Source of the DNA: Oribacterium sp. WCC10
GTDB taxonomy: Bacteria; Bacillota; Clostridia; Lachnospirales; Lachnospiraceae
Direction of reading: 5' to 3'
DNA length: 64,000 bases
Assembly: GCF_900113415.1 (NCBI RefSeq)
Contig: NZ_FOPH01000004.1
Span: 1 to 64,000, forward strand
Under the pieces are notes generated by a model. That model made no database searches. It worked only from the letters and a program-made list of their open reading frames with translations, and was not told where the DNA came from. Shown one piece after another: positions 1 through 64,000 of this stretch (its first letter is position 1; each line of letters begins with the position of its first letter). A program made the position numbers and the translations under genes.

Positions 1-236
1 AGCTGAAACATCTCCTTTATAATAAGAGCACCTATAATTACGTTAATCGGAGTGTTACGGCGTGAAGGCTGATCACTGTACAATACTCGGAAAGGCTCTT
101 CATCTATAGCTGGAAAAATATTTTCAGAAAAAAATTTAGCCCATGATTTTTCAAGCATTTTTACTTCTCTTTGGGTTAAATTAGAAGTAGAATCAAACAA
201 GCTGATTTGCTGAGATGAATTTGTTGCAAATGACAT
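1..236 (-). CDS. IS1182-like transposase, N-terminal part only
   Basis: The gene enters from the left edge and only its first 78 codons are in the window. The start is ATG at 236, preceded by GGAGG seven bases upstream on the minus strand. The residues run MSFATNSSQQISLFD, then a segment ending SDQPSRRNTPINV and IIGALIIKEMF. This is the N-terminal helical domain (DUF772 type) usual in IS1182/IS5-like transposases, which carry out cut-and-paste movement. Family assignment comes from recognising this segment; the catalytic DDE part lies outside the window. No terminal inverted repeat is obvious between 237 and 424, so the right end of the element is not fixed. Whether the element is intact cannot be judged here. 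Confidence 0.7.
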   Translation of the reverse strand, partial: MSFATNSSQQISLFDSTSNLTQREVKMLEKSWAKFFSENIFPAIDEEPFRVLYSDQPSRRNTPINVIIGALIIKEMFQ

Positions 237-353
237 AAACTATACCTCCAACAGATCCTATCTCTATTATACTATTTAGAAAAGGTAATGTATTAGGTTT
301 TTAAGGTTCTAGCGCCCCATTTGTCGGGCGACTCATATTATTACCTGAGCATT

Positions 354-397
354 AAAAGGAGCATCGCAATTGAAATAATCAATGCGATGCTCCTTTT
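354..397 (-). terminator. Intrinsic terminator after the yitT-like gene
   Basis: A 15-bp perfect stem (354-368 with 383-397) has a 14-nt loop and A/T tracts on both outer sides, so it can stop transcription in either direction. It lies 28 nt past the stop of the leftward gene at 425-1285 and also faces the transposase gene. Confidence 0.8.
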
Positions 398-424
398 ATC
401 TGTTTAGTCAATATTGTAAAATCT

Positions 425-1285
425 TTAATCCTTCGGTTTCATATAGAATCTTCCGGAAAGTTCTGTTGTTCTAATAGAATTGACAAAGGCACATGGATCT
501 ATCTCTTTTACTTTCAGCATGATCTTCTTGGCATCATCTGCACCGATAACAGAATATACCATATGATACTCTTTATGTTCATGAGACCCCTGCGCCATCA
601 TGATGGAAGCACCGTGGTGACTCACATCATATATCATCTCTGATATCTCCTGCGGTTTCACAGTGATGATAAACAGTGTCTGTCTCTGATATGCTCTGTA
701 AAGTGTATGCAACGTCTGTGTGGATACATACTGAAAAACTATAGAATAAAGAGCCTTGTCCCAACCGAAAAGTATGCCTGCAGCCACAAGGATTATAACA
801 TTAAAACCAAGGACAAGATTCCAGGTTTCAATGCCTCTCTTTTGGCTCAGATATATAGCAATAAAATCCGTTCCTCCGGAAGTGGCATCCACGCTTAAAC
901 AGAGACTTACGACAACTCCGTTTACGATTCCGCCAAAAATCGCTATCAAAAGCGTATCATAGGTTATCACATGTGAAGGAATCAGATCCGTGAAAAAACC
1001 TGTACACAGGATCATGATAAGCGAAAATAATGTGAACTTCTTTCCTATGAATCTGAACCCGATATAAACCGGTATGGCATTGAGCGCAAAGTTGATAACC
1101 GAATATGGCAATTCAGCAGGAAGATACATCTGGCTTATCCTCTGAATGAGTACCGTAAGTCCCGTTGCACCTCCCGGATATAATCCTCCGGTACGAACAA
1201 ATATCTTGATGTTGACTGCCATCAAAAGTGAGGCCAGCACAACAACTACCAGTCTTTTAATATCATTTTTCAAATCAAATTTCAT
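425..1285 (-). CDS. YitT family membrane protein (DUF161/DUF2179)
   Basis: A protein of about 286 residues with five to six hydrophobic helices in the first two thirds, then a soluble C-terminal domain of about 80 residues. Family landmarks seen are GGLYPGGATGLTVLIQR near the first helix pair and SGGTDFIAIYLSQKRG midway, and a DUF2179-type tail. The molecular role of YitT proteins is not established; transport has been suggested. An upstream in-frame ATG at 1303 has no ribosome site. A -10 like TATAAT lies at 1311-1316 on this strand, which would put the transcript start almost on that ATG. I therefore chose ATG 1285, preceded by a weak GGGA seven bases away. It is a single gene with a terminator at 354-397. 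Confidence 0.8.
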   Translation of the reverse strand: MKFDLKNDIKRLVVVVLASLLMAVNIKIFVRTGGLYPGGATGLTVLIQRISQMYLPAELPYSVINFALNAIPVYIGFRFIGKKFTLFSLIMILCTGFFTDLIPSHVITYDTLLIAIFGGIVNGVVVSLCLSVDATSGGTDFIAIYLSQKRGIETWNLVLGFNVIILVAAGILFGWDKALYSIVFQYVSTQTLHTLYRAYQRQTLFIITVKPQEISEMIYDVSHHGASIMMAQGSHEHKEYHMVYSVIGADDAKKIMLKVKEIDPCAFVNSIRTTELSGRFYMKPKD

Positions 1286-1310
1286 TTTTTTATCCCATAA
1301 CATAACTGTA

Positions 1311-1316
1311 ATTATA
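1311..1316 (-). promoter_or_regulatory. Candidate -10 box for the yitT-like gene
   Basis: TATAAT on the minus strand at 1311-1316, with a weak -35 (TTGTTT) 15 nt further upstream. It argues for translation starting at 1285 rather than 1303. Confidence 0.4.
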
Positions 1317-1435
1317 GTTAATTACCAAATCAAACAAGTATATATTTTGGTTATTTCTAATATATCCATTACTTATCCCCGAATACAATACTCTCCATTC
1401 TAATCAAAGTCCAGCTTATAAAAATTTTATTTTTG

Positions 1436-1463
1436 TTGACATATGGTATTTTTTTGTTATTCT
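1436..1463 (+). promoter_or_regulatory. Vegetative promoter for the polyamine leader
   Basis: TTGACA at 1436-1441 is followed after 16 nt by TATTCT at 1458-1463. The predicted transcript starts near 1470, runs through the structured leader and reaches the terminator at 1718-1751. Confidence 0.6.
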
Positions 1464-1469
1464 ATCTAC

Positions 1470-1751
1470 GACAGAAAAAATCAAAGAAAAATTCTGTTTC
1501 TTATAGGCCTGTTGCAGTGACTATACACTGTAAAAAGCTCATCGGACAGGGCCGGCCATTGCCGAAGTGGTATTACACCACATATTGATCGAGTTAAAAG
1601 CTCAATTTTATAAGTTGGTTACTTCATAACCGGTGTTAAAAGCACACTACTTGTGAAACGTTCAATAGGCAATCTGACAGAGACAGATTTTCGATGGATC
1701 AAATGGGATTTATACAAGGCAGTGCTGCGATACGCGGTACTGCCTTTTTTT
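1470..1751 (+). ncRNA. Unrecognised structured leader RNA ending in a terminator
   Basis: About 280 nt lie between a good promoter and a strong terminator, upstream of the polyamine operon. Visible folding includes CAGTG/CACTG near 1514, GGTATTACACC near 1570, GGTTA/TAACC near 1618-1632 and two look-alike hairpins, GAGTTAAAAGCTC and GTGTTAAAAGCAC, that share the loop context TTAAAAGC. It does not match the conserved cores I know for T-box, lysine, SAM, TPP, cobalamin, glycine, c-di-GMP, guanidine or M-box leaders. It could be a riboswitch or attenuator controlling the operon, or an independent small RNA. Confidence 0.45.
1718..1751 (+). terminator. Strong intrinsic terminator closing the leader
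   Basis: A 12-bp stem (1718-1729 with 1733-1744, two G-U pairs, loop ATA) is followed by seven T. It lies 130 nt before the speA start, so transcription of the operon needs read-through or a second promoter. Confidence 0.85.
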
Positions 1752-1795
1752 GTACATGATCCGGCATCAGGTGAATATTCAGCCTGACTTTCAAG

Positions 1796-1835
1796 TTCCG
1801 GTACGTATCCCTATGATACGACATTATATCCGGAA
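1796..1835 (+). promoter_or_regulatory. Stem-loop in the speA 5' region
   Basis: TTCCGG (1796-1801) pairs with CCGGAA (1830-1835), and inside it CGTATC (1804-1809) pairs with GATACG (1815-1820). It sits between the leader terminator and the speA ribosome site. No T tract follows, so it is not a terminator. Confidence 0.4.
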
Positions 1836-1880
1836 ACAATGCCGCCATTCATCGATGCCATATATTCAGGGAGGACAGTT

Positions 1881-3341
1881 ATGAATCTTGAACATCAAAA
1901 AAAAGCACCTATATATGATGCGCTGGAGCGTTTTCGAAAGCTCCACGTCGTACCCTTTGACGTTCCGGGTCATAAACGCGGAAGAGGTAACCCTGAGCTT
2001 GTCAGGTTTTTGGGACAGCAATGTGTAGGCATAGACGTTAACTCCATGAAACCTCTTGATAATCTGTGTCATCCTGTTTCCATCATAAAGGAAGCCGAAG
2101 AACTTGCAGCTGATGCCTTCGGAGCAGCACATTCCTTTCTGATGGTTGGAGGAACTACCTCTGCCGTTCAGGCCATGGTACTCAGTGCCTGCAAAGCCGG
2201 AGATAAAATCATCCTTCCGAGAAATGTACATAAAAGTGCCATCAATGCTTTAGTTTTGTGTGGCGCCACTCCTGTATATATCGATCCTAAAGTAGATACA
2301 GAACTGGGTATTCCTCTTGGAATGGAGGTTTCAGATGTTAAGAAAGCCATGGATGAAAATCCCGATGCAAAAGCTGTACTTATCAATAACCCCACATATT
2401 ACGGAATATGTTCAGATCTCCGCACCATAGTGAAAATGGCTCATAATCACGGAATGCTTGCTCTTGTGGATGAGGCACACGGTACTCATTTCTACTTCAG
2501 TGATAAGCTTCCCTGCTCTGCCATGGAAGCAGGTGCCGACATGTCAGCAGTATCCATGCACAAGTCCGGAGGAAGTCTGACCCAAAGTTCTCTTCTTTTG
2601 CTTGGGCCTGATATGAACCCGGGCTATGTAGGACAGATCATCAATCTGACCCAGACTACCAGCGGATCCTATCTCCTCATGTCAAGCCTTGATCTGTCGA
2701 GAAGAAACCTGGCACTGCGAGGCAAAGACTCTTTCGAGAAAGTTGCACACATGGCGCAATACGCCCGTGAGGAGATTAATGCCATAGGCGGCTACTACGC
2801 CTATGGTAAAGAACTCATAAACGGCGGCAGTGTATTTGATTTTGATGTAACGAAACTTGCAGTCCTTACTCACAAAATCGGTCTTGCAGGTATCGAGGTT
2901 TACGATCTTCTTCGTGATGAATATGACATCCAGATGGAATTCGGAGATATCAGCAACATACTTGCCTACATTTCCATAGGAGATTCCATACAGGATATTG
3001 AAAGACTTGTCGGTGCACTTTCGGATATATACCGTCTCTATGCCAAATCCGAGAAAAAGCTTTTCTCAGCCGAGTACATATCACCGAAGGTTGTCACAAC
3101 TCCGCAAAAAGCTTTTTATGCAGAAAAGGAATCTCTCCCTATCATGGAATGTGATGGCAGAGTCTGCGCCGAATCTGTGATGTGTTATCCACCGGGAATA
3201 CCGATTCTTGCACCGGGAGAAGTGATTACACGGGACATCATTGATTACATAAAATTTGCCCAGGAAAAGGGATGCTCCATGCAGGGGCCGGAAAGCGATG
3301 ATATCTCCCGTTTAAATGTACTTAAGGAAGGAACCTACTGA
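1881..3341 (+). CDS. speA: Arginine/lysine/ornithine decarboxylase, probably arginine decarboxylase
   Basis: A PLP-dependent fold-type-I decarboxylase of 486 residues. The early DVPGHKRG motif, the DEAHG motif near residue 197 and the PLP-lysine motif SMHKSGGSLTQSS (lysine near 228) are all present, followed by the usual C-terminal domain. The length fits the short Bacillus SpeA-like class. The start at 1881 follows GGGAGG by six bases; the upstream in-frame ATG at 1839 has no such site. Sequence alone does not decide between arginine, lysine and ornithine. Two genes for agmatine conversion to putrescine lie in the same operon, which points to arginine decarboxylation to agmatine. It is the first gene of the operon. 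Confidence 0.9.
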   Translation: MNLEHQKKAPIYDALERFRKLHVVPFDVPGHKRGRGNPELVRFLGQQCVGIDVNSMKPLDNLCHPVSIIKEAEELAADAFGAAHSFLMVGGTTSAVQAMVLSACKAGDKIILPRNVHKSAINALVLCGATPVYIDPKVDTELGIPLGMEVSDVKKAMDENPDAKAVLINNPTYYGICSDLRTIVKMAHNHGMLALVDEAHGTHFYFSDKLPCSAMEAGADMSAVSMHKSGGSLTQSSLLLLGPDMNPGYVGQIINLTQTTSGSYLLMSSLDLSRRNLALRGKDSFEKVAHMAQYAREEINAIGGYYAYGKELINGGSVFDFDVTKLAVLTHKIGLAGIEVYDLLRDEYDIQMEFGDISNILAYISIGDSIQDIERLVGALSDIYRLYAKSEKKLFSAEYISPKVVTTPQKAFYAEKESLPIMECDGRVCAESVMCYPPGIPILAPGEVITRDIIDYIKFAQEKGCSMQGPESDDISRLNVLKEGTY

Positions 3342-3342
3342 A

Positions 3343-4203
3343 ATGGAATTCTGGTTTGAAGATTTACACACTGATAATGTAAAAATGTCCATTCGTGTGG
3401 ACAAACAGTTATTTTCCGGAGAGAGTGAATATCAGCGTATAGATGTTTTTCATTCTCCGGAATTCGGACGTTTTCTCTGCTCCAACGGCAGTGTGATTTT
3501 TTCGGAAGCGGACGAATTTGTTTATGATGAAATGATAGTTCACGTTCCCATGGCGGTTCACCCGAATGTACGAAAGGTTCTTGTCATCGGTGGCGGAGAT
3601 GGCGGTGTTGCAAGAGAGCTCTGCTACTACACGGAGATTGAAGAAATAGATGTAGTCGAAGAGGATCAGCTCTTTATCGATGTATGTAAGGAGTGGTTTC
3701 CCGATAATGCCTGCGGCCTTGATGATCCTAGAGTAAAAATATATAACGAAAACGGTCTCAGGTTCCTTAGATCAAGGCAGGATCAATATGACCTGATCAT
3801 CAATGACTGTACTGATCCTTTGGGGCACACAGCCGGTATGTTCACAAAAGAATTTTACGGAAACTGTTTCCGTGCACTTCACGACGACGGCATCATGGTT
3901 TACCAGCATGGAAGCCCATTCTACGACGGTGATGAAGAATCCTGCAGAGCTATGCACCGCAAAGCTTATCGTAGCTTTCCTATAAACAAGGTTTATCAGG
4001 CACATATACCTACCTGCCCTGCAGGATACTGGCTTTTTGGTTTTGCCAGCAAAAAATACCATCCACTTAGAAATTTCGATCACCGGAGATGGAATGAACG
4101 AAATATAAAAACCTGGTATTACACCACAAATTTACATGGCGGTTCATTTGTACTGCCGCGATATGTAGAAGATCTTTTAATAGAGGAGGAAAATAAATTA
4201 TGA
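3343..4203 (+). CDS. speE: Spermidine synthase-like aminopropyltransferase
   Basis: A 286-residue polyamine aminopropyltransferase. The SAM-like nucleotide site VLVIGGGDGGVARE, the acidic VVEEDQLF segment and the catalytic-loop region INDCTDP are present. The start follows AAGGAAGG just one base after the speA stop; the end overlaps the next gene by 4 nt. Some conserved positions differ: the usual YHEM is YDEM, and the usual DPxGPA loop reads DPLGHTAG. The enzyme normally needs decarboxylated S-adenosylmethionine from SpeD, and no speD is in the window. Its substrate is therefore uncertain, although the fold assignment is firm. Confidence 0.85.
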   Translation: MEFWFEDLHTDNVKMSIRVDKQLFSGESEYQRIDVFHSPEFGRFLCSNGSVIFSEADEFVYDEMIVHVPMAVHPNVRKVLVIGGGDGGVARELCYYTEIEEIDVVEEDQLFIDVCKEWFPDNACGLDDPRVKIYNENGLRFLRSRQDQYDLIINDCTDPLGHTAGMFTKEFYGNCFRALHDDGIMVYQHGSPFYDGDEESCRAMHRKAYRSFPINKVYQAHIPTCPAGYWLFGFASKKYHPLRNFDHRRWNERNIKTWYYTTNLHGGSFVLPRYVEDLLIEEENKL

Positions 4204-5459
4204 GTAGAATTCTAGTTATCGGCTGCGGAGGAGTTGCACAGGTTGCCATCCAGAAATGCTGCCAGAACAGCGAGGTATTCACAGAGCTTTGCATAGCAAG
4301 CAGAACAAAGTCAAAGTGTGATGAACTTAAGGAGAAGCTTTCCGGAAAAACCAAAACCATCGTTACAACCGCACAGGTTGATGCGGACAAAACCGATGAG
4401 GTCATTAAGCTTATTGAGTCCTATAAACCTGACCTTGTACTGAATGTCGCTCTTCCTTATCAGGATCTGACCATCATGGATGCATGTCTTGCTACAGGTG
4501 TTCACTACATAGATACCGCAAACTATGAGCCTGAGGATACTGATGATCCTGAATGGCGAAACATTTATGAAAAAAGATGTAAGGATCTTGGTTTCTCAGC
4601 ATATTTTGACTACTCATGGCAATGGGCATACGATCAGAAGTTCAAAGATGCAGGTCTCACAGCACTCCTCGGAACAGGATTTGATCCCGGTGTAACAAGC
4701 GTATTTACAGCATATGCACTCAAGCATTATTTTGATGAGATACACACTATCGACATCCTTGACTGTAATGGCGGAGATCATGGCTATCCTTTCGCCACCA
4801 ACTTTAATCCTGAAGTAAACCTTCGTGAAGTAAGTGCTCCGGGAAGTTACTGGGAGAACGGTCATTGGGTTGAAGTACCTGCCATGTCCATAAAGCGAGA
4901 GTATGATTTCCCTATGGTTGGCGAAAAAGATATGTATCTTCTCCACCATGAAGAGATTGAAGCACTTGCCAAAAATATCCCTGGAGTAAAGAGAATCCGT
5001 TTCTTCATGACCTTTGGCCAGAGCTATCTCACTCATATGAAGTGTCTTGAAAATGTAGGAATGCTGTCAACTACGCCTATCGATTTTAATGGTCAGCGCA
5101 TCGTTCCTATACAGTTCCTGAAGGCGCTTCTTCCTGATCCTGCATCACTTGGTCCAAGAACTGTCGGAAAAACCAATATCGGATGCATCTTTACAGGAAT
5201 CAAGGACGGAAGGGAAAAGACCATCTATATCTACAATGTCTGCGACCACCAGGAGTGTTATAAGGAACTTGGAAGTCAGGCTATCAGCTACACCACAGGT
5301 GTTCCTGCCATGATCGGTTCAGCTCTTGTTGCAAGCGGTGTCTGGAATAAGCGTGGAGCTCTGACAACTGATGAATTTGATCCGGATCCATATATGGAAA
5401 TGCTCACAAAGTTCGGTCTTCCATGGGTAGTCGACGAAAACCCTGCAACTGTTGAATAA
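4200..5459 (+). CDS. Carboxy(nor)spermidine dehydrogenase (saccharopine dehydrogenase family)
   Basis: A 419-residue NAD(P)-dependent enzyme of the LYS9/saccharopine dehydrogenase family. The Rossmann glycine motif VIGCGGVAQVA lies at residues 6-16, and the segment LGTGFDPGVTSVF is characteristic of the carboxynorspermidine dehydrogenase branch. The known reaction joins putrescine (or diaminopropane) to aspartate semialdehyde, giving carboxyspermidine (or carboxynorspermidine). The ATG overlaps the speE stop (ATGA at 4200-4203), so translation is coupled. The next gene is the matching decarboxylase, and the operon makes putrescine, so carboxyspermidine is the likely product. Confidence 0.9.
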   Translation: MSRILVIGCGGVAQVAIQKCCQNSEVFTELCIASRTKSKCDELKEKLSGKTKTIVTTAQVDADKTDEVIKLIESYKPDLVLNVALPYQDLTIMDACLATGVHYIDTANYEPEDTDDPEWRNIYEKRCKDLGFSAYFDYSWQWAYDQKFKDAGLTALLGTGFDPGVTSVFTAYALKHYFDEIHTIDILDCNGGDHGYPFATNFNPEVNLREVSAPGSYWENGHWVEVPAMSIKREYDFPMVGEKDMYLLHHEEIEALAKNIPGVKRIRFFMTFGQSYLTHMKCLENVGMLSTTPIDFNGQRIVPIQFLKALLPDPASLGPRTVGKTNIGCIFTGIKDGREKTIYIYNVCDHQECYKELGSQAISYTTGVPAMIGSALVASGVWNKRGALTTDEFDPDPYMEMLTKFGLPWVVDENPATVE

Positions 5460-5469
5460 GGAAAAAATA

Positions 5470-6597
5470 TTGAAAGCAATTGAACTCAAAACACCGGTTT
5501 ATCTGGTGGACGAAAAAAAGATAGAGGAAAACCTGAAAACACTTCATGATATTGAGGATACTACAGGCTGTCACATACTTCTTGCCCAAAAGGCATTTTC
5601 CATGTACAGGCTCTATCCTCTCATATCTTCATATATCTCAGGAGCTACAGCCAGCGGTCTTTTTGAGGCCCGTCTTGCACATGAAGAGATGCAGGGAGAA
5701 AATCACGTATTTTCCCCTGCCTTTACTGAAGACGAAATGAAAGAACTGGTGAATATCTGTGATCATATAAGCTTCAACTCCTTGAGACAGCTGGAGCTTC
5801 ACAGAAACATCTGGGAAAGTTCAGGCGTAAGTGTCGGCATACGAATCAATCCTGAATTTTCCACCCAGGACGGACACGAAATATATGATCCTTGCGCACC
5901 CGGATCAAGACTTGGTGTCCGAAAAGCAGACATGCCCGAACATCTTCCTTCAGGTGTGGAAGGTATTCATTTCCACACACTTTGCGAACAGGGTGCCGAG
6001 CCGCTTTCTGAAACAGTTGCATCTGTCGAAAGGAATTTCGGCACATATCTTCATGAAGCCGGGTGGATAAATCTGGGAGGCGGTCATCACATCACAAAAC
6101 CGGGATACAATATATCTCTACTCAAGGATATTATACGCCATTTAAAGGAAACCTATGATCTTAAGGTTTATCTTGAGCCGGGCGAAGCTATAGCCCTCGA
6201 TGCAGGATATATGTACACAAAAGTGCTTGATATAGTTGATAACACTCTTCCCGTTCTGATACTGGATGCCTCAGCTGCATGCCATATGCCTGACGTTCTG
6301 GAGATGCCTTACAGACCTCCTCTTCGAGGGGCCGGGCTTCCGGGCGAAAAGTCAGTGACATGCCGACTTGCATCAAGAACCTGTCTTGCCGGGGATGTTA
6401 TAGGCGATTACAGCTTTGACATCATGCCTGAAATCGGCGATACATTGATATTTGAGGATATGGCCATCTATTCCATGGTCAAGAACAACACTTTCAATGG
6501 CATGCCTCTTCCTGACATTGCACTGCTACACCCCACCGGAGAATGTGAAATTGTCAAAAGCTTCGGGTATCATGATTTCAAAACACGTTTATCTTAG
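5470..6597 (+). CDS. nspC: Carboxy(nor)spermidine decarboxylase
   Basis: A PLP-dependent, alanine-racemase-fold decarboxylase of about 375 residues that converts carboxyspermidine to spermidine. Seen are the lysine motif AQKAFSMY (lysine near 41), the HTLCEQ segment, the INLGGGHHIT phosphate-binding loop and LEPGEAIALDAGY. No ATG is available near the start. TTG at 5470 follows AAGGA by seven bases and is my choice. TTG at 5452, inside the previous gene, is in frame but has no ribosome site. It is downstream of and coupled to the dehydrogenase, as in other carboxyspermidine operons. Confidence 0.9.
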   Translation: MKAIELKTPVYLVDEKKIEENLKTLHDIEDTTGCHILLAQKAFSMYRLYPLISSYISGATASGLFEARLAHEEMQGENHVFSPAFTEDEMKELVNICDHISFNSLRQLELHRNIWESSGVSVGIRINPEFSTQDGHEIYDPCAPGSRLGVRKADMPEHLPSGVEGIHFHTLCEQGAEPLSETVASVERNFGTYLHEAGWINLGGGHHITKPGYNISLLKDIIRHLKETYDLKVYLEPGEAIALDAGYMYTKVLDIVDNTLPVLILDASAACHMPDVLEMPYRPPLRGAGLPGEKSVTCRLASRTCLAGDVIGDYSFDIMPEIGDTLIFEDMAIYSMVKNNTFNGMPLPDIALLHPTGECEIVKSFGYHDFKTRLS

Positions 6598-6609
6598 GAT
6601 GGTGATTTA

Positions 6610-7713
6610 ATGCTAATAAAAGATCACATTCCGTCTGAGGACGGATTTTATATGCCTGCAGAGTACGTTCCACACGAGGGAACTCTTCTTGTCTGGCCTA
6701 CACGCCCGGGAAGTTGGGGGATAAATACAGATAAAGCACAGGACTCCTTTATTTCTATTGCCAAAGCCCTTTCACCGCATGAAAAAGTGTTTTTCCTTTG
6801 CGACAAAGCCCATCTGTCCGATGCAAGGAATAAACTTAAAGGTATAGCAGAAGTTCTGGAAATTCCCACAGACGATGCATGGGCCAGAGATATCGGTCCT
6901 ACCTTTGTAACAAACGGTAACGAAATACGCGGAATTAACTGGCGCTTCAATGCCTGGGGAGGTAATGTTGACGGTCTGTATGCCGAGTGGGATCATGATG
7001 ATGCTGCAGCTGAAGCATTTTGCGATGCCATAGGAAGAGATATTTATGATTTCGGTGATTTCGTCCTTGAAGGAGGTTCCATTCATACAGATGGTGAAGG
7101 TACACTGCTGGTTACCGAATCATGCCTCTTAAGCCGTGGGCGCAACCCTTCTCTCACAAAACATGAGATAGAAAAACGTCTAATGGAAGCTTTATCTGTA
7201 AAAAAGATACTTTGGCTGCCACATGGTATTTATAATGATGAAACAAATGAACATGTAGACAATGTCTGTGCTTTCATAAGACCTGCCGAAGTTGTACTTG
7301 CCTGGACTGATGATATAAACGATCCTCAATACGAAATGTCGGAAAAGGATCTTAAATATCTGTCTCGTGTCACAGATGCCAAAGGACGAAAAATCAGGAT
7401 ACATAAACTTCCGATTCCTGATCACCCTGTCCTTGTCACAGATGAGGATCTTTTGAACTATGAATTTGAAGAAGGTGAAGATTATCGCGAATCCGGTGAA
7501 CGGCTTGCCGCAAGCTATGTGAATTTCTATTTCGGTAACGGTACCGTTCTTGTACCTCAATTTGGTGGTGATAATGAATCAAGTGACAGACGCGCCCTTG
7601 AAATTCTACGTGAGCTTTGTCCGGACAGAAAGGTTATCGGTATCGATTCTCTCCCTGTTCTGAAGGGTGGCGGAAATATACATTGTATAACTCAGCAGAT
7701 ACCAAAACCCTGA
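6610..7713 (+). CDS. aguA: Agmatine deiminase
   Basis: A 367-residue member of the peptidyl-arginine-deiminase-like family that converts agmatine to N-carbamoylputrescine and ammonia. The N-terminal MPAEYVPHEGTLLVWP motif, the DDAWARDIGPTF segment, EGGSIHTDGEG and the C-terminal catalytic GGGNIHCITQQ (cysteine 359) all match the family, and the length is standard. It starts 12 bases after nspC. Together with the following gene it supplies putrescine from the agmatine made by SpeA. Confidence 0.95.
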   Translation: MLIKDHIPSEDGFYMPAEYVPHEGTLLVWPTRPGSWGINTDKAQDSFISIAKALSPHEKVFFLCDKAHLSDARNKLKGIAEVLEIPTDDAWARDIGPTFVTNGNEIRGINWRFNAWGGNVDGLYAEWDHDDAAAEAFCDAIGRDIYDFGDFVLEGGSIHTDGEGTLLVTESCLLSRGRNPSLTKHEIEKRLMEALSVKKILWLPHGIYNDETNEHVDNVCAFIRPAEVVLAWTDDINDPQYEMSEKDLKYLSRVTDAKGRKIRIHKLPIPDHPVLVTDEDLLNYEFEEGEDYRESGERLAASYVNFYFGNGTVLVPQFGGDNESSDRRALEILRELCPDRKVIGIDSLPVLKGGGNIHCITQQIPKP

Positions 7714-7750
7714 ATTAATACCAAGGTAATATGTCGAAAGGAAATAAGAA

Positions 7751-8626
7751 ATGAGTTTTGTAAAAGTTGCGGCCATTCAGATGAGCTGCACAGAACATCC
7801 GGAAGAAAATATAAAACACGCCGATGAACTTGTTCGTAAGGCATCCGATTTAAGAGCAAAAATCATACTTCTGCCTGAACTTTTTGAACGACCTTACTTC
7901 TGTCAGGAAAGAAGATACCGCTACTATGACTATGCAATGACCGTTGATGACAATCCGGCTGTTATACATTTCAAGAAGCTTGCAGCTGAACTTGGTATAG
8001 TTTTACCAATAAGTTTCTATGAAAAGGATGGCACCAGACTTTTCAACAGTATAGCTATGATTGATGCTGACGGTTCTGTCATGGGGATATACAGAAAGAC
8101 ACATATCCCTGATGATCATTACTATCAGGAGAAGTTTTATTTCACTCCCGGAAACACCGGCTTCAAAGTATGGAATACCAGATTCGGCAACATAGGCGTA
8201 GGGATATGCTGGGATCAGTGGTTCCCGGAAACCGCCCGTTGTATGGCTCTTCAGGGGGCTGATATCCTGCTATATCCCACCGCAATAGGTAGTGAACCTA
8301 TACTTGATGTTGACAGTTCCGGACACTGGCAGCGTGTCATGCAAGGGCACTCAGCCTCAAATATCGTTCCGGTTGTCGCTGCCAATCGCTACGGTACAGA
8401 AACCGTTTTACCATGTGATGAAAACGGCGGACAGTCTTCAAGCCTTACATTCTATGGAAGAAGTTTCATTACTGACGCAACAGGAGAGATTCTGACAGAA
8501 GCCGGGCGGACTGAAGATACTGTTCTTACAGCTGAATTTGATTTTGAGAAGATTCAAAAGGATCGCCTGTCATGGGGACTGTTCCGTGACAGAAGACCTG
8601 AGTGTTATGGAGAAATAACAGGATAA
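7751..8626 (+). CDS. aguB: N-carbamoylputrescine amidase
   Basis: A 291-residue nitrilase-superfamily amidase that hydrolyses N-carbamoylputrescine to putrescine, CO2 and ammonia. The catalytic triad is visible: Glu43 in LPELFERPYF, Lys116 in YRKTHIPDD and Cys153 in GVGICWDQWFPE. The ribosome site GAAAGGA lies before the ATG. It is the last gene of the operon and is followed at once by a shared terminator at 8634-8669. Confidence 0.95.
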   Translation: MSFVKVAAIQMSCTEHPEENIKHADELVRKASDLRAKIILLPELFERPYFCQERRYRYYDYAMTVDDNPAVIHFKKLAAELGIVLPISFYEKDGTRLFNSIAMIDADGSVMGIYRKTHIPDDHYYQEKFYFTPGNTGFKVWNTRFGNIGVGICWDQWFPETARCMALQGADILLYPTAIGSEPILDVDSSGHWQRVMQGHSASNIVPVVAANRYGTETVLPCDENGGQSSSLTFYGRSFITDATGEILTEAGRTEDTVLTAEFDFEKIQKDRLSWGLFRDRRPECYGEITG

Positions 8627-8633
8627 ACAGAAT

Positions 8634-8669
8634 GAGCGCATTCCTTTAATCAACTAAAGGAATGCGCTC
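8634..8669. terminator. Bidirectional terminator between aguB and the cyclase gene
   Basis: A perfect 15-bp stem (8634-8648 with 8655-8669) with a 6-nt loop sits between two convergent genes. The tracts beside it are only moderately T- or A-rich. Confidence 0.75.
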
Positions 8670-8672
8670 TCT

Positions 8673-9893
8673 TTATCCCACCATTTCAAGATCATCATTT
8701 ATTCTTTGGTCAGTATTGACTTTATGCTTTATCTTCTTTTCTTCATATAGCATATTGTCAGCAAGTTCAATAAGCCCTGTGATGCTTGAAGCATCAGAAT
8801 TCTTATTGTATCTGGCCCATCCTATGGAAACATCCATATCAAACGGAAGCTGTTCCTGAGCCACGGCACGCTGCATAAGCATATGTATATCATCACAGAT
8901 TCTTTCGACTTCATATTTGTCGTAGGTCTCAACAATGATTATAAACTCATCTCCGCCAAAGCGGGATACAAAACGATTGGCTCCTGCTCCACAGACTTTC
9001 TTCAGAACTTTTGCAAGCACCTTAAGTGCATGATCTCCTTCATTATGTCCGTAGGTATCATTTATCTTCTTGAAGCTGTCTATATCCATAATCATAAGAT
9101 ACAATCCATATGCCCCGGAAGATTTTACGGAATTAATCTTTCCTGTCATATAACGGTAAAGCTCATTTCTATTGTTAAGTTTCGTAAGAGGATCAAGTGA
9201 AACAAGATCTTCTGTAAACTCTATGTACGTAAGAAGCAGAGCTATCGTAAGTCCGAAGCAGAGAAATGGTATCCTCTGATGATAAACCTGAACAAGTCCA
9301 AGTCCCACAGGTAATATCGGAAACAGTCCGATGGCTTTGTACATATTCTTTTTTGTATAGTCCTTCTTGAGAAATGAAAGGATAGCCGCTCTTAAACCTA
9401 CTGCAATAGGATATACAATAATCACTGATACCAGCAACGGATATAACGGTCCGTTCATCAAAGCACCATTTCCATCCACATATAAGTACTGCTTATGAAG
9501 CGGTGTCGTTACCGCTGCGACTATATTAAGTATACATGGCAAAACTGTTGCTATACGTACTGCCGGCTCTTCTATCCTGCGATTTCCCTCATACATCAGC
9601 ATAAAGTAGGAAACCATGTATGACATGACAGTTCCGGCACAATAGTACATAATGTTGGTAAAATACAGCAGAAAAGGTGTAGCCGCTATATTGCCACTGT
9701 CCACAAGAACCCAAAACATATCTGTAACCAGATATATCATAGCAGTAGCAAGAGTATCACCGAAAATAATCTGTCTTCTCTGATGATCAACACTATGCGT
9801 CGTTTTAATATACAATATCAGCAAAATCAAAACACAAAAGGCATTTGCTTCAATGTAATAAAACGCATAATCGCCCACTAATTCATTTATCAT
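8673..9893 (-). CDS. Membrane diguanylate cyclase (GGDEF)
   Basis: About 406 residues: seven or so hydrophobic helices over residues 1-225, then a GGDEF domain that makes c-di-GMP from two GTP. The domain begins near DPLTKLNNRNELY and holds the active-site motif SRFGGDEF. The product-inhibition motif RxxD, expected five residues before GGDEF, is absent, so feedback through that site is unlikely. No EAL or HD-GYP domain is attached. The start ATG 9893 has GGGTG seven bases upstream; GTG 9902 is possible but less well placed. A clear promoter lies at 9939-9967. The sensing membrane part resembles no named family I can identify. Confidence 0.85.
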   Translation of the reverse strand: MINELVGDYAFYYIEANAFCVLILLILYIKTTHSVDHQRRQIIFGDTLATAMIYLVTDMFWVLVDSGNIAATPFLLYFTNIMYYCAGTVMSYMVSYFMLMYEGNRRIEEPAVRIATVLPCILNIVAAVTTPLHKQYLYVDGNGALMNGPLYPLLVSVIIVYPIAVGLRAAILSFLKKDYTKKNMYKAIGLFPILPVGLGLVQVYHQRIPFLCFGLTIALLLTYIEFTEDLVSLDPLTKLNNRNELYRYMTGKINSVKSSGAYGLYLMIMDIDSFKKINDTYGHNEGDHALKVLAKVLKKVCGAGANRFVSRFGGDEFIIIVETYDKYEVERICDDIHMLMQRAVAQEQLPFDMDVSIGWARYNKNSDASSITGLIELADNMLYEEKKIKHKVNTDQRINDDLEMVG

Positions 9894-9938
9894 TAAATTC
9901 ACCCAAACTTAAAATCCATCCCAAGATACATTTATAAA

Positions 9939-9967
9939 ATCATAAATTATATGGTAATACATGTCAA
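9939..9967 (-). promoter_or_regulatory. Vegetative promoter of the diguanylate cyclase gene
   Basis: On the minus strand TTGACA (9962-9967) is followed after exactly 17 nt by TATGAT (9939-9944). The transcript would start near 9932. Confidence 0.65.
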
Positions 9968-10038
9968 ACCATATATTTAATGGTTTTTTTACAAATATTT
10001 ATAATTTATACTTTATATAAAGTACCATCATGTCCGGA

Positions 10039-11247
10039 TCAGCGTTTGTTTATCTCAAATATCAGATCATTCAGTACATTCTGATTCTTCTCCCAAATAC
10101 CTGTTATATCTGTATCCGGCAGAGGGCATGATCCCAGACCGACTTCTATTGTAACTGCAGGTATTCCTTTGCCTGCAAGATATTCCTTATATGCACCGGC
10201 ACCCTTACTTGCTTTATTGGTTGAAGCAGATCCAAGAATATAGCCTGTATCCTGCTTTATAAGCTCCGCAAGTTCTTTACATCTTGATTCAACAGGCTCC
10301 GTTGCACCTCCGAATGACCAGTAAATCACTCCTCCCTGAGCATGGTAATTGATAACTTCATCGATTTGTGCCTCATTCAACACATTGATCAGTGCCCTGG
10401 TTTCAGCCTCTGATTCTGCCGATGCCCCCTTATAATACTCATACGAAGGATAATGTCTTGAATCATCAAGTTCTGTCCATCCCGGAGTGAAATTTCTGTT
10501 GATATCTACACCGTTTATATTATTCTTCCATCTTCTATAGTACCAGTCGGTGTCTCCCGTATAACCCTCACGTTCCTTATCATGATTGATCATTGCTCTC
10601 AGGTTGGCGATGTTCTCTGAATTATTCACAGCCTTTTCACCAAACTGGCTGAGTGCAGCTCCGTCAGGATTGTTCATCGGGATAACTCTGATACATGTAG
10701 TATTGAGAAGTTCCGAAACCGGAGTTCCACTGATGCTCTCTCCGGACTTAGCCATGGAAAGCAGAGAATGTATCTGTCTCATGATTAGCTGGGTTGTGAT
10801 ATATTCTCTTCCGTGCATGGTTCCTACGAGAAGTATCTGATTTTCCGCATAAGCATTACCAACTATGAGTTCAAAAATGTTTCTGCCATCCGCTGTAACA
10901 CCGAGAGAACTGCCGGAAACCATCCCACTGAACTGTGTCGTCAGCATCGTTATATCAGATTGCAAATCCTCGTAAGTATATGTTGTTACAGCATCACAGT
11001 AGTAACCATTAACCGGAGTTCCGTATATATTGGTATCAAATGGACTTGGAGTCTCTGTCGATACCGATGTTGTTTCTGTTTGAGCAGACGGAACGGTAGG
11101 CCCATTGCTTGCCGGAACTGCTGCATCTGTTTCTGTACCCTTAACCGGACCAACCTCCGCATAGGCCGTAGAACTGATACCTGTAAACACTGCCAATGAT
11201 GAAATAAACAAAGCCCCTGCTATAGTTTTACCAATGCTTTTTTTCAT
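10039..11247 (-). CDS. Secreted M14 zinc carboxypeptidase
   Basis: A 402-residue exported peptidase. A signal peptide ends at about residue 30 (AYA), followed by a Ser/Thr/Pro-rich linker to residue 70. The M14 domain shows zinc ligands HGRE (His145, Glu148) and His302 in INYHAQGG, substrate-site residues in VDINRNF, and the catalytic Glu368 in VTIEVGLGS. Close relatives are often called gamma-D-glutamyl-diaminopimelate endopeptidases that trim peptidoglycan peptides. The substrate cannot be fixed here; a protein or peptide substrate is possible. Good ribosome site (GGAGG) before ATG 11247. It appears to be a single gene. Confidence 0.9.
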   Translation of the reverse strand: MKKSIGKTIAGALFISSLAVFTGISSTAYAEVGPVKGTETDAAVPASNGPTVPSAQTETTSVSTETPSPFDTNIYGTPVNGYYCDAVTTYTYEDLQSDITMLTTQFSGMVSGSSLGVTADGRNIFELIVGNAYAENQILLVGTMHGREYITTQLIMRQIHSLLSMAKSGESISGTPVSELLNTTCIRVIPMNNPDGAALSQFGEKAVNNSENIANLRAMINHDKEREGYTGDTDWYYRRWKNNINGVDINRNFTPGWTELDDSRHYPSYEYYKGASAESEAETRALINVLNEAQIDEVINYHAQGGVIYWSFGGATEPVESRCKELAELIKQDTGYILGSASTNKASKGAGAYKEYLAGKGIPAVTIEVGLGSCPLPDTDITGIWEKNQNVLNDLIFEINKR

Positions 11248-11379
11248 TTTTCCTCCGAAATATATCTAAAAATATGTATGCATTCATAATGATGAAGTGA
11301 ATATCATACATCCATTCACATAAGCACTATATGTATTTAACTCTATGATATGCTGACGATTACAATATTATCATAAAAA

Positions 11380-11407
11380 AACTCCCGCAAGTTTGATTGC
11401 AGGAGTT
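11380..11407 (-). terminator. Intrinsic terminator of the TPR-like membrane gene
   Basis: An 11-bp stem with one mismatch (11380-11390 with 11397-11407). On the minus strand it is followed by a run of seven T. Confidence 0.75.
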
Positions 11408-11450
11408 TGTAAGAAAATGTAAATGCGACTTTAAAAATATAAATTGAATT

Positions 11451-12335
11451 TTATTCTTTTATGACCACAAAGCCATCATTATCTTCCGTGTACTGATATA
11501 ACTTTTCGGGATGCTCTATAAGTTTCATTGCTCTGTCCTCTGTATACAGGCCTTTTCTTTCCTTTACTATATCCTGAAGCATCTCCATAGCCTTATCATA
11601 CTTTTCTTTATCTTCATTACCTTTTCTCAGAAAATATTCAGCAACTTCCAGCTGCATCTCCTTTTTATAGATAATGTTTGTTGCGTACTGTATCTCTTCC
11701 TCAAGGTACTTTATATCCGCAGAATCATCACCCATTGCAGCTGCTATACGTGCCTCATGCACTCTTATCTGCTGTTCAAGGTTAGCGGCAAGAAGCTTTG
11801 CTCTCTTTTCTGCAAGCTCCTTAAGATGCTTTAGATCCTCAATTTGGAATCTTGCAGCTTCATAGTCTCTCTTAAGTATCTGTATATTTGCCTTTTGATT
11901 TACGATAAGTGCAGAAGTTGTAAGAGCATGAATCTTTAACTCATTAGGCTTAAGATCTTTAACCGCATCCCAGGCACCATCCAGATCACCTAAGGCTTCC
12001 CTGGCATAAGATATCCAGTTTTGTCCGTTTGCATACTCTGCAAGGTTATGGGGAACCCTGTCATTTACCGGTTCAAAAGCCTCCAAAAAGCCTTTAGGAT
12101 CAGCATCTCTATACAGTTTAGCCTGCACCTCTTTAAGCTTCTTAGTGGCCAGTATTGCACCAATAAAACGGAATAAAATAATACCAAAGAAGATGAACAG
12201 AGCGAATACAAATACTGCTATCTTACTTTCATTTCCCAGTATTCTTCCTTTATAGTGGATAAGTCCCAAAACAGCTCCAAGAACCGCACCAATGGCCATT
12301 AAGGCATTGGCCAGCCTTTTATAGTAAACGATCAC
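11451..12335 (-). CDS. Two-helix membrane protein with a TPR-like cytoplasmic domain
   Basis: A 294-residue protein I do not recognise. Two hydrophobic helices lie near residues 10-28 and 38-64. A long charged helical part follows, including GNEDKEKYDKAMEMLQDIVKER, which has a TPR-like pattern, and several coiled-coil stretches. It begins with GTG at 12335, nine bases after GGGG. It lies between the transporter's terminator (12353-12385) and its own terminator (11380-11407), so it is probably a separate unit. Interaction or scaffolding at the membrane is possible but not shown. Confidence 0.6.
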   Translation of the reverse strand: MIVYYKRLANALMAIGAVLGAVLGLIHYKGRILGNESKIAVFVFALFIFFGIILFRFIGAILATKKLKEVQAKLYRDADPKGFLEAFEPVNDRVPHNLAEYANGQNWISYAREALGDLDGAWDAVKDLKPNELKIHALTTSALIVNQKANIQILKRDYEAARFQIEDLKHLKELAEKRAKLLAANLEQQIRVHEARIAAAMGDDSADIKYLEEEIQYATNIIYKKEMQLEVAEYFLRKGNEDKEKYDKAMEMLQDIVKERKGLYTEDRAMKLIEHPEKLYQYTEDNDGFVVIKE

Positions 12336-12352
12336 TTTAAGATCCCCTTTCT

Positions 12353-12385
12353 AAAAAAGAGACACTCTTTTATTGAGCGTCTCTT
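12353..12385 (-). terminator. Terminator of the 2HCT transporter gene
   Basis: An 11-bp stem with one mismatch (12357-12367 with 12375-12385), loop of seven. On the minus strand it is followed by a T run. Confidence 0.75.
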
Positions 12386-12471
12386 AAAACCAAAACCAGC
12401 TGCTTATATAGTTTTGACTATATTATATTAGTTTTCCAATTCAGTTAAACCAGTAAATCAAAGATCTACGA

Positions 12472-13812
12472 TCAAAGCATGAATGAAAATACGAATGAAG
12501 CGATGATAAGAACGATACCACCACCAAGACGTGATGAAAGCTGTGAGTATGCGATAAGATCCATACGGTCAGCAGCACCGAGACAAGCAAGGTCTCCGTT
12601 TCCACCTCTGTTAGCCATGCAAAGACCTGCTGTGATAGCTGTATCGATAGGATAGAAACCTACAAGCCAGCCAACTGCACCTGATCCAAGAACAGCACCG
12701 ATAACGATCATAGCAGCCATAAGGATGTTTGAAGGTGATACTGCATTGAAAAGCTCTGCAAGGTTAAAGTCTGCACCCATACCAACCATGATGATGATAC
12801 CAAGCTGACCTGAGAAGAAGCTCTGAAGTCTCTTTGCACCTGCACGAACTCTTGCAGGAATCTTACCTGTTGCAGCAAGGATAACTACAAAGATGATCAT
12901 GTATGCATACTTATGAATAGCAGCACCGGCAATCTTAGGAAGGATCTTACCTGCCATAAGCTCACCGACTGAGAAACATGCAAATGCAAGAAGAAGAGCA
13001 CCTGCAAGGTCAGTATTGTCTGTTGAAACCTTCTCATCATCCTTTACAAGATTCTCAGCACCACGGATAAGAGTCTTCTTATCACCTGTAAGTACAGGAA
13101 CCTTCTCACCGAGAGCATTGAGACCTGCTGATGCGATGATACAGAAAATGTTAGCGATCGTAAGAACGATGATAGCAAATGAATAGTAGTTTGCTGCTGC
13201 ATCACCGGTTACCTGCTCGTAGATCTGTGAAAGAGGTACGGCACCGGCACCGTTACCACCACCCATGATAGGAAGTGTGTACTTGATAAGTGTATCACTG
13301 AACGGAATACCGAAGATTGCGCCTGTGATACCGCCAAGGATAGAAGCAGCAAGAAGTCCGCCAAGGATAGCAGGAATATAACCTGCAAAGGACTTCAAAA
13401 GAATATCTCTCTCAAGAGAAAGAACTGATCCGCAGATCAGCATAACGATGAACATCTCAAGGAAGTTAGCATCGTCAGAAATAAATGAGTTGATAGCATC
13501 AAGTCCTGCCTCAGGAATGAGGTTGAACTGCTTAAGAATAGCTACACCAAAGAATGTGAGGAGAAGACCACCACCGATATATGTATTCCAGATAGGAATT
13601 CTCTCACCAAGCTCGTTGAAAATAACAGCGAGACCGAAACAGATACCAAGAACTGATGTCATGGTTGTAGCTGCGATCATCTTTACATCGTCACCGCTTC
13701 CCTTTGTAACATAAAGTGGTGCAAGTACCAAGATGATACAAATGATTGCCAGCCATGCAGGCTGACCACCGAGCCAAAGCCCGGTTCTTGCGTGCTTATT
13801 GTTGTCTGCCAT
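12472..13812 (-). CDS. 2-hydroxycarboxylate family Na+ symporter (malate/citrate type)
   Basis: A 446-residue transporter with about eleven membrane helices. The two family-defining loops are present, GGGNGAGAVPLSQIYEQ in the first half and MANRGGNGDLACLGAADRM in the second, the reentrant GGxG motifs known from CitS and related carriers. The family imports citrate, malate or lactate with Na+ or exchanges them. The substrate is not decided here, and no citrate lyase or malolactic gene lies beside it. ATG 13812 has GGGGG upstream; the open frame extends 41 codons further but lacks a start signal there. Confidence 0.9.
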   Translation of the reverse strand: MADNNKHARTGLWLGGQPAWLAIICIILVLAPLYVTKGSGDDVKMIAATTMTSVLGICFGLAVIFNELGERIPIWNTYIGGGLLLTFFGVAILKQFNLIPEAGLDAINSFISDDANFLEMFIVMLICGSVLSLERDILLKSFAGYIPAILGGLLAASILGGITGAIFGIPFSDTLIKYTLPIMGGGNGAGAVPLSQIYEQVTGDAAANYYSFAIIVLTIANIFCIIASAGLNALGEKVPVLTGDKKTLIRGAENLVKDDEKVSTDNTDLAGALLLAFACFSVGELMAGKILPKIAGAAIHKYAYMIIFVVILAATGKIPARVRAGAKRLQSFFSGQLGIIIMVGMGADFNLAELFNAVSPSNILMAAMIVIGAVLGSGAVGWLVGFYPIDTAITAGLCMANRGGNGDLACLGAADRMDLIAYSQLSSRLGGGIVLIIASFVFSFML

Positions 13813-14117
13813 ATTTAAATCCCCCTTAAAAATTGAAGCGAAGCAGCTCACTTCATTTTGAAATATGACGTTCCGGACAATTCCGGAAATGTTTTGCCTC
13901 ATAAATAGAGACAAGTACTTATAATACGTGTTCATTTTATCATGATGAATTATTATTTACAATCTTTCTTTTTTTCAAAAATTCTTTCTTCATATTATTA
14001 TTGCTAATTCTTTTATGCTTTTCATCATTATTTCTTCATAATCCCCTCTTCTCATCTGTCTAAACTGTATGAATCTACGTTTATCAATAATTATTCCATC
14101 AAACCTCACCTAATAAC
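13813..14117. other. AT-rich intergenic stretch, no gene seen
   Basis: About 300 nt between the divergent transporter and MCP-like genes. I see no open frame or stable stem. It presumably holds the transporter promoter on the minus strand. Confidence 0.5.
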
Positions 14118-14145
14118 TTATTTATTAAATCCATTAAGCCGAATA
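14118..14145 (+). promoter_or_regulatory. Sigma-28 promoter of the MCP-like gene
   Basis: TTAT (14118-14121), 16 nt, GCCGAATA (14138-14145). The transcript would have a leader of about 125 nt that includes a small hairpin at 14174-14190 and a partly paired AAGG/CCTT element before six T at 14223-14229, which could act as an attenuator. Confidence 0.6.
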
Positions 14146-14278
14146 ACTATATAGCATTACTAAACAAGGGGATAACTCTCTGATAAAGAGTCATGATTGT
14201 AAAAGGGGACTCTGCAGAGGACCTTTTTTACTTAGTCTTTATATTTCCATTCTTTACGAATACAAGGAGACATGAATT

Positions 14279-14932
14279 ATGAAAATCAACGAATTCTGTA
14301 ACTTGTCAGAGCTGACTTCAACCATAAAAAACTGGTCTGCTCTTACCGGATTGAAAGTCGATGTCAAGAATTCTGATGGTGAGATCATCGCTTCCACAGT
14401 TTCCGCAGAAGACAATCCAGACAACCCGGTGGGATCTGATGACGGAGAAGCTGCTTCTGATGATTCTTTTGCAAGGACCATCAATATTGATATAAAGCTG
14501 AACGATGAAGTCATCGGAACTACTGTGGTTACGGAATCCGGTGGTAATGCTGCAAATATGAATGCAGCCATGCCTTTACTTGATGAACTGGTTAACAACT
14601 TTGTACTTTCACAGTACTTTAAATATGCAAATGAAAAGGTGCTTTCACATCTTTCTGACGGAATTGCCCAGACCATTGACCTTGTAAAGGAAGTTACTTC
14701 AAGTACCAACAATCTGAAGGAAATTCAGAAACGCCAGAAGATTGTTGCTATCAATGCCAGCATTGAAGCCGCACGTGCAGGACAGGCCGGACGAAGCTTT
14801 ACCGTAGTCGCAGAAGAAGTTAAAAAACTTTCTGATGCAAGTTCTGAAGCAAACGGAAAGATCGAGCGTGTCGTAAACCAGATCAGAAACATTGTATCTA
14901 CTCTCTCACTTGATTCAAGTGAAAATGTCTGA
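14279..14932 (+). CDS. Small soluble MCP-like protein with a PocR-like sensor
   Basis: A 217-residue protein with no membrane helix. Residues 1-110 resemble the PocR sensory domain (FCNLSELTSTIKNWS, then KVDVKNSDGEI). Residues 120-210 are a shortened MCP signalling hairpin with NASIEAARAGQAGRSFTVVAEEVKKL. The tip that contacts CheA and CheW, usually QTNLLALNA, here reads RQKIVAINA, so normal kinase control is doubtful. ATG 14279 follows AAGGAG. A sigma-28 promoter lies upstream, and the next gene starts five bases downstream. It may be a cytoplasmic sensor or an adaptor within chemoreceptor arrays. Confidence 0.75.
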   Translation: MKINEFCNLSELTSTIKNWSALTGLKVDVKNSDGEIIASTVSAEDNPDNPVGSDDGEAASDDSFARTINIDIKLNDEVIGTTVVTESGGNAANMNAAMPLLDELVNNFVLSQYFKYANEKVLSHLSDGIAQTIDLVKEVTSSTNNLKEIQKRQKIVAINASIEAARAGQAGRSFTVVAEEVKKLSDASSEANGKIERVVNQIRNIVSTLSLDSSENV

Positions 14933-14937
14933 ACACT

Positions 14938-16017
14938 ATGAAGAAAAAGCTTCTTATGCCGCTGCTCCTCGCCGGAACCGCGGCTACTATGATTTCACAT
15001 CCTATATATAGCTTTGCAGCGGAGGAAACGACTGTTGCCGAGGCAGAGGCATCTAACGAATCGGATGAAACAGATGCCGCAGGTGAAAGCTCTGAAGACG
15101 GGGAGAACTCTGAGAGCACGGAAAGCATAGAAGAAACCACTGAAGCTGTTCCAGAGAATGATTATTACGTTATCGTATCTAAAGATGATGGCGCAAAGCT
15201 CTATCAGCAGGCATCTACTGACAGTTCTCTCAGCATTAATATTCCCATACCCAAAAACACCATCCTGCATGTTCTTTCTGAAGAAACCGGTGCAGACGGA
15301 AGCACATGGGGCTTTGTAAACTATGCTGATCTCAAAGAAGGCTATGTGAAGCTGACGGAGCTGTCCACCATTCAGGCCAAGACCGCCAAACAGGTGGTGG
15401 AAGAAAAGTTCAATGGAAACTGGGGACAGGATTTCATAACCGTTAACGGTTCAGGTACCCCGGTATCCTTCAATTCATTGTCTAAGGAAGAACTTGAGGC
15501 CGCAAAAGAAAGTAATGCAGCTGCAGAAAAAAACAAGTCCAATTCTGTAGTGGTTGAGAGCAATGAAGATGAATCTATAGTTGAAACCAACGAAGACGGC
15601 TCTCCTGTTGTCGAAGTCTGGATGGAAACCAACGAAAACGGAGAACCGGTGGAAACTGACGAGGATGGAAACATCATCGAATCTGAAACAGAACCGGAAG
15701 TTGAAGAAAAGAAATCCAGTGGATTCTCTATAGTATCTTTCCTCATCGGATTCATAACGGTAATTCTACTGGAAGTCATAGTTGCCGGAGTAATGATTCT
15801 TCTCAGAAGACTAAAACGTAAAGGCAAAGGAAAAGGCAGTGAAGAGGAAACTCCTCCAGACGGAGCCGATGAAGGTGGAAAGAAAAAGAAAAAAGGACTT
15901 AAACTACCTGTTCCAAAACTTCCGATACCTAAGATTTCACTTCCAAAGGTTAAGTTTTCAAAGATAAAAATAGGCGGAAAGAAAAAGAAAAAAGAAGAAA
16001 AGGAAGAAGACTCCTGA
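14938..16017 (+). CDS. Wall-facing SH3-domain membrane protein with Lys-rich tail
   Basis: A 359-residue protein with a signal peptide to about residue 27 and an acidic linker rich in Glu and Ser. A bacterial SH3-like domain lies near residues 70-145 (YYVIVSKDDGAKLYQ to GYVKLTEL). A second acidic region contains repeated ETNEDG units, followed by one membrane helix near residues 262-285. The cytoplasmic tail is strongly basic and carries spaced P-K-L-P repeats. SH3-like domains of this kind often bind peptidoglycan. The gene lies five bases after the MCP-like gene and ends at a strong terminator, so it belongs to the sigma-28 unit. The function is unknown; a link between the wall and the chemotaxis or flagellar apparatus is a guess. 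Confidence 0.7.
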   Translation: MKKKLLMPLLLAGTAATMISHPIYSFAAEETTVAEAEASNESDETDAAGESSEDGENSESTESIEETTEAVPENDYYVIVSKDDGAKLYQQASTDSSLSINIPIPKNTILHVLSEETGADGSTWGFVNYADLKEGYVKLTELSTIQAKTAKQVVEEKFNGNWGQDFITVNGSGTPVSFNSLSKEELEAAKESNAAAEKNKSNSVVVESNEDESIVETNEDGSPVVEVWMETNENGEPVETDEDGNIIESETEPEVEEKKSSGFSIVSFLIGFITVILLEVIVAGVMILLRRLKRKGKGKGSEEETPPDGADEGGKKKKKGLKLPVPKLPIPKISLPKVKFSKIKIGGKKKKKEEKEEDS

Positions 16018-16023
16018 TAATAC

Positions 16024-16065
16024 AAGGTTGTTCTGCTGCACTGAATGCAGCGGAACAACCTTTTT
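16024..16065 (+). terminator. Strong intrinsic terminator
   Basis: A 17-bp stem (16024-16040 with 16046-16062, one mismatch-type pair) and a run of T. It ends the two-gene unit. Confidence 0.9.
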
Positions 16066-16084
16066 ATATGTAAATCATTTTTAT

Positions 16085-16209
16085 GATGCATGGGTCAAAA
16101 GTACCAAATTACGTGCTTGCACGTTGATTTGAGACTTTATGAGCCGCCCGAACACGAATGTGTGCGTTGCGCTAATCAGCGAATGGCAAATACTTTTAAT
16201 ACTCACATC
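16085..16209. repeat. Possible small intergenic element with inverted ends
   Basis: A 125-nt stretch whose 19-nt ends are imperfect inverted repeats: GATG and AAAAGTA are shared, 13 of 19 positions in all. Inside are the hairpin ACGTG/CACGT near 16111-16124 and a GCGCT/AGCG pairing near 16169-16181. It is GC-richer than its surroundings. It may be a REP or MITE-like repeat; only a genome search can show copies. Confidence 0.35.
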
Positions 16210-16218
16210 ATTTTATGC

Positions 16219-16263
16219 AAAAAGGCGACCGCCACGTTTTAGGGGAACGTATAGGCGGTCGTC
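16219..16263 (-). terminator. Terminator of the dCache MCP gene
   Basis: A long stem (16224-16238 with 16246-16263, small bulges). On the minus strand it is followed by TTTTT. Confidence 0.85.
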
Positions 16264-16337
16264 TCACATTGGGGATGTTTATATAAAGTAGGGTCACTAC
16301 CTCATATCAACGAAACATCTTCATATATTAAGTTTTA

Positions 16338-18848
16338 TCAATACTTATCTGCACCGTTAGGTGACGCATAGGTCTTAAGTGAACTTGGATCCACATTTGT
16401 AAGATCTGTTCCGTCAAGATCCGATGGAATAAATGCATCAGATCCTACTGCGGATGCACCTGATGAAACAGGCTTTGAAGGCTTACTGCTCACTACCGGT
16501 TTCGAAGGCGCAGGAGCTGATTTAGCCTGAGGCCTGGATTCCTTCTTTTTGGGAGCCTCTCCGGCATTCTTATATGCGGATTCCGGGATATAATCACTGT
16601 TTGAATTCTCATCAGTCATTACAGGCGGGATATAATCTGCCTTTTTCTTCTTATATGAAGATGCAGCTCCTTTTAACTGGAATTTATTAACAAGATCATT
16701 AAGGATGTTAGCCTGTCCTGAGAGCTCCTCTGCTGCAGCCGCAGACTGCTGTGCTGTTGCGGAGTTTGTCTGTACAACCGATGAAATCTGATCTATGCCC
16801 TCTGTTACCTGCGCAACACCCTTTGCCTGCTCGTTTGAAGCAGCCGAAATCTCATCAACGAGATTGGTGATCTTCACAGACTTCTCGGTAACATCATTAA
16901 GCGCTTCTGCTGTCTCTTCAGAGATACGTCCTCCTCTCTGTACGGCTTCAATCGTCTCCTCAATAAGATGTGCTGTATTCTGGGCAGCTTCCTGAGATTT
17001 CTTTGCCAGGTTGCCTACTTCATCAGCAACAACGGCAAATCCCTTACCTGCTGATCCCGCACGTGCCGCCTCGATGGCTGCATTAAGTGAAAGAATATTG
17101 GTCTGGAATGCAATGTCATCGATGGTCTTGATGATCTTGGAGATCTCATTGGATCTTTCAATGATTTCATCCATTGCCGCAGACATCTCTGTCATCTTAG
17201 TATTGGATATCTGCACAGCCTGACCGGCACCACCGCCGAGATCGGAAGCTTCCTTGGCCTTGGAAGCAGTAACCTTGATCTTGTCTGAGATTTCATTCAT
17301 GGTAGCTGAAAGTTCCTCTACCGATGAAGCCTGCTCTGTAGATCCCTGTGCAAGCGCCTGAGCGCCGTCCGATACCTGCTCTGCTCCGCTTGAAACCTGC
17401 TCAGATGACTGACGGATATCAAGCATTGTCTGATTGAGTTCCTTTGTGATGGACTGCATGGAACTTAAGAGTGGTGCATACGCTCCCACATACTTACTGC
17501 TGTCACTGAGATCAACTGTAAAGTTTCCACGGCTTATCTCACCAAGCTTGTCCTGAAGGTCTGAAATGATTCCTTTAACCCTCTCCACAACCATACCGAT
17601 TCCACTGATGGCTGCTCCGATTTCATCCTTCTTATCATATCTGAGATCGATATCGAAGTTTCCTCTTGCAACATTATCTGCAGCTGAAGATATTTTCTTG
17701 AGAGGATCAAGGTTCTTCTTGATAAGGTTATAAGTAAGTAAGCAAAGTATGATTACTATAAGTGCTGCTGCAAGCAGGATATAATTCCTGATCATGTTGG
17801 ATGCAGCATTAAACTCACTTACCGGAACTGCCGACTGAATCCACCATAATCTTTCACCCATTGTAAGCGGCTGATAGAATCTCTGCACCTTGCCTGAACT
17901 TGAGTTGGTAACAATACTAAATGTCTTACCATCCTGCATCTTTGCTTTGATTGCAGAATAGGTTTTCTCATCAACCGTATCCTTGAAGTTCTTGCCGATA
18001 ACATTGGTATGTGATGAGTAAAGGATAGTTTCCTTTCCATTTATGACATTACTGTACATTGAAGGGAATGCATCATTTTCAACATCTATGATAGAGAAAA
18101 CGTCTGCATACAAATCAATGATTACTGTTCCGACTATCGTATCGCTTGCATCTCTTATAGGATAGAAAATGGTGAACATATTGACACCTTCAGCTTCATA
18201 AGCATCCGTAACACCACTCATTCCTTCATTTTTAGCTCTTACATAGTAGTCTTTCTCTGAATATCTCTCATATGGATAGTTTTCCACAATATTCTTTTCA
18301 CAATCCACCTTGCTGATATAAGGTGCATATACTTTATCATAGGTAGAAAATGCTCCCGGATCCATGAAGAATCCCACGCCGTAAACATTGGCATTGACCT
18401 TGACAGCCTTGAACATCGTATTGATGATGATAGACTCCGCCTCAAATCGGCTTGGTGAAATAGGATTACCGGTCACACGGCTTTTCAGTTCCATTCCTGC
18501 GCCGCTTGCATCTCCCAGAACAGAAGCTGCATTTGATTCCCAGGACGAGGTAAATGTGCCGGTCATATCATCACTCTTGGTATTAAGTATATCCACAGCA
18601 CTCTGTAAACTGGTATTGATCATATTCGCCTTGGCCAAAACTGAATCAACCTTGCTTGCATTTGAATCGGCATATACAAATAATTCCTCTTCAGAGATCT
18701 GATTCAGTTTTTTACCTGCAACAAATGTTATAAACACCGTCAGTATTATAAGACATACCAAAATAGCAGCACCGACTATCAGAGACAATCTCTGGCTGAG
18801 CTGCAAATCCTTCTTTACTGCATTACCCTGTTTTTTTCTCTGTTTCAT
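16338..18848 (-). CDS. Methyl-accepting chemotaxis protein with dCache sensor
   Basis: An 836-residue transmembrane chemoreceptor. Helix one lies at about 20-42 and an extracellular double-Cache domain at about 45-345. Helix two lies at about 350-372, HAMP near 372-430 and the signalling domain near 490-710. The conserved tip reads [33 protein letters not shown] further 100-residue tail is rich in Lys, Ser and Pro, with no CheR-binding pentapeptide at the end. The dCache class commonly binds amino acids or other small metabolites; the ligand is not evident. GAGGCG precedes the ATG, and a perfect -10 sigma-28 promoter lies at 18902-18929. It is a single gene. Confidence 0.9.
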
Positions 18849-18901
18849 TTTCTACTACGCCTCACAAAAAGTATTATTCGCGCACCTGTTACATAACCTT
18901 C

Positions 18902-18929
18902 TTATCGGCTGTTAAACATGACAGTATAA
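18902..18929 (-). promoter_or_regulatory. Sigma-28 promoter of the dCache MCP gene
   Basis: On the minus strand TTAT (18926-18929), 16 nt, GCCGATAA (18902-18909). The -10 element is an exact match to the classic sigma-28 box. Confidence 0.7.
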
Positions 18930-19023
18930 GCACAAAAAAACTTTTTCTTAAATTTGCAAATATCACTTCATGATAGAAGCACTTAAATTTAACCGCTGCT
19001 ATTAAAATTTTCGTACCATTTAC

Positions 19024-19051
19024 TTATAAATAGTTTTCCCTATGCCGAATA
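19024..19051 (+). promoter_or_regulatory. Sigma-28 promoter of flgB
   Basis: TTAT (19024-19027), 16 nt, GCCGAATA (19044-19051). It diverges from the MCP promoter about 95 nt away. The leader to flgB is about 113 nt. Confidence 0.55.
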
Positions 19052-19171
19052 TTACTGTGACAAGTTGATGAATACCATCGTCAGCTGAAACTTAACGAAC
19101 TTAAACTTCATTGTTTTATATTCAGACGGAACTGGATAAGTCGAGCGACGGATCGTCGATAAGGAGTCGTT

Positions 19172-19561
19172 ATGCTTAATCTTTATGGAAATGGTATCAA
19201 TCTGAGTGAACGTACTCTGGACTACCTTTGGGGAAGACAGAATGTCACGATGAACAATATCGCAAATGTTGATACTCCGGGGTTTAAATCCCAGTATGTT
19301 ACATTTGAAAATGCTCTTGCCAGAAACATCAGAAGCGCACAGATACGTAATGCGACAGGCAAGAATATTGAACGTGCAATAAGAAGCTCCTTTGCGACTT
19401 TGCACACCACAACCAATGAATCCACAAGACTTGACGGCAATAATGTTGATATGGACCAGGAACAGATCGAACTTGTTAAGACTACCTATGAATACCAGCT
19501 TATGGTTCAGTCCATTAACAATGACTTCAGCCGTCTGAAGGAATCTGTGGGAAGTTTCTAA
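19172..19561 (+). CDS. flgB: Flagellar basal-body rod protein FlgB
   Basis: A 129-residue proximal rod subunit. The N-terminal rod-protein motif NNIANVDTPGFKSQYVTFE and the C-terminal YEYQLMVQSINNDFSRLKE pattern are clear, and the length is normal. AAGGAG precedes ATG 19172. In most Firmicutes flgB is followed by flgC and fliE. Here it stands alone and the next gene is cheA, 264 nt downstream. It is either the only flgB, moved from its usual partners, or a second copy. Confidence 0.9.
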   Translation: MLNLYGNGINLSERTLDYLWGRQNVTMNNIANVDTPGFKSQYVTFENALARNIRSAQIRNATGKNIERAIRSSFATLHTTTNESTRLDGNNVDMDQEQIELVKTTYEYQLMVQSINNDFSRLKESVGSF

Positions 19562-19657
19562 AATTTAATCATGTTACTTTAAGCTTTGCGATCTACCTGT
19601 TGCAGCTTATTATAGAAATTTTTTTCGGAGCAATATCTTTTTTTCGTAAGAATGCTC

Positions 19658-19685
19658 TTATTTTTCAAAAGTGTTTTGACGAAGA
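19658..19685 (+). promoter_or_regulatory. Tentative promoter region of cheA
   Basis: TTAT (19658-19661), 16 nt, GACGAAGA (19678-19685) is a weak sigma-28 match. A vegetative reading (TTGACG at 19676) overlaps it. No better candidate was seen in the 264-nt gap. Confidence 0.3.
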
Positions 19686-19825
19686 AGCATATAGTGTTGA
19701 AATATTACTTTTATTTTTCGTGAAAACGCTAGCCTTTAAGGCGAAATGACTCCCCCTGCTTATGCGGGATAATGTCTCATTTAACATCGAGAACATAATA
19801 GTTTTTTAAAGGTGGTACAGAACAT

Positions 19826-21976
19826 ATGAATGCTGAAATGGAAGGAATGCTTGATACCTATCTATTCGAGACAAATGGTCTTTTGGACCGTCTGGATGAG
19901 ATCCTCATGGAGGCCGAGAAAGTAGGCGAGTTCTCAACAGACAACGTTAATGAAATTTTCCGTATCATGCATACGATTAAAGGTTCCAGTGCGATGATGG
20001 AATTGACACCTATTTCCGTAATCGCACATCGTATCGAGGATCTTTTCTTCTTCATCAGAGATAAGGGCATTGAGTTCCTTAATCAGGATCAGAAAAAGGG
20101 TCTCTTTGATCTTATGTTTAAATCAGAGGATTATCTCCGTGGTGAGGTCGGAAAAGTAGAAGCCGGCGAAGAAGTCGATCCGGACATAACAGAATTCCAG
20201 TCTGCGATTGAGGCTTACCTTAAGAAGCTGAAGCAGGAAGACTCCGGCGAAGCTGCCCCTGAAGCAGCAGGTGGTGATTCCGGTGCGGCAGCTGCTCCTC
20301 AGACATCAGCCAAACTTCCGGATGACCCTTCAGCACAGGTATTCATCCATGCTTATCTTGAAGATGGTATTGGAATGGAAAATCTCCGTGCGTTTATGAT
20401 CGTCAATGCACTTAGAGAAAACGGAATTGATTTCCGCTTCTACCCTTCCGACATGGATCAGAATCCCGACAGTGCCAAAGTCATAATAGATGATGGATTC
20501 TACCTTGCTTTTGATTCCCTTGATACAGCCAATATGGCTGAAGAAGGTCTGAAGCAGCAGCAATATATCAAGAACTATGATGTTCTGGATGCACCTAAGG
20601 CAGAAGAAAAGTCAGAAGCCGAGCCCGAAGCTCAGGCCCCCGCTCCGGAACCTGAACCGGCTCCTGCTCCTGCTGCTCCGGCTCCCGCTCCGAAGGCAGC
20701 TCCGGCTCCTGCTGCTCCTGCTGCTCCTGCCCCGGCAGCCGATAAGAAACCTGCCGCAAAGAGCAGCGGTCCTGTAAAGTCCAGTCTCATAAGTGTCAAC
20801 CTGCAGAAGCTTGATGCTCTAAATGACCTAGTAGGTGAGATCGTAATCACGGAATCAATGGTTACATCTTCACCGGTTCTCAATCAGCTTCCACAGGAAG
20901 AGATGGACAGCTTCATGAAGTCTGCGAGACAGCTTCGCAAGCTTACAGATGACCTTCAGGATATATCCATGTCTCTTCGAATGGTATCTATCTCCGGTGT
21001 TTTCCAGAAGATGAGCCGTATCGTCAGAGATATGAAGACCAAGCTCAATAAGGATGTCAGACTTACCGTCATCGGTGAGGATACTGAAGTTGATAAAACC
21101 ATCGTTGATGCCATCCAGGATCCTATCATGCACATAGTGCGTAACTCGATGGATCATGGTATTGAGGAAACTGCTCAGGAACGTATCGCAGCAGGAAAGG
21201 ATCCTCAGGGTGAGCTCGTGCTTTCGGCTACACATACATCCAGTGAAGTTGTCATCGAAGTCAAGGATGACGGCTACGGAATGGATCCTGACAAACTCCT
21301 TGATAAGGGTGAAGAGCGAGGCATTCTCACAAAGCCCAAGGATCAGTACTCCAAGAAAGAAGCCCTCGGACTCATCATGCTTCCGGGTTTCTCAACCAAC
21401 AAACAGGTTACAGAGTACTCCGGAAGAGGCGTTGGTATGGACGTTGTTAAAAAGAATCTTGAGTCTGTAGGTGGTACACTCAGTATCGACTCGGATCTCG
21501 GCAAGGGAACGACCATGACCATGAAGATCCCTCTCACACTCTCAATCGTTGATGGTATGAAGGTTGCTGTAGGCGATACAACATTCACCATACCGATCGC
21601 CAATATCCGTTCATCATTTAAGATAGATAATGCTGAGATCATACGTGATGAAAATGGAAATGAAATGATCGATAGGGACGGTGAGTTCTATCCTATAGTT
21701 AAGCTCAATGAATTCTACTGTATCAGAGGCAAGCATGATGATGACATGCGTGACGGTATCATGGTATGGGTAGAAGCGTCAGACAAGAGTTGCTGCCTGT
21801 ATGCGGATGAACTTATCGGTGAACAGCAGGTAGTTGTTAAGCCTCTGCCTCAGTTCGTATCGATTTTTGATCTGAAGTCAAGAGGTATAAGTGGATGTAC
21901 AATCCTCGGCGATGGCACCATCAGTATTATTCTTGATGTACTTGGCGTTTACAATGCAGCTATTGAAAATGCCTGA
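19826..21976 (+). CDS. cheA: Chemotaxis histidine kinase CheA
   Basis: A 716-residue kinase. The Hpt domain has phosphorylated His49 (RIMHTIKGSS). A P2-like response-regulator docking region lies near 170-250, followed by a long Ala-Pro linker near 265-310. Then come the dimerisation helices, the ATPase with HIVRNSMDHGIE, DDGYGMD and GRGVGMDVVKKN, and a C-terminal CheW-like domain. It autophosphorylates at receptor arrays and passes phosphate to CheY and CheB. No cheY is in the window. It is followed by cheW after 14 bases, and together with cheR and cheB forms the core chemotaxis cluster. Confidence 0.97.
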   Translation: MNAEMEGMLDTYLFETNGLLDRLDEILMEAEKVGEFSTDNVNEIFRIMHTIKGSSAMMELTPISVIAHRIEDLFFFIRDKGIEFLNQDQKKGLFDLMFKSEDYLRGEVGKVEAGEEVDPDITEFQSAIEAYLKKLKQEDSGEAAPEAAGGDSGAAAAPQTSAKLPDDPSAQVFIHAYLEDGIGMENLRAFMIVNALRENGIDFRFYPSDMDQNPDSAKVIIDDGFYLAFDSLDTANMAEEGLKQQQYIKNYDVLDAPKAEEKSEAEPEAQAPAPEPEPAPAPAAPAPAPKAAPAPAAPAAPAPAADKKPAAKSSGPVKSSLISVNLQKLDALNDLVGEIVITESMVTSSPVLNQLPQEEMDSFMKSARQLRKLTDDLQDISMSLRMVSISGVFQKMSRIVRDMKTKLNKDVRLTVIGEDTEVDKTIVDAIQDPIMHIVRNSMDHGIEETAQERIAAGKDPQGELVLSATHTSSEVVIEVKDDGYGMDPDKLLDKGEERGILTKPKDQYSKKEALGLIMLPGFSTNKQVTEYSGRGVGMDVVKKNLESVGGTLSIDSDLGKGTTMTMKIPLTLSIVDGMKVAVGDTTFTIPIANIRSSFKIDNAEIIRDENGNEMIDRDGEFYPIVKLNEFYCIRGKHDDDMRDGIMVWVEASDKSCCLYADELIGEQQVVVKPLPQFVSIFDLKSRGISGCTILGDGTISIILDVLGVYNAAIENA

Positions 21977-21990
21977 GAGGAGGAGTATAC

Positions 21991-22473
21991 ATGGCAGACG
22001 AAATTAATACACAGGTAACCCCAAGCGAAGAAGCCATCATTGACGAACCGAAGAATCTTCAGAGATGTCTTACTTTCGAGTCCGGCGATCTCATCATGTA
22101 CATGAGTACAGATTATGTTACCGAGATCATCACCGATCAGTATATCACTACTCTTCCGCTGGTTCCGGACTATGTAAAGGGAATCATCAATCTGAGAGGT
22201 TCAGTACTTGCGGTCGTAGACATTCGACTCCTTATGGGACTTGATGCAACCGAGTATACAAGTAAGACCTGTATAATCATTTTAAATATTGATAATGTAC
22301 CTATCGGAATTGTTGTTGATAATGTTCGTCAGGTCGTAGATATCGATCTGGATAGTGTGAAGCCTATTCCTATGAAACGTCAAAAGAAGCTTCTCAATGG
22401 AATGCTGAATATGGACGATGGCACCGTTGCAATGTCATTTGATTGTGATGCACTTATCAACGCGAATATTTAA
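21991..22473 (+). CDS. cheW: Chemotaxis coupling protein CheW
   Basis: A 160-residue protein made of a single CheW domain, joining chemoreceptors to CheA. Typical segments are YVTEIITDQYITTLPLVPDYVKGIINLRG and IGIVVDNVRQVVDI, shortened here to the motifs PDYVKGIINLRG and VDNVRQVV. The ribosome site GAGGAGGAG lies just after the cheA stop. A stem-loop with little T tract follows at 22485-22514, so some transcripts may end there. Confidence 0.95.
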   Translation: MADEINTQVTPSEEAIIDEPKNLQRCLTFESGDLIMYMSTDYVTEIITDQYITTLPLVPDYVKGIINLRGSVLAVVDIRLLMGLDATEYTSKTCIIILNIDNVPIGIVVDNVRQVVDIDLDSVKPIPMKRQKKLLNGMLNMDDGTVAMSFDCDALINANI

Positions 22474-22484
22474 CAAATCAAAGG

Positions 22485-22514
22485 ACAGCTATCCGGTCAA
22501 CACCGGATAGCTGT
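22485..22514 (+). terminator. Stem-loop between cheW and cheR
   Basis: A perfect 12-bp stem (22485-22496 with 22503-22514) and a 6-nt loop, but only two or three T follow. It may be a weak terminator or an mRNA-stabilising element inside the che cluster. Confidence 0.5.
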
Positions 22515-22612
22515 TTATGTATCTGCCTTCAACCATGCATCGAAGGCCATACCCGTCTATACGTGATTCCAGGTAATCAGTCGGGATTCAAACATGATAA
22601 AGGGGAAAAATT

Positions 22613-23425
22613 GTGGTTACTTTAACAGATGAAGATTTCAACCGTTTATACAAATACATTCAATCAAATTACGGTATTGATCTCAGCAAGAAAAAGCAGC
22701 TTATAGTAAGCCGTCTTTCCAACTCCCTTACGGCGGATGGATATGAAAGCTTCCATGATTTTGTTGAACTTATCTTAAGTGGCAAGGATCAGGAATCTAC
22801 GGTTTCCATGCTCAATAAACTCACTACAAATTATACCTATTTCTTACGTGAAAAAGAGCATTTTGATTTCCTGTGGAATACCATACTTCCTGAAATCAAG
22901 AAAAAGCATGCCATGGATAAAGCTGTATACATATGGAGTGCAGGCTGTTCTTCAGGCGAGGAGCCTTACACTATCATGATGTATCTTCTCGAGTTTTTTG
23001 GTGCTGAAGCAAGCAAATGGGATCTCCGTATACTGGCCAGTGATATATCTCAGAATATACTGAATTCAGCCATGAACCCGACTTACGGTGAAGAAAGCCT
23101 TGCCAAGCTTCCTCCTGCATGGCAGAAGAAATATTTTGTGAAAACTCAGGATGGAAACTATACCATCTCTCCTGTCATAAAGAATAATGTTGTATTCCGG
23201 ACATTCAACCTTATGACCCCGATAAAATGGAAACATACCTTTGATCTCATCTTCTGCCGAAATGTAATGATTTACTTTGATCAGCCGACGAAGGATGCTT
23301 TGGTTCAGAGATTCTACAACGTCACTGATCCAAACGGATATCTTTTCATAGGACATTCTGAAGGTCTGAACAAAGCTACCTGTCCATATAAATATTTGTT
23401 ACCTGCAATTTATCAAAAGGTTTAG
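22613..23425 (+). CDS. cheR: Chemoreceptor methyltransferase CheR
   Basis: A 270-residue SAM-dependent glutamate methyltransferase that adapts MCPs. An N-terminal helical domain is followed by the SAM-binding motif WSAGCSSGEEPYTIMM and the conserved FDLIFCRNVMIYFD. The start is GTG at 22613, preceded by AAGGGG at the right distance. It lies between cheW and cheB and opposes the esterase encoded by the latter. Confidence 0.95.
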   Translation: MVTLTDEDFNRLYKYIQSNYGIDLSKKKQLIVSRLSNSLTADGYESFHDFVELILSGKDQESTVSMLNKLTTNYTYFLREKEHFDFLWNTILPEIKKKHAMDKAVYIWSAGCSSGEEPYTIMMYLLEFFGAEASKWDLRILASDISQNILNSAMNPTYGEESLAKLPPAWQKKYFVKTQDGNYTISPVIKNNVVFRTFNLMTPIKWKHTFDLIFCRNVMIYFDQPTKDALVQRFYNVTDPNGYLFIGHSEGLNKATCPYKYLLPAIYQKV

Positions 23426-23576
23426 CAGTTATTTTACTGCTATGATATAATTATAAAAGATATTAAATTTGTGTATTGCTTTGCATGAGCAATGATTCTT
23501 TTTCTTGTATCCGTAAACATGAGCTGATTTTTCGACCCATGCATTTCTTGATTTTAACGTAAAGGGGTTATAACCT

Positions 23577-24662
23577 ATGGGCATTAGCAAAAAGATTAGG
23601 GTATTCGTAGTAGATGATTCGGTTCTTTACCGTAATTTCCTGATGAACAATATTTCTGCGGATGATCGTTTTGATGTTGTAGGTCATGCTGTTGATGCAT
23701 TTGACGCCATGAAACAGATTCCTCAGGTAAAACCTGATGTTGTAACATTGGATATAGAGATGCCCGGTATGTCCGGTATTGATTTCCTTAAGGAACTTCT
23801 TCCCAAGCATCCTGTCCCGGTTATTCTTGTTTCAACACTCAATATACGTGTATTTGATGCCCTTGCAGCAGGTGCCGTAGATTACGTAAGAAAGCCTGAT
23901 TTTAGTGATAAAGATGCAGCTGTATCCTTCGTAGAAAGACTTCGAAGCAAGATTTACGTTGCATCCTTCTCAAAGGTTCGCACACCTCAGCAGGACACCA
24001 TAGATACCAGAAAGCCACTTACAGTATCTCAGGAGAACATAATCAAAGAAACTGCCGCCAGCAATCTGAAAGTTCCCGTTGCATCTGCACAAAAAATTAT
24101 TGCCATAGGTGCTTCAACCGGCGGTACGGAAGCCATCCTCAGTGTTGTACGCAATTTCCCTGCCGATATGCCGGGAGTTGTTATAACACAGCATATGCCT
24201 GCAGGATTTACAACCATGTACGCAGAACGCCTCAATCGCATCTGCAAGATGGAAGTACGTGAAGCAAAAAACGGTGACCACGTAAAACAGGGTCTCATGC
24301 TTCTTGCACCTGGAGGATATCAGATGCGTGTACAGAAGATGGGCAATGGCTACACTGTAAGCGTAACCCAGGAGGATCGGGTTAACGGTCATGCACCTTC
24401 TGTAGATGTTCTTTTCAATTCTGTAGCACAAAATGTACGTGACAATGCACTGGGTGTCATCCTTACAGGCATGGGCGCTGATGGTGCTGCCGGACTATTA
24501 CGTATGCGTAAAAACGGTGCCTTCACCATCGGTCAGGATAAGGAGTCCTGTGTTGTTTACGGTATGCCTATGGAGGCATACAAGATCGGAGCTGTTTGCC
24601 AGCAGGCATCACTCCTCAATATTCCGCCTATCATCTACAAAAAGCTTGGTATCATCAAGTGA
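23577..24662 (+). CDS. cheB: Chemotaxis response regulator-methylesterase CheB
   Basis: A 361-residue two-domain enzyme. The receiver domain has the acidic pair VVDDS and phospho-acceptor Asp59 (LDIEMPGMSG). The C-terminal methylesterase has Ser180 (IGASTGGTEA), His206 (TQHMPAG) and Asp302 (GMGADGAAG). It removes methyl groups and deamidates receptor glutamines. AAAGGGG precedes the ATG. It is the last gene of the cluster, with a strong terminator 17 bases downstream. Confidence 0.97.
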   Translation: MGISKKIRVFVVDDSVLYRNFLMNNISADDRFDVVGHAVDAFDAMKQIPQVKPDVVTLDIEMPGMSGIDFLKELLPKHPVPVILVSTLNIRVFDALAAGAVDYVRKPDFSDKDAAVSFVERLRSKIYVASFSKVRTPQQDTIDTRKPLTVSQENIIKETAASNLKVPVASAQKIIAIGASTGGTEAILSVVRNFPADMPGVVITQHMPAGFTTMYAERLNRICKMEVREAKNGDHVKQGLMLLAPGGYQMRVQKMGNGYTVSVTQEDRVNGHAPSVDVLFNSVAQNVRDNALGVILTGMGADGAAGLLRMRKNGAFTIGQDKESCVVYGMPMEAYKIGAVCQQASLLNIPPIIYKKLGIIK

Positions 24663-24678
24663 TTCAATATGACTTTAT

Positions 24679-24710
24679 GAGGATCCGGTTTAAACCGGGT
24701 CCTCTTTTTT
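24679..24710 (+). terminator. Terminator of the che cluster
   Basis: GAGGATCCGG pairs with CCGGGTCCTC across a TTTAAA loop (24679-24704), followed by six T. Confidence 0.9.
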
Positions 24711-24810
24711 ATCTGATTATCATTGTATATTTTTCAAGCTTCCTCCTCTCCCGCATTTCTGCAACGCAAAATACCAAACAGTTGATTTGGAAGTTTTAGC
24801 CTTTGCATCA

Positions 24811-24838
24811 TTATATATTCGCTGATTTTTTCCGATAT
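24811..24838 (+). promoter_or_regulatory. Sigma-28 promoter before the C39-like protease
   Basis: TTAT (24811-24814), 16 nt, TCCGATAT (24831-24838). The resulting leader is about 190 nt long (24845-25035) and holds no gene. I recognise no known riboswitch in it. Confidence 0.55.
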
Positions 24839-25035
24839 AAACTAATAATGATGTCGGCGGCATGCGTATACACATCATGTATTCAAACATGGATTACTGG
24901 TGATTCTTGATATAACCGTCTTTAAATGACGCCAGTATCAGTCTCAATAACAATCTCCGTATGAGACATAAGTCCGTCAGATATCAAAATTTTTGTAGCA
25001 TTATAAAAAGGTTATCTATAGGGATGTTGATTTAA

Positions 25036-26217
25036 ATGGCAGTACGTGCAGCGGACAACCGAATACATACCTGGGACGGTATCAATTATGACCGTCGGGA
25101 TGCTCACGTGACCGGCGGAGTGACCGCCGGAGGTTTTGTTGCGAAAAAAACATTCAGACAGCGCTGGTTAGGCTTCCATAGGGCCTTTATGGAGTTTTCA
25201 GACGACATTTCCGATCAGAAAGCTGCCATCAAAGATTTTCTTGCCGAACAGAAAGCAGAAAATGATAATCTGCGAGCCAACCTCACGAAGCAGGAGATTC
25301 TCATTGGACTTGCTATACGAACAGGTATATTGATTTCTGCCATAACTCTTGTTCTGAGCATCGTTTATCTCATCCGGCCCTATACCGCACAGGATGTATA
25401 TGATACCGGAATAACAGCTGCCTCAAATGCCTATACAACCGCTCATATTCCTGTTGATGTCTACTATGAATATCAGGAAAGAAAATCAATTGCAGAAGCA
25501 GCAAGAGATGCCTTTCTATCTCAAATCGGCCTTGATAAGAAGGCTCAGGATCTGTTGGACACTCATCTTTCCTACACTGATATAAAAGGGAATCCCAGGC
25601 TGTATGAAGAGGCTCCTGTAGATGATTTAGGTCTGAAAATCCCGGAAACTCTCCACTATGTTTATAATGACTACAACTCTGTTCTCGATACCGCTATGGG
25701 TTCAATGCTCTATTTCAGTCAGGGCGATTCACATTGGAAAGAATACCGGATAGCAGGTGTAGATCGCATGGGCGGTTATGGCTGCGGTCCCGTTACTATA
25801 GCCATGCTTGTAAACAGCTTTGCAGATATTGACAGTCCTGTCACTCCCATTGAAGTGGCCGACTGGGCTGTGGAAAACCATGAATACGCTGTGCATGGCG
25901 GAAGTTATCACAGCCTTATTCCCAATGCCCTCTCCCACTATGGACTCAGTTGCGCATCCGTGGAAGACAGAACCCCTGAAAATGTCAGCAAACTTCTTGA
26001 TACAGGCCATGTGCTCGTTGCACTTATGGGCAAGGGTTCTCTTACAGATGTAGGTCATTTCGTAATTCTTACAGAGAACGCACCGAACGGTGAGGTAATG
26101 CTGGCTGATCCGGCGAAGTTCGCAAACTGTCAGAAGTCATGGCCGCTTGCACAGATCTTAAAAGAACTTAAGGCAGCTTACGATGCGGGAGGACCGCTCT
26201 GGGCAGTGACATGGTGA
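25036..26217 (+). CDS. Membrane-anchored C39-like cysteine peptidase
   Basis: A 393-residue type II membrane protein. It has a cytoplasmic charged region with a coiled-coil stretch (residues 45-85), one helix at about 88-113 and an extracellular stalk. The C-terminal C39-type papain-fold domain has Cys250 (GGYGCGPVTIAML), His341 (VGHFVILTE) and Asp358 (MLADPA), the expected catalytic triad. Domains of this kind (Peptidase_C39_2) are often found in secreted proteins of Firmicutes; the substrate is unknown. No ABC exporter part is attached, so it is not a bacteriocin processing transporter. It is a single gene behind a sigma-28-type promoter, which suggests a role in late flagellar or surface functions. 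Confidence 0.75.
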   Translation: MAVRAADNRIHTWDGINYDRRDAHVTGGVTAGGFVAKKTFRQRWLGFHRAFMEFSDDISDQKAAIKDFLAEQKAENDNLRANLTKQEILIGLAIRTGILISAITLVLSIVYLIRPYTAQDVYDTGITAASNAYTTAHIPVDVYYEYQERKSIAEAARDAFLSQIGLDKKAQDLLDTHLSYTDIKGNPRLYEEAPVDDLGLKIPETLHYVYNDYNSVLDTAMGSMLYFSQGDSHWKEYRIAGVDRMGGYGCGPVTIAMLVNSFADIDSPVTPIEVADWAVENHEYAVHGGSYHSLIPNALSHYGLSCASVEDRTPENVSKLLDTGHVLVALMGKGSLTDVGHFVILTENAPNGEVMLADPAKFANCQKSWPLAQILKELKAAYDAGGPLWAVTW

Positions 26218-26295
26218 AAGGGATCAATATCACCTTAGTTATCCATAACTCAGCTTTTCTATTCATATTCAACTATCTATATAAAGGAGACATCA

Positions 26296-26928
26296 ATGGT
26301 CGAATTACAGAAAATTCTAGAATTATACGAGCATATGGAAAAGAACAAGCAACGATATCTTGATACAATAGAAAAATATATGAATAAATTCGACCAGAGT
26401 ATAGCTTCTCATGATTTAAAATCTTTTAATAACATTTTTATTGAAATAGCTAACACCAGTACAACTAAAGAAACCAAAAGAATATTCAACTCCTACTCAT
26501 CTTTTTTCAGACTGGAATCCATAAAGAATGCTTTGAATAACGAAAATACTGAAAAAATAAACCTGTTCTGGAATGATGTTAATGGCGTGAAAGAACTACT
26601 GAAAAAATATAATATAACTATATTTATGATTCGACGACTGAGCTGTAACCTGCCGGATTTATATAAAAAAGAGGCTCATACTTATCTTCGCTCGATTTCA
26701 CCTTATATTGTAAATTCCATTATTAATGATCTGACTGTCAAAGCAGGAAACGAAAACTATATTTATTTTGCCCTGGCTACTGATTGTATTGAATCAAATA
26801 ACTACCGTAACGCTTTTATTTACCTTAGTTTCTTGAAAAATAAAACCGATGAAGTCAAGTCTTTGATGTCAACCCTTGCCAAAACTCTTAATTCAGAATC
26901 AAACAAGCCTGTTCACCCTGAAATTTAA
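26296..26928 (+). CDS. Helical protein matching the C-terminal module of a glycosyltransferase
   Basis: A 210-residue, mostly helical, AT-rich protein of no named family. Its second half lines up with the C-terminal region of the glycosyltransferase at 34159-35439. For example, IRRLSCNLPDLYKKEAHTYL here corresponds to LRRIEMDVPEEFQEEAFQYL there, followed in both by ISPY and a shared spacing of helices. Here it is a separate gene 133 nt upstream of the matching transferase domain at 27062. Ribosome site AAAGGAG. Lower GC than its neighbours suggests acquisition. It may act with the next gene product as a split enzyme. Confidence 0.6.
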   Translation: MVELQKILELYEHMEKNKQRYLDTIEKYMNKFDQSIASHDLKSFNNIFIEIANTSTTKETKRIFNSYSSFFRLESIKNALNNENTEKINLFWNDVNGVKELLKKYNITIFMIRRLSCNLPDLYKKEAHTYLRSISPYIVNSIINDLTVKAGNENYIYFALATDCIESNNYRNAFIYLSFLKNKTDEVKSLMSTLAKTLNSESNKPVHPEI

Positions 26929-26964
26929 TTTTTTCCCAAGACTGTCAAATAACTCTTTTTTTCT

Positions 26965-27003
26965 CATCAAAATCATGCTTAAACCAGCATGTTTTCGTTG
27001 ATG
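26965..27003 (+). other. Stem-loop between the helical gene and the transferase gene
   Basis: CATCAA (26965-26970) pairs with TTGATG (26998-27003), and CATGCT (26974-26979) with AGCATG (26986-26991). There is no T tract on the distal side, so the role is unclear. Confidence 0.35.
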
Positions 27004-27061
27004 TTTTAAAACTTCCGGAAACTCTGCCAAATTATTTATGTAACGGAGGTCAGACAACTCT

Positions 27062-27733
27062 ATGAATGATAAAGAATTCTGTTTCATCATATGTACCAAT
27101 GATGAATTGTTTTTGAATGAATGCCTTATTTTTATAAGTGATCTATATATTCCTGAAGGATTTTCCATAGATATCATCACTATAAAGGGCGCTGTCTCCA
27201 TGACTTCAGGATACAATGAAGGTATGCGATCCTCAAAAGCAAAATATAAAATATATATGCATCAGGATGTATTTATACTAAATAAGTATTTTCTTATTAA
27301 TTTACTTAATATATTTAATTGCAACCCATCAATCGGTATGATTGGTATGATTGGTGCACCTGAACTGAATAAAGAAGCTATAATGTGGAGCGTGCTACGT
27401 TTTGGTTGTATTATGACTAAAGCTGATTTTAATTTACCCTATGAATCAGAATTATGTGACAATCCCGGTTCTTCATTTGTTGTTAAAGTCATTGACGGAC
27501 TACTGATGGCAACCTGCGTTGATATTCCATGGCGAGAGGATATCTTTGATGGGTGGGATTTTTATGATTGTTCGCAAAGTATGGAATTTGCAAGAAAGGG
27601 CTATAAGATTGTAGTGCCCGAACAGAAGTCCCCTTGGGTACTGCACGATGATGGAGTCGCTCTATCACTTTTGAACTACAACCACTACCGAAAAATATTT
27701 ATCGAAGAATACAAAAAGGAACTCCCTGATTGA
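27062..27733 (+). CDS. Glycosyltransferase-like protein (GT-A, Glyco_tranf_2_5 type)
   Basis: A 223-residue transferase domain. It begins FCFIICTNDELFLNECL and contains YKIYMHQDVFI (a D-x-D-like acidic site), IGMIGMIG and DGWDFYDCSQSMEF. These are shared with the N-terminal half of the protein at 34159-35439, where they read FCFIICTNN, YKIYLHHDTMI and DGWDFYDLSQSMEF. It carries no C-terminal helical module; that module is the preceding gene. GGAGG lies about 12 bases before the ATG, a longer gap than usual. A terminator overlaps its stop codon. A role in flagellin or cell-surface glycosylation is inferred from position. Confidence 0.75.
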   Translation: MNDKEFCFIICTNDELFLNECLIFISDLYIPEGFSIDIITIKGAVSMTSGYNEGMRSSKAKYKIYMHQDVFILNKYFLINLLNIFNCNPSIGMIGMIGAPELNKEAIMWSVLRFGCIMTKADFNLPYESELCDNPGSSFVVKVIDGLLMATCVDIPWREDIFDGWDFYDCSQSMEFARKGYKIVVPEQKSPWVLHDDGVALSLLNYNHYRKIFIEEYKKELPD

Positions 27734-27747
27734 TTCAGGGAGTTTCA
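27720..27747 (+). terminator. Stem-loop terminator overlapping the transferase stop
   Basis: AACTCCCTGA (27720-27729) pairs with TCAGGGAGTT (27735-27744), followed by a short T run. Confidence 0.65.
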
Positions 27748-27880
27748 ATATCATCGGCCCAATCTCAACTTTGGAGATTCAAAGGGGCTCCTAACCTGTA
27801 TAAAGGATCAGAATAGACTAATTCTAAATGACTTCATATCATATTATATCCCCCTTTAAACTTTGGAAACCGATTCAACT

Positions 27881-27899
27881 CCTGGAGTCCAGGTTTTTT
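27881..27899 (+). terminator. Second terminator between convergent genes
   Basis: CCTGG-AGT-CCAGG (27881-27893) followed by six T (27894-27899). It lies directly against the stop of the leftward gene at 27900. The 133 nt between the two hairpins hold no gene I can support. Confidence 0.65.
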
Positions 27900-29084
27900 C
27901 TATGTTATTCCGGACAGCTCCAGAATCTGCCTGACACGTATGTCAAAAGTATGATCCTTTTTTATCTTTTCATAAGCTCTATCAGCTATTTCCTGTCTCT
28001 TTTCAGGATTAGCAAGATAAAACTCTATTTTTTCCATTAAATCATTTGGGGATTCATAAAATACAAAATCCTTATCCGGTTCAAAATATCTTAAAAGATC
28101 TTCCTGATAATTACTGATTAAAAACCCTTTCACGCCCATTATATCAAAGCACCTTAACGGAATTCCCTTTTGGATACTTCTAAGTGTTATATTCAGATTT
28201 ATATCTGCACACTTAAATATATAGGGCATTGTCTCATAATATTGGGCTATACCATGATTTCTCACTCCAGGAGCTTCAACTGTCTCATCCTTAGTATAAA
28301 GATCAACTGTCCATCTTTCACCAATCTTTTTTAATAATTCAAGTCTCTCTATTCCGGTTATTCTTCTGTTTATCACATAATCCGCATAGATATACTCCTG
28401 AGTTTCCGCACCATCAGCATTCGGTTCTATAGGTAATGCTTTATACATGGATGCCAGCAACTTCTTATCAATACTTTTCTGTATGAAATTATATCCCTGA
28501 ATCTGCATTTGGGAACGCATAAGACCTTCCAGATAGCCTTTTGTATAACTGTCCAATTCAGGTACCATACGTTCATAAAAATTGTGATCTTCCGTATATA
28601 ATGAGCCAATAAAGCACACCTCTGAATGATATTTATTCTTTATTTCCTGTGAAAGCTTAATACTATCCAGCCGTCTTACAGAAGCCGCAAGCGGCATGTA
28701 ATGAACTGTTTTTATTCCTTGAGAAGCAAAGTCCTCATACATTTTAGAATCGAAAAGAAATACCTCATTACAGCTGTTAATCAAAGTATATGAATATAAT
28801 GCTATATGAGGATTATCGTAGACCCATGATATATACTTAAGACCTATCTTTTGACAAACCTTGGACACAATAGGGTAATAATTAAAGGAGAATGCAAAAT
28901 CCGGTGATTCTTTCTTTATTTCATTATACATATCCTCTTCTCTTTCAGGATCATTTCTCTCTCCGTGATTTTCAAAAGGATAGTAATATATCTCTGTTTG
29001 CTTTCCACTATGCTTATATCTTGACAAGGCATCTGTAAAATCAGCATTGCCAAAACTATTGATGTTGATAAAGAAAACTTTCAT
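27900..29084 (-). CDS. Glycosyltransferase, DUF3880/CgeB-like (GT-B)
   Basis: A 394-residue cytoplasmic protein. The N-terminal half has the DUF3880-like segment FSFNYYPIVSKVCQKIG then YISWVYDNPH. The C-terminal half has the Glyco_trans_1_2 pattern with GIPLRCFDIMGVKGFLIS and a DLMEKIEFYLANPEKR tail. It shares its layout with the next upstream gene (29149-30297): both read YISW or YVSW, YDxP, YxPLA and IGxLY. It is the last gene of a six-gene leftward transferase array. The sugar and acceptor are unknown; flagellin glycosylation is inferred from the neighbouring flagellins. Confidence 0.75.
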   Translation of the reverse strand: MKVFFININSFGNADFTDALSRYKHSGKQTEIYYYPFENHGERNDPEREEDMYNEIKKESPDFAFSFNYYPIVSKVCQKIGLKYISWVYDNPHIALYSYTLINSCNEVFLFDSKMYEDFASQGIKTVHYMPLAASVRRLDSIKLSQEIKNKYHSEVCFIGSLYTEDHNFYERMVPELDSYTKGYLEGLMRSQMQIQGYNFIQKSIDKKLLASMYKALPIEPNADGAETQEYIYADYVINRRITGIERLELLKKIGERWTVDLYTKDETVEAPGVRNHGIAQYYETMPYIFKCADINLNITLRSIQKGIPLRCFDIMGVKGFLISNYQEDLLRYFEPDKDFVFYESPNDLMEKIEFYLANPEKRQEIADRAYEKIKKDHTFDIRVRQILELSGIT

Positions 29085-29148
29085 TTCACATCCTCACTAT
29101 ATAGATGATGATATAACGTGTTCTTATGTAATGTACTACTCATACAGT

Positions 29149-30297
29149 TCATTCATCCATCGTTTCTGCTATAACAGAGATTCTGTCCGAAAAACCAAAA
29201 TCCGTCTTTACCTTTTCCTGTCCGGCTCTACGTATCTTATCTCTTAATTCGTCATGCTTAAGATAAAAACCGGCCTTCTCAACAGCATCCTCAATTGAAT
29301 CATACAATACCAGTTCATTTCCGTCTTCAAAATAATATGCGAGCTCCTGTGTATATCCCGACAAAAGAAATCCGCCGCAACTCATTATATCAAGAGCTCT
29401 TTGAGGAATTCCGGAATACATTGCACGAAACGGAGGATTGAGATTGATTTTAGACATACCGAAAAGCTTCGGCATCTCACTGTCATAATCCATCTTTGGA
29501 AGAATACTTACCTGTTTCAGCAGTTCCTTTTCACTTTTCTCAAGAGAACCGGTTACCAATGCCGTTTTATAACGGTTACTCATTACAGCCAGTATGGATA
29601 ATCTATCCAAATATGTCATATATGCAGCTAAAGAATATGAAAGCTGCTCAGGTGAAAGATTAAAGCCTGTTAATTTATTTATGTTTTCAACATCTGTATT
29701 TTGCTCTTTCAATAAATCAAGTACAAAATAGCTTCCATATATTCCCCTCTGAGCCGTCATAATTCCGTCAAGATAACCTGTATAATACTTATCAAGTTTT
29801 TCCTTTATCACAGGATATGTAGACTTATATAGATTTCCTATCAGCGAAACGTCATATTTATAATAACAATCATTCGCGTCACTGAAGGTACTGGAAAAAC
29901 CTGACGCAAGCGGCAGATAATATACATTATCCATACCCTGATTTCTGTATTTAACGTACTCTGCATGATCGAATATAAATATATAACTGGTCGGATAACA
30001 AAGTTCATCTGTCCGTTCAATATTCATTGGTGTATCATAAGTCCATGATACATATCTAACTCCGAGTTTATGACAGACTACAGAAACCAACGGACAAAAA
30101 TTCACTGTAAATATAAAATCCCATGATGAATCCTCTATATCTTTCTCCAAAAGTTTTTCCAGTTTATCATCGTGATATTGATCTTTGGGCGTGAAATAGC
30201 TTTTTTCGGTCACTTTGAATCCGTGTTCTTTAAATGATTCAGATATATATTTTATTGTATAGTGCTTATATATATTACATATTAAAATACTTTTCAT
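29149..30297 (-). CDS. Glycosyltransferase, DUF3880/CgeB-like (GT-B)
   Basis: A 382-residue paralogue of the protein at 27900-29084. Landmarks are FTVNFCPLVSVVCHKLG, YVSWTYDTPMNIERTD, YYLPLASGFS, SLIGNLY and the C-terminal SGIPQRALDIMSCGGFLLSG. The ATG overlaps the stop of the upstream gene by 4 nt (30294-30297), which indicates translational coupling. A 64-nt gap separates it from the final gene of the array. The substrate is unknown. Confidence 0.75.
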   Translation of the reverse strand: MKSILICNIYKHYTIKYISESFKEHGFKVTEKSYFTPKDQYHDDKLEKLLEKDIEDSSWDFIFTVNFCPLVSVVCHKLGVRYVSWTYDTPMNIERTDELCYPTSYIFIFDHAEYVKYRNQGMDNVYYLPLASGFSSTFSDANDCYYKYDVSLIGNLYKSTYPVIKEKLDKYYTGYLDGIMTAQRGIYGSYFVLDLLKEQNTDVENINKLTGFNLSPEQLSYSLAAYMTYLDRLSILAVMSNRYKTALVTGSLEKSEKELLKQVSILPKMDYDSEMPKLFGMSKINLNPPFRAMYSGIPQRALDIMSCGGFLLSGYTQELAYYFEDGNELVLYDSIEDAVEKAGFYLKHDELRDKIRRAGQEKVKTDFGFSDRISVIAETMDE

Positions 30298-31559
30298 AGT
30301 TCGCCAAAAATATCTTTATATCCTGCTGCATCAGCTGTTGCTTTGACAAATTCCCTGTCCTTTTCATAACTGAAGTTATAAATTTTAGAAAGATAGGAAA
30401 TCACATCCTTTACAGGCACCGGACTTTTTCCGTCACCCTTAAATGCACTAAGCAATAAATACAAACCTTTCACAGAAAACTTATTAACAGAAATTATCGA
30501 AGATGCATATCTGACCGCAGATTTTAAATCTGCGCATCTCAGGCTGCCTTCTGATAACATCTCATAAATATAGTTAATATTCTGCATAGCCAACTGGGAT
30601 TTATTCAATGTTCCAAACTTTTCAAGTCTTCTCACTGATTCCTGAAGACACTGACATGACTCATCATAAAGACCGGCATCAAAGAGGCATCTTCCCATAA
30701 TATAAGGAATATCTGCATTTTCCTTTATACGGATCACAGCGTAATTGTATGCATCTACGAGAGTCTGTACCTCTCTTTCCTGTTGAAGAAGACAATAAAA
30801 ATGATATAGAAAAGCATTGGCAGCATCAGCATCTGTTCCTTTAATCTCTTCAGGAAGATGATCGATATATTTTTTATATGCATCCTCCGCCTCTTTAAAT
30901 CTTTCTCTCTCGTAATATTCATTACCAAGGTGTATATACATCTCAAAATTATCCGGATTGTCTTCTATATCCTTTAATATAAGGTTGAGATTCCTGTTGT
31001 TGTTTTGCTTTTCTCTCCCGGATTCTCCGGCATACCCGGTATGCCAAATAGTAAGTTCCTGTGTTGCGTCCAGTACTTTTATATTATGCCCGTCACTGTG
31101 ACGCAATTGCTCGTGTATTCTCCTTTGGTATCTAAGCCCATCAACCTTTTTAAATATCCTTATATGTGATGCACTTGTTCCGACATTACCCTGATCATCC
31201 AGATTAATAAGCATGGTGAATATACCTTCTCCACCGCTTTCATCGGTTGACCGTATATAATCAGGGATTTTTTTGGCATCCTCACGTGAAAAATACTCAT
31301 CTGCATCAAGAAATGCTATCCAGTTTCCACTGCACTTTTCTATAGCAAAGTTTTTAGCCGCAGAGAAATCATCTATCCAGTCAAAATGATAAACTTTTGC
31401 CCCCATGGATTCTGCCAGCTCAACAGTCCTGTCAGTTGACCCTGTATCCACTACTATCTGTTCGTAAACTATACCTTTTCCCCAGCTTAAAGCCCTTTCG
31501 ATATTCTTTTCTTCATTCTTAACTATCATTGCCTGAGATAGTTTAATCTTACCTTTCAT
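30294..31559 (-). CDS. GT2 glycosyltransferase with TPR tail
   Basis: A 421-residue protein with an N-terminal GT-A domain (residues 5-230) and a C-terminal TPR-like helical tail. Seen are the nucleotide-binding MIVKNEEKNIERALSWG, VVDTGSTDRTV and the metal-binding FLDADEYF (Asp85-Asp87). The tail contains repeats such as YIHLGNEYYERERFKEAEDAY. Transferases with TPRs often modify proteins. It overlaps both neighbours by 4 nt. It is one of three tandem paralogues (30294, 31556, 32871), with a fourth at 40421. Confidence 0.85.
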   Translation of the reverse strand: MKGKIKLSQAMIVKNEEKNIERALSWGKGIVYEQIVVDTGSTDRTVELAESMGAKVYHFDWIDDFSAAKNFAIEKCSGNWIAFLDADEYFSREDAKKIPDYIRSTDESGGEGIFTMLINLDDQGNVGTSASHIRIFKKVDGLRYQRRIHEQLRHSDGHNIKVLDATQELTIWHTGYAGESGREKQNNNRNLNLILKDIEDNPDNFEMYIHLGNEYYERERFKEAEDAYKKYIDHLPEEIKGTDADAANAFLYHFYCLLQQEREVQTLVDAYNYAVIRIKENADIPYIMGRCLFDAGLYDESCQCLQESVRRLEKFGTLNKSQLAMQNINYIYEMLSEGSLRCADLKSAVRYASSIISVNKFSVKGLYLLLSAFKGDGKSPVPVKDVISYLSKIYNFSYEKDREFVKATADAAGYKDIFGEL

Positions 31560-32860
31560 TCCATTACCTTCATCTCAGTATCCGAACTGATGGATCTGAT
31601 ATATCCTGTAAGACCTTGAAGTTCCAGCTTCTTTGCTATCACATATATGAACGCCTTGTCTCTTAGACTGCCGAAATCATAAAGGCGACATAATAATTCT
31701 GTTTCTTCTTTTAGTCCATATCCGGCTGTTCCGGACTTATCAAGTCTATCTATACAAAGAAGTAAAATCCGCATTAACTCTGCATTATATTTATCAGCTT
31801 TAAGAACAATTAAAGATACCTTAATTGCAGCAAGATATTCTTCACACTGATAATATGAATTCGCAAGCTTTGAATGAATTTCTATAAGGTGTGAGTCTAC
31901 ATAATCCGACTTGAGATATGCTCCAAATCGCTCATAAGTCTCCAACGCACATTTATAGTATTTTTTTGCTTCCTGATAATTCCGGTATCGATAAAAATGT
32001 TCCCCTGCCATGCATGGAAAATCCGCATCCTGTGGAAGTATACTGCAGGCTAATCTGTATACCTGAAGAAGTTCTTCAGTACGATAGTTATATCCCCCTA
32101 ATATCAGAAGTAAATTCCGTAATGTGTTTCCACGTCTTCCGGACTCACCGGATACTTCAGTGCTCATTAACTTCATGGCTTTAAAATACAGTTCTTCTGC
32201 CTTTTCAAATTCTGACTCTCCTGCATAAATATCACCAAGATACCCATAATTATCCGCATTATAAGGTTTATCCTCTATTTCCTTTTCCAAAAGAACCTTA
32301 TACTTTTCATCCTTGTTCTTTTCCTTATGTGCTGATTCACTATATCCTGTATGGAAAATATGTAGTTCTGTTGTACCATCGTATATTTTCACAGGCTCTT
32401 TGCTTGAAAGATGTTCATGTATTCTTCCCTGGTAACAGATACCGACATGATTTTTAAAAAATCTTGCCTGCGTCATACTCCCTATGATTTTACCTTCATC
32501 ATTTATATTCAGAAGTTGAGCGGCTATCACTGAACATCCGTCCTTTTCAGCCTCTTCTATAATTCGGGATATTTTTTTCACATCATCGGTAATATATTCA
32601 TCCGCATCCAAAAAAGCTATCCAGTCACCACTGCACTTTTCTACTGCAAAGTTCTTAGCGGCAGAAAAATCATCTATCCAGTCAAAATGATATACCTTCG
32701 CCCCCATAGTCACGGCAACATCCACTGTCCTGTCGGTTGATCCTGTATCTACAACTATGCGTTCCATCATGATATCTTTTCCCCAGGAAAGCGCACGTTC
32801 TATGTTTTTTTCTTCATTTTTGACTATCATGGCCTGAGAAATTAATGTTTCCTTAGTCAT
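31556..32860 (-). CDS. GT2 glycosyltransferase with TPR tail
   Basis: A 434-residue paralogue of its two neighbours. It has MIVKNEEKNIERALSWGKD, VVDTGSTDRTVDVA and FLDADEYI in the catalytic domain, then TPR-like helices (YLGDIYAGESEFEKAEELY). The first 80 residues are almost identical to those of the gene at 30294, which suggests a recent duplication or gene conversion. The ATG lies 10 nt after the upstream gene's stop, and the end overlaps the downstream gene by 4 nt. Confidence 0.85.
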   Translation of the reverse strand: MTKETLISQAMIVKNEEKNIERALSWGKDIMMERIVVDTGSTDRTVDVAVTMGAKVYHFDWIDDFSAAKNFAVEKCSGDWIAFLDADEYITDDVKKISRIIEEAEKDGCSVIAAQLLNINDEGKIIGSMTQARFFKNHVGICYQGRIHEHLSSKEPVKIYDGTTELHIFHTGYSESAHKEKNKDEKYKVLLEKEIEDKPYNADNYGYLGDIYAGESEFEKAEELYFKAMKLMSTEVSGESGRRGNTLRNLLLILGGYNYRTEELLQVYRLACSILPQDADFPCMAGEHFYRYRNYQEAKKYYKCALETYERFGAYLKSDYVDSHLIEIHSKLANSYYQCEEYLAAIKVSLIVLKADKYNAELMRILLLCIDRLDKSGTAGYGLKEETELLCRLYDFGSLRDKAFIYVIAKKLELQGLTGYIRSISSDTEMKVME

Positions 32861-32870
32861 AAAAGAACTT

Positions 32871-34175
32871 TTACCCTTTCATCCGGTCTACGGCGATTGT
32901 CCGTTCAATATCGTTCATCTTTCCAAATACAAAATCTTTCAATTCTAAATAATCTGTTTCTGTAGCACCTCGATATAACAGTAATTTATCTATCGAACTG
33001 TCAAAATCATATAATTTACCAAGAAAGCCAACCAGCGGCTCTAAAGGAGTTTTTTCGGATATAAAAGCGCCAAGCAATGCCAAAAGCGCTACATACTCTT
33101 TTTTATTATTCTTAAGCACATTACTTGAAATAGTTACTGCCCCCTTCATATCTCCGTTTTTCATAAGAATAAATGCATACTGGGCATAAGCCAATGAAAG
33201 GTTACTTATCAGATTTTCTGAATATCCTTCTTCTCCATATATTCCAAGCTTATGAAAGGCTTTACGAAAATATTCAAGCGCCTTTACATAATCCTTTTTA
33301 TTGTAATAGTGAACTCCGGTATAATATGAAAAATCTGCATTTTTAGGGAGGACAGCCTCTGCCTTTTCGCATATACTGTCTATCTCCTTTTCTTCATTCT
33401 TTAATCCCAATATAACTATAAGTTTGGTGAATGTATCCGATGATCTAGTATCCCAATCTTCTACTTTCACCGGAAGATTATCTATAGCACGTCTATAAAA
33501 CTCTTCCGCTTTATCGTTATTAGTTATCGTATATTCATCTCCAAGATAACCGAGTATTTCAGGATCATTGGGATTATCTTCCAGTTCTTTCTCAAGCAGT
33601 CTTCTATTCCTGCCGCTTGCCCTTTTTTCCTTTATTATTTCTTCTGCATATCCTGTATGTATGATGTTAAGTTCCTTTGTAGCATCATATATTTTCAAGG
33701 GACCATCATATGTTAATATCTCATGAATTCTTCTCTTGTATCTAAGTCCACTTATATTTTTCAAAATCCTTATCTGAGTAGTACTGCTGATTATTCCACC
33801 ATTTCCGTCAATACTTGTAAGAGAGGTATTAACTGCAGCACATCCCTCTTTTTCAGCCTTTTTTAATATCTCAATGATTCTTTCAGTGTCCCCGGGAACA
33901 AAATATTCATCCGCATCAAGTATCGCTATCCAATCACCTATACAACTGTCAAGAGCCTTATTTTTTGCAGCCGAAAAGTCATCTATCCACTCAAAATAGA
34001 TGACTCTTGCGCCCATCTCCTCCGCAATCCTTACTGTATTGTCTGTCGAACCTGTGTCTACCACAATCTGTTCACATACGATATTCTTTCCCCAGGATAA
34101 CGCTGATGCTATATTCTTTTCTTCATTTTTCACTATTAATGTCTGGGATAATCTGATTTCAGCTTCTTGATTCAT
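32871..34175 (-). CDS. GT2 glycosyltransferase with TPR tail
   Basis: A 434-residue protein, the most diverged of the tandem trio. Seen are LIVKNEEKNIASALSWGKN, VVDTGSTDNTVRIA and ILDADEYF in the GT-A domain and a TPR-like tail (YLGDEYTITNNDKAEEFY). Its start overlaps the end of the upstream transferase gene by 17 nt. The acceptor is unknown; the set probably builds a short glycan or modifies several acceptors, by inference from tandem arrangement. Confidence 0.85.
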   Translation of the reverse strand: MNQEAEIRLSQTLIVKNEEKNIASALSWGKNIVCEQIVVDTGSTDNTVRIAEEMGARVIYFEWIDDFSAAKNKALDSCIGDWIAILDADEYFVPGDTERIIEILKKAEKEGCAAVNTSLTSIDGNGGIISSTTQIRILKNISGLRYKRRIHEILTYDGPLKIYDATKELNIIHTGYAEEIIKEKRASGRNRRLLEKELEDNPNDPEILGYLGDEYTITNNDKAEEFYRRAIDNLPVKVEDWDTRSSDTFTKLIVILGLKNEEKEIDSICEKAEAVLPKNADFSYYTGVHYYNKKDYVKALEYFRKAFHKLGIYGEEGYSENLISNLSLAYAQYAFILMKNGDMKGAVTISSNVLKNNKKEYVALLALLGAFISEKTPLEPLVGFLGKLYDFDSSIDKLLLYRGATETDYLELKDFVFGKMNDIERTIAVDRMKG

Positions 34176-35439
34176 CTTGTTTAAAAAGTCCTATACATAG
34201 CTTTGCTCTTTTAACATCACCGGCTTCAATATACTTTTGACAGATTCCACTGAGTATCCTTTTGGTCTGACTGAATGAGGAGTATTCATTACTAAGCAGA
34301 ATAGAAATATAATATGGCGAGATATCCGTTTCTGTCAGATACTGAAAAGCTTCTTCCTGAAATTCTTCAGGTACATCCATCTCTATACGTCTTAACATCA
34401 TTTGAGCTTTAACATACTTATATCTCAATTGCTCGATATCGGTTATCCCTTTAATCGATGGAACAAGTCCGTGGTTCATCTCTTGTTCCAAAGCAATAAG
34501 GGTATGGTGTATCCGCCTTATGTCAACACTTACTCTATATATCGCATATGGAGCAACCATAGCATCAAAATGCTTTCTCATATCACAAAGCTTCTCAAAA
34601 TCCTGATCATTCAAAAGAATCTCTGTTTCTTCTTTTATCTTTTTTATTTCGTCTTTAAAATCCTGTGATAGATCCGAAAGCATCACATACTGTTCTATTC
34701 TGTCCTGTACTGCTCTTTTTTTCTTTTCGTCTATTACTTTAACTTTTCTCTCTATGTCATAGTTTTCAAGATCAAATCTGTACTCATCCCTAAATACTTT
34801 TCTGTACTTTTCAAATTCATAAAGAGTTGATGTCATATCATCTGCATGAAAGCACCATTCTATATCCTTCTGATCAGGCACTATGACTCTTAAGTTTTTC
34901 CGATCAAACTCCATGGATTGAGACAGATCGTAAAAATCCCAGCCGTCAAATATATCTTCTCTCCACTCAAGATCATATTGTGTAGCCATGATAAATCCAT
35001 CTATTGCCTCTACGTCATAGATATAGTCCTCATCTGTAATTAAATTAGAGATATACCTTTCAAGACTCCTGTTATAATTGTAACCCACATATCTGGAAAG
35101 ATCGAAGGACAAAAGCGCATCATCATCAAGATGTACATTTCCGCCCATACCTATCATGCCTATCTCATCGTCACTCTGAAAAATCTTAAGGATATTATGT
35201 AAGAAATATCTGTTAAGGATCATAGTATCATGATGAAGATATATCTTATATTTTGCTTCAGATGCATTCATTGCCGCATTATATGCTGAAGTTATCGAAG
35301 TCGCCCCCTCGATGGTTATGAGATCAGTCGTATATCCATCCGGAATATCAAGCAGTGATATATAAAAAGCACATTCATCCAGATATTGTTTATTGTTAGT
35401 ACATATAATAAAACAAAACTGTTTTTTATTTGAAATCAT
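34159..35439 (-). CDS. Glycosyltransferase (Glyco_tranf_2_5 type) with C-terminal helical module
   Basis: A 426-residue two-part protein. Residues 1-235 form a GT-A-like domain (QFCFIICTNN, YKIYLHHDTMIL, IGMIGMGG, DGWDFYDLSQSMEF). The rest is helical and matches the separate gene at 26296. Start ATG 35439: the open frame continues upstream into the flagellin gene, but that part is an unused frame of flagellin and is separated by a terminator. The ribosome site is weak. It is the first gene of the six-gene array and has no visible promoter between itself and the flagellin terminator (35470-35499). Confidence 0.8.
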   Translation of the reverse strand: MISNKKQFCFIICTNNKQYLDECAFYISLLDIPDGYTTDLITIEGATSITSAYNAAMNASEAKYKIYLHHDTMILNRYFLHNILKIFQSDDEIGMIGMGGNVHLDDDALLSFDLSRYVGYNYNRSLERYISNLITDEDYIYDVEAIDGFIMATQYDLEWREDIFDGWDFYDLSQSMEFDRKNLRVIVPDQKDIEWCFHADDMTSTLYEFEKYRKVFRDEYRFDLENYDIERKVKVIDEKKKRAVQDRIEQYVMLSDLSQDFKDEIKKIKEETEILLNDQDFEKLCDMRKHFDAMVAPYAIYRVSVDIRRIHHTLIALEQEMNHGLVPSIKGITDIEQLRYKYVKAQMMLRRIEMDVPEEFQEEAFQYLTETDISPYYISILLSNEYSSFSQTKRILSGICQKYIEAGDVKRAKLCIGLFKQDESRS

Positions 35440-35469
35440 ATTTATATCCGTTTTTTCACCAAATTGAAA

Positions 35470-35499
35470 AAGGTAGAGAAGCAAACGCTTCTCTACCTT
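35470..35499 (-). terminator. Flagellin terminator ahead of the transferase array
   Basis: A perfect 13-bp stem (35470-35482 with 35487-35499), loop AAAC, followed on the minus strand by TTTTCAATTT. It occupies the whole space between the flagellin stop and the first transferase gene. Confidence 0.85.
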
Positions 35500-35524
35500 C
35501 AAATTCAAGCAATACTCAGATAAC

Positions 35525-36376
35525 TTATCCAAGAAGTGACAGTACACCCTGAGGCCTCTGGTTAGCCTGTGCAAGCATAGACTGTGCTGCCTGATTGAGT
35601 ATATTGTTCTTTGTGTAAGCTGAGATTTCCTTAGCCATATCAGTATCACGGATTCTTGACTCAGCAGATGTTGTGTTCTCATTGTTAACCTTAAGGTTAT
35701 TGATGGTATGCTCAAGTCTGTTCTGCTTAGCTCCGAGCTGTGCTCTGTAAGTAGATACCTGATTAACTGCCTTCTTGATAGACTCAATCGCTGAGTTAGC
35801 TGATGATACTGATGATACACTGATTGAACTGATCTTTAGCGAATTACCAAGTGTTGATGTCTGCATGGTTGAACCACGAAGTCTCAATGTTTCGCCGGAT
35901 GTTGCACCGATCTGGAACTGCTTGGTGTTCGTATTTGTAAGAAGCTTGATACCGTTATACTCTGTTGAAGATGCTATACGGTCGATCTCACTCTTAAGTT
36001 CATCAATCTCTGCCTGGATATTGTTTCTAGCTGTTGTACCTTCTTCTCCGAACGCATCGCCAGACGTAGCGTAAGTGCCGTTTGCTGCCTGTGTTGCAAG
36101 TGTTGTCATTCTTTCAAGCATTGCGTGAGTCTCTGTAAGAGCTCCTTCAGCTGTCTGAATGAGACCGATAGCGTCGTTTGCATTAGCCTCTGCCTGATCA
36201 AGGGCATTGATCTTGTTACGCATTGCCTCGGAAATTGCAAGACCTGCCGCATCGTCACCAGCCTTGTTGATCTTGTAACCTGATGACAGCTTCTCTAAGT
36301 TCTTATTGAGAGCTGAAGTGTTACCTGACATGTTTCTGTAAGAGTTGATTGCTGCTATGTTGTGCTGTATAACCAT
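35525..36376 (-). CDS. Flagellin (short, D0-D1 only), copy 1
   Basis: A 283-residue flagellin. The N-terminal MVIQHNIAAINSYRNMSGN with KLSSGYKINKAGDDAAGLAIS and the C-terminal ENTTSAESRIRDTDMAKEI with NILNQAAQSMLAQANQ are typical D0/D1 parts. The variable D2/D3 region is almost absent, which gives a short filament subunit exported through the flagellar type III system. It has its own sigma-28 promoter (36478-36504), a leader with a GGA-loop hairpin (36404-36417), an AGGAGG ribosome site and a terminator. Nearly identical to copy 3. Confidence 0.97.
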   Translation of the reverse strand: MVIQHNIAAINSYRNMSGNTSALNKNLEKLSSGYKINKAGDDAAGLAISEAMRNKINALDQAEANANDAIGLIQTAEGALTETHAMLERMTTLATQAANGTYATSGDAFGEEGTTARNNIQAEIDELKSEIDRIASSTEYNGIKLLTNTNTKQFQIGATSGETLRLRGSTMQTSTLGNSLKISSISVSSVSSANSAIESIKKAVNQVSTYRAQLGAKQNRLEHTINNLKVNNENTTSAESRIRDTDMAKEISAYTKNNILNQAAQSMLAQANQRPQGVLSLLG

Positions 36377-36403
36377 ATTTTCCTCCTATGCTTCGCCCCG
36401 TAA

Positions 36404-36417
36404 GAACATCCTTGTCC
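36404..36417 (-). promoter_or_regulatory. Putative CsrA-binding hairpin, flagellin copy 1 leader
   Basis: The RNA reads GGACAAGGAUGUUC: a 5-bp stem with loop AGGA. It contains ACAAGGAUGU, a full match to the core of the known CsrA consensus. It lies 27 nt before the ATG; a second GGA is in the ribosome site. Confidence 0.7.
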
Positions 36418-36477
36418 AAACCTATGCACATACCTGCAATTGAGCTTTTTTTATGGTATTTTTTGTTTCTATATATT

Positions 36478-36504
36478 TACTCGGCAATAATCCGAACTAT
36501 ATAA
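36478..36504 (-). promoter_or_regulatory. Sigma-28 promoter, flagellin copy 1
   Basis: On the minus strand TTAT (36501-36504), 15 nt, GCCGAGTA (36478-36485). It lies directly behind the stop of flagellin copy 2, with no strong terminator between, so copy 2 may also read into copy 1. Confidence 0.65.
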
Positions 36505-36522
36505 GCATATTTTTTAAAAAAT

Positions 36523-37380
36523 TTATCCCTGTAACAGTGACAATACTGCCTGAGGCTGCTGATTGGCCTGTGCAAGCATAGACTGTGCTGCCTGATTAAG
36601 TATATTGTTCTTGGTATAAGCTGAAATCTCCTTAGCCATATCAGTATCACGGATACGTGACTCAGCAGATGTTGTATTTTCATTGTTAACCTTAAGGTTA
36701 TTGATGGTATGCTCGAGTCTGTTCTGCTTGGCACCAAGCTGTGCTCTGTACGAAGAAACCTGATTTACCGCTTTCTTAATTGCATCTATAGCAGAGTTGG
36801 CTGCCGATACCGTCATGACGCTTATTGCGGAAATTCTAAGGTTGGAATTACCAAGTGCAGATACCTGCATGGTAGATCCTCTGAGTTTAAGTATCTCTCC
36901 GGATGTGGTACCAATTTGGAACTGCTTGGTGTTTCGATGAGTCAGAATCTTTATACCATTATATTCTGTTGAAGATGCGATACGATCAATCTCACTCTTA
37001 AGCTCATCGATTTCCGCCTGAATATTCAATCTTGCTGTGGTATCTCCATTACCATCATTATCAGCCGCTGTAGCATATGTACCGTTTGCAGCCTGTGTAG
37101 CAAGTGTTGTCATTCTCTCAAGCATCTGATGTGTTTCTGTAAGTGCTCCTTCAGCTGTCTGGATAAGACCTATAGCATCATTGGCATTGTCTTCTGCCTG
37201 ATTGAGAGCGTTGATCTTGTTTCTCATGGATTCAGAAATAGCAAGACCGGCTGCGTCGTCTCCTGCTCTGTTGATCTTAAATCCTGATGAAAGCTTCTCC
37301 AGATTCTTGTTTAGATTACCGGTGTTTTGTGACAGATTTCTGTAAGAATCGATTGCAGCGATGTTATGCTGTATAACCAT
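36523..37380 (-). CDS. Flagellin (short), copy 2
   Basis: A 285-residue flagellin with the same D0/D1 layout as its neighbours but more diverged, mainly in the middle (ATAADNDGNGDTTARLNI) and at the very end (QPQAVLSLLQG). It may be a minor or basal filament subunit, which is inference. It has its own sigma-28 promoter (37483-37509) and GGA-loop hairpin (37410-37423). AAGGAGG precedes the ATG. No clear terminator follows; only a weak T6A6 palindrome near 36508-36522. Confidence 0.97.
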   Translation of the reverse strand: MVIQHNIAAIDSYRNLSQNTGNLNKNLEKLSSGFKINRAGDDAAGLAISESMRNKINALNQAEDNANDAIGLIQTAEGALTETHQMLERMTTLATQAANGTYATAADNDGNGDTTARLNIQAEIDELKSEIDRIASSTEYNGIKILTHRNTKQFQIGTTSGEILKLRGSTMQVSALGNSNLRISAISVMTVSAANSAIDAIKKAVNQVSSYRAQLGAKQNRLEHTINNLKVNNENTTSAESRIRDTDMAKEISAYTKNNILNQAAQSMLAQANQQPQAVLSLLQG

Positions 37381-37409
37381 AAAATAACCTCCTTTGTTTC
37401 GGTTTAGCA

Positions 37410-37423
37410 GAACATCCCTGTCC
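37410..37423 (-). promoter_or_regulatory. Putative CsrA-binding hairpin, flagellin copy 2 leader
   Basis: The RNA reads GGACAGGGAUGUUC: a 5-bp stem with loop GGGA, containing ACAGGGAUGU. It lies 29 nt before the ATG. Confidence 0.7.
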
Positions 37424-37482
37424 CAATATTTAATCCTTTAAAAATTTTACCGTTTATTATAAACTTCGTTCCTTCCATTATT

Positions 37483-37509
37483 TTTTCGACCAAATCAATC
37501 TGAATATAA
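37483..37509 (-). promoter_or_regulatory. Sigma-28 promoter, flagellin copy 2
   Basis: On the minus strand TTAT (37506-37509), 15 nt, GTCGAAAA (37483-37490). The -10 is the weakest of the three flagellin promoters. Confidence 0.55.
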
Positions 37510-37657
37510 GTATTTTCACCTTCAGGAAAAGGAAAAATAATACCACCACAAAAACTCAGAACTACTGACATTCCACACTAAGTACTCCATATTCTTGCAC
37601 AAGTGAAATATCCGCCCGTATAAACATGACGTAGATATAAATACTTAAGCATCAAAA

Positions 37658-37681
37658 AAGGAAGAGCCGAAGCTCTTCCTT
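37658..37681 (-). terminator. Terminator of flagellin copy 3
   Basis: A perfect 10-bp stem (37658-37667 with 37672-37681), loop CGAA, followed on the minus strand by six T. Confidence 0.85.
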
Positions 37682-37719
37682 TCCCAACAAATACAATTGA
37701 AGATAGCAATTCTCGATGC

Positions 37720-38574
37720 TTATCCAAGAAGTGACAATACACCCTGAGGTCTCTGGTTAGCCTGTGCAAGCATAGACTGTGCTGCCTGATTGAGTATATT
37801 GTTCTTTGTGTAAGCTGAGATTTCCTTAGCCATATCAGTGTCACGGATTCTTGACTCAGCAGATGTTGTGTTCTCATTGTTAACCTTAAGGTTATTGATG
37901 GTATGCTCAAGTCTGTTCTGCTTAGCTCCGAGCTGTGCTCTGTAAGTAGATACCTGATTAACCGCCTTCTTGATAGACTCGATCGCTGAATTAGCTGATG
38001 AAACTGATGATACACTGATAGCACTAATCTTAACAGTAGAATTACCAAGTGTTGATGTCTGCATGGTTGAACCACGAAGCTTCAATGTTTCGCCGGATGT
38101 TGCACCGATCTGGAACTGCTTTGTGTTCTGATTTGTAAGAATCTTGATACCGTTATACTCTGTTGAAGATGCTATACGGTCGATCTCACTCTTAAGCTCA
38201 TCAATCTCTGCCTGAATATTGTTTCTAGCTGTTGTGCCTTCTTCTCCGAATGCATCGCCGGTTGTAGCATAAGTGCCGTTTGCAGCCTGTGTTGCAAGTG
38301 TTGTCATTCTCTCAAGCATCGCATGAGTCTCTGTAAGAGCTCCTTCAGCTGTCTGGATAAGACCAATGGCGTCGTTTGCGTTAGCCTCTGCCTGATCAAG
38401 GGCATTGATCTTGTTACGCATTGCCTCGGAAATTGCAAGACCTGCTGCATCATCTCCTGCCTTGTTGATCTTGTAACCTGATGACAGCTTCTCTAAGTTC
38501 TTATTGAGAGCTGTAGTGTTGCCTGACATGTTTCTGTAAGAGTTGATTGCTGCTATGTTGTGCTGTATAACCAT
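37720..38574 (-). CDS. Flagellin (short), copy 3
   Basis: A 284-residue flagellin almost identical to copy 1. The few differences cluster near residues 100-105 and 150-185 (for example ILTNQN against LLTNTN, and TVKISAIS against SLKISSIS). The last third is nearly identical even at DNA level, which suggests gene conversion. It carries its own sigma-28 promoter (38675-38701), leader hairpin (38602-38615), AGGAGG site and terminator, so it is a complete single-gene unit. Confidence 0.97.
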   Translation of the reverse strand: MVIQHNIAAINSYRNMSGNTTALNKNLEKLSSGYKINKAGDDAAGLAISEAMRNKINALDQAEANANDAIGLIQTAEGALTETHAMLERMTTLATQAANGTYATTGDAFGEEGTTARNNIQAEIDELKSEIDRIASSTEYNGIKILTNQNTKQFQIGATSGETLKLRGSTMQTSTLGNSTVKISAISVSSVSSANSAIESIKKAVNQVSTYRAQLGAKQNRLEHTINNLKVNNENTTSAESRIRDTDMAKEISAYTKNNILNQAAQSMLAQANQRPQGVLSLLG

Positions 38575-38601
38575 AAATTCCTCCTATTTCGGCCCGTGTA
38601 A

Positions 38602-38615
38602 GAACTTCCCTGTCC
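38602..38615 (-). promoter_or_regulatory. Putative CsrA-binding hairpin, flagellin copy 3 leader
   Basis: The RNA reads GGACAGGGAAGUUC. GGAC pairs with GUUC (one G-U pair), and the loop holds AGGGAA. It lies 27 nt before the ATG. Confidence 0.65.
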
Positions 38616-38674
38616 AAACCGGTACTCAGTGATACTGAGCGCCAAGCCTTTTATTATGATTTGTTTCACTTATA

Positions 38675-38701
38675 TTATCGCACGTATTCTAAAAAATATA
38701 A
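38675..38701 (-). promoter_or_regulatory. Sigma-28 promoter, flagellin copy 3
   Basis: On the minus strand TTAT (38698-38701), 15 nt, TGCGATAA (38675-38682). Confidence 0.6.
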
Positions 38702-38849
38702 ATAGTTTTCATAATAAAATATATTTTTATTGTAACGCAAAATCTGCTTCGACATTATACGCATAATTTCCAATCTAAAACATCAATATTCTTGAAAATT
38801 CACGCCCAATACCTAAGCCTGTATGTAGTGCAAAATAAAAACTATTTCC

Positions 38850-40400
38850 TTATTTCATTTTCTTCTTTGGTTTTGCTCCCTTTCTTATCTCACCAAACAT
38901 TCTAAACGGTGATTCTTTCGTAAGTGTTTCCTTGATGATATTTTCTATTGATACCCTATAGCTTTGATCGCTTAAAGCCGGAATCTCTGGCAGAATCTCG
39001 ATCTGTCCCTCTGCCTCAAGACCGATATCCTTGTACTTCAGAACCACATCCCTGACATACCTGTATGAAGCATTGGCAGAGCGGCTTTCATTTTCTATCA
39101 AAACATCATTCATTTCCGATATAAATCTGGTTCTGATAGTTGTGTCAGACGCCTGCTTTTCCAGCTGCCTCATATTGGCTTTTGACGCATCATGTCCGGC
39201 GCGTCCGTACCCGAGATCTATCCAGCGGTACTGATCTATCAGAATCTTTGCGGATGAGTCAAACCCATAGTAAATGATCTGATCATCTCCGATCTCCACC
39301 AGAAGCCCTGACATTGCATCCGGTATCAGATTCATGATAAGGTTCGGATCATTAAAAGGAACCTTCAAAAGCATCATCTGGCCTTCTGTATAGTAGACAT
39401 TTATCACCGCATTCAGAAACTCATTGATCTTCTGATCATCATATCTGAATCTCGCTTCTGAGATAGCGAGATCAAGGAGAACCTTGTTCTTTACCTCATC
39501 AGACATATCTCTCTTTCTTGCTATCTCCTCTATGCCTTTTGCATGCCTTAGGAACTGCGCATCAAGCATCTCTTCTCGCACATTCATCATGTGATTGATC
39601 ATAAATGCTACCTTTTGAACGACACTGGACACAGAATCATTTCGGATGGATACCGCGTGCATGGGCTTTTCTCCTGCAAGTCCTATACCTATGATTACCG
39701 CCTCAGGAGAAAGTTTTATATTGTTAAGTATGATTTCATCATTCCAGTACACCGCATGGTGATAGTTCTCACTCAGATCATAGAAATGAATATTTGAGAA
39801 CTTTCCGAAGTCATTCTTAAGCATTTGGGCAGCTTCAACATTATAGATATTATTGGCCGCCGTATAGATATCCACTCTCTTGTTCTGCTGCATATCACTG
39901 ATGAAGTCAGCCATAACATCATCTTTCTTATGCTGGTTTATGGCTTCTTCAAGCCGATCCAGATCTATCTCGATTGATGGACGGTTTCTGATATATGCAA
40001 CAAGCTCATATTCATTAACAGGTACGGTTATTCCCTCAGCACCGTTTCGTCTTGCTCTCTGAATATCCTGAACGAGCGTATTCATCATTGCAGACATCTC
40101 TCTTTGATCCGTCGGATTGTCAGCAACATCGCATACAGCTATAACAGTTCTTTTTTCATTAGCATCTGTTGCCTCAACAAGCAATTGCTTTTTTCTATCA
40201 TCTTTCCGGATGTGTATTCTGTCCTCCGGCTGAAGCTCCAGGATCTCTTCACCGGATATATCATAAAGTGACAATACCTGGTTATTATAGGAAAATCTTG
40301 CCACTTCCTCTTCTTTACTGCTTCCGTTAATGATCTTGGTAAACATACTCAATGGATGATCATCAGAAAACTGATCTAAAATGTCATTGAATTTGCCCAT
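38850..40400 (-). CDS. Unknown cytoplasmic protein of the late-flagellar operon
   Basis: A 516-residue soluble protein of no family I recognise. It is mixed alpha/beta with no signal peptide or membrane helix. A segment VLSLYDISGEEILELQPEDRIHI near the start looks like a small beta domain. The middle (residues 130-330) is helical, and the C-terminus is basic (GAKPKKKMK). It is the last gene of the leftward operon that starts at 47439, 20 bases after the transferase at 40421. A flagellum-linked role is suggested only by this position. Confidence 0.6.
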   Translation of the reverse strand: MGKFNDILDQFSDDHPLSMFTKIINGSSKEEEVARFSYNNQVLSLYDISGEEILELQPEDRIHIRKDDRKKQLLVEATDANEKRTVIAVCDVADNPTDQREMSAMMNTLVQDIQRARRNGAEGITVPVNEYELVAYIRNRPSIEIDLDRLEEAINQHKKDDVMADFISDMQQNKRVDIYTAANNIYNVEAAQMLKNDFGKFSNIHFYDLSENYHHAVYWNDEIILNNIKLSPEAVIIGIGLAGEKPMHAVSIRNDSVSSVVQKVAFMINHMMNVREEMLDAQFLRHAKGIEEIARKRDMSDEVKNKVLLDLAISEARFRYDDQKINEFLNAVINVYYTEGQMMLLKVPFNDPNLIMNLIPDAMSGLLVEIGDDQIIYYGFDSSAKILIDQYRWIDLGYGRAGHDASKANMRQLEKQASDTTIRTRFISEMNDVLIENESRSANASYRYVRDVVLKYKDIGLEAEGQIEILPEIPALSDQSYRVSIENIIKETLTKESPFRMFGEIRKGAKPKKKMK

Positions 40401-40420
40401 ATATTCATCCCCTCATCTTC

Positions 40421-41539
40421 TCATAGAGACTTTAGTCTCTCCACAGCTTTACTATACCCCTCATCTGCAGCCATTTGATAATATTCTCGTGCCTTTTCGA
40501 TATTACCGGAAACCTCATACCATGTTCCCAGATTGTATGCCGCCTTAAATGATCCCGTACCTATCACTCCTTCGGGACGGCTTATCTCCCCTAAGCTTAA
40601 ACATTTAAGATAACTTTTCTCTATATATGGAAGAAGCTCCTGATTTTTTTTCGTATCTATAAGTATCAGCTTCATGTAGAAAAGTCCGGAAAAGAAATAA
40701 AAATCAGGATTTCTTGTGAAATCATACTGGACCTTCCCCATGACATCATGTGCTTCCTCCATGCTTTTTTCCGTACCAATATCATATAAAGTATACAGAT
40801 ACCTCATGATGCCATCTGACCAGTACTGTTCCTGTCTTATCTCCTTCTTGCCTGAATTACGAAAAAAGACCCTGAAGTAAGGAAGACTCTCTTCTTTTCT
40901 GTCAAGATTTCTGAGCGTCAATGCCATCTGGTAGTTATAGTACGGATAATCAGGATCCTGTTTCAGCGCTTCCTCAAGATACTGAAGATTACGTTCTCCT
41001 TTACCATGCTGCATATATCCGTCATGAAGAGCATATAGAGGCGACCGCTTATTAACCACCTTTGCATTAACCTGCTCATGTATACTTCCCCTATAGCGCA
41101 TACCAACAGGCAGAATACGTGCAATCTCGGTAATGCTTCTGTCTATCTCATCACCATTCGGATATGAATCCTCTCTAAGTATGGTTCCAAGCCATCTGAG
41201 TCCCGACTTGTCATACATATGGTCGATAAAGTCCCTGAGAGCCTTTGGATTACATTTTTCATCCTCTATAAGGTATTCATCAGCATCTAGTACCAGATTG
41301 ATATCAGCGTTCCAATCTCTTTCCGAATGTCCTAATGCAAAATTTCTGGCTTCTGAAAAATCATTCACCCATGGAAAGTCATATACTTTGGCATCAAATT
41401 TTTTGGCAATTTCCGGAGTCTTATCTGTTGATCCGCTGTCTGCTATGATGATGTTGTCAACAAAAGGACGAGCTGCAGTAAGGCACCTTTCCAGACACCT
41501 CTCTTCATTTTTAACTATCATTACCAGATTGACGATCAT
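40421..41539 (-). CDS. GT2 glycosyltransferase with TPR-like tail
   Basis: A 372-residue fourth member of the GT2-TPR group, more distant from the tandem trio. Seen are MIVKNEERCLERCL, IIADSGSTDKTPEIA and LVLDADEYLI in the catalytic domain, then TPR-like helices ending in AREYYQMAADEGYSKAVERL, a Sel1-like pattern. It starts 4 nt after the PilZ gene, inside the late-flagellar operon rather than in the island. Its position suggests it acts on a flagellar component. Confidence 0.85.
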   Translation of the reverse strand: MIVNLVMIVKNEERCLERCLTAARPFVDNIIIADSGSTDKTPEIAKKFDAKVYDFPWVNDFSEARNFALGHSERDWNADINLVLDADEYLIEDEKCNPKALRDFIDHMYDKSGLRWLGTILREDSYPNGDEIDRSITEIARILPVGMRYRGSIHEQVNAKVVNKRSPLYALHDGYMQHGKGERNLQYLEEALKQDPDYPYYNYQMALTLRNLDRKEESLPYFRVFFRNSGKKEIRQEQYWSDGIMRYLYTLYDIGTEKSMEEAHDVMGKVQYDFTRNPDFYFFSGLFYMKLILIDTKKNQELLPYIEKSYLKCLSLGEISRPEGVIGTGSFKAAYNLGTWYEVSGNIEKAREYYQMAADEGYSKAVERLKSL

Positions 41540-41543
41540 ACCC

Positions 41544-42176
41544 TTACCTACCCCCGTTATTTCTCAAACGCTGTTCACGTAATTCTCTGAAAACATAACC
41601 TCTGATAGCTGTCTCCGCTCCCTCTGTAAGATTCATAAACTGAAGTCCGTAACCGTTGGCACCGGAGTTTTCAAGCTTCCCCCACAGAACCTTTAATCTG
41701 AAAGGTCTCTCGGTATTCTTGAAAGTATAATGAAAAGTAAGCTCCTCACCTATGGTCAGGGACTCGGATGTCACCATGTAGATACCGCCGGCACTTAGAT
41801 TGATTATGGTTCCGAAAAATGGTCTTCTGTCTGCTGTTTCGGATGTAAACTGAACAGAAAGTGAAACATTGACTCTTATATCCTGCTGTCTCTGAACGAT
41901 CTCGATAACATCCTTTATCTCACATTCTCCCAGCCAGAACTCAGGCATAATGGGGAACCCGGGATTTTCATGAATCATAATATCGCATCTCGCTCTTATC
42001 AGTCCCTTTACACTGTCGTTAAAAGAAACTTCAGCGTTTTTCATCCACATATCCTTAAGGCCATTATCCTCCTTAAAGTACAGCGCCACATTGTTGTCCA
42101 GCCCTGTAACCACACGCACACGATATTCATCATTTTCAAACTTCACTATTCCATTATTGCAATCCTTAAGTATCAT
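41544..42176 (-). CDS. PilZ domain protein (YcgR/YpfA-like)
   Basis: A 210-residue soluble protein with an N-terminal YcgR-like beta domain (residues 1-95) and a C-terminal PilZ domain. The c-di-GMP contacts appear as RQQDIR and INLSAGGIY (the N-x-S-x-x-G motif). The arginine motif is RxxxxR rather than the usual RRxxxR, so binding strength is uncertain. Proteins of this type slow flagellar rotation or adjust motility when c-di-GMP is high. It lies 85 nt after the transglycosylase gene, in the late-flagellar operon. Confidence 0.8.
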   Translation of the reverse strand: MILKDCNNGIVKFENDEYRVRVVTGLDNNVALYFKEDNGLKDMWMKNAEVSFNDSVKGLIRARCDIMIHENPGFPIMPEFWLGECEIKDVIEIVQRQQDIRVNVSLSVQFTSETADRRPFFGTIINLSAGGIYMVTSESLTIGEELTFHYTFKNTERPFRLKVLWGKLENSGANGYGLQFMNLTEGAETAIRGYVFRELREQRLRNNGGR

Positions 42177-42261
42177 TTATAACCTCTGTAATTATTTCTT
42201 TTATGTCATTATCTCACATATCAATACAAACAGGCTATAAAATTAACCTGATAAATAATCG

Positions 42262-43080
42262 TTAATCAAAATCGCCGATACTGCTCGTTGTATTCATAAG
42301 CATCTGAAGCCTGAGTATCTCGATAAGACTTGCAAACATATCCTTATCTATCCTGTCGGAATTATCACTGTCAGAACTTAATTTTTCTGCAAGTATGGTT
42401 CCAAGTCCAAGCATTCCACTACCATAGGATGAGCCTCCAAGCCCAAGTGTGCCAAGAAGTGAACTAAGCTCACTTACAGGGCTTCCTTCTTCAATAAGGT
42501 TCTTGACCGTACTTACACTGTCACCTATTACAGAACTTATATCTATACTGCTGTTTTTTTCCAGATCACCCATTATATTCTTTACATAGTTCTGTGTCTC
42601 TTCGTACGGAGGAACGCCGCCATATTTTCTGACAGCTCCTGAACCGGCATTGTATGCAGCAAGGGCAAGTTTCAGATCACCGCCGAACTCTTTCAGATTC
42701 GACGCAAGAAGCTTTGCCCCTCCCATGATATTCTGTTCAGGATCAAAGGGATCGGTAACACCAAGACTTTTCGCCGTCGCCGGCATCAACTGCATGATAC
42801 CCATCGCACCTGCTTTTGAAACAGCTGTTGTTTTGAAATCCGACTCATACTTGGCAACTGTCTTCAGTATGTTTTCTGAAATCCCATAAGTTCTTGCTGC
42901 CTTTTGGAATATGGCTTCAAGACCGGAGGCCGTTGTGTTTGTGACGGTACTTGTACCCGCAGCCTTAACTCCTTCCAGAACATTTTTAAAAGTCTTTGCA
43001 TTTTGTGAGAGAACCACTGCATTGGCAGCTCTCCCCTTTCCTGTGTTGGTCATCTCAGTTATCGACTCTATAAGCGGCAT
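42262..43080 (-). CDS. Lytic transglycosylase (SLT) of the flagellar operon
   Basis: A 272-residue protein. Residues 55-175 form a soluble-lytic-transglycosylase domain with catalytic Glu79 (KTVAKYESDFK), GAMGIMQLMPATAKSLG and LALAAYNAGSGAV. No classical signal peptide is visible at the N-terminus, so export by the flagellar type III route, as for FlgJ-type enzymes, is plausible. The enzyme cleaves peptidoglycan glycan strands, probably to let the rod or hook pass. It is flanked by wall-repeat protein and PilZ genes. Confidence 0.85.
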   Translation of the reverse strand: MPLIESITEMTNTGKGRAANAVVLSQNAKTFKNVLEGVKAAGTSTVTNTTASGLEAIFQKAARTYGISENILKTVAKYESDFKTTAVSKAGAMGIMQLMPATAKSLGVTDPFDPEQNIMGGAKLLASNLKEFGGDLKLALAAYNAGSGAVRKYGGVPPYEETQNYVKNIMGDLEKNSSIDISSVIGDSVSTVKNLIEEGSPVSELSSLLGTLGLGGSSYGSGMLGLGTILAEKLSSDSDNSDRIDKDMFASLIEILRLQMLMNTTSSIGDFD

Positions 43081-43098
43081 ATCTATCCCCCTCTACTG

Positions 43099-44280
43099 CT
43101 ATCCCATCATGCGCCCATATTCATCAAGGTAATACAGCTTTCCTCCATCATACAGGAAACCTGTCTGCATCCGGCCACTACTGTTAAAGTAGTACCAGAA
43201 TCCGTTAATCTGCACCCATCCTGTTTTCATATTGCCGACTGCAGGATCAAGATAATATGTACTTCCGTCAGTATCAGTGAGAAATCCTGTAAGCATCTGT
43301 CCCTGATCGTTGAAGTAGTACCAGTTATCACCTATATACTGCCATCCCGTTGCAAGTCTTCCATAAGGATCATAATAAAACCATGAGCCTCCCGGATTGT
43401 ACCAGCCTGTAGTACTTGTCTTGTTGCTGCCGTAAATCGGTAATGTTCCCTGATTTGTAGTAGTGTTATATCCTATTGGCGTAACTCCCGGCAGTCCGGT
43501 TTTTGAATTGACAACATCCTCTTCCGAAGTCACATAGTTTCCTTCCTTCAGATACTTCTGCTCGTCAGATGTCATGGGGATGGCTTTAACTTCATAGTAA
43601 TATTTATCCTTTGTGTAGTCCTCTATCTTCTCTGAAAAATCCACAGTAGTTGTACGTACTTTCTTTGATGCAACTTCTTCATCATTTTTATAAAGCTTTA
43701 CTTCGTATCCGGGAGCATATTCAACTTCTTTCCATACAGCTTTCTTAAAGTTATAGTCCCAGCCGGCTGAAGATGTGTCACCAAGTACCATGCAAGGTAT
43801 ATAGTAGACTTTCAGCACCAGTGTTTCTCCATCTTTGATTCTTCCACAGTGAGAAAACTCAGCGCCGTCCAATGTAACAGCAGATCTGTTCCATGTACTT
43901 CCGAAATAATATCCTTCTTCCGCACTGAAATTCACGGTCACAAGCACTCTGTTTCCCGGTTTCCACTTTTCCGGATCCCTGGAATATGAGACTTCGTCTA
44001 CTGAGACATTTGACGTACTGACGGTTATAGTAGGTTCAAGCATCTCCCCGGAATCTCCGTAATTCTGTTCCACCTTGACAGAGAGCTTGTCGATAATGCT
44101 TCCATCAGCCTTTGCAGTATCCATATGGGTAAGAACAAACCAACCCACCAAAAGAAGAAGCATAAACAGTTTAGCAGCCCTGTTGGAACGCTTTGCATCT
44201 CTTTCAAGCTTTTCAAGATGCTCCTGTCTCTGTTCTCTTATACGATCTCTATATGATGTTCTATTCCTGTAATCAGCCAT
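43099..44280 (-). CDS. Membrane-anchored protein with choline-binding-type wall repeats
   Basis: A 393-residue protein with a charged cytoplasmic start and a membrane helix near residues 38-55. An extracellular middle domain follows, then four to five repeats of about 20 residues rich in Gly-Trp-Tyr (GWYNPGGSWFYYDPYGRLATG, broken here as GSWFYYDPYGR and NWYYFNDQGQ). Such repeats bind teichoic-acid choline or wall carbohydrate. ATG 44280 has GAGG seven bases upstream; GTG 44283 is the alternative. It shares the repeat type and the middle domain style with the next upstream gene. A wall-linked role in flagellar assembly is inferred from the operon. Confidence 0.75.
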   Translation of the reverse strand: MADYRNRTSYRDRIREQRQEHLEKLERDAKRSNRAAKLFMLLLLVGWFVLTHMDTAKADGSIIDKLSVKVEQNYGDSGEMLEPTITVSTSNVSVDEVSYSRDPEKWKPGNRVLVTVNFSAEEGYYFGSTWNRSAVTLDGAEFSHCGRIKDGETLVLKVYYIPCMVLGDTSSAGWDYNFKKAVWKEVEYAPGYEVKLYKNDEEVASKKVRTTTVDFSEKIEDYTKDKYYYEVKAIPMTSDEQKYLKEGNYVTSEEDVVNSKTGLPGVTPIGYNTTTNQGTLPIYGSNKTSTTGWYNPGGSWFYYDPYGRLATGWQYIGDNWYYFNDQGQMLTGFLTDTDGSTYYLDPAVGNMKTGWVQINGFWYYFNSSGRMQTGFLYDGGKLYYLDEYGRMMG

Positions 44281-44293
44281 CACAAGACCTCAC

Positions 44294-45730
44294 TCACTGT
44301 CTTATACCATCGTTGTTTACATAGTATCCATCGATATAGGCATTGGTCGCCATCTGTCCGCTTCCGGGATAGAAATAATACATATTTCCATTCACAGACT
44401 TCCACCCCTCAACCATGGAACCGTCATCATCACAGTAATAAGTCTTACCGTTCCTGTGTATCCAGCCTGTAAACATTACTCCATACAGAGAATTGTCTAT
44501 GTCATTAAGGAAATAATACTTCCCGTTGTCATATAGCCAGCCTGTATACATTGCACCGTTACTCTTGAAAAAATAATAGTGACTGTTGATCATCCTCCAA
44601 CCGTTGTTGGCCATCTGACCGAAGATCTCTCCGTTTCGAAGTTCCTCCTTAGGTATCAGATAGAACCAGTCATTTCCGTTCTTCATCCATCCTGTGTACA
44701 TCTCACCGGTTTTAAGCAGGAAATAGGTTCTGTCATTGACTATCTGCCATCCGGTCTGCATCTGGCCATACTGATTGAACAGATACCACTGGCCATCTAT
44801 CCTGGCCCATCCTGCGCCTTGAAGATGATTGTCATCAAGATATCTGTAATACCAGAAACCATTCTCCTTATACCATCCAAATGTATAAAGAGGTTTTGCA
44901 GTTCCGCCTTCCCCCTCTTTTCCTTTGCCATCAGAGACATCTCTGTCCGTAATAGTAAGTTCTGTAGAAGTCTGCCAGTCACTGTTTGTGGCATACTGCT
45001 TTTGCTCAGAGGACACCAGTATGGTTCTGATATTGACAGAATACTTCCCGGCCTGAGTCATATAAGGATAAAAGTTGTAGAGAAGACCTGATGTAGTGAC
45101 AGAAGTTACCTTGACATTATCTCTCATAAGCTGGAGTTCGTAGGTTCCTGAAGAGTTATCGGGTCTTGTCCATCTTATCTCTCCAAGCTTATCATCATTC
45201 CAGTACACATCCGTAGGCTCATCAAATTTACCTTTTACTGGATCCATTTGGATGGTTATCTCAAGATCATCGCTCTTTTTGGTGGCACTAACAAACTTAC
45301 CTCCTGTAACCGTCACATTTGAACTTCTGTAACTGCTTAGGAAGTAGTTCTTGCTTATATCTTTTGACTTAAGGGTCAGTCTCATAGATGGTTTATCACC
45401 GCTTTTCACACGGCTTTCTGCTCCGCTTTCCCATTCAGCTTCCTCAATCTCGTACTTACTGCTTCCTGAAATAACCGAAACCTCATTATCATCTATTGAT
45501 GTTTTATTTATCTCAATTTCACTCGGAAGTTTCCTTCCTACCTCAAGTTTCGATCTTATCTTGATACTTACATTATTGATAGGCTGTGTTGCTGCCAATG
45601 TATTCATATGAAAGATCATCACAAAACTAAAGATAAGTATAATTTCAAGCAAAATCCGACTGACCGCCTTTAGACTAAGTCTATTAATATCTATATTATA
45701 TTCTGTTGCACTGATCACTTCAGACTTCAT
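44294..45730 (-). CDS. Secreted or anchored protein with choline-binding-type wall repeats
   Basis: A 478-residue protein with an N-terminal hydrophobic segment near residues 24-47 (signal or anchor, ending LAATQ). A beta-rich middle part follows to residue 270, then about eight wall-binding repeats (NGFWYYRYLDD, GQWYLFNQYGQMQTG, SHYYFFKSNGAMYTG). Its start overlaps the end of the FlhB-like gene by 11 nt, and AAAGGA lies seven bases before the ATG, so it is translated within the flagellar operon. The ligand is unknown. Confidence 0.75.
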   Translation of the reverse strand: MKSEVISATEYNIDINRLSLKAVSRILLEIILIFSFVMIFHMNTLAATQPINNVSIKIRSKLEVGRKLPSEIEINKTSIDDNEVSVISGSSKYEIEEAEWESGAESRVKSGDKPSMRLTLKSKDISKNYFLSSYRSSNVTVTGGKFVSATKKSDDLEITIQMDPVKGKFDEPTDVYWNDDKLGEIRWTRPDNSSGTYELQLMRDNVKVTSVTTSGLLYNFYPYMTQAGKYSVNIRTILVSSEQKQYATNSDWQTSTELTITDRDVSDGKGKEGEGGTAKPLYTFGWYKENGFWYYRYLDDNHLQGAGWARIDGQWYLFNQYGQMQTGWQIVNDRTYFLLKTGEMYTGWMKNGNDWFYLIPKEELRNGEIFGQMANNGWRMINSHYYFFKSNGAMYTGWLYDNGKYYFLNDIDNSLYGVMFTGWIHRNGKTYYCDDDGSMVEGWKSVNGNMYYFYPGSGQMATNAYIDGYYVNNDGIRQ

Positions 45731-46040
45731 TGAATGTATCCTTTGGTGGCTCTACCTCTGTTTCTTTGTTCTTATCTGCAAACTTAAGGAAATAAACATA
45801 TATCTCTACAACTGCGCTGAACAGCTCCGGAGGTATCTCTGCTCCCAGTTTAAGCTGAGTAAGAAGAGATGCCAGCGAATCATCCTCATAGACCGGAACT
45901 CCTGCTTTCATGGCGGTTTCCGTTATCTTCTCAGCTGTATATCCCATACCGGATGCCACTATGACAGGTGCTCCGTTTTTGTCGGGATCATATTTAAGAG
46001 CAGCTGCTCTTTTCTTTCTTACTGACTCAGACGGCGACAT
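45720..46040 (-). CDS. FlhB C-terminal-domain homologue (FlhX type)
   Basis: A 106-residue soluble protein equal to the cytoplasmic tail of FlhB after the autocleavage site. It begins close to AALKYDPDKNGAPVIVASG and continues to GAEIPPELFSAVVEIYVYFL. The membrane part and the NPTH cleavage motif are missing. Stand-alone proteins of this kind are known in many flagellated bacteria and can replace the cleaved FlhB tail in the export switch. It overlaps the FliK-like gene by 14 nt, which suits a joint role in the hook-to-filament switch. Confidence 0.85.
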   Translation of the reverse strand: MSPSESVRKKRAAALKYDPDKNGAPVIVASGMGYTAEKITETAMKAGVPVYEDDSLASLLTQLKLGAEIPPELFSAVVEIYVYFLKFADKNKETEVEPPKDTFNEV

Positions 46041-47439
46041 TGATACCCTTCTCCTTATCTTTTATCTCAGGAAATACTTCATCAACTCTGTGACTTCTTG
46101 TAAGTACTCCCAATTCCATATTCTTTACATTCAATCCGTTTTTCTTCAGAATGTCCTGTACGTTTTTGGATATATTGTCCGGTGTTTCATTCAAAGTTGG
46201 CGGAACAAACAGATGCATATTCACTGATCCGTTGTTTATCATTGAAATCAGCTCAAAATTTCCGACATTCTGAATACTGAACTTGATAAATATCTTCTGC
46301 TTCTTGGCAGCATCCGGATCATCACGCTCAGCATCCGGATCCACCCACATCTCAGACATTACATTCTTGTCCTGATACCTGAATGGGATCAGCATATGAA
46401 GAAGCGGCATATATACACTTTCATTCATAAGAAGATGGTTAAGCACCTGATAGTATTTGTCCACATTCTCCGCTCCGGCACTTCCCTCTGTTCCTTTTTG
46501 GATAAGCTTTGTAAGCATTTGAGGGAAGTTCGTGGCCTTCTCCGATTGTGGTTTCAGATTTTCTATGGCCTTCTGTAATGCCTCCTCAGGATCACCCTTG
46601 AAAAGCATCCTGAAGTCATTATTTTTCACCATCTTTGCAAAAAGCTGCTTTAACTGATTTTCATTCCCATCCTCATACTTAACTGCATATAAGGAAAAAA
46701 GTACACTGGCAGTCCTTACCGGCCCGTAATTGTGTGTCTTTGCAACATACTTTGACAGGAATGGGATGATTTCTTTATTTATAACTTCAGCATTTTTCTC
46801 GGTATTTCCCGGAGCGGCATCCTTGTCCAACTGTTCCATCAGTTTTTCAAAGTCCTCTCTCGAAGAAGGAAGGAGTAAACTCTCGATGTCGTCTCCGAGA
46901 GACTCCATTTGATTGAGCAGATGCTCACTAGAAGCGTAATTATTGTAGGTTTTGATAAAATCAAGTATCACATCCCTGAAGGGTTGCGATATCTCCTGAT
47001 GGAGAATATTTCGTAATCCATCGAAAAGTTCCCCTGAAAACTTCACCTGCGCCTGTTGTTGTGACTCTATAAAGTCCATAAGTTCTTTCGGATCCTGAAG
47101 TTCTATCTCCTGAAAGAGCTGATTCATAAGCTCCTGGATCTCACTGTCACCCATGGACTGTAGCGCCGCACCATCTGTGAACAGTAGCTGAACCATGTCC
47201 TCAGTGAGTTGCATGCCTTCATGCATCCTTTGGACGAAATTCGTATAATTAGATTCAAAATTGACATTTGCCTGCCCGGCTTCAGGACTTATCTGACCGC
47301 CGTTATCCCCGGCAGGAGAAGGATCCACCCTTCCCGGAGTTACTATCTGCGGATTGGGTTCCACCCTTGGATGGACACCCGGTGCACCTATCTGCTGATT
47401 GTTCAAACCGGTATTCTGCACTTGCAGTATATTAGCCAT
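46027..47439 (-). CDS. FliK-like hook-length control protein (diverged)
   Basis: A 470-residue protein without signal or membrane helix. The N-terminus is Gln/Asn/Pro-rich and the middle is helical. The last 110 residues resemble the FliK C-terminal domain in pattern, from IFIKFSIQNVGNFEL through VNMHLFVPP to VQDILKKNGLNVKNMELG. Similarity is weak by eye; I rely also on its pairing with the FlhB-tail homologue. The start is ATG 47439 with AGGAGA upstream. The longer frame to 47508 would run into the sigma-28 promoter, so it is not used. It is the first gene of the leftward late operon. Confidence 0.55.
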   Translation of the reverse strand: MANILQVQNTGLNNQQIGAPGVHPRVEPNPQIVTPGRVDPSPAGDNGGQISPEAGQANVNFESNYTNFVQRMHEGMQLTEDMVQLLFTDGAALQSMGDSEIQELMNQLFQEIELQDPKELMDFIESQQQAQVKFSGELFDGLRNILHQEISQPFRDVILDFIKTYNNYASSEHLLNQMESLGDDIESLLLPSSREDFEKLMEQLDKDAAPGNTEKNAEVINKEIIPFLSKYVAKTHNYGPVRTASVLFSLYAVKYEDGNENQLKQLFAKMVKNNDFRMLFKGDPEEALQKAIENLKPQSEKATNFPQMLTKLIQKGTEGSAGAENVDKYYQVLNHLLMNESVYMPLLHMLIPFRYQDKNVMSEMWVDPDAERDDPDAAKKQKIFIKFSIQNVGNFELISMINNGSVNMHLFVPPTLNETPDNISKNVQDILKKNGLNVKNMELGVLTRSHRVDEVFPEIKDKEKGINVAV

Positions 47440-47498
47440 ATTTACTATCTCTCCTGATCGTTGATTTGGTCCATCTGACCTATTTGCACCATAATTTA

Positions 47499-47526
47499 TT
47501 ATCGTCAATATGAACTCGAACTATTA
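47499..47526 (-). promoter_or_regulatory. Sigma-28 promoter of the FliK-like operon
   Basis: On the minus strand TAAT (47523-47526), 16 nt, GACGATAA (47499-47506). It reads into the eight-gene operon 47439-38850. Confidence 0.65.
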
Positions 47527-47620
47527 GAAAAAAAAGTAAATTTTCACTTATAACAAACTGTTTTTTTGTCGTATACCATTTGCGATTTAAATTTTTTATA
47601 GCATTATTCATTTCTTGATG

Positions 47621-47647
47621 TTATATTACCAGGGCAAAGGACGATAA
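47621..47647 (+). promoter_or_regulatory. Sigma-28 promoter P1 of flgM
   Basis: TTAT (47621-47624), 15 nt, GACGATAA (47640-47647). Confidence 0.65.
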
Positions 47648-47705
47648 TATGTTTAAATCAAAACAAATAGCACAATTTTTTAATGAAATTATTTTTAAAT
47701 AGGAG

Positions 47706-47732
47706 TTATTTATTTGAAACTGCTGTCGATAT
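47706..47732 (+). promoter_or_regulatory. Sigma-28 promoter P2 of flgM
   Basis: TTAT (47706-47709), 15 nt, GTCGATAT (47725-47732). It lies 85 nt below P1 and leaves a leader of about 50 nt. Confidence 0.65.
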
Positions 47733-47787
47733 TATAAGCAGATGGAACTCATTGATTTAATTGTGCGTTTATGCAAGGAGGCATTTT

Positions 47788-48105
47788 ATGGACGTCAATT
47801 TACGTACTACTCTGATTGGAAATGTGGGTTATTCCAATTCAGAAAAAAAAGTAAACAAAAAAGACAGATCCTCTTCCGCATCATCCGCATCTTATGTGAG
47901 AAGTTATGATAAGGCATCTTTTTCAGCTGCTGATTCAGTCAGCAATGAGAGTTTCGCATCTATGCTTGCTTCCAGGACAGCCGCTTCCATGAGAACCGGC
48001 GTAAGCGATGCAAGAGTTGCAGAACTAAAGGCGCAGGTTCAGTCCGGCACATATAATGTGGATTCTACAAGGATCGCAGCGCGTATGCTTGGATACAGAG
48101 GATGA
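47788..48105 (+). CDS. flgM: Anti-sigma-28 factor FlgM
   Basis: A 105-residue protein with a Ser-rich, likely unfolded first half and the characteristic FlgM C-terminus (RVAELKAQVQSGTYNVDSTR followed by IAARMLG) that binds sigma-28. ATG 47788 follows AAGGAGG; an earlier in-frame TTG at 47761 lacks a site. FlgM holds sigma-28 inactive until it is exported through the finished hook. The target sigma gene is at the right end of the window. Two tandem sigma-28 promoters lie upstream, so the anti-sigma gene is activated by the factor it inhibits. Confidence 0.92.
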   Translation: MDVNLRTTLIGNVGYSNSEKKVNKKDRSSSASSASYVRSYDKASFSAADSVSNESFASMLASRTAASMRTGVSDARVAELKAQVQSGTYNVDSTRIAARMLGYRG

Positions 48106-48124
48106 TCTCAAAAAAGGAGATATT

Positions 48125-48556
48125 ATGTCAGACTCTGCAGTATTTAAATCTTTCACTGAAGTACTTAAATCTCAGGTAACTGTAGTCAGGAAACTCATCA
48201 AACTGGAACGTGACTTTTCCGTCATTGCTTCTGATGATGAACCAAAAAAGCTGGATAGTTTGGTAAAAGAAGCTCAACCTGATCTTTTGAATTTCAGGGG
48301 CTTAGAAAAAAAACGTGTCCGATTGGCCACTGAACTGGGATGGAAAGGTCTCAAATTCTCTGAGATTCTCTCTCAGGTATCTGATGAAGAGAAAGCTGTG
48401 CTTGCTCCTGTTTTTGAGGAACTGAAAGAGTCCCTCAACAGTCTTAAGGAGGCTCAGGAAACAGCAGATCGCATTATGAAGTTAAGGCTTTTGGATGTCC
48501 AGACTGTACTGGCAAGTCATCCTGTCCCGAAGATTTTTCAGGATACATTGGCATGA
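48125..48556 (+). CDS. flgN: FlgN-like export chaperone
   Basis: A 143-residue helical protein with the FlgN layout: long amphipathic helices and no membrane part. It sits 19 nt after flgM and before flgK-flgL, the proteins FlgN normally escorts to the export gate. AAAAAGGAG precedes ATG 48125. Direct sequence conservation in this family is low, so the call rests on length, helicity and position. The unit ends at a strong terminator. Confidence 0.8.
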   Translation: MSDSAVFKSFTEVLKSQVTVVRKLIKLERDFSVIASDDEPKKLDSLVKEAQPDLLNFRGLEKKRVRLATELGWKGLKFSEILSQVSDEEKAVLAPVFEELKESLNSLKEAQETADRIMKLRLLDVQTVLASHPVPKIFQDTLA

Positions 48557-48587
48557 TTTTACCCTTTTAAAGAACCATTGTCTCTTA

Positions 48588-48625
48588 AGCGGTTGTACAT
48601 AGCATTGTACAACCGCTATTTTTTT
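48588..48625 (+). terminator. Terminator of flgM-flgN
   Basis: A perfect 12-bp stem (48588-48599 with 48606-48617) followed by seven T. Confidence 0.9.
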
Positions 48626-48645
48626 ATATATTTTCCCCGATTAAC

Positions 48646-48672
48646 TAATGTTTTATGAAAATATGACGATAA
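48646..48672 (+). promoter_or_regulatory. Sigma-28 promoter of flgK
   Basis: TAAT (48646-48649), 15 nt, GACGATAA (48665-48672). It lies just below the flgMN terminator. Confidence 0.65.
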
Positions 48673-48729
48673 ATAGGTAGAGAAATGTGATTATTATACC
48701 TGGTTTTTCTTTTATATAGGAGGTAACTT

Positions 48730-50655
48730 ATGGTTCGCGCAACATTTGCCGGCTTCCAGACGGCCCTGTCTTCACTTCAGGCTAACTCTAAAAAGCTGGA
48801 TGTCACGACACAGAACCTTGCCAATATGAACGTGGAAGGTTATACCAGACAGCAATTAAAGACTTCCAGTATCAACTATGAAAATCCCGTTTCATTTTAC
48901 ATGAACGAGAATGACGTTAATGTTGGTTTCGGTGTCTCCATGGATGCCGTCGTTCAGATGCGCGATGAATTCCTGGATATACAGTACCGTGATCAGAATG
49001 CATTTACTACCTACAATTCTGCCATAGAAACAGCCCTTAATACAGTTTCCAAATTCATGGATGAGACACAGCACGATGGTCTGAGAGCTTCTATGGACGC
49101 AATTCAGAAGGCCCTCACCACCATGCAGGATACTTCGAAGGTACAGGATCCTGTATATGAGGGACAGCTTCAGTCTGATCTTAATTCAGCCACCGTACTT
49201 CTCAACTCTGCAGCCAAGCAGATAAAAACTGCTGAAGATAATGAGTATGAAAGACTTACCGGTGAAGGCACATCAAGTAATGGTGCTGTTGAAACTATCA
49301 ATACACTTCTAAGCGAAATCGGAGATCTTAACAAAAAAATCAAGCATAATCAGCTTATAGGTAACAGTGCTCTCGAACTTCAGGATGAAAGAAATCTGAA
49401 GATAGATCAGCTTTCAGCGTATATTCCTATAAGCGTGGAATATTTCTCCGAGTCCTATGAGGTTCAGCAAAAGAATCCCGACGGAACACCCAAAGTAGAT
49501 GGTGATGGAAACCCGGTAAAGGAAACCCGGTATCGCATCTATAATTATGCCGACAATGGAAGAATCTGTGGTAAATCCGACTGGCCGGAGGACTTAAGAA
49601 TTACTCTTAATTACACCACGAAGGACGCAAACGGAAAGATTAACAACGAATCAATCATTCTTGTAAACGGAACCTATAAGGATGCCAATGGGCTTAACTA
49701 TGGTTCGGTTGCTCTTGCCGATGATAAATACGCGAAGTGGACAAGCACCGATAGCAATACTGTAGGTCCTCTTGATACACAGTTAACATTCACTTCTACA
49801 GCAACAGACAAAAAAGGTGAATCTGTCACTGCAACGGATATCACAACCGCAAACAGCCAGTCCAAACCATCAGACAAGCATGTTACCTTCTCCGGCGGTT
49901 CAGTTCAGGCAAGTCTTGATATGCTTGCAAGATCCGACCCTACAAAAACAGCAACAACCGGTTTAAAACAGGGAACCTACTATGGCTACGACTACTATAT
50001 GGATCAGCTCAACCAGTTTGCACGTACCCTTGCCAATGAAGTTAATATGTATAACTGCATGGGTAATAACTGGGATTATCCGACTCATAATTCTGCAACC
50101 GCAAAACAAAAAGCTATTGATTCAATAAAAAATGGTGACGAGAAAGGTTACGAAAACAAAACTTTCCTTCTTCTTGTAAACAGAGAATCTCAAACTGCAA
50201 AGATCACAGCTACATCTTATGACGCTACCACCGGTAATTTTGATTTCAAATCAGATGATAATGAAATTACCGCAGAAAACATCTCTGTCAGCAGAGACTG
50301 GATAAACGGCAACACAAGTATAGGATTAAAAGGTTCCGATTCAAATGAAACCGTACTTAATCTTCTGCGTTCATTCACGCAACCTCAAGCATCTCTTGGG
50401 GACAATACTTTTGCAAACTTTGTAAACACTCTTACCACAAGACTCGCAAACGATCAGGAAAACAACAAGGACACATACGATACTAATAAAGCAGTACTAA
50501 CAAGTATCACAAGTTCAAAAGATCAGTTATCCGGTGTCAGCCTTGATGAAGAGGCTGCCAATATGATGACTTATGTTTCTTCCTACAATGCTGCAGCAAA
50601 GATGATGAATGCATTTGACGAAACATTGCAGACTCTTCTAAGCATTGTCGGATGA
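48730..50655 (+). CDS. flgK: Hook-filament junction protein FlgK (HAP1)
   Basis: A 641-residue junction protein. The N-terminus shows the rod/hook motif (TTQNLANMNVEGYTRQQ) and the C-terminus reads SGVSLDEEAANMMTYVSSYNAAAKMM. A longer than usual variable centre (about residues 230-480) contains charged low-complexity stretches such as NPDGTPKVDGDGN. It joins hook and filament and is exported before flagellin. ATAGGAGG precedes the ATG. The gene has its own sigma-28 promoter and is followed by flgL after 15 bases. Confidence 0.95.
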   Translation: MVRATFAGFQTALSSLQANSKKLDVTTQNLANMNVEGYTRQQLKTSSINYENPVSFYMNENDVNVGFGVSMDAVVQMRDEFLDIQYRDQNAFTTYNSAIETALNTVSKFMDETQHDGLRASMDAIQKALTTMQDTSKVQDPVYEGQLQSDLNSATVLLNSAAKQIKTAEDNEYERLTGEGTSSNGAVETINTLLSEIGDLNKKIKHNQLIGNSALELQDERNLKIDQLSAYIPISVEYFSESYEVQQKNPDGTPKVDGDGNPVKETRYRIYNYADNGRICGKSDWPEDLRITLNYTTKDANGKINNESIILVNGTYKDANGLNYGSVALADDKYAKWTSTDSNTVGPLDTQLTFTSTATDKKGESVTATDITTANSQSKPSDKHVTFSGGSVQASLDMLARSDPTKTATTGLKQGTYYGYDYYMDQLNQFARTLANEVNMYNCMGNNWDYPTHNSATAKQKAIDSIKNGDEKGYENKTFLLLVNRESQTAKITATSYDATTGNFDFKSDDNEITAENISVSRDWINGNTSIGLKGSDSNETVLNLLRSFTQPQASLGDNTFANFVNTLTTRLANDQENNKDTYDTNKAVLTSITSSKDQLSGVSLDEEAANMMTYVSSYNAAAKMMNAFDETLQTLLSIVG

Positions 50656-50670
50656 TAGAAAGGAGTACAT

Positions 50671-51867
50671 ATGCGAGTTACCTCTTCGTCTTTTTATAAA
50701 GACTACGCACAATCCGTTCAGGACCAGAAATACAAGTACAACAAGAGTATGGAACAGGTTCAGACCGGAAGAAAATATGATACAGCTGCTGAGAGTCCCC
50801 TTGACTACTATGCAGGTAAAAAGATAGACAATCTGTACAATGATGCTGTCACAAAGGACACAATGATAAAGGATGTCATGAACCGAATGGAACAGCAGGA
50901 AGCAGCATCACGAACTCTCTATTCACAGATGGGTGACCTTAATATCAAGTACGAGCAGATGGCATCCGCATCTTTCCAGGGTCTTGAAAGTACAGTCGAC
51001 ACCATGCATACCTATATGCTTAACGCACAGCAGACCATGACTCAGGATCTCAATACCACATATGAGAACTACTATGTCATGGGTGGAAACGATGGTACAA
51101 CTGTTCCTTTCACCATGTCTGATGATGGTTATACTTTGACTTACCACCACAAGTTTGCCGGTGACGATGCTGAGACCACTATGAATTTGAAGTATAATCC
51201 CACAAACAAAGTATTTGAATATAGTGGTACAGATAAAAACGGACAGCCCATGGATGAAGATGCAACTCTCAAAAAGATTGTAACAGCCATGAGAGAACAG
51301 GGGCGAATGTCTCTCGGTTACGGTGATATCACTAATGTAAGAACTCTGCCTGATACATATTATGGGGGCTTAAATATGATAACCGGTGTCACTTCCGATC
51401 AGCTTCGTGATCAGGATACCGAAACTCTCAGTCCAAACCTTGATGCAAACATTGCTACTTTTAGGGAAGCCATGAACAAATCAGGTTTCGCCCTCAATGC
51501 CCGGGCGATAGCCGCAACAGATAAATACACAAAATCATTTTCAGACGGTTCAACAGAGGATCAACGGGCAGCTGTATGTGAAGAAATGAACGCAGATCTT
51601 GCACATATTCTCCAGAATTGGGACAGTGCAATGAATAGCGTCAGCAACACTTTCCGTCGTATCGGAGTTGCAACTGCCACTCTCGAAGATGTTCAGTACA
51701 GACTGCAGACTGCTCAGGACAGTTATATCGAGGAGTATAACGATCATATGGCCATCGATACCTATGATGCCATCGTAAAGATGTATCAGAACCAGTTCTC
51801 CTACAATGCCGCCATGCAGGTAGGCTCCAAGATCATGCAGAATTCCTTGTTTGATTTTGTTCATTAA
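50671..51867 (+). CDS. flgL: Hook-filament junction protein FlgL (HAP3)
   Basis: A 398-residue flagellin-like junction protein. The N-terminus (MRVTSSSFYKDYAQ to VQTGRKYDTAAESPLDYYAGKKI) and the C-terminal coiled-coil part (ATLEDVQYRLQTAQDSYIEEYN) match FlgL. It is about 100 residues longer than common forms because of an inserted middle domain near residues 130-240. AAAGGAG precedes the ATG. Co-transcription with flgK is likely. Confidence 0.93.
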   Translation: MRVTSSSFYKDYAQSVQDQKYKYNKSMEQVQTGRKYDTAAESPLDYYAGKKIDNLYNDAVTKDTMIKDVMNRMEQQEAASRTLYSQMGDLNIKYEQMASASFQGLESTVDTMHTYMLNAQQTMTQDLNTTYENYYVMGGNDGTTVPFTMSDDGYTLTYHHKFAGDDAETTMNLKYNPTNKVFEYSGTDKNGQPMDEDATLKKIVTAMREQGRMSLGYGDITNVRTLPDTYYGGLNMITGVTSDQLRDQDTETLSPNLDANIATFREAMNKSGFALNARAIAATDKYTKSFSDGSTEDQRAAVCEEMNADLAHILQNWDSAMNSVSNTFRRIGVATATLEDVQYRLQTAQDSYIEEYNDHMAIDTYDAIVKMYQNQFSYNAAMQVGSKIMQNSLFDFVH

Positions 51868-51879
51868 ACCAATAATTTT

Positions 51880-51908
51880 TTTAAAGTAATAGCAATATTT
51901 AATATAAT
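51880..51908 (+). promoter_or_regulatory. Candidate vegetative promoter of fliW-csrA
   Basis: TTTAAA (51880-51885), 17 nt, TATAAT (51903-51908). The -10 is perfect and the -35 weak. It would let fliW-csrA be made apart from flgKL. Confidence 0.5.
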
Positions 51909-51936
51909 AAGATATACTTAATGGAGGTTGTCATTC

Positions 51937-52413
51937 ATGTTGACATTAGAAACAAGAGACTATGGCACAATTGAGTATGAAGAGTCTGATATTATTCATT
52001 TCACTGACGGACTCTTCGGTTTCAGCGAGTTAAAGGATTATATTCCACTGGTTTTGGATGAGAACGAGGACAATACTATCCTTCTTCTCCAATCTTTGGC
52101 GAACACAGACATCGCATTTGTGGTTGTTAATCCGTTTTCACTGGATCCTGATTACAATCCGGTTCTTAGTCAGGAGGAGTTGTCATATCTCTTTGTGAAA
52201 TCAGAAGATGATCTTTCATATTATGTTGTTTGTGTTCTCAGAAACAATTATCTTGAGAACACTGTCAATATGAAAGCACCGATTGTTATTAATCCTGATA
52301 AGCGTATCGGCATGCAGGTCATTCTTAACGATTCTGAGTATGAGTTCAGAAAAAAGTTAAGTTCGTTCTCTACCGTTCAGGAGGGACTTCTTAAAACCGG
52401 GTCCGACGCATGA
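51937..52413 (+). CDS. fliW: Flagellar assembly factor FliW
   Basis: A 158-residue protein that binds both CsrA and free flagellin. Family landmarks are TRDYGTIEYEESDIIHFTDG and GLFGFSELKDYIPLVLDE near the start, VVNPFSLDPDY in the middle and MKAPIVINPDKRIGMQV near the end. ATG 51937 has TGGAGG nine bases upstream; TTG 51928 abuts that site and is not likely. In the known mechanism flagellin competes for FliW and so frees CsrA to block flagellin translation. It lies directly before csrA. Confidence 0.93.
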   Translation: MLTLETRDYGTIEYEESDIIHFTDGLFGFSELKDYIPLVLDENEDNTILLLQSLANTDIAFVVVNPFSLDPDYNPVLSQEELSYLFVKSEDDLSYYVVCVLRNNYLENTVNMKAPIVINPDKRIGMQVILNDSEYEFRKKLSSFSTVQEGLLKTGSDA

Positions 52414-52415
52414 TC

Positions 52416-52430
52416 TTCGGCACAGCCGAA
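52416..52430 (+). other. Small hairpin between fliW and csrA
   Basis: TTCGGC-ACA-GCCGAA followed by A rather than T. It lies 26 nt before the csrA start; it may affect translation but is no terminator. Confidence 0.4.
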
Positions 52431-52456
52431 AAAAAAGTATAGGGTAGGTGATAAGG

Positions 52457-52762
52457 ATGCTGATCTTAAGGAGAAAGAAAAACGAAAGTATACTTATAGG
52501 AGATAATATCAGAATTACTGTTGTTGAGAGCGCTTCCGACGGTGTTAGACTTGCCATTGATGCTCCAAAACAGATTTCCATTCTAAGAGAAGAACTTTCC
52601 ATAGCTGAACAGGAGAACAAGATAGCTACATCACCTAATCCGGATGCCATCACAGGACTTCAGGATTCTTTAAAACATATCACATTAAAGAAAAACAAGC
52701 CTGTAGTACAGAGTGAAGAAACCTCTGCCGATGAAGCTAAAGGAAACGATAAACAGTCTTGA
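52457..52762 (+). CDS. csrA: Carbon storage regulator CsrA (translational repressor)
   Basis: A 101-residue RNA-binding protein. The core MLILRRKKNESILIGDNI with RLAIDAPKQISILREEL contains the RNA-contacting Leu4, Arg6 and Arg44. A charged tail of about 40 residues extends beyond the usual 60-75-residue form. CsrA dimers bind GGA in hairpin loops near ribosome sites and repress translation. Matching hairpins are in the flagellin and fliD leaders of this window. ATG 52457 is preferred over GTG 52448 because it gives the canonical N-terminus and has AGGTGA upstream. Confidence 0.95.
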   Translation: MLILRRKKNESILIGDNIRITVVESASDGVRLAIDAPKQISILREELSIAEQENKIATSPNPDAITGLQDSLKHITLKKNKPVVQSEETSADEAKGNDKQS

Positions 52763-52789
52763 TCATTATGAATATCATATAGAATTTAA

Positions 52790-52818
52790 GCCGCCGATAT
52801 ACATCGGCGGCCTTTTTT
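52790..52818 (+). terminator. Terminator of fliW-csrA
   Basis: A perfect 9-bp GC-rich stem (52790-52798 with 52803-52811) followed by C and six T. Confidence 0.9.
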
Positions 52819-52894
52819 ACATTTTCACATTCAAAAATCGGTGTACTATTTTCTGTCTCCCATAATCCTGTTTACAGACACCAAACAGCTCCTG

Positions 52895-54787
52895 TTATTG
52901 CTCTTCCTGTTCAACTTCTTCAATGGTTGGGAAATGCCACTTCTGAACACCCACTGAATTGTGATTCTCATCCTGAGCCACAACTATCTCCGGTTCTCTT
53001 GGTCTCTTTACCGTAGTTCCGTCCTCTGAAGGTGTACCCTCTCCTTCTCTTGTGAAGCTATATTCAAGTTTGCCGGAATCCGTGTACTGAGGAGTTATGG
53101 TAACCTTATCTGATGTACGGTTTTTGTCATTGGACAAAAGATTATTAAACAGAGATACGTCCATACCCAAAAGAGAATTGCCCTGAAACTCTTCAAAATC
53201 ATTCTTTTCTCTTTCAGTTTGACTTTCTCTTGCATCGCTGCTCTTCGCCGGCTCCGCTTCTCCGGAAGTTGTTTCCTTAGGAACTTCTCCCAGCTTAGGG
53301 AACTCCCAGAGTCCTATCTCTGTCTCAGCATTCTCATCGACAAGGAAATCCTCCTCGGTGACATTCTCTCCTGCACTTTCCTTTATCTCCTTTTCAAGCA
53401 TAGACTTCTGCTGTTCGTCCGCAAGTACTGAATCGAATATCTTGCCGGCCTTGCTTCCATCCTCTTTGGATACCGCAACGCCACTCATGGCACCATTCTC
53501 AAGGGCTCTTGTTGTCCTGGTCTCCTTAGGAAGATAGGATATATTGCCCTTGCTCTTAACCTCTGAGGATGCACTGCTTCGCTCTTTAGACTCGCTCTGA
53601 ACACCGCCTCCAAATTGAACTCTCAGGGTCTCCTTTATCATCCTTATGCATCTCAAGAACCAGAAAACAGGCAGGAGTATCGGGAACTTCTGAAGTGTAG
53701 GATACAAAGAACTCATATATTTGTATTCCGGGAATACCCAGAGTATCTGCTGCTTAACACCGTCCCAGAACTCACCTCTTTGCTGTCTTCTAAGTTCCTT
53801 TTCCTCTTCACGCTTTTCCTTATCGATATGCTTCTGGATATCATTTCTAAGAGTATTGGCCTGAGGAACCATCTCTGTTCCTATAACACCACTGCTAAGT
53901 ATCCTGCTCTCTACGCTGTCATATACAGCCCCATCCTCTATGGCAAGATCCAATATATCATCCGCCTTGGATCCGAACCACATGGCTGCAATATGTATCA
54001 TACATTGCGCAAGAATGTCTATCTTAAACTCTTTGAATCGGGTCCAGATAAAATTCTGATTCATCTTCCCTTTGAACTGATGGTAAAAAAGAAAAACATC
54101 AAGAAGCTTTCGTACAGTAAGAGAATTTTCACAATAGTTATAGCAGATCTCCGCCATACGGAATACGAAGCTTGATTCAAGAGAAAAGGTGTGCATGGAA
54201 TTGAAAGTTCTGTCTATATAGGCCCTTTCCATCAAGGACGTCATACACTTCTGATAGTTCCTGGTAATGAACGGAAGCTTATAGTATATCTCAACCATAA
54301 ATCCGTTACCGGCTCTCATATGCTCTCCGAACTTTGGATAAAAATGGTCTGTAAGATATCCAAGATCCACCAGAAAGCCCTTGGCAAGACTGTAATCCTT
54401 CTCACTGAGAAGCAGTCTCAACGGGCTGTTACTGGCACTTTCCGGTATCCTGTACAGGCGTCTCGTGGCTGATGACTCAAGAACCGTTGCAGATATCTTA
54501 TGCATATTAAGAAGTGTCAATATCTCGAGCTCTGAGTTCTCGTAGCTTGATGAATACATAAGGCTTTCCTGATAACGTTCAAAAAACCTCTCGCCCCACT
54601 TTTGAGGCACATGCTCTGAAGCACCAAGCATACCAAGATAGATGATATTGGCTATCTTATGATAGTCGGCAAGATGAAAAAGTCTTTCCCAGTCCATCTT
54701 CATGGATCGCTTCGGAATCTCCTTTTGCCTGATCACCGCCCCCGCAAGATTGATCAGGTACCTGCCTTCAAATATTGTTCGATTCAT
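52895..54787 (-). CDS. NTP_transf_5-like protein with long acidic tail
   Basis: A 630-residue protein. Residues 15-300 resemble the uncharacterised nucleotidyltransferase family PF14907 in layout (helical start, then a strand-helix part near KISATVLESSATRRLYR and LRLLLSEKDYSLAKGFLVDLGY). The lysine-glycine and D-x-D positions typical of active members are not evident. A hydrophobic stretch lies near residues 365-385, followed by a Glu/Ser-rich low-complexity tail to the end. ATG 54787 is chosen, although GGGGG lies rather far (12-14 nt) upstream. It stands between csrA and the fliDST operon, separated by terminators. The function is unknown. Confidence 0.5.
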   Translation of the reverse strand: MNRTIFEGRYLINLAGAVIRQKEIPKRSMKMDWERLFHLADYHKIANIIYLGMLGASEHVPQKWGERFFERYQESLMYSSSYENSELEILTLLNMHKISATVLESSATRRLYRIPESASNSPLRLLLSEKDYSLAKGFLVDLGYLTDHFYPKFGEHMRAGNGFMVEIYYKLPFITRNYQKCMTSLMERAYIDRTFNSMHTFSLESSFVFRMAEICYNYCENSLTVRKLLDVFLFYHQFKGKMNQNFIWTRFKEFKIDILAQCMIHIAAMWFGSKADDILDLAIEDGAVYDSVESRILSSGVIGTEMVPQANTLRNDIQKHIDKEKREEEKELRRQQRGEFWDGVKQQILWVFPEYKYMSSLYPTLQKFPILLPVFWFLRCIRMIKETLRVQFGGGVQSESKERSSASSEVKSKGNISYLPKETRTTRALENGAMSGVAVSKEDGSKAGKIFDSVLADEQQKSMLEKEIKESAGENVTEEDFLVDENAETEIGLWEFPKLGEVPKETTSGEAEPAKSSDARESQTEREKNDFEEFQGNSLLGMDVSLFNNLLSNDKNRTSDKVTITPQYTDSGKLEYSFTREGEGTPSEDGTTVKRPREPEIVVAQDENHNSVGVQKWHFPTIEEVEQEEQ

Positions 54788-54866
54788 GTTGCTGCTCTTC
54801 CCCCCGCAAATCCGTTCTTCCGGATTTCCCAAGTTCTATACAATGTTATGGTCTAATTTTAACATA

Positions 54867-54899
54867 AAAGAACCACAGAGAAAATCTCCGTGATTCTTT
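54867..54899 (-). terminator. Terminator of the fliD-fliS-fliT operon
   Basis: A 14-nt stem with two mismatches (54867-54880 with 54886-54899). Sited 52 nt past the last gene of the operon. Confidence 0.75.
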
Positions 54900-54951
54900 A
54901 AACACATATAAAAACTAATAATTTTTACGTTCTTTTATAAGCATCAGTTAC

Positions 54952-55353
54952 TTATTCCCTATAATATGATTTATCCTGAGCAAGCTGTATATTTAAGCGC
55001 CGATCCTGCATTTGAAGCTCTTTTATCAAAGATCGAGTCTTCAGTCTTATATCTTTCACAAGCTTTTCATCTTCAGTTTCCGGTACGATTTCCTCCGGAT
55101 CTGTAAATATAAGTCTGTGTGCAATCAGCGCTGCCTTAGGTCCGGCTTCACCCAAAAGTTCTATGGTTTCCGTTGTGTGTTGAACCTTTTTGATGGCATC
55201 CATTCGTTCATCAAGAAGAATCTCTGCTGTATATCCATCATTTCCGGACAGAACCTGAGACAGCTCGTCTGTCAGATTCTTTACATCTTTTATATACGTA
55301 TATTTACGCTGATACAGAATCGCAAGATTTTCGACATCTAAAATATCTTCCAT
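54952..55353 (-). CDS. FliT-like chaperone candidate
   Basis: A 133-residue, fully helical and highly charged protein directly downstream of fliS, the place usual for fliT. Size and helicity fit a type III export chaperone, which in other bacteria escorts FliD. Sequence similarity to known FliT is not obvious by eye, so no symbol is given. ATG 55353 has GGAG six bases upstream; ATG 55359 touches the site and is less likely. Confidence 0.6.
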   Translation of the reverse strand: MEDILDVENLAILYQRKYTYIKDVKNLTDELSQVLSGNDGYTAEILLDERMDAIKKVQHTTETIELLGEAGPKAALIAHRLIFTDPEEIVPETEDEKLVKDIRLKTRSLIKELQMQDRRLNIQLAQDKSYYRE

Positions 55354-55368
55354 ACTCATCTCCGAATA

Positions 55369-55770
55369 TCAACCTACAACACTGGCCTGTCTTGCTTCAT
55401 GTGTATCCTGAACCAGATGACTGGCCCCTTCAAATCCATCACGAAGATCCTCTATGATCTCTACAAGCTTTGGAATCTCTCCCTTTAAACTCTTACCCGA
55501 AGCCTTTACCTTTGAAAGATCATATATGATGTAATCATACAGTCTTCTCAGATCTCTGCTTATAGGAATCGACATATCCAGAGTGTTTATAAGATATCTT
55601 ATGATCTTAACTGTTTTTGCTATATAATCTTCAAAAGCAGTTATATCTCCATCTTCCAGAGCCATGTCAGCTTTTCTAAGATCCTTCATGCACTCATCAT
55701 ACAGAAGGATCAAAAGCTCAACAGGGGACATGGAGAAAATAGTATCTTCTTTATATTTACCATAAGTCAT
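55369..55770 (-). CDS. fliS: Flagellin export chaperone FliS
   Basis: A 133-residue helical chaperone. Family features are SPVELLILLYDECMKDLRKA near the start, the IRYLINTLDMS helix and LYDYIIYDLSKV. It binds the flagellin C-terminus to stop early polymerisation. ATG 55770 follows AAGG by eight bases; GTG 55779 has no proper site. It lies 71 nt after fliD and 15 nt before the FliT-like gene. Confidence 0.93.
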   Translation of the reverse strand: MTYGKYKEDTIFSMSPVELLILLYDECMKDLRKADMALEDGDITAFEDYIAKTVKIIRYLINTLDMSIPISRDLRRLYDYIIYDLSKVKASGKSLKGEIPKLVEIIEDLRDGFEGASHLVQDTHEARQASVVG

Positions 55771-55841
55771 GAACGGCACCTTCTTTTCAAATCATGTACA
55801 GAAACTAATCATTTACTACATATGGTATATCGGCAAAAAAC

Positions 55842-57455
55842 TTAATATGATAAGCTTGAAAGATAGCTTGACTGAGAGTTCATGCTGTTTATAAGAGTCT
55901 CAAGATTTGAGAACTGTTTAATGTATCTGTCCTGTTCTGTCTTGAGCTTACTCTTCCACTTTTCCAGTTCCTCCTTGTAGTCTTTTGTCTTTTTGTATAT
56001 TTCATTGTTATTCTTTGTGGCAGAAAGCTTTGTTGAACCGGCCACTTCAACAAGACGACCGTAGGAGTTACCGTTTCTTGATGCATATCTTGTTGCATAA
56101 GGAGTCAACTGCTTATTGATAGTAGCACCAAATCCGGTCTTCTCCTCCGTTCCACACATGATTTCTTCAACCTTGGTTGAATCTGTTTCCATAGCCTTAC
56201 GGAATTTATCTTCATCAAATGAAAGCTGTCCGCCATCTGCATGATCCGAACTCATAGTGATGCCTATGCTCTCAAGATCACTGTAACTTATGCCTCCTCT
56301 GATGATATCATTCATCATTCCGTGAAGTTCATATGAAAAATTTCTAATCTCGCTATCGTTATAAAGTATTCCTTCTTTCGCCTTTTTATTCCACTTTTCA
56401 ATTTCCTTTTCGGTCATCTCATCTTCCTGTTCTTCAGTCAGAGGATCATAACCGCTGGAAGGTCTGGTGGTCACATGAGTATTAACCTCTTCGACAAGTT
56501 TATTGTAGGCTTCTATAAACTCTTTTACACGCTCTGTCGCCTTATCAACATTGGCAGAAGCTGTAAAGGTTACGCTTGCACCGGCATCATAAGATACTGT
56601 TCCATCCGCTACAGATATATCACCAAATGTTCCGCTAGCGGTAACCTTGAGACCGTCTACATTAAATGTATTGTTGTGGCTGGTTATGGCTACAGGCTCA
56701 GAACCACCGTAACTTACATACATTACAGCATCTTTTCCGGCTGTAAACTGTGATTCATCCTCGCCAAACAGTGCTTTGGCCGCACCGTTAAGTTTAACTT
56801 CGCTTTCTTCTCCGGTCTCCTTATCGAAGAACATAAACTTACCGGTACTTTCAACATAAGTTGCCTTTACACCTGCATCACTATTGTTAATGGCACTTAC
56901 AAGATTACTGATTGTTGATTCACCTGTTACTTCAAAAGATTTACCATTGATAGTCATATCAGTGATATTTCTATCTGAAAAACCAAGATCGCTGAGTTTT
57001 GAAGATTTGGTAGCAGTCTCCCCTGTAGAACTGTCAGTCATCTTTGTAGATGTAAAATATGCTGATGATGCAAGCTGACTGACACCCTTCACGGAAATAT
57101 AATCAAGAAGATTGGAGTTGCCGGTCGCAGAAATAAGTGATGTTGATGAACTGTTTCCTTTGGCAGTGACGTCAGACTTGGCATATAACGAGTTATTGAC
57201 TATACTTGTTTTTCCGGAGTAGCTCAGGTAGTCATCTTCCATATCTATCATCTTATCGGTGATACTGTTGTATGCTTCCTGTCTCCACTCCTGCCTGGTA
57301 ATATTCTGATTTGTTTTCGTTATCTTACTGTTGGTAGTTGATGTCAACTGTTCTATCAAAGCATCTCGGTCAAGTCCGGATGCAAGTCCTCCGAAACCTT
57401 TCAAGGAGGTATTTCCTAATGCGCTCGTTGAGCTGCTGCTGTCTGATACTTTCAT
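55842..57455 (-). CDS. fliD: Filament cap protein FliD (HAP2)
   Basis: A 537-residue cap protein. The N-terminal domain has GLASGLDRDALIEQLTSTTNSKI, and the C-terminal FliD domain has the coiled-coil end KEELEKWKSKLKTEQDRY, QFSNLETLINSMNSQSSYL. It forms the pentameric cap under which flagellin folds. AAGGAG precedes the ATG. The gene has a sigma-28 promoter (57522-57548) and, like the flagellins, a GGA-loop hairpin in its leader (57484-57497). It heads fliD-fliS-fliT. Confidence 0.95.
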   Translation of the reverse strand: MKVSDSSSSTSALGNTSLKGFGGLASGLDRDALIEQLTSTTNSKITKTNQNITRQEWRQEAYNSITDKMIDMEDDYLSYSGKTSIVNNSLYAKSDVTAKGNSSSTSLISATGNSNLLDYISVKGVSQLASSAYFTSTKMTDSSTGETATKSSKLSDLGFSDRNITDMTINGKSFEVTGESTISNLVSAINNSDAGVKATYVESTGKFMFFDKETGEESEVKLNGAAKALFGEDESQFTAGKDAVMYVSYGGSEPVAITSHNNTFNVDGLKVTASGTFGDISVADGTVSYDAGASVTFTASANVDKATERVKEFIEAYNKLVEEVNTHVTTRPSSGYDPLTEEQEDEMTEKEIEKWNKKAKEGILYNDSEIRNFSYELHGMMNDIIRGGISYSDLESIGITMSSDHADGGQLSFDEDKFRKAMETDSTKVEEIMCGTEEKTGFGATINKQLTPYATRYASRNGNSYGRLVEVAGSTKLSATKNNNEIYKKTKDYKEELEKWKSKLKTEQDRYIKQFSNLETLINSMNSQSSYLSSLSY

Positions 57456-57483
57456 ATTAATGCTCCTTCATAATAAAAACGAA

Positions 57484-57497
57484 GACCTTCCCTGGCC
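57484..57497 (-). promoter_or_regulatory. Putative CsrA-binding hairpin, fliD leader
   Basis: The RNA reads GGCCAGGGAAGGUC: GGCC pairs with GGUC around loop AGGGAA. Compared with flagellin copy 3 (GGACAGGGAAGUUC), a stem pair changes on both sides while the loop is kept. It lies 28 nt before the ATG. Confidence 0.65.
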
Positions 57498-57521
57498 TAT
57501 ACATACTGATTCCTACTGTCA

Positions 57522-57548
57522 TTATCGACACAAACACTAAATTAATAA
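57522..57548 (-). promoter_or_regulatory. Sigma-28 promoter of fliD
   Basis: On the minus strand TTAT (57545-57548), 15 nt, GTCGATAA (57522-57529). Confidence 0.7.
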
Positions 57549-57561
57549 CCTGTAAACAAAA

Positions 57562-57602
57562 AATCCTCCATGATATATGAAATAACTATATCATAGAGGA
57601 TT
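57562..57602 (-). terminator. Terminator of the sigma-28/chemotaxis operon
   Basis: AATCCTC (57562-57568) pairs with GAGGATT (57596-57602), extended inwards by ATGATATA/TATATCAT. On the minus strand it is followed by a T run. Confidence 0.8.
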
Positions 57603-57631
57603 CTCTATAAATTTTAATTATATGTTACTGA

Positions 57632-58372
57632 TCATTGCATACGGTCATCACCATGGTGAGGATGCTCTTTAACTGCTCTTATGGCTCTCATGATAGCTGC
57701 CAGTATATCCATCCTGTAACTGTCATGATAAAAACTGATCCTTGCAGAGGTTGACTTCTTATACATCACAACATACTTGGCCGGAAGATGGGATAATGTT
57801 GCAGCAAGTACGTCTGCCTGACACCTCTCACATGTACAGCACCCCTGATTTTTCATATATGCCAGGATATTCTCACTCTTCAAGCACTCCTGCATGATAT
57901 TGACTATATGGAAACCTTCCTGAACTTTGGCTTCACCGAAAACCTTTTCTTCCAGACGTTTCTGTATGGCGTCAGAAATCACATCTCTGTCCTCGTCAGA
58001 CTCAACTCTTATAGCACGTCTCTTTTCCTTTACAACCTCGTTTCTGAGTCCGATGTTATCAAGACCATAGGAATAATTGTTTCCGTAACCTCCAGGAACT
58101 ACCCTTTTCCCCTTTTTCCCTTTTGACTTTGTTTCTCCATCGGGGTCAAGCTCCCCCAGAAGTCTTTCCTGCATATTCTGAGAATTCTTCTCAGGGTTCC
58201 CTGATATCATGGCATTGATGTCTTCGATTTCTTTTGCCTTTGCCTCTTTTTTGGCCTTTTTGGCATCCTTCAGTCCCTGTCTGATGGTAGCCGCTATATT
58301 CTCGGCAAAATCTGCCGCTTCCCCAATCGATTCAAATGTCCCCTTTTTATCATCAAATGTTTCTGTACCCAC
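57632..58372 (-). CDS. ComFB-domain protein
   Basis: A 246-residue protein with a charged, Lys-rich first half and a ComFB (PF10719) domain at about residues 150-235. The domain shows FHIVNIMQECLKSENI, the cysteine cluster GCCTCERC (Cys178, 179, 181, 184) and DVLAATLSHLPAKYVV. ComFB was named from the Bacillus comF operon. ComFB-type proteins of cyanobacteria have been reported to bind c-di-GMP. The gene is the last of the leftward operon that begins with sigma-28, 42 nt after the wall-repeat gene, so a role in motility control is possible. Confidence 0.8.
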   Translation of the reverse strand: MGTETFDDKKGTFESIGEAADFAENIAATIRQGLKDAKKAKKEAKAKEIEDINAMISGNPEKNSQNMQERLLGELDPDGETKSKGKKGKRVVPGGYGNNYSYGLDNIGLRNEVVKEKRRAIRVESDEDRDVISDAIQKRLEEKVFGEAKVQEGFHIVNIMQECLKSENILAYMKNQGCCTCERCQADVLAATLSHLPAKYVVMYKKSTSARISFYHDSYRMDILAAIMRAIRAVKEHPHHGDDRMQ

Positions 58373-58414
58373 ATTACCCTCCTTAAAGATGCAGAATCAT
58401 CTCTTCTTCATACT

Positions 58415-59404
58415 CTATTCTCTTGCCGCTTCTCTTTCCTGGAAAAGCTGAAGTTCATCCTCCGAGGGATACATATCAACCTGTTCTTTTATACTATCAT
58501 CATCCATAGAATGATAATTGGCAAAAATGCCTTTACCGGTTTCAGCCCGCCGGTGTATAAGCGATGTATTCCAGTCGCTGGCCGATACTTTATCCTCATC
58601 TATATAATATACGATATCACCGTACTCATTGAAATCAAAATAATAGTGTTCCACACTAGTGAAATCGTAGTCACCAATATTCATACTGAAAAAATTGTAG
58701 TCATTCATGTCCTTTGACACGATCATCCAGACATTTCCCTGCTGTTCCTCGCGCCTTAGTTCCGCAGTTTCATCTGAAACAAAATCGAGCTCCATAACCG
58801 TATAAAACTCTTCTTCCTCAGAATTCCAGAGTTTGATGTCAAGAACCTGACTGTTTTCTGTTTCAGCATTGATAACTATGATATCTCTGTAACCGTCTCC
58901 GTTAAGATCATAGAGAGTAAATGCAGCGTTTGTGGCATTTAGAGAGGCCAGAAACTCCTTCTGCTGCGATGTAACGGTTACTTTTCTGTTTAAGTCGGAA
59001 ACCACCTTTTTCAGGCTTTTTTTTGCTTCTTCCCTCCATTTGTCAAAGGACTTAAGCTCAGCTCCGTCTGCTCCCACAAACTTATCACCACTTGCGGTAT
59101 AGCAGTTTCTCTGCATGATTCCATCTGTTCCAAGATAATGTGTCTTTCCGGTATCATCATCGGAAAACCACTTATCCGTAGACATTAGTCCCTCACCCTC
59201 TATGTGATATCTGTTTCCTCCATAGTCGACCCATTCATTTTCCACAGGATCATCATATGTATAATAAAGATACCACTTTCCGTTATCGTAGAGCCAGGAA
59301 TATGCGAGAGTCTTAATTGGAAAAGATGTCATCAGCAAAAAGAATACTGCGAAAAAGCATCCACAGAATGCAGCCCTACTGATTTTTGAATATGAATTAT
59401 CCAA
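58415..59404 (-). CDS. Secreted protein with wall-binding-type repeats and a Ca-loop-like motif
   Basis: A 329-residue exported protein with a signal or anchor helix near residues 12-33. Choline-binding-like aromatic repeats follow (SWLYDNGKWYLYYTYDD, NRYHIEGEGLMS, GKTHYLGTDGIM), then a domain containing LYDLNGDGYRDIIVIN, which resembles EF-hand or FG-GAP loops. TTG 59404 is the likely start: GGGGGTG lies six bases upstream, and the longer frame to 59455 runs into a terminator. It lies inside the sigma-28/chemotaxis operon. The function is unknown. Confidence 0.65.
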   Translation of the reverse strand: MDNSYSKISRAAFCGCFFAVFFLLMTSFPIKTLAYSWLYDNGKWYLYYTYDDPVENEWVDYGGNRYHIEGEGLMSTDKWFSDDDTGKTHYLGTDGIMQRNCYTASGDKFVGADGAELKSFDKWREEAKKSLKKVVSDLNRKVTVTSQQKEFLASLNATNAAFTLYDLNGDGYRDIIVINAETENSQVLDIKLWNSEEEEFYTVMELDFVSDETAELRREEQQGNVWMIVSKDMNDYNFFSMNIGDYDFTSVEHYYFDFNEYGDIVYYIDEDKVSASDWNTSLIHRRAETGKGIFANYHSMDDDSIKEQVDMYPSEDELQLFQEREAARE

Positions 59405-59454
59405 TCTTACACCCCCATATAAAATCCCTTTAACCGGATACTGTATCGAAAACA

Positions 59455-59481
59455 AAGGCAGGCATATAGTATGCCTGCCTT
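59455..59481 (-). terminator. Stem-loop between cheV and the wall-repeat gene
   Basis: A perfect 12-bp stem (59455-59466 with 59470-59481), loop TAG, with a moderate T tract on the minus strand. It would reduce but may not abolish expression of the two downstream genes. Confidence 0.7.
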
Positions 59482-59496
59482 AAAATACTTTTCGTA

Positions 59497-60447
59497 TTAC
59501 ATCCCCTTGAAATTGCTCTTTCTCTGCTCTTCATATCTACCGATAAGAGTATCCATGATATGAACAAGATGACCGATCTCGGGCTTGGAAAGCTGCTCAT
59601 CCGCACCAAGCTCCTTGCCCTTTGCACGCATCTGCTCATCGATAAGTGATGAGAAAATAACAACCGGCAGATGACGGAGATGAGGATCAGACTTGATAAG
59701 CTTCGTCAGTCTGTGACCATCCATCATAGGCATCTCAAGGTCTGTGATGACCATACTTACCTTTTCATAACAGTGAGGATCATCCTTTATACCGTCAAGA
59801 TAGTTCCAGCATTCCTGTCCGTTGTTGAACATATGAATATCTGTAAATCCGGCTCTCTGAAGTGAATCCAGTATCATCTTCTGAAGAAGTACCGAATCCT
59901 CTGCTATAACTACAGGCGCCTGATTTATAGGTCTGTCACCCATTTCATCGATTTCTGATACCTGAATTGTTGTTTCCGGAGAGATCTCTGCTACGATCTT
60001 CTCAAAATCCAGAACTGTAACGAGCTGCTCGTCACACTGTGCGATACCTGTCGCAACAGACTCATCACCTGAGCCGAGAGTTTTATCAGGCTTCTGTATG
60101 CTCTTCCATGATATACGGCTTATTCCCTCGATGCTGTCCACTCTGAACGCAACCATCATCTTGTTAAAGCCTGTGATGATGAACAGATCTCGGTCACCAT
60201 AGTCCTTACGTTCTCCTGTAAGATACTGTCCGAGATTGATAACCGTGATAAGCACGTCTCTCGGTTTAAAGAAGCCTTCAACCGCCGGATGAGAATGTGG
60301 CATAGGTTTAACTTTTTCAGTCATCATGATTTCAACTACTTTGGCAACATTGATACCATAGTATTCGTTCATGACCTTGAACTTCATGATCTCAATTTCA
60401 TTTGTACCGGACTCAAGCAGAATTCCGTCCTTTTTATTGTTCTTCAA
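59497..60447 (-). CDS. cheV: Chemotaxis protein CheV
   Basis: A 316-residue fusion of an N-terminal CheW-like domain (residues 15-160) and a C-terminal receiver domain with phospho-acceptor Asp236 (MVITDLEMPMMDG) and the acidic pair IAEDS. It couples receptors to CheA and takes part in adaptation. The start is TTG 60447, with AGGAGG ten bases upstream. It lies 26 nt after cheD. Confidence 0.93.
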   Translation of the reverse strand: MKNNKKDGILLESGTNEIEIMKFKVMNEYYGINVAKVVEIMMTEKVKPMPHSHPAVEGFFKPRDVLITVINLGQYLTGERKDYGDRDLFIITGFNKMMVAFRVDSIEGISRISWKSIQKPDKTLGSGDESVATGIAQCDEQLVTVLDFEKIVAEISPETTIQVSEIDEMGDRPINQAPVVIAEDSVLLQKMILDSLQRAGFTDIHMFNNGQECWNYLDGIKDDPHCYEKVSMVITDLEMPMMDGHRLTKLIKSDPHLRHLPVVIFSSLIDEQMRAKGKELGADEQLSKPEIGHLVHIMDTLIGRYEEQRKSNFKGM

Positions 60448-60473
60448 TTCAGGTTTCCTCCTAACGGTTAAAA

Positions 60474-60959
60474 TTACAAATGTTTCTCCGGATGACCAAA
60501 TGTTTTTATCACCACATCACCCGTACCTACATCCAGGCTCATTGTTCTGGCATAATTGGCTCCACAATCCTCTGCACGGATATGAAAACCTTCTTTTTGT
60601 AAAATCTGACGCACGGTCTGAGCATTTCTCTCCCCGATGTTACCGAAACTGGCATTACCACTGATCTCAAACATCTTAGCTCCGCCCGCTATCTTTACGA
60701 TGGCTCTGCTCTTTACCATCCCAAATGCTGTCAACTTTCGGATAGTCTCTGCAAGACCAGTATCTGCATATTTCAGTAAATTAGCATCATCTTTGTTCTG
60801 TCTTATGGGGAGCATGATATGAAGCAGTGCCCCCAGCTTTAAAACAGGATCATAAAAAGCTATTCCTATACATGAACCTAACGCATAAGTGATTATCTCA
60901 CCCTGTCCTCGAGTCAGCTTCATGTCGCCGATCCCGACCTTCAGTTGTCTATCCATCAT
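60474..60959 (-). CDS. cheD: Chemoreceptor glutamine deamidase CheD
   Basis: A 161-residue CheD. The catalytic Cys30 (ITYALGSCIGI), His47 (ALLHIMLP) and the family motif FGNIGERNA are present. It deamidates receptor glutamines and interacts with CheC. The ATG comes 3 nt after the cheC stop; a second ATG follows at once, so the exact start is open. Confidence 0.95.
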   Translation of the reverse strand: MMDRQLKVGIGDMKLTRGQGEIITYALGSCIGIAFYDPVLKLGALLHIMLPIRQNKDDANLLKYADTGLAETIRKLTAFGMVKSRAIVKIAGGAKMFEISGNASFGNIGERNAQTVRQILQKEGFHIRAEDCGANYARTMSLDVGTGDVVIKTFGHPEKHL

Positions 60960-60962
60960 AGA

Positions 60963-61586
60963 TTAACTAACCCCTAACTTCTCCAATATACGATTCAGGG
61001 ATGCAATATCAGGCAGCATAAGCAACCAGTCGTTATAAGTCTTACCATCTATCACAAAATCCGCATTACAATACATCAGCTTATCAGTTTCGTAACCATA
61101 CTCAGCTATAGGTACCGTGAGAATGGCACCAAGCATGTTGACCGCGGCACTTGGAACCGAAAGTCCTATATGCATGTCTACAAGTTCTGTGAATGCGTTC
61201 ACATAAGAACATATAATGATGTTACCTATCTCTGTCAGGGCCGAATGTGCCATGGTATCCATCTGTTCAAATCCCGCATACGACATGCCCATCATCTTGT
61301 CAAAGATGGTATTGGCAAACTCAAGATTGAACAGGAAAAGCATAAGACCATTTATATCCCCGTCCATTTTCACCAACGTTGCTCCGACAATCTGCTCGAT
61401 ATTGCCGCCGATTGCCTCAATCGCTTCATCATACCCAAGTATCTTTACCTGCGGAATAGTAATACGGACCTCTTTCTGGAGCATCTGTGACAATGCTGTC
61501 GCCGCATGTCCTGTACCGATACTTCCTATCTCTCTCATTACATCCAGATCCTGGAGGTTCATCTCCCCGTAATCTTTTATCCTCAT
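60963..61586 (-). CDS. cheC: CheY-P phosphatase CheC
   Basis: A 207-residue CheC of the CheC/CheX/FliY family. The first half-site reads REIGSIGTGHAATALSQM, in which both usual Asn residues are replaced (Ser and His). The second half-site, LTEIGNIIICSYVN, keeps Glu-x-x-Asn, so phosphatase activity probably rests on that one. CheC dephosphorylates CheY-P and is helped by CheD, encoded next. The ATG follows a short AGGT site 20 nt after flgG. Confidence 0.92.
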   Translation of the reverse strand: MRIKDYGEMNLQDLDVMREIGSIGTGHAATALSQMLQKEVRITIPQVKILGYDEAIEAIGGNIEQIVGATLVKMDGDINGLMLFLFNLEFANTIFDKMMGMSYAGFEQMDTMAHSALTEIGNIIICSYVNAFTELVDMHIGLSVPSAAVNMLGAILTVPIAEYGYETDKLMYCNADFVIDGKTYNDWLLMLPDIASLNRILEKLGVS

Positions 61587-61606
61587 TACCTGTTCCCCAC
61601 TTTATA

Positions 61607-62398
61607 TTATCTCAACTGATTGATGGTGGACTGAATCTCATCAGAGGTTGTAACCACCTTTAATGCATATGAAAATGCTCTCTGAGTCTCAACAACTTTG
61701 CTCATTTCCTTTGCGATATCTGTACTTGAACTCTCAAGTGCTCCTGACTGAACATGCGGATTTGTCACAAGTGCCGCCGTGTTCTCAGTATCACCTTCCT
61801 GTACTACAAATTCATTGTCTCCTTGACTTAATAATCGGCTCGGATGCGGAAAAGTATAAACGCCAATTGTAGGTTTTTCTTCAGTTTCTGCGGTTTCTGT
61901 GGTATTCGTATCACTTGTATTTTCCGAACTCTTTTCAAAAAGAGTTGTCAGATCCAAAACGTCCGCTTTAAGCTTTTTTCCGTCCTGATCAAGAACATAT
62001 TTGCCCGATTCCGTCATAAGATAGAACTCTCCATCCGGCATCAGTCCGCTGTGAAAATGTCCGTTCCGTGTATATGATATGGAATCATCTCCCGGATCCT
62101 GTACCATGAAGAATGTATTATTATCGAGAAGCGCAAGATCCGAAGTCACATTAGTGACATTTAAACTTGATACATTGAAATTGGTATTGGTCTGATGAAC
62201 CACCGCTCCCGCACCTGCCTGAAGTTCTGTGACCGCTTCTCTTGAATCATTGAGATTGTAATTGATCAGTTCTCTGAAAGGTGCACTTTTAGCCTTAAAA
62301 CCTGTTGTATTGATATTTGCGAGATTGTTTGAGGTCACAGAAAGTCTTTTTGTAAAATTATCTGCGCCTACCGCACCGGTCCAAAATGACATCTCCAT
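61607..62398 (-). CDS. flgG: Flagellar distal rod/hook-basal-body protein (FlgG type)
   Basis: A 263-residue member of the FlgF/FlgG group. The N-terminus reads RLSVTSNNLANINTTGFKAK and the C-terminus SGALESSSTDIAKEMSKVVETQRAFSYALKVV, the typical rod-hook signature. A Thr/Glu-rich insert lies near residues 155-180. Bacillus has a comparable pair, FlhO and FlhP. Which of the two genes here takes the FlgG place is not certain. GGAGG precedes ATG 62398. Confidence 0.85.
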   Translation of the reverse strand: MEMSFWTGAVGADNFTKRLSVTSNNLANINTTGFKAKSAPFRELINYNLNDSREAVTELQAGAGAVVHQTNTNFNVSSLNVTNVTSDLALLDNNTFFMVQDPGDDSISYTRNGHFHSGLMPDGEFYLMTESGKYVLDQDGKKLKADVLDLTTLFEKSSENTSDTNTTETAETEEKPTIGVYTFPHPSRLLSQGDNEFVVQEGDTENTAALVTNPHVQSGALESSSTDIAKEMSKVVETQRAFSYALKVVTTSDEIQSTINQLR

Positions 62399-62430
62399 AG
62401 TCTTTCCTCCTTATGTCATAATTGAATCAA

Positions 62431-63267
62431 CTACAATCTGCCTACATCGGATGAAGCCTTAGCCATAACCGAGTCATACATCTTGAGCATCTGTGCAGCT
62501 CCCTGAAGAGCCCTCTGTGAAGAGATCATGATGGACATTTCGTCTACCATATCCACATTGGCCTTTTCAAGCATGGTCCACATAAGCTGGGTTCCATCAG
62601 CTCCATTCACTACTGTAGCCGCCTGATTGGTACTGTATAGACCGTTATCCTCCTTATGAAGCTGTGTAAGATCCTGAAAATCCACAAGTTTTATCTGTCC
62701 GTAGGATGTAACCTGATTTTCAGTTCCGTTTGCCGCATTATTCTGTTCTGTTCCATCTGCTTTGCCTGTTTTTTCTGCGGCAGCAGTACTATCAACAATA
62801 ATATTTCCTGCTTTATCTACATAGAAATTCTCTGTAGGTATCCTGATGGGCTGATCGTCCGCACCAAGCACACGTCCCAGACCGTTAAGTTCAAGATATC
62901 CCTCCTGATCAACAGAGAACGATCCGTCTCTTGTATACCTGACTCCACCCTCGGTCTGGATAGAGAACCATCCGTTTCCTCCTATAGCAAAGTCATATAT
63001 ATCATCTGTCTGCTCAAAGGCTCCCTGTTCATAATTTGTGTAAGTCTGATCCGCAGCAACAATCTTCGAAGTGGTTGCCAGATCCGTCGGATTGTCCTTG
63101 TTATACTTTCCTGTTCGGATGAGCATTTCCTCCTGAAACGTGGTTGCAGTCATAGTATCTTTTTTATAACCTGCCGTCTGTATATTCACCATATTGTTAC
63201 TGATCACATTCAGTCTTCGCTGCTGCGTCAGCATACCGGATGTCAGATTGTAAAATCCCTGATACAT
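62431..63267 (-). CDS. flgF: Flagellar rod protein (FlgF/FlhO type)
   Basis: A 278-residue FlgF/FlgG-family protein. It begins MYQGFYNLTSGMLTQQRRLN, then VISNNMVNIQTAGYKKD, and ends MISSQRALQGAAQMLKMYD. The central DFAIGGNGWFSI and VRYTRDGSF segments are typical of rod proteins. ATG 63267 has AGGAG at the right distance; the frame open to 63306 has no such site. It follows the sigma-28 gene. Confidence 0.85.
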   Translation of the reverse strand: MYQGFYNLTSGMLTQQRRLNVISNNMVNIQTAGYKKDTMTATTFQEEMLIRTGKYNKDNPTDLATTSKIVAADQTYTNYEQGAFEQTDDIYDFAIGGNGWFSIQTEGGVRYTRDGSFSVDQEGYLELNGLGRVLGADDQPIRIPTENFYVDKAGNIIVDSTAAAEKTGKADGTEQNNAANGTENQVTSYGQIKLVDFQDLTQLHKEDNGLYSTNQAATVVNGADGTQLMWTMLEKANVDMVDEMSIMISSQRALQGAAQMLKMYDSVMAKASSDVGRL

Positions 63268-63347
63268 TTTCGCTCCTGTCCGGGTCCTACCCTTTAAAGT
63301 CCGCACTTAATTTTTTAAATAACGGATGTAAAAAAATATCCTCGGAG

Positions 63348-64000
63348 TCATGACAGCTTTGCCATATAGTTCTTCAATTTCTCGATTGCAATAGAGTGCA
63401 GCTGAGACACTCTCGGCTGACTTATATTCATGACTTCCGCAATCTGGTTCATATTTAATTCGTCAACATAATAGAGAGATATAACCTTTTTTTCACTATC
63501 TTTCAGTGAATCGATGGCTCTCGCCAATGTTGCAACTGTTTCGCCCTGCAAGAAACTACCCTCCGGTTGTGTATTGACATCATCAGATGCCACCTGAAAC
63601 AAAGTCTCATCATTATCATCATAGGTCATGTCCAGTGAAAGGACATTGACCATGGTTCGCATACGATCAACCTTTTTGATCTTCTTAACGTCCATCTTGT
63701 AATACTTTGAGATCTCTTCATCACTTGGTAAATGTCCAAGTTTTCTCTGAAGTTCATCTCTCGCATCTTCGATGTTCTTTCGATCTCTGTGATAGTTACG
63801 AGGCATCCAGTCATTCTTGCGTATAAGGTCTATGACCATACCTCTGATACGTCTGGATATAAATGTCTCAAACTTGTTATCCTTCTCGATGTCATAGCGA
63901 TCGATGGCTTTCATTATCTCGATGACGCCTTCATTGATGATATCCTCCGGCTGCATCGTATCGCTGTAAACATCTCTCATCTGATAGGCTACACTCTTGA
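63348..64000 (-). CDS. fliA: RNA polymerase sigma-28 (FliA/SigD), N-terminus cut by the window
   Basis: The last 217 codons or so of a flagellar sigma factor; the start lies beyond the right edge. Region 2 is seen from KSVAYQMRD through INEGVIEIMKAIDRYD to FETFISRRIRGMVIDLIRKNDWMPR, region 3 as LGHLPSDEEISKYY, and region 4 as LKDSEKKVISLYYVDELNMNQIAEVMNISQPRVSQLHSIAI, split here as YYVDELNMNQIAEVM and ISQPRVSQLHS. It should recognise the TTAT/TAAT-15/16-GNCGATAA promoters of this window and is held by FlgM. It is the first visible gene of the leftward operon. Confidence 0.95.
   Translation of the reverse strand, partial: KSVAYQMRDVYSDTMQPEDIINEGVIEIMKAIDRYDIEKDNKFETFISRRIRGMVIDLIRKNDWMPRNYHRDRKNIEDARDELQRKLGHLPSDEEISKYYKMDVKKIKKVDRMRTMVNVLSLDMTYDDNDETLFQVASDDVNTQPEGSFLQGETVATLARAIDSLKDSEKKVISLYYVDELNMNQIAEVMNISQPRVSQLHSIAIEKLKNYMAKLS

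Follow-up and report, generated by a model that had tools for sequence, protein, structure and literature searches.

Known flagellar CsrA targets and the Oribacterium locus

In Bacillus subtilis, the leader of the flagellin gene hag has CsrA sites at A51-A55 and C75-G82 (available part of PMC8523840), and CsrA occludes the Shine-Dalgarno sequence, an effect that FliW relieves (available part of PMC6529632). In C. difficile fliC, CsrA sites were predicted at TGACAAGGATGT and at the Shine-Dalgarno sequence (PMC8523840, same part). In C. jejuni, CsrA binds the leader of flaG, whose locus tag directly precedes fliD, and represses through it; the flaG 5'UTR was enriched 346-fold, and FlaG was down approximately threefold without fliW (available part of PMC4894983). 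According to the same text, the FlaG level was unchanged by csrA deletion alone and changed only when fliW was lost (PMC4894983).

The window analyzed here is a 64,000-nt stretch of DNA from Oribacterium sp. WCC10 (Table 1). A preliminary description had reported four 14-mers with GGA-loop hairpins upstream of the flagellin genes and fliD, and had read them as a CsrA regulon. All four were confirmed in the window sequence, in position and on the minus strand, and the spacing between hairpin end and start codon was 27, 29, 27 and 28 nt (flagellins 1-3 and fliD), as claimed. The fliW and csrA genes, placed at 51937-52762, were both recovered by profile.

The arrangement resembled that of B. subtilis hag, in which approximately 24 nt separate a first site from a second one at the Shine-Dalgarno sequence, with fliW beside csrA and flagellin as the target (PMC8523840 and PMC6529632, in the parts available). 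Unlike in B. subtilis, the predicted CsrA element of Oribacterium is on several flagellin genes and on fliD. The likeness to C. difficile fliC was also close, as ACAAGGATGT is common to the predicted site TGACAAGGATGT and flagellin 1 and the second site again falls in the Shine-Dalgarno sequence; however, C. difficile has one flagellin gene, and no fliD site is mentioned in the available part of PMC8523840. With the flaA and flaG leaders of C. jejuni, the Oribacterium leaders shared ANGGA in hairpin loops, the second over the ribosome site, and compensatory changes. There, in contrast, flaG leads the cap region and the enrichment of fliD (6.8-fold) was confined to the coding sequence, with no value given for its 5'UTR, whereas Oribacterium fliD has its own leader (available part of PMC4894983).

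Table 1. Flagellar genes, leader hairpins (loop in brackets) and associated signals in the window.
Feature	Coordinates	Strand	Details
Flagellin 1 gene	35525..36376	-	PF00669 2.4e-37
Flagellin 1 Shine-Dalgarno GGAG	36383..36386	-	25 nt from loop GGA
Flagellin 1 leader hairpin GGAC[AAGGAU]GUUC	36404..36417	-	loop GGA 36409-36411; covariance model E 6.8e-12; closing-pair probability 0.88
Flagellin 2 gene	36523..37380	-	PF00669 9.4e-37
Flagellin 2 Shine-Dalgarno GGAG	37389..37392	-	25 nt from loop GGA
Flagellin 2 leader hairpin GGAC[AGGGAU]GUUC	37410..37423	-	loop GGA 37415-37417; covariance model E 3.4e-11; closing-pair probability 0.96
Flagellin 3 gene	37720..38574	-	PF00669 1.1e-36
Flagellin 3 Shine-Dalgarno GGAG	38581..38584	-	25 nt from loop GGA
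Flagellin 3 leader hairpin GGAC[AGGGAA]GUUC	38602..38615	-	loop GGA 38607-38609; covariance model E 2.8e-14; closing-pair probability 0.97
fliW	51937..52413	+	PF02623 5.2e-36; FliW structure 5dmb 3.7e-24
csrA	52457..52762	+	PF02599 1e-20; sole CsrA match in genome
fliS, flagellin chaperone gene	55369..55779	-	PF02561 7.8e-24; adjoins fliD downstream, same strand
fliD, filament cap gene	55842..57455	-	PF07195 2e-36, PF02465 1.2e-7
fliD Shine-Dalgarno GGAG	57463..57466	-	25 nt from loop GGA
fliD leader hairpin GGCC[AGGGAA]GGUC	57484..57497	-	loop GGA 57489-57491; covariance model E 1.9e-13; closing-pair probability 0.97
Further GGA near predicted 5' end of fliD mRNA	57511..57513	-	22 nt before loop GGA
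Predicted sigma-28 type -10 of fliD, CGATAA	57522..57527	-	consensus MCGATAa, as quoted in PMC3720852

A two-part element in the leaders

Each leader contained an element of two parts, a hairpin with the loop ANGGAN and a Shine-Dalgarno GGA 23-26 nt downstream. The pattern GGMCARGGAWGKTC, which covers all four hairpins, occurred six times in the 3.64 Mb genome, four times at the leader sites and twice inside long ORFs, and its reversed control gave 0 occurrences; this control and shuffles of the leaders ruled out a chance origin of the hairpins. When a covariance model was scored at every window position, the four hairpins reached E values of 3.4e-11 or better, followed by a next match at E 0.18. 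Because these hairpins were among the model's 21 training rows, the scan served as a test of specificity, not of discovery. A known Rfam element was rejected for the eight loci searched, which gave only two unrelated matches, far below the gathering score, so that no existing covariance model fits.

Five flagellin matches were found in the genome and the hairpin preceded four of them, including the fourth, a flagellinolysin whose leader hairpin has a GAAC/GTTC stem. The leader of the fifth, a 627-aa flagellin, had no hairpin when read by eye. The earlier statement that all flagellin leaders share the element therefore applied within the window but not genome-wide.

Both fliW and csrA were intact. 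In the alignment CsrA keeps L4 and R44, which we take to be the RNA-contact residues. The parts of a FliW-CsrA checkpoint were present, namely FliW in the genome and, in CsrA, an Asn that by our own count aligns with N55, the residue needed for FliW binding (available part of PMC7829508). The 13 Oribacterium genomes with FliW were the same 13 in which FliD_N was above the cut-off.

Conservation within Oribacterium

Over 17 Oribacterium genomes, with up to 150 first-pass candidates per genome scored (up to 30 per genome in another search), the covariance model gave 26 matches at E<=2.4e-5, of which 18 preceded flagellin genes and 8 preceded fliD. The training rows accounted for 21 of these matches, and the remaining five were all flagellin leaders. 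The next match, at E 4.4e-4, lay upstream of a lipoprotein-like gene. Reading of 13 weaker matches (E 4.4e-4 to 0.04) led to the rejection of a wide regulon of exactly this form in the genus, a result that covers elements of this form and that differently shaped CsrA sites would escape. The matches were before other genes with a different hairpin or none, in apparent coding sequence, or mainly to the Shine-Dalgarno half.

The GGA loop was conserved in related genomes: the loop ANGGAN was present in all 21 aligned Oribacterium leaders, and CANGGANG and a distance of 23-26 nt from loop GGA to Shine-Dalgarno GGA were likewise kept in 21/21. Stem cells were paired in 92.4% of cases vs 83.0% after shuffling, and the covariation score was above all 500 shuffles. 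Two of five covariation measures were not above the shuffles (pairs changed on both sides, with 494/500 shuffles as high, and further pair types, with 491/500), because changes on both sides occur in only one of the five pairs and close kin supply seven of the eight fliD leaders. The suggestion that the stem covaries in fliD while the loop is kept was upheld for one pair, fully compensated (A-U to C-G) relative to the flagellins, but further covariation needs other genera. A DNA operator in place of an RNA element was rejected, as paired positions of the stem vary together around an unchanged loop. The flagellin hairpin of genome G178 lies far upstream and was predicted not to fold (probability 0.06). 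A script assigned the start codons in relatives, with some errors (L112; that of G212 fliD is doubtful).

The hairpin on fliD

What is new relative to the known flagellin switch is the same element on the cap gene fliD. The hairpin was present in 8 and absent in 4 of the 13 Oribacterium fliD leaders, and its stems were GGCC/GGUC, GGCC/GGCC and GGAC/GUCC. The novelty that the preliminary description saw in fliD control holds for this hairpin, but the repression by C. jejuni CsrA through the flaG leader is a precedent. In the midpoint-rooted Oribacterium tree, which has three long branches, a branch with 100/100 support set the carriers, together with G212, apart from the four leaders' genomes without the hairpin. 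Putative CsrA control of fliD thus draws its support from conservation in a single Oribacterium clade.

Restriction to one clade, with seven of the eight leaders from close kin, would also fit a chance or functionless relic. The eighth leader, from the distant G213, differs by a compensated stem pair with loop and spacing unchanged, and the reversed pattern is absent from the genome; both argue against a relic, which we regard as barely credible. The further GGA upstream of the fliD hairpin was found at 21-24 nt in all eight hairpin-bearing Oribacterium fliD leaders.

The fliD hairpin could instead bind CsrA mainly as a decoy or act on mRNA stability, with FliD translation hardly altered, in the way that the C. 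jejuni flaA leader titrates CsrA (available part of PMC4894983) and B. subtilis CsrA also limits the hag transcript level (available part of PMC6529632). However, the loop GGA of fliD lies 24-25 nt from the Shine-Dalgarno GGA, as tight as on the flagellins, a spacing that a pure decoy does not need, and fliD transcripts are expected to be much less abundant than those of flagellin, making this explanation unlikely. By analogy with the titrating flaA leader, the abundant flagellin leaders could share the CsrA pool with a weaker target.

The layout also bears on the direction of control. CsrA is stated to stabilize E. coli flhDC mRNA (available part of PMC4894983), and it might by such mRNA protection activate fliD yet repress flagellin; the second GGA in the Shine-Dalgarno sequence, at the flagellin spacing, is a repression layout, and activation is accordingly a very improbable outcome. 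We give equally little credence to another RNA-binding factor, or FliW directly, reading the hairpin with CsrA as a minor ligand, as the conserved parts, loop ANGGAN and Shine-Dalgarno GGA, are those of a known CsrA site.

A CsrA site is by far the best reading because of the loop, the covariation, the spacing, the genus restriction to flagellin genes and fliD, the neighboring fliW and csrA with their binding residues, and the likeness to C. difficile. The regulon proposed earlier is supported by the loop ANGGAN, the covarying stem, the fixed spacing and a sequence almost identical to the site predicted for C. difficile fliC. We place the probability of a two-part CsrA target with FliW relief, extended to fliD in one Oribacterium clade, at roughly 0.78.

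Proposed mechanism

Judged from the leader sequences, the hairpin very probably lets CsrA switch off translation of the four flagellar genes. One subunit of a CsrA dimer would bind the loop GGA and the other the Shine-Dalgarno GGA 23-26 nt downstream, and a dimer on both GGAs would therefore keep the ribosome off. FliW, encoded beside csrA, would bind CsrA and free the mRNAs, and cytoplasmic flagellin awaiting export would sequester FliW, bringing repression back. In one Oribacterium clade, this flagellin-sensing checkpoint would also act on fliD and probably on fliS behind it, which is presumably co-transcribed, and synthesis of the cap, the chaperone and the filament subunits would then coincide and be limited to times of flagellar export. 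The behavior of C. jejuni FlaG implies that an effect on fliD could hide under ordinary growth. If this is true, the protein-based CsrA switch that is best understood among those of Gram-positives extends from flagellin to the cap gene, and it becomes testable whether the cap is supplied in step with the filament subunits.

The element in the wider Lachnospiraceae

In other Lachnospiraceae, the hairpin was found in 54 of 90 flagellin leaders (shuffled mean 2.4), among the matches listed. The 90 comprised the first-listed match of each of 76 genomes (76/109 genomes with flagellins), 41 of which had it, and 14 leaders hand-picked near fliD, 13 of which had it, again among the matches listed. Alignment across the family took the best-pairing ANGGAN at a fitting distance in each leader, which 55 of the 90 had; with the slight bias toward pairing that this choice brings, 260 of 275 stem cells were paired vs a mean of 154 and a maximum of 181 in 2000 right-arm permutations. 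Among the matches listed, all 47 hairpins at a suitable distance had A as the first loop base, although the search accepted any base there, and loop GGA and Shine-Dalgarno sequence were mostly 20-31 nt apart. This family-wide hairpin set is a starting point for seeking CsrA targets among Lachnospiraceae of the gut and rumen.

A family-wide fliD element was rejected, as 9 of 102 fliD leaders (101 genomes) matched, which is chance level (shuffled mean 4.4, maximum 11). The hairpin did precede a second family of short FliD_C-like proteins, in 13 of 30 leaders (from 30/77 genomes), the founding leader having been found by the covariance model itself. This undescribed family is flagged as a likely flagellar component. 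On balance, we favor with moderate confidence a Lachnospiraceae checkpoint that reaches FliD-type proteins: fliD (with fliS) in one Oribacterium clade via three GGAs approximately 22 and 25 nt apart, and in other genera the short FliD_C-like family, which would be produced alongside flagellin as a late flagellar component. In that case, cap-type proteins would be rationed with filament subunits, through a link gained at least two times, with a parallel in Campylobacter flaG.

The flaG leader was considered as a candidate counterpart of the fliD element across the family. An ORF of 126-158 aa ended 10-46 nt before fliD at 18 of the 29 loci with enough upstream sequence, and the four of these 18 that were profile-scanned were all FlaG (PF03646). 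The strict hairpin preceded 1 of the 18 ORFs. With relaxed loops of 6-9 nt, the leaders in this flaG position had a hairpin in 5/18 cases when four pairs were required (shuffled mean 1.2, maximum 5) and in 4/18 when five were required (shuffled mean 0.5, maximum 3).

Identification of a GGA-Loop Element before Flagellin Genes and fliD

The four 14-nt hairpins of the preliminary description had, on re-reading, the sequences claimed for them, and their claimed spacing to the start codon was borne out; fliW and csrA were both present where it had placed them. The hairpins preceded three flagellin genes and fliD. Across the genome (53 contigs, 3.64 Mb in total), a pattern covering all four sites had six occurrences and the reversed pattern, used as a control, had none; the two further sites fell inside ORFs whose products resembled, on reading, glutamine synthetase and an ABC-transporter ATPase. 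Five flagellin matches were found in the genome. The fourth was a flagellinolysin (NF033876; it scored 233.2 bits, above the cut-off of 205), a flagellin with an HExxH protease insert encoded outside the window (locus L007, 151-1914, minus), and its leader contained a hairpin with the stem GAAC/GTTC that was missed by the first pattern. The leader of the fifth flagellin, of 627 residues, showed no hairpin on reading. The claim that all flagellin leaders share the hairpin thus held for the three flagellins of the window but not genome-wide, where it applied to four of five; with fliD, five genes in the genome carried the element. Leaders of flgM, flgN, flgK and a flgL-like gene had no such hairpin on reading, and the next-best window matches of a covariance model built from 21 aligned Oribacterium leaders (E 0.18 and 0.62) lay where flgK and flgN begin. 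The genes immediately downstream of the flagellins were six of glycosyltransferase type in tandem (GT2 with TPR, DUF3880 type), perhaps a flagellin glycosylation locus.

Table. Positions of the hairpins and associated genes in the window
Feature	Position	Strand	Remark
Hairpin, flagellin 1	36404-36417	minus	27 nt before start codon
Hairpin, flagellin 2	37410-37423	minus	29 nt before start codon
Hairpin, flagellin 3	38602-38615	minus	27 nt before start codon
Hairpin, fliD	57484-57497	minus	28 nt before start codon
Third conserved GGA of fliD	57511-57513	minus	near predicted mRNA 5' end; conserved in 8/8 hairpin-bearing Oribacterium fliD leaders
fliS		minus	next gene after fliD, same strand
fliW	51937-52413	plus	
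csrA	52457-52762	plus	
ComFB-domain gene	57632-58372	minus	upstream neighbour of fliD
Glycosyltransferase-type genes	27900-35820	minus	six in tandem

The element comprised a stem closing the six-base loop ANGGAN, together with the GGA of the Shine-Dalgarno sequence, and the two GGAs were 23-26 nt apart in all 21 aligned leaders. Within the genus, one stem pair was fully changed, being A-U in 14 rows and C-G in the other 7, and another occurred as G-U, A-U and G-C. The closing C-G pair had a predicted probability of 0.88, 0.96 and 0.97 for flagellins 1-3, 0.97 for fliD and 0.99 for flagellinolysin; the lowest-energy fold of flagellins 1 and 2 had an extra A-U pair inside the loop. In six flagellin 3-type leaders (alignment A4; window 38572-38690, minus), a conserved flank CCGG...GGGCCG surrounded the hairpin, and a further stem with a variable loop stood upstream of it.

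Conservation in Flagellin Leaders of Lachnospiraceae

Flagellins were encoded in 109 of 200 Lachnospiraceae genomes, sampled at about one per genus. In 54 of the 90 flagellin leaders examined, a stem of four or more pairs enclosed a loop with NNGGAN (100 shuffles: mean 2.4, maximum 9), and 24 of the 36 hairpin-less leaders belonged to flagellins starting M-[RKI]-I-N, not to the -QHN type. Covariation across the family, which the preliminary description had named as a check, was evident in the 55 flagellin leaders with ANGGAN at a fitting distance from the Shine-Dalgarno sequence: 260 of 275 stem cells were paired, whereas permuting the right arms gave 154 on average and at most 181, and several pair types occurred at all five stem positions.

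The in vitro consensus of CsrA is RUACARGGAUGU. CsrA of the window kept L4 and R44, two residues with a role in RNA binding. It also had an Asn aligned with N55, the residue on which the binding of FliW depends in both C. jejuni and B. subtilis (PMC7829508). The B. subtilis hag leader, with CsrA sites at A51-A55 and C75-G82, is stated to have this layout, and the same one is predicted for C. difficile fliC (PMC8523840). For the flagellins, the kind of element is already known and the hosts are new. CsrA of B. subtilis blocks the Shine-Dalgarno sequence until relieved by FliW, which is freed as flagellin is exported (PMC6529632). By analogy, flagellin build-up would shut down translation of flagellin and fliD together.

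Distribution of the fliD Element

Of the four records with FliD relatives at 76-80% identity, three bore the name Oribacterium and one was a Lachnospiraceae bacterium. Genomes G202, G206 and G211, assigned to the genus of the window, matched the three Oribacterium records exactly in their leaders. FliD_N was above cut-off in 13 of 17 genomes of the genus, and FliW was found in those same 13. The element preceded fliD in eight of them (G000, G202, G203, G204, G205, G206, G211 and G213) and was absent from the fliD leaders of G178, G200, G208 and G214; G212, with a strong GGA hairpin farther upstream and unclear start codon placement, was not counted among the eight. Because a tree of FliW and part of FliD placed the nine hairpin genomes and the four without on opposite sides of a 100/100-supported branch, a single gain on fliD in Oribacterium would suffice. 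Across the 17 genomes, the model gave 26 matches at E<=2.4e-5, of which 18 lay in front of flagellin genes and 8 in front of fliD; 21 were its own training rows and the other five were flagellin leaders. The element was missing from several flagellins of the genus that were large or divergent. The hairpins of a G178 flagellin (L148) and of G212 fliD (L119) sat a long way upstream, and the additional spacer can fold into a separate stem, which might bring hairpin and Shine-Dalgarno sequence nearer.

Among 102 family fliD leaders, drawn from 101 genomes (G178 and 100 from other genera), nine matched, not above shuffles (mean 4.4, maximum 11). A short ORF ended 10-46 nt upstream of fliD in 18 of 29 family loci examined, and all four such ORFs scanned were FlaG. 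Since flaG is often close upstream in the family, while fliD of the window has its own predicted promoter and a ComFB-domain gene (PF10719, 1.1e-14) in that place, we infer from these few loci that the element is found where fliD is no longer part of the flaG operon. In all eight hairpin-bearing fliD leaders the predicted -10 was followed after 8-9 nt by another GGA, which preceded the loop GGA by 21-24 nt.

Searches of open full texts turned up no paper whose title or opening abstract lines described control of fliD by CsrA in Firmicutes. The nearest case comes from C. jejuni, where flaG, fliD and fliS, with the consecutive locus tags Cj0547-Cj0549, form one operon. According to PMC4894983, the flaG leader was enriched 346-fold with CsrA and fliD 6.8-fold, in its coding part; FlaG was down ca. 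3-fold without fliW and unchanged by csrA deletion alone.

A Short FliD_C-Like Protein Family

One family match of the model (L341, G023:C8) preceded a gene for a 229-residue protein, for which Pfam gave a weak DegS match alone (E 0.037). Its relatives, an undescribed family of ca. 225-265 aa, occurred in 77 of the 200 genomes at E<=1e-6 and were absent from G000 and G178 at that threshold. FliD_C matched 19 of 30 aligned relatives at E<=0.1 (best 1.8e-10), and their profile matched a solved flagellar hook-associated protein 2 (5fhy, 3.9e-6). A CsrA-type ANGGAN hairpin with at least three pairs, 18-36 nt before the Shine-Dalgarno sequence, was found in 13 of the 30 leaders (L341, L342-L370), with the founding G023 leader, itself found by the model, counted among the 13 (200 shuffles: mean 0.13, maximum 1); requiring four pairs left 7 of 30 (shuffled mean 0.08). 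Judged from sequence, the family may be a second FliD-type target with a putative flagellar role.
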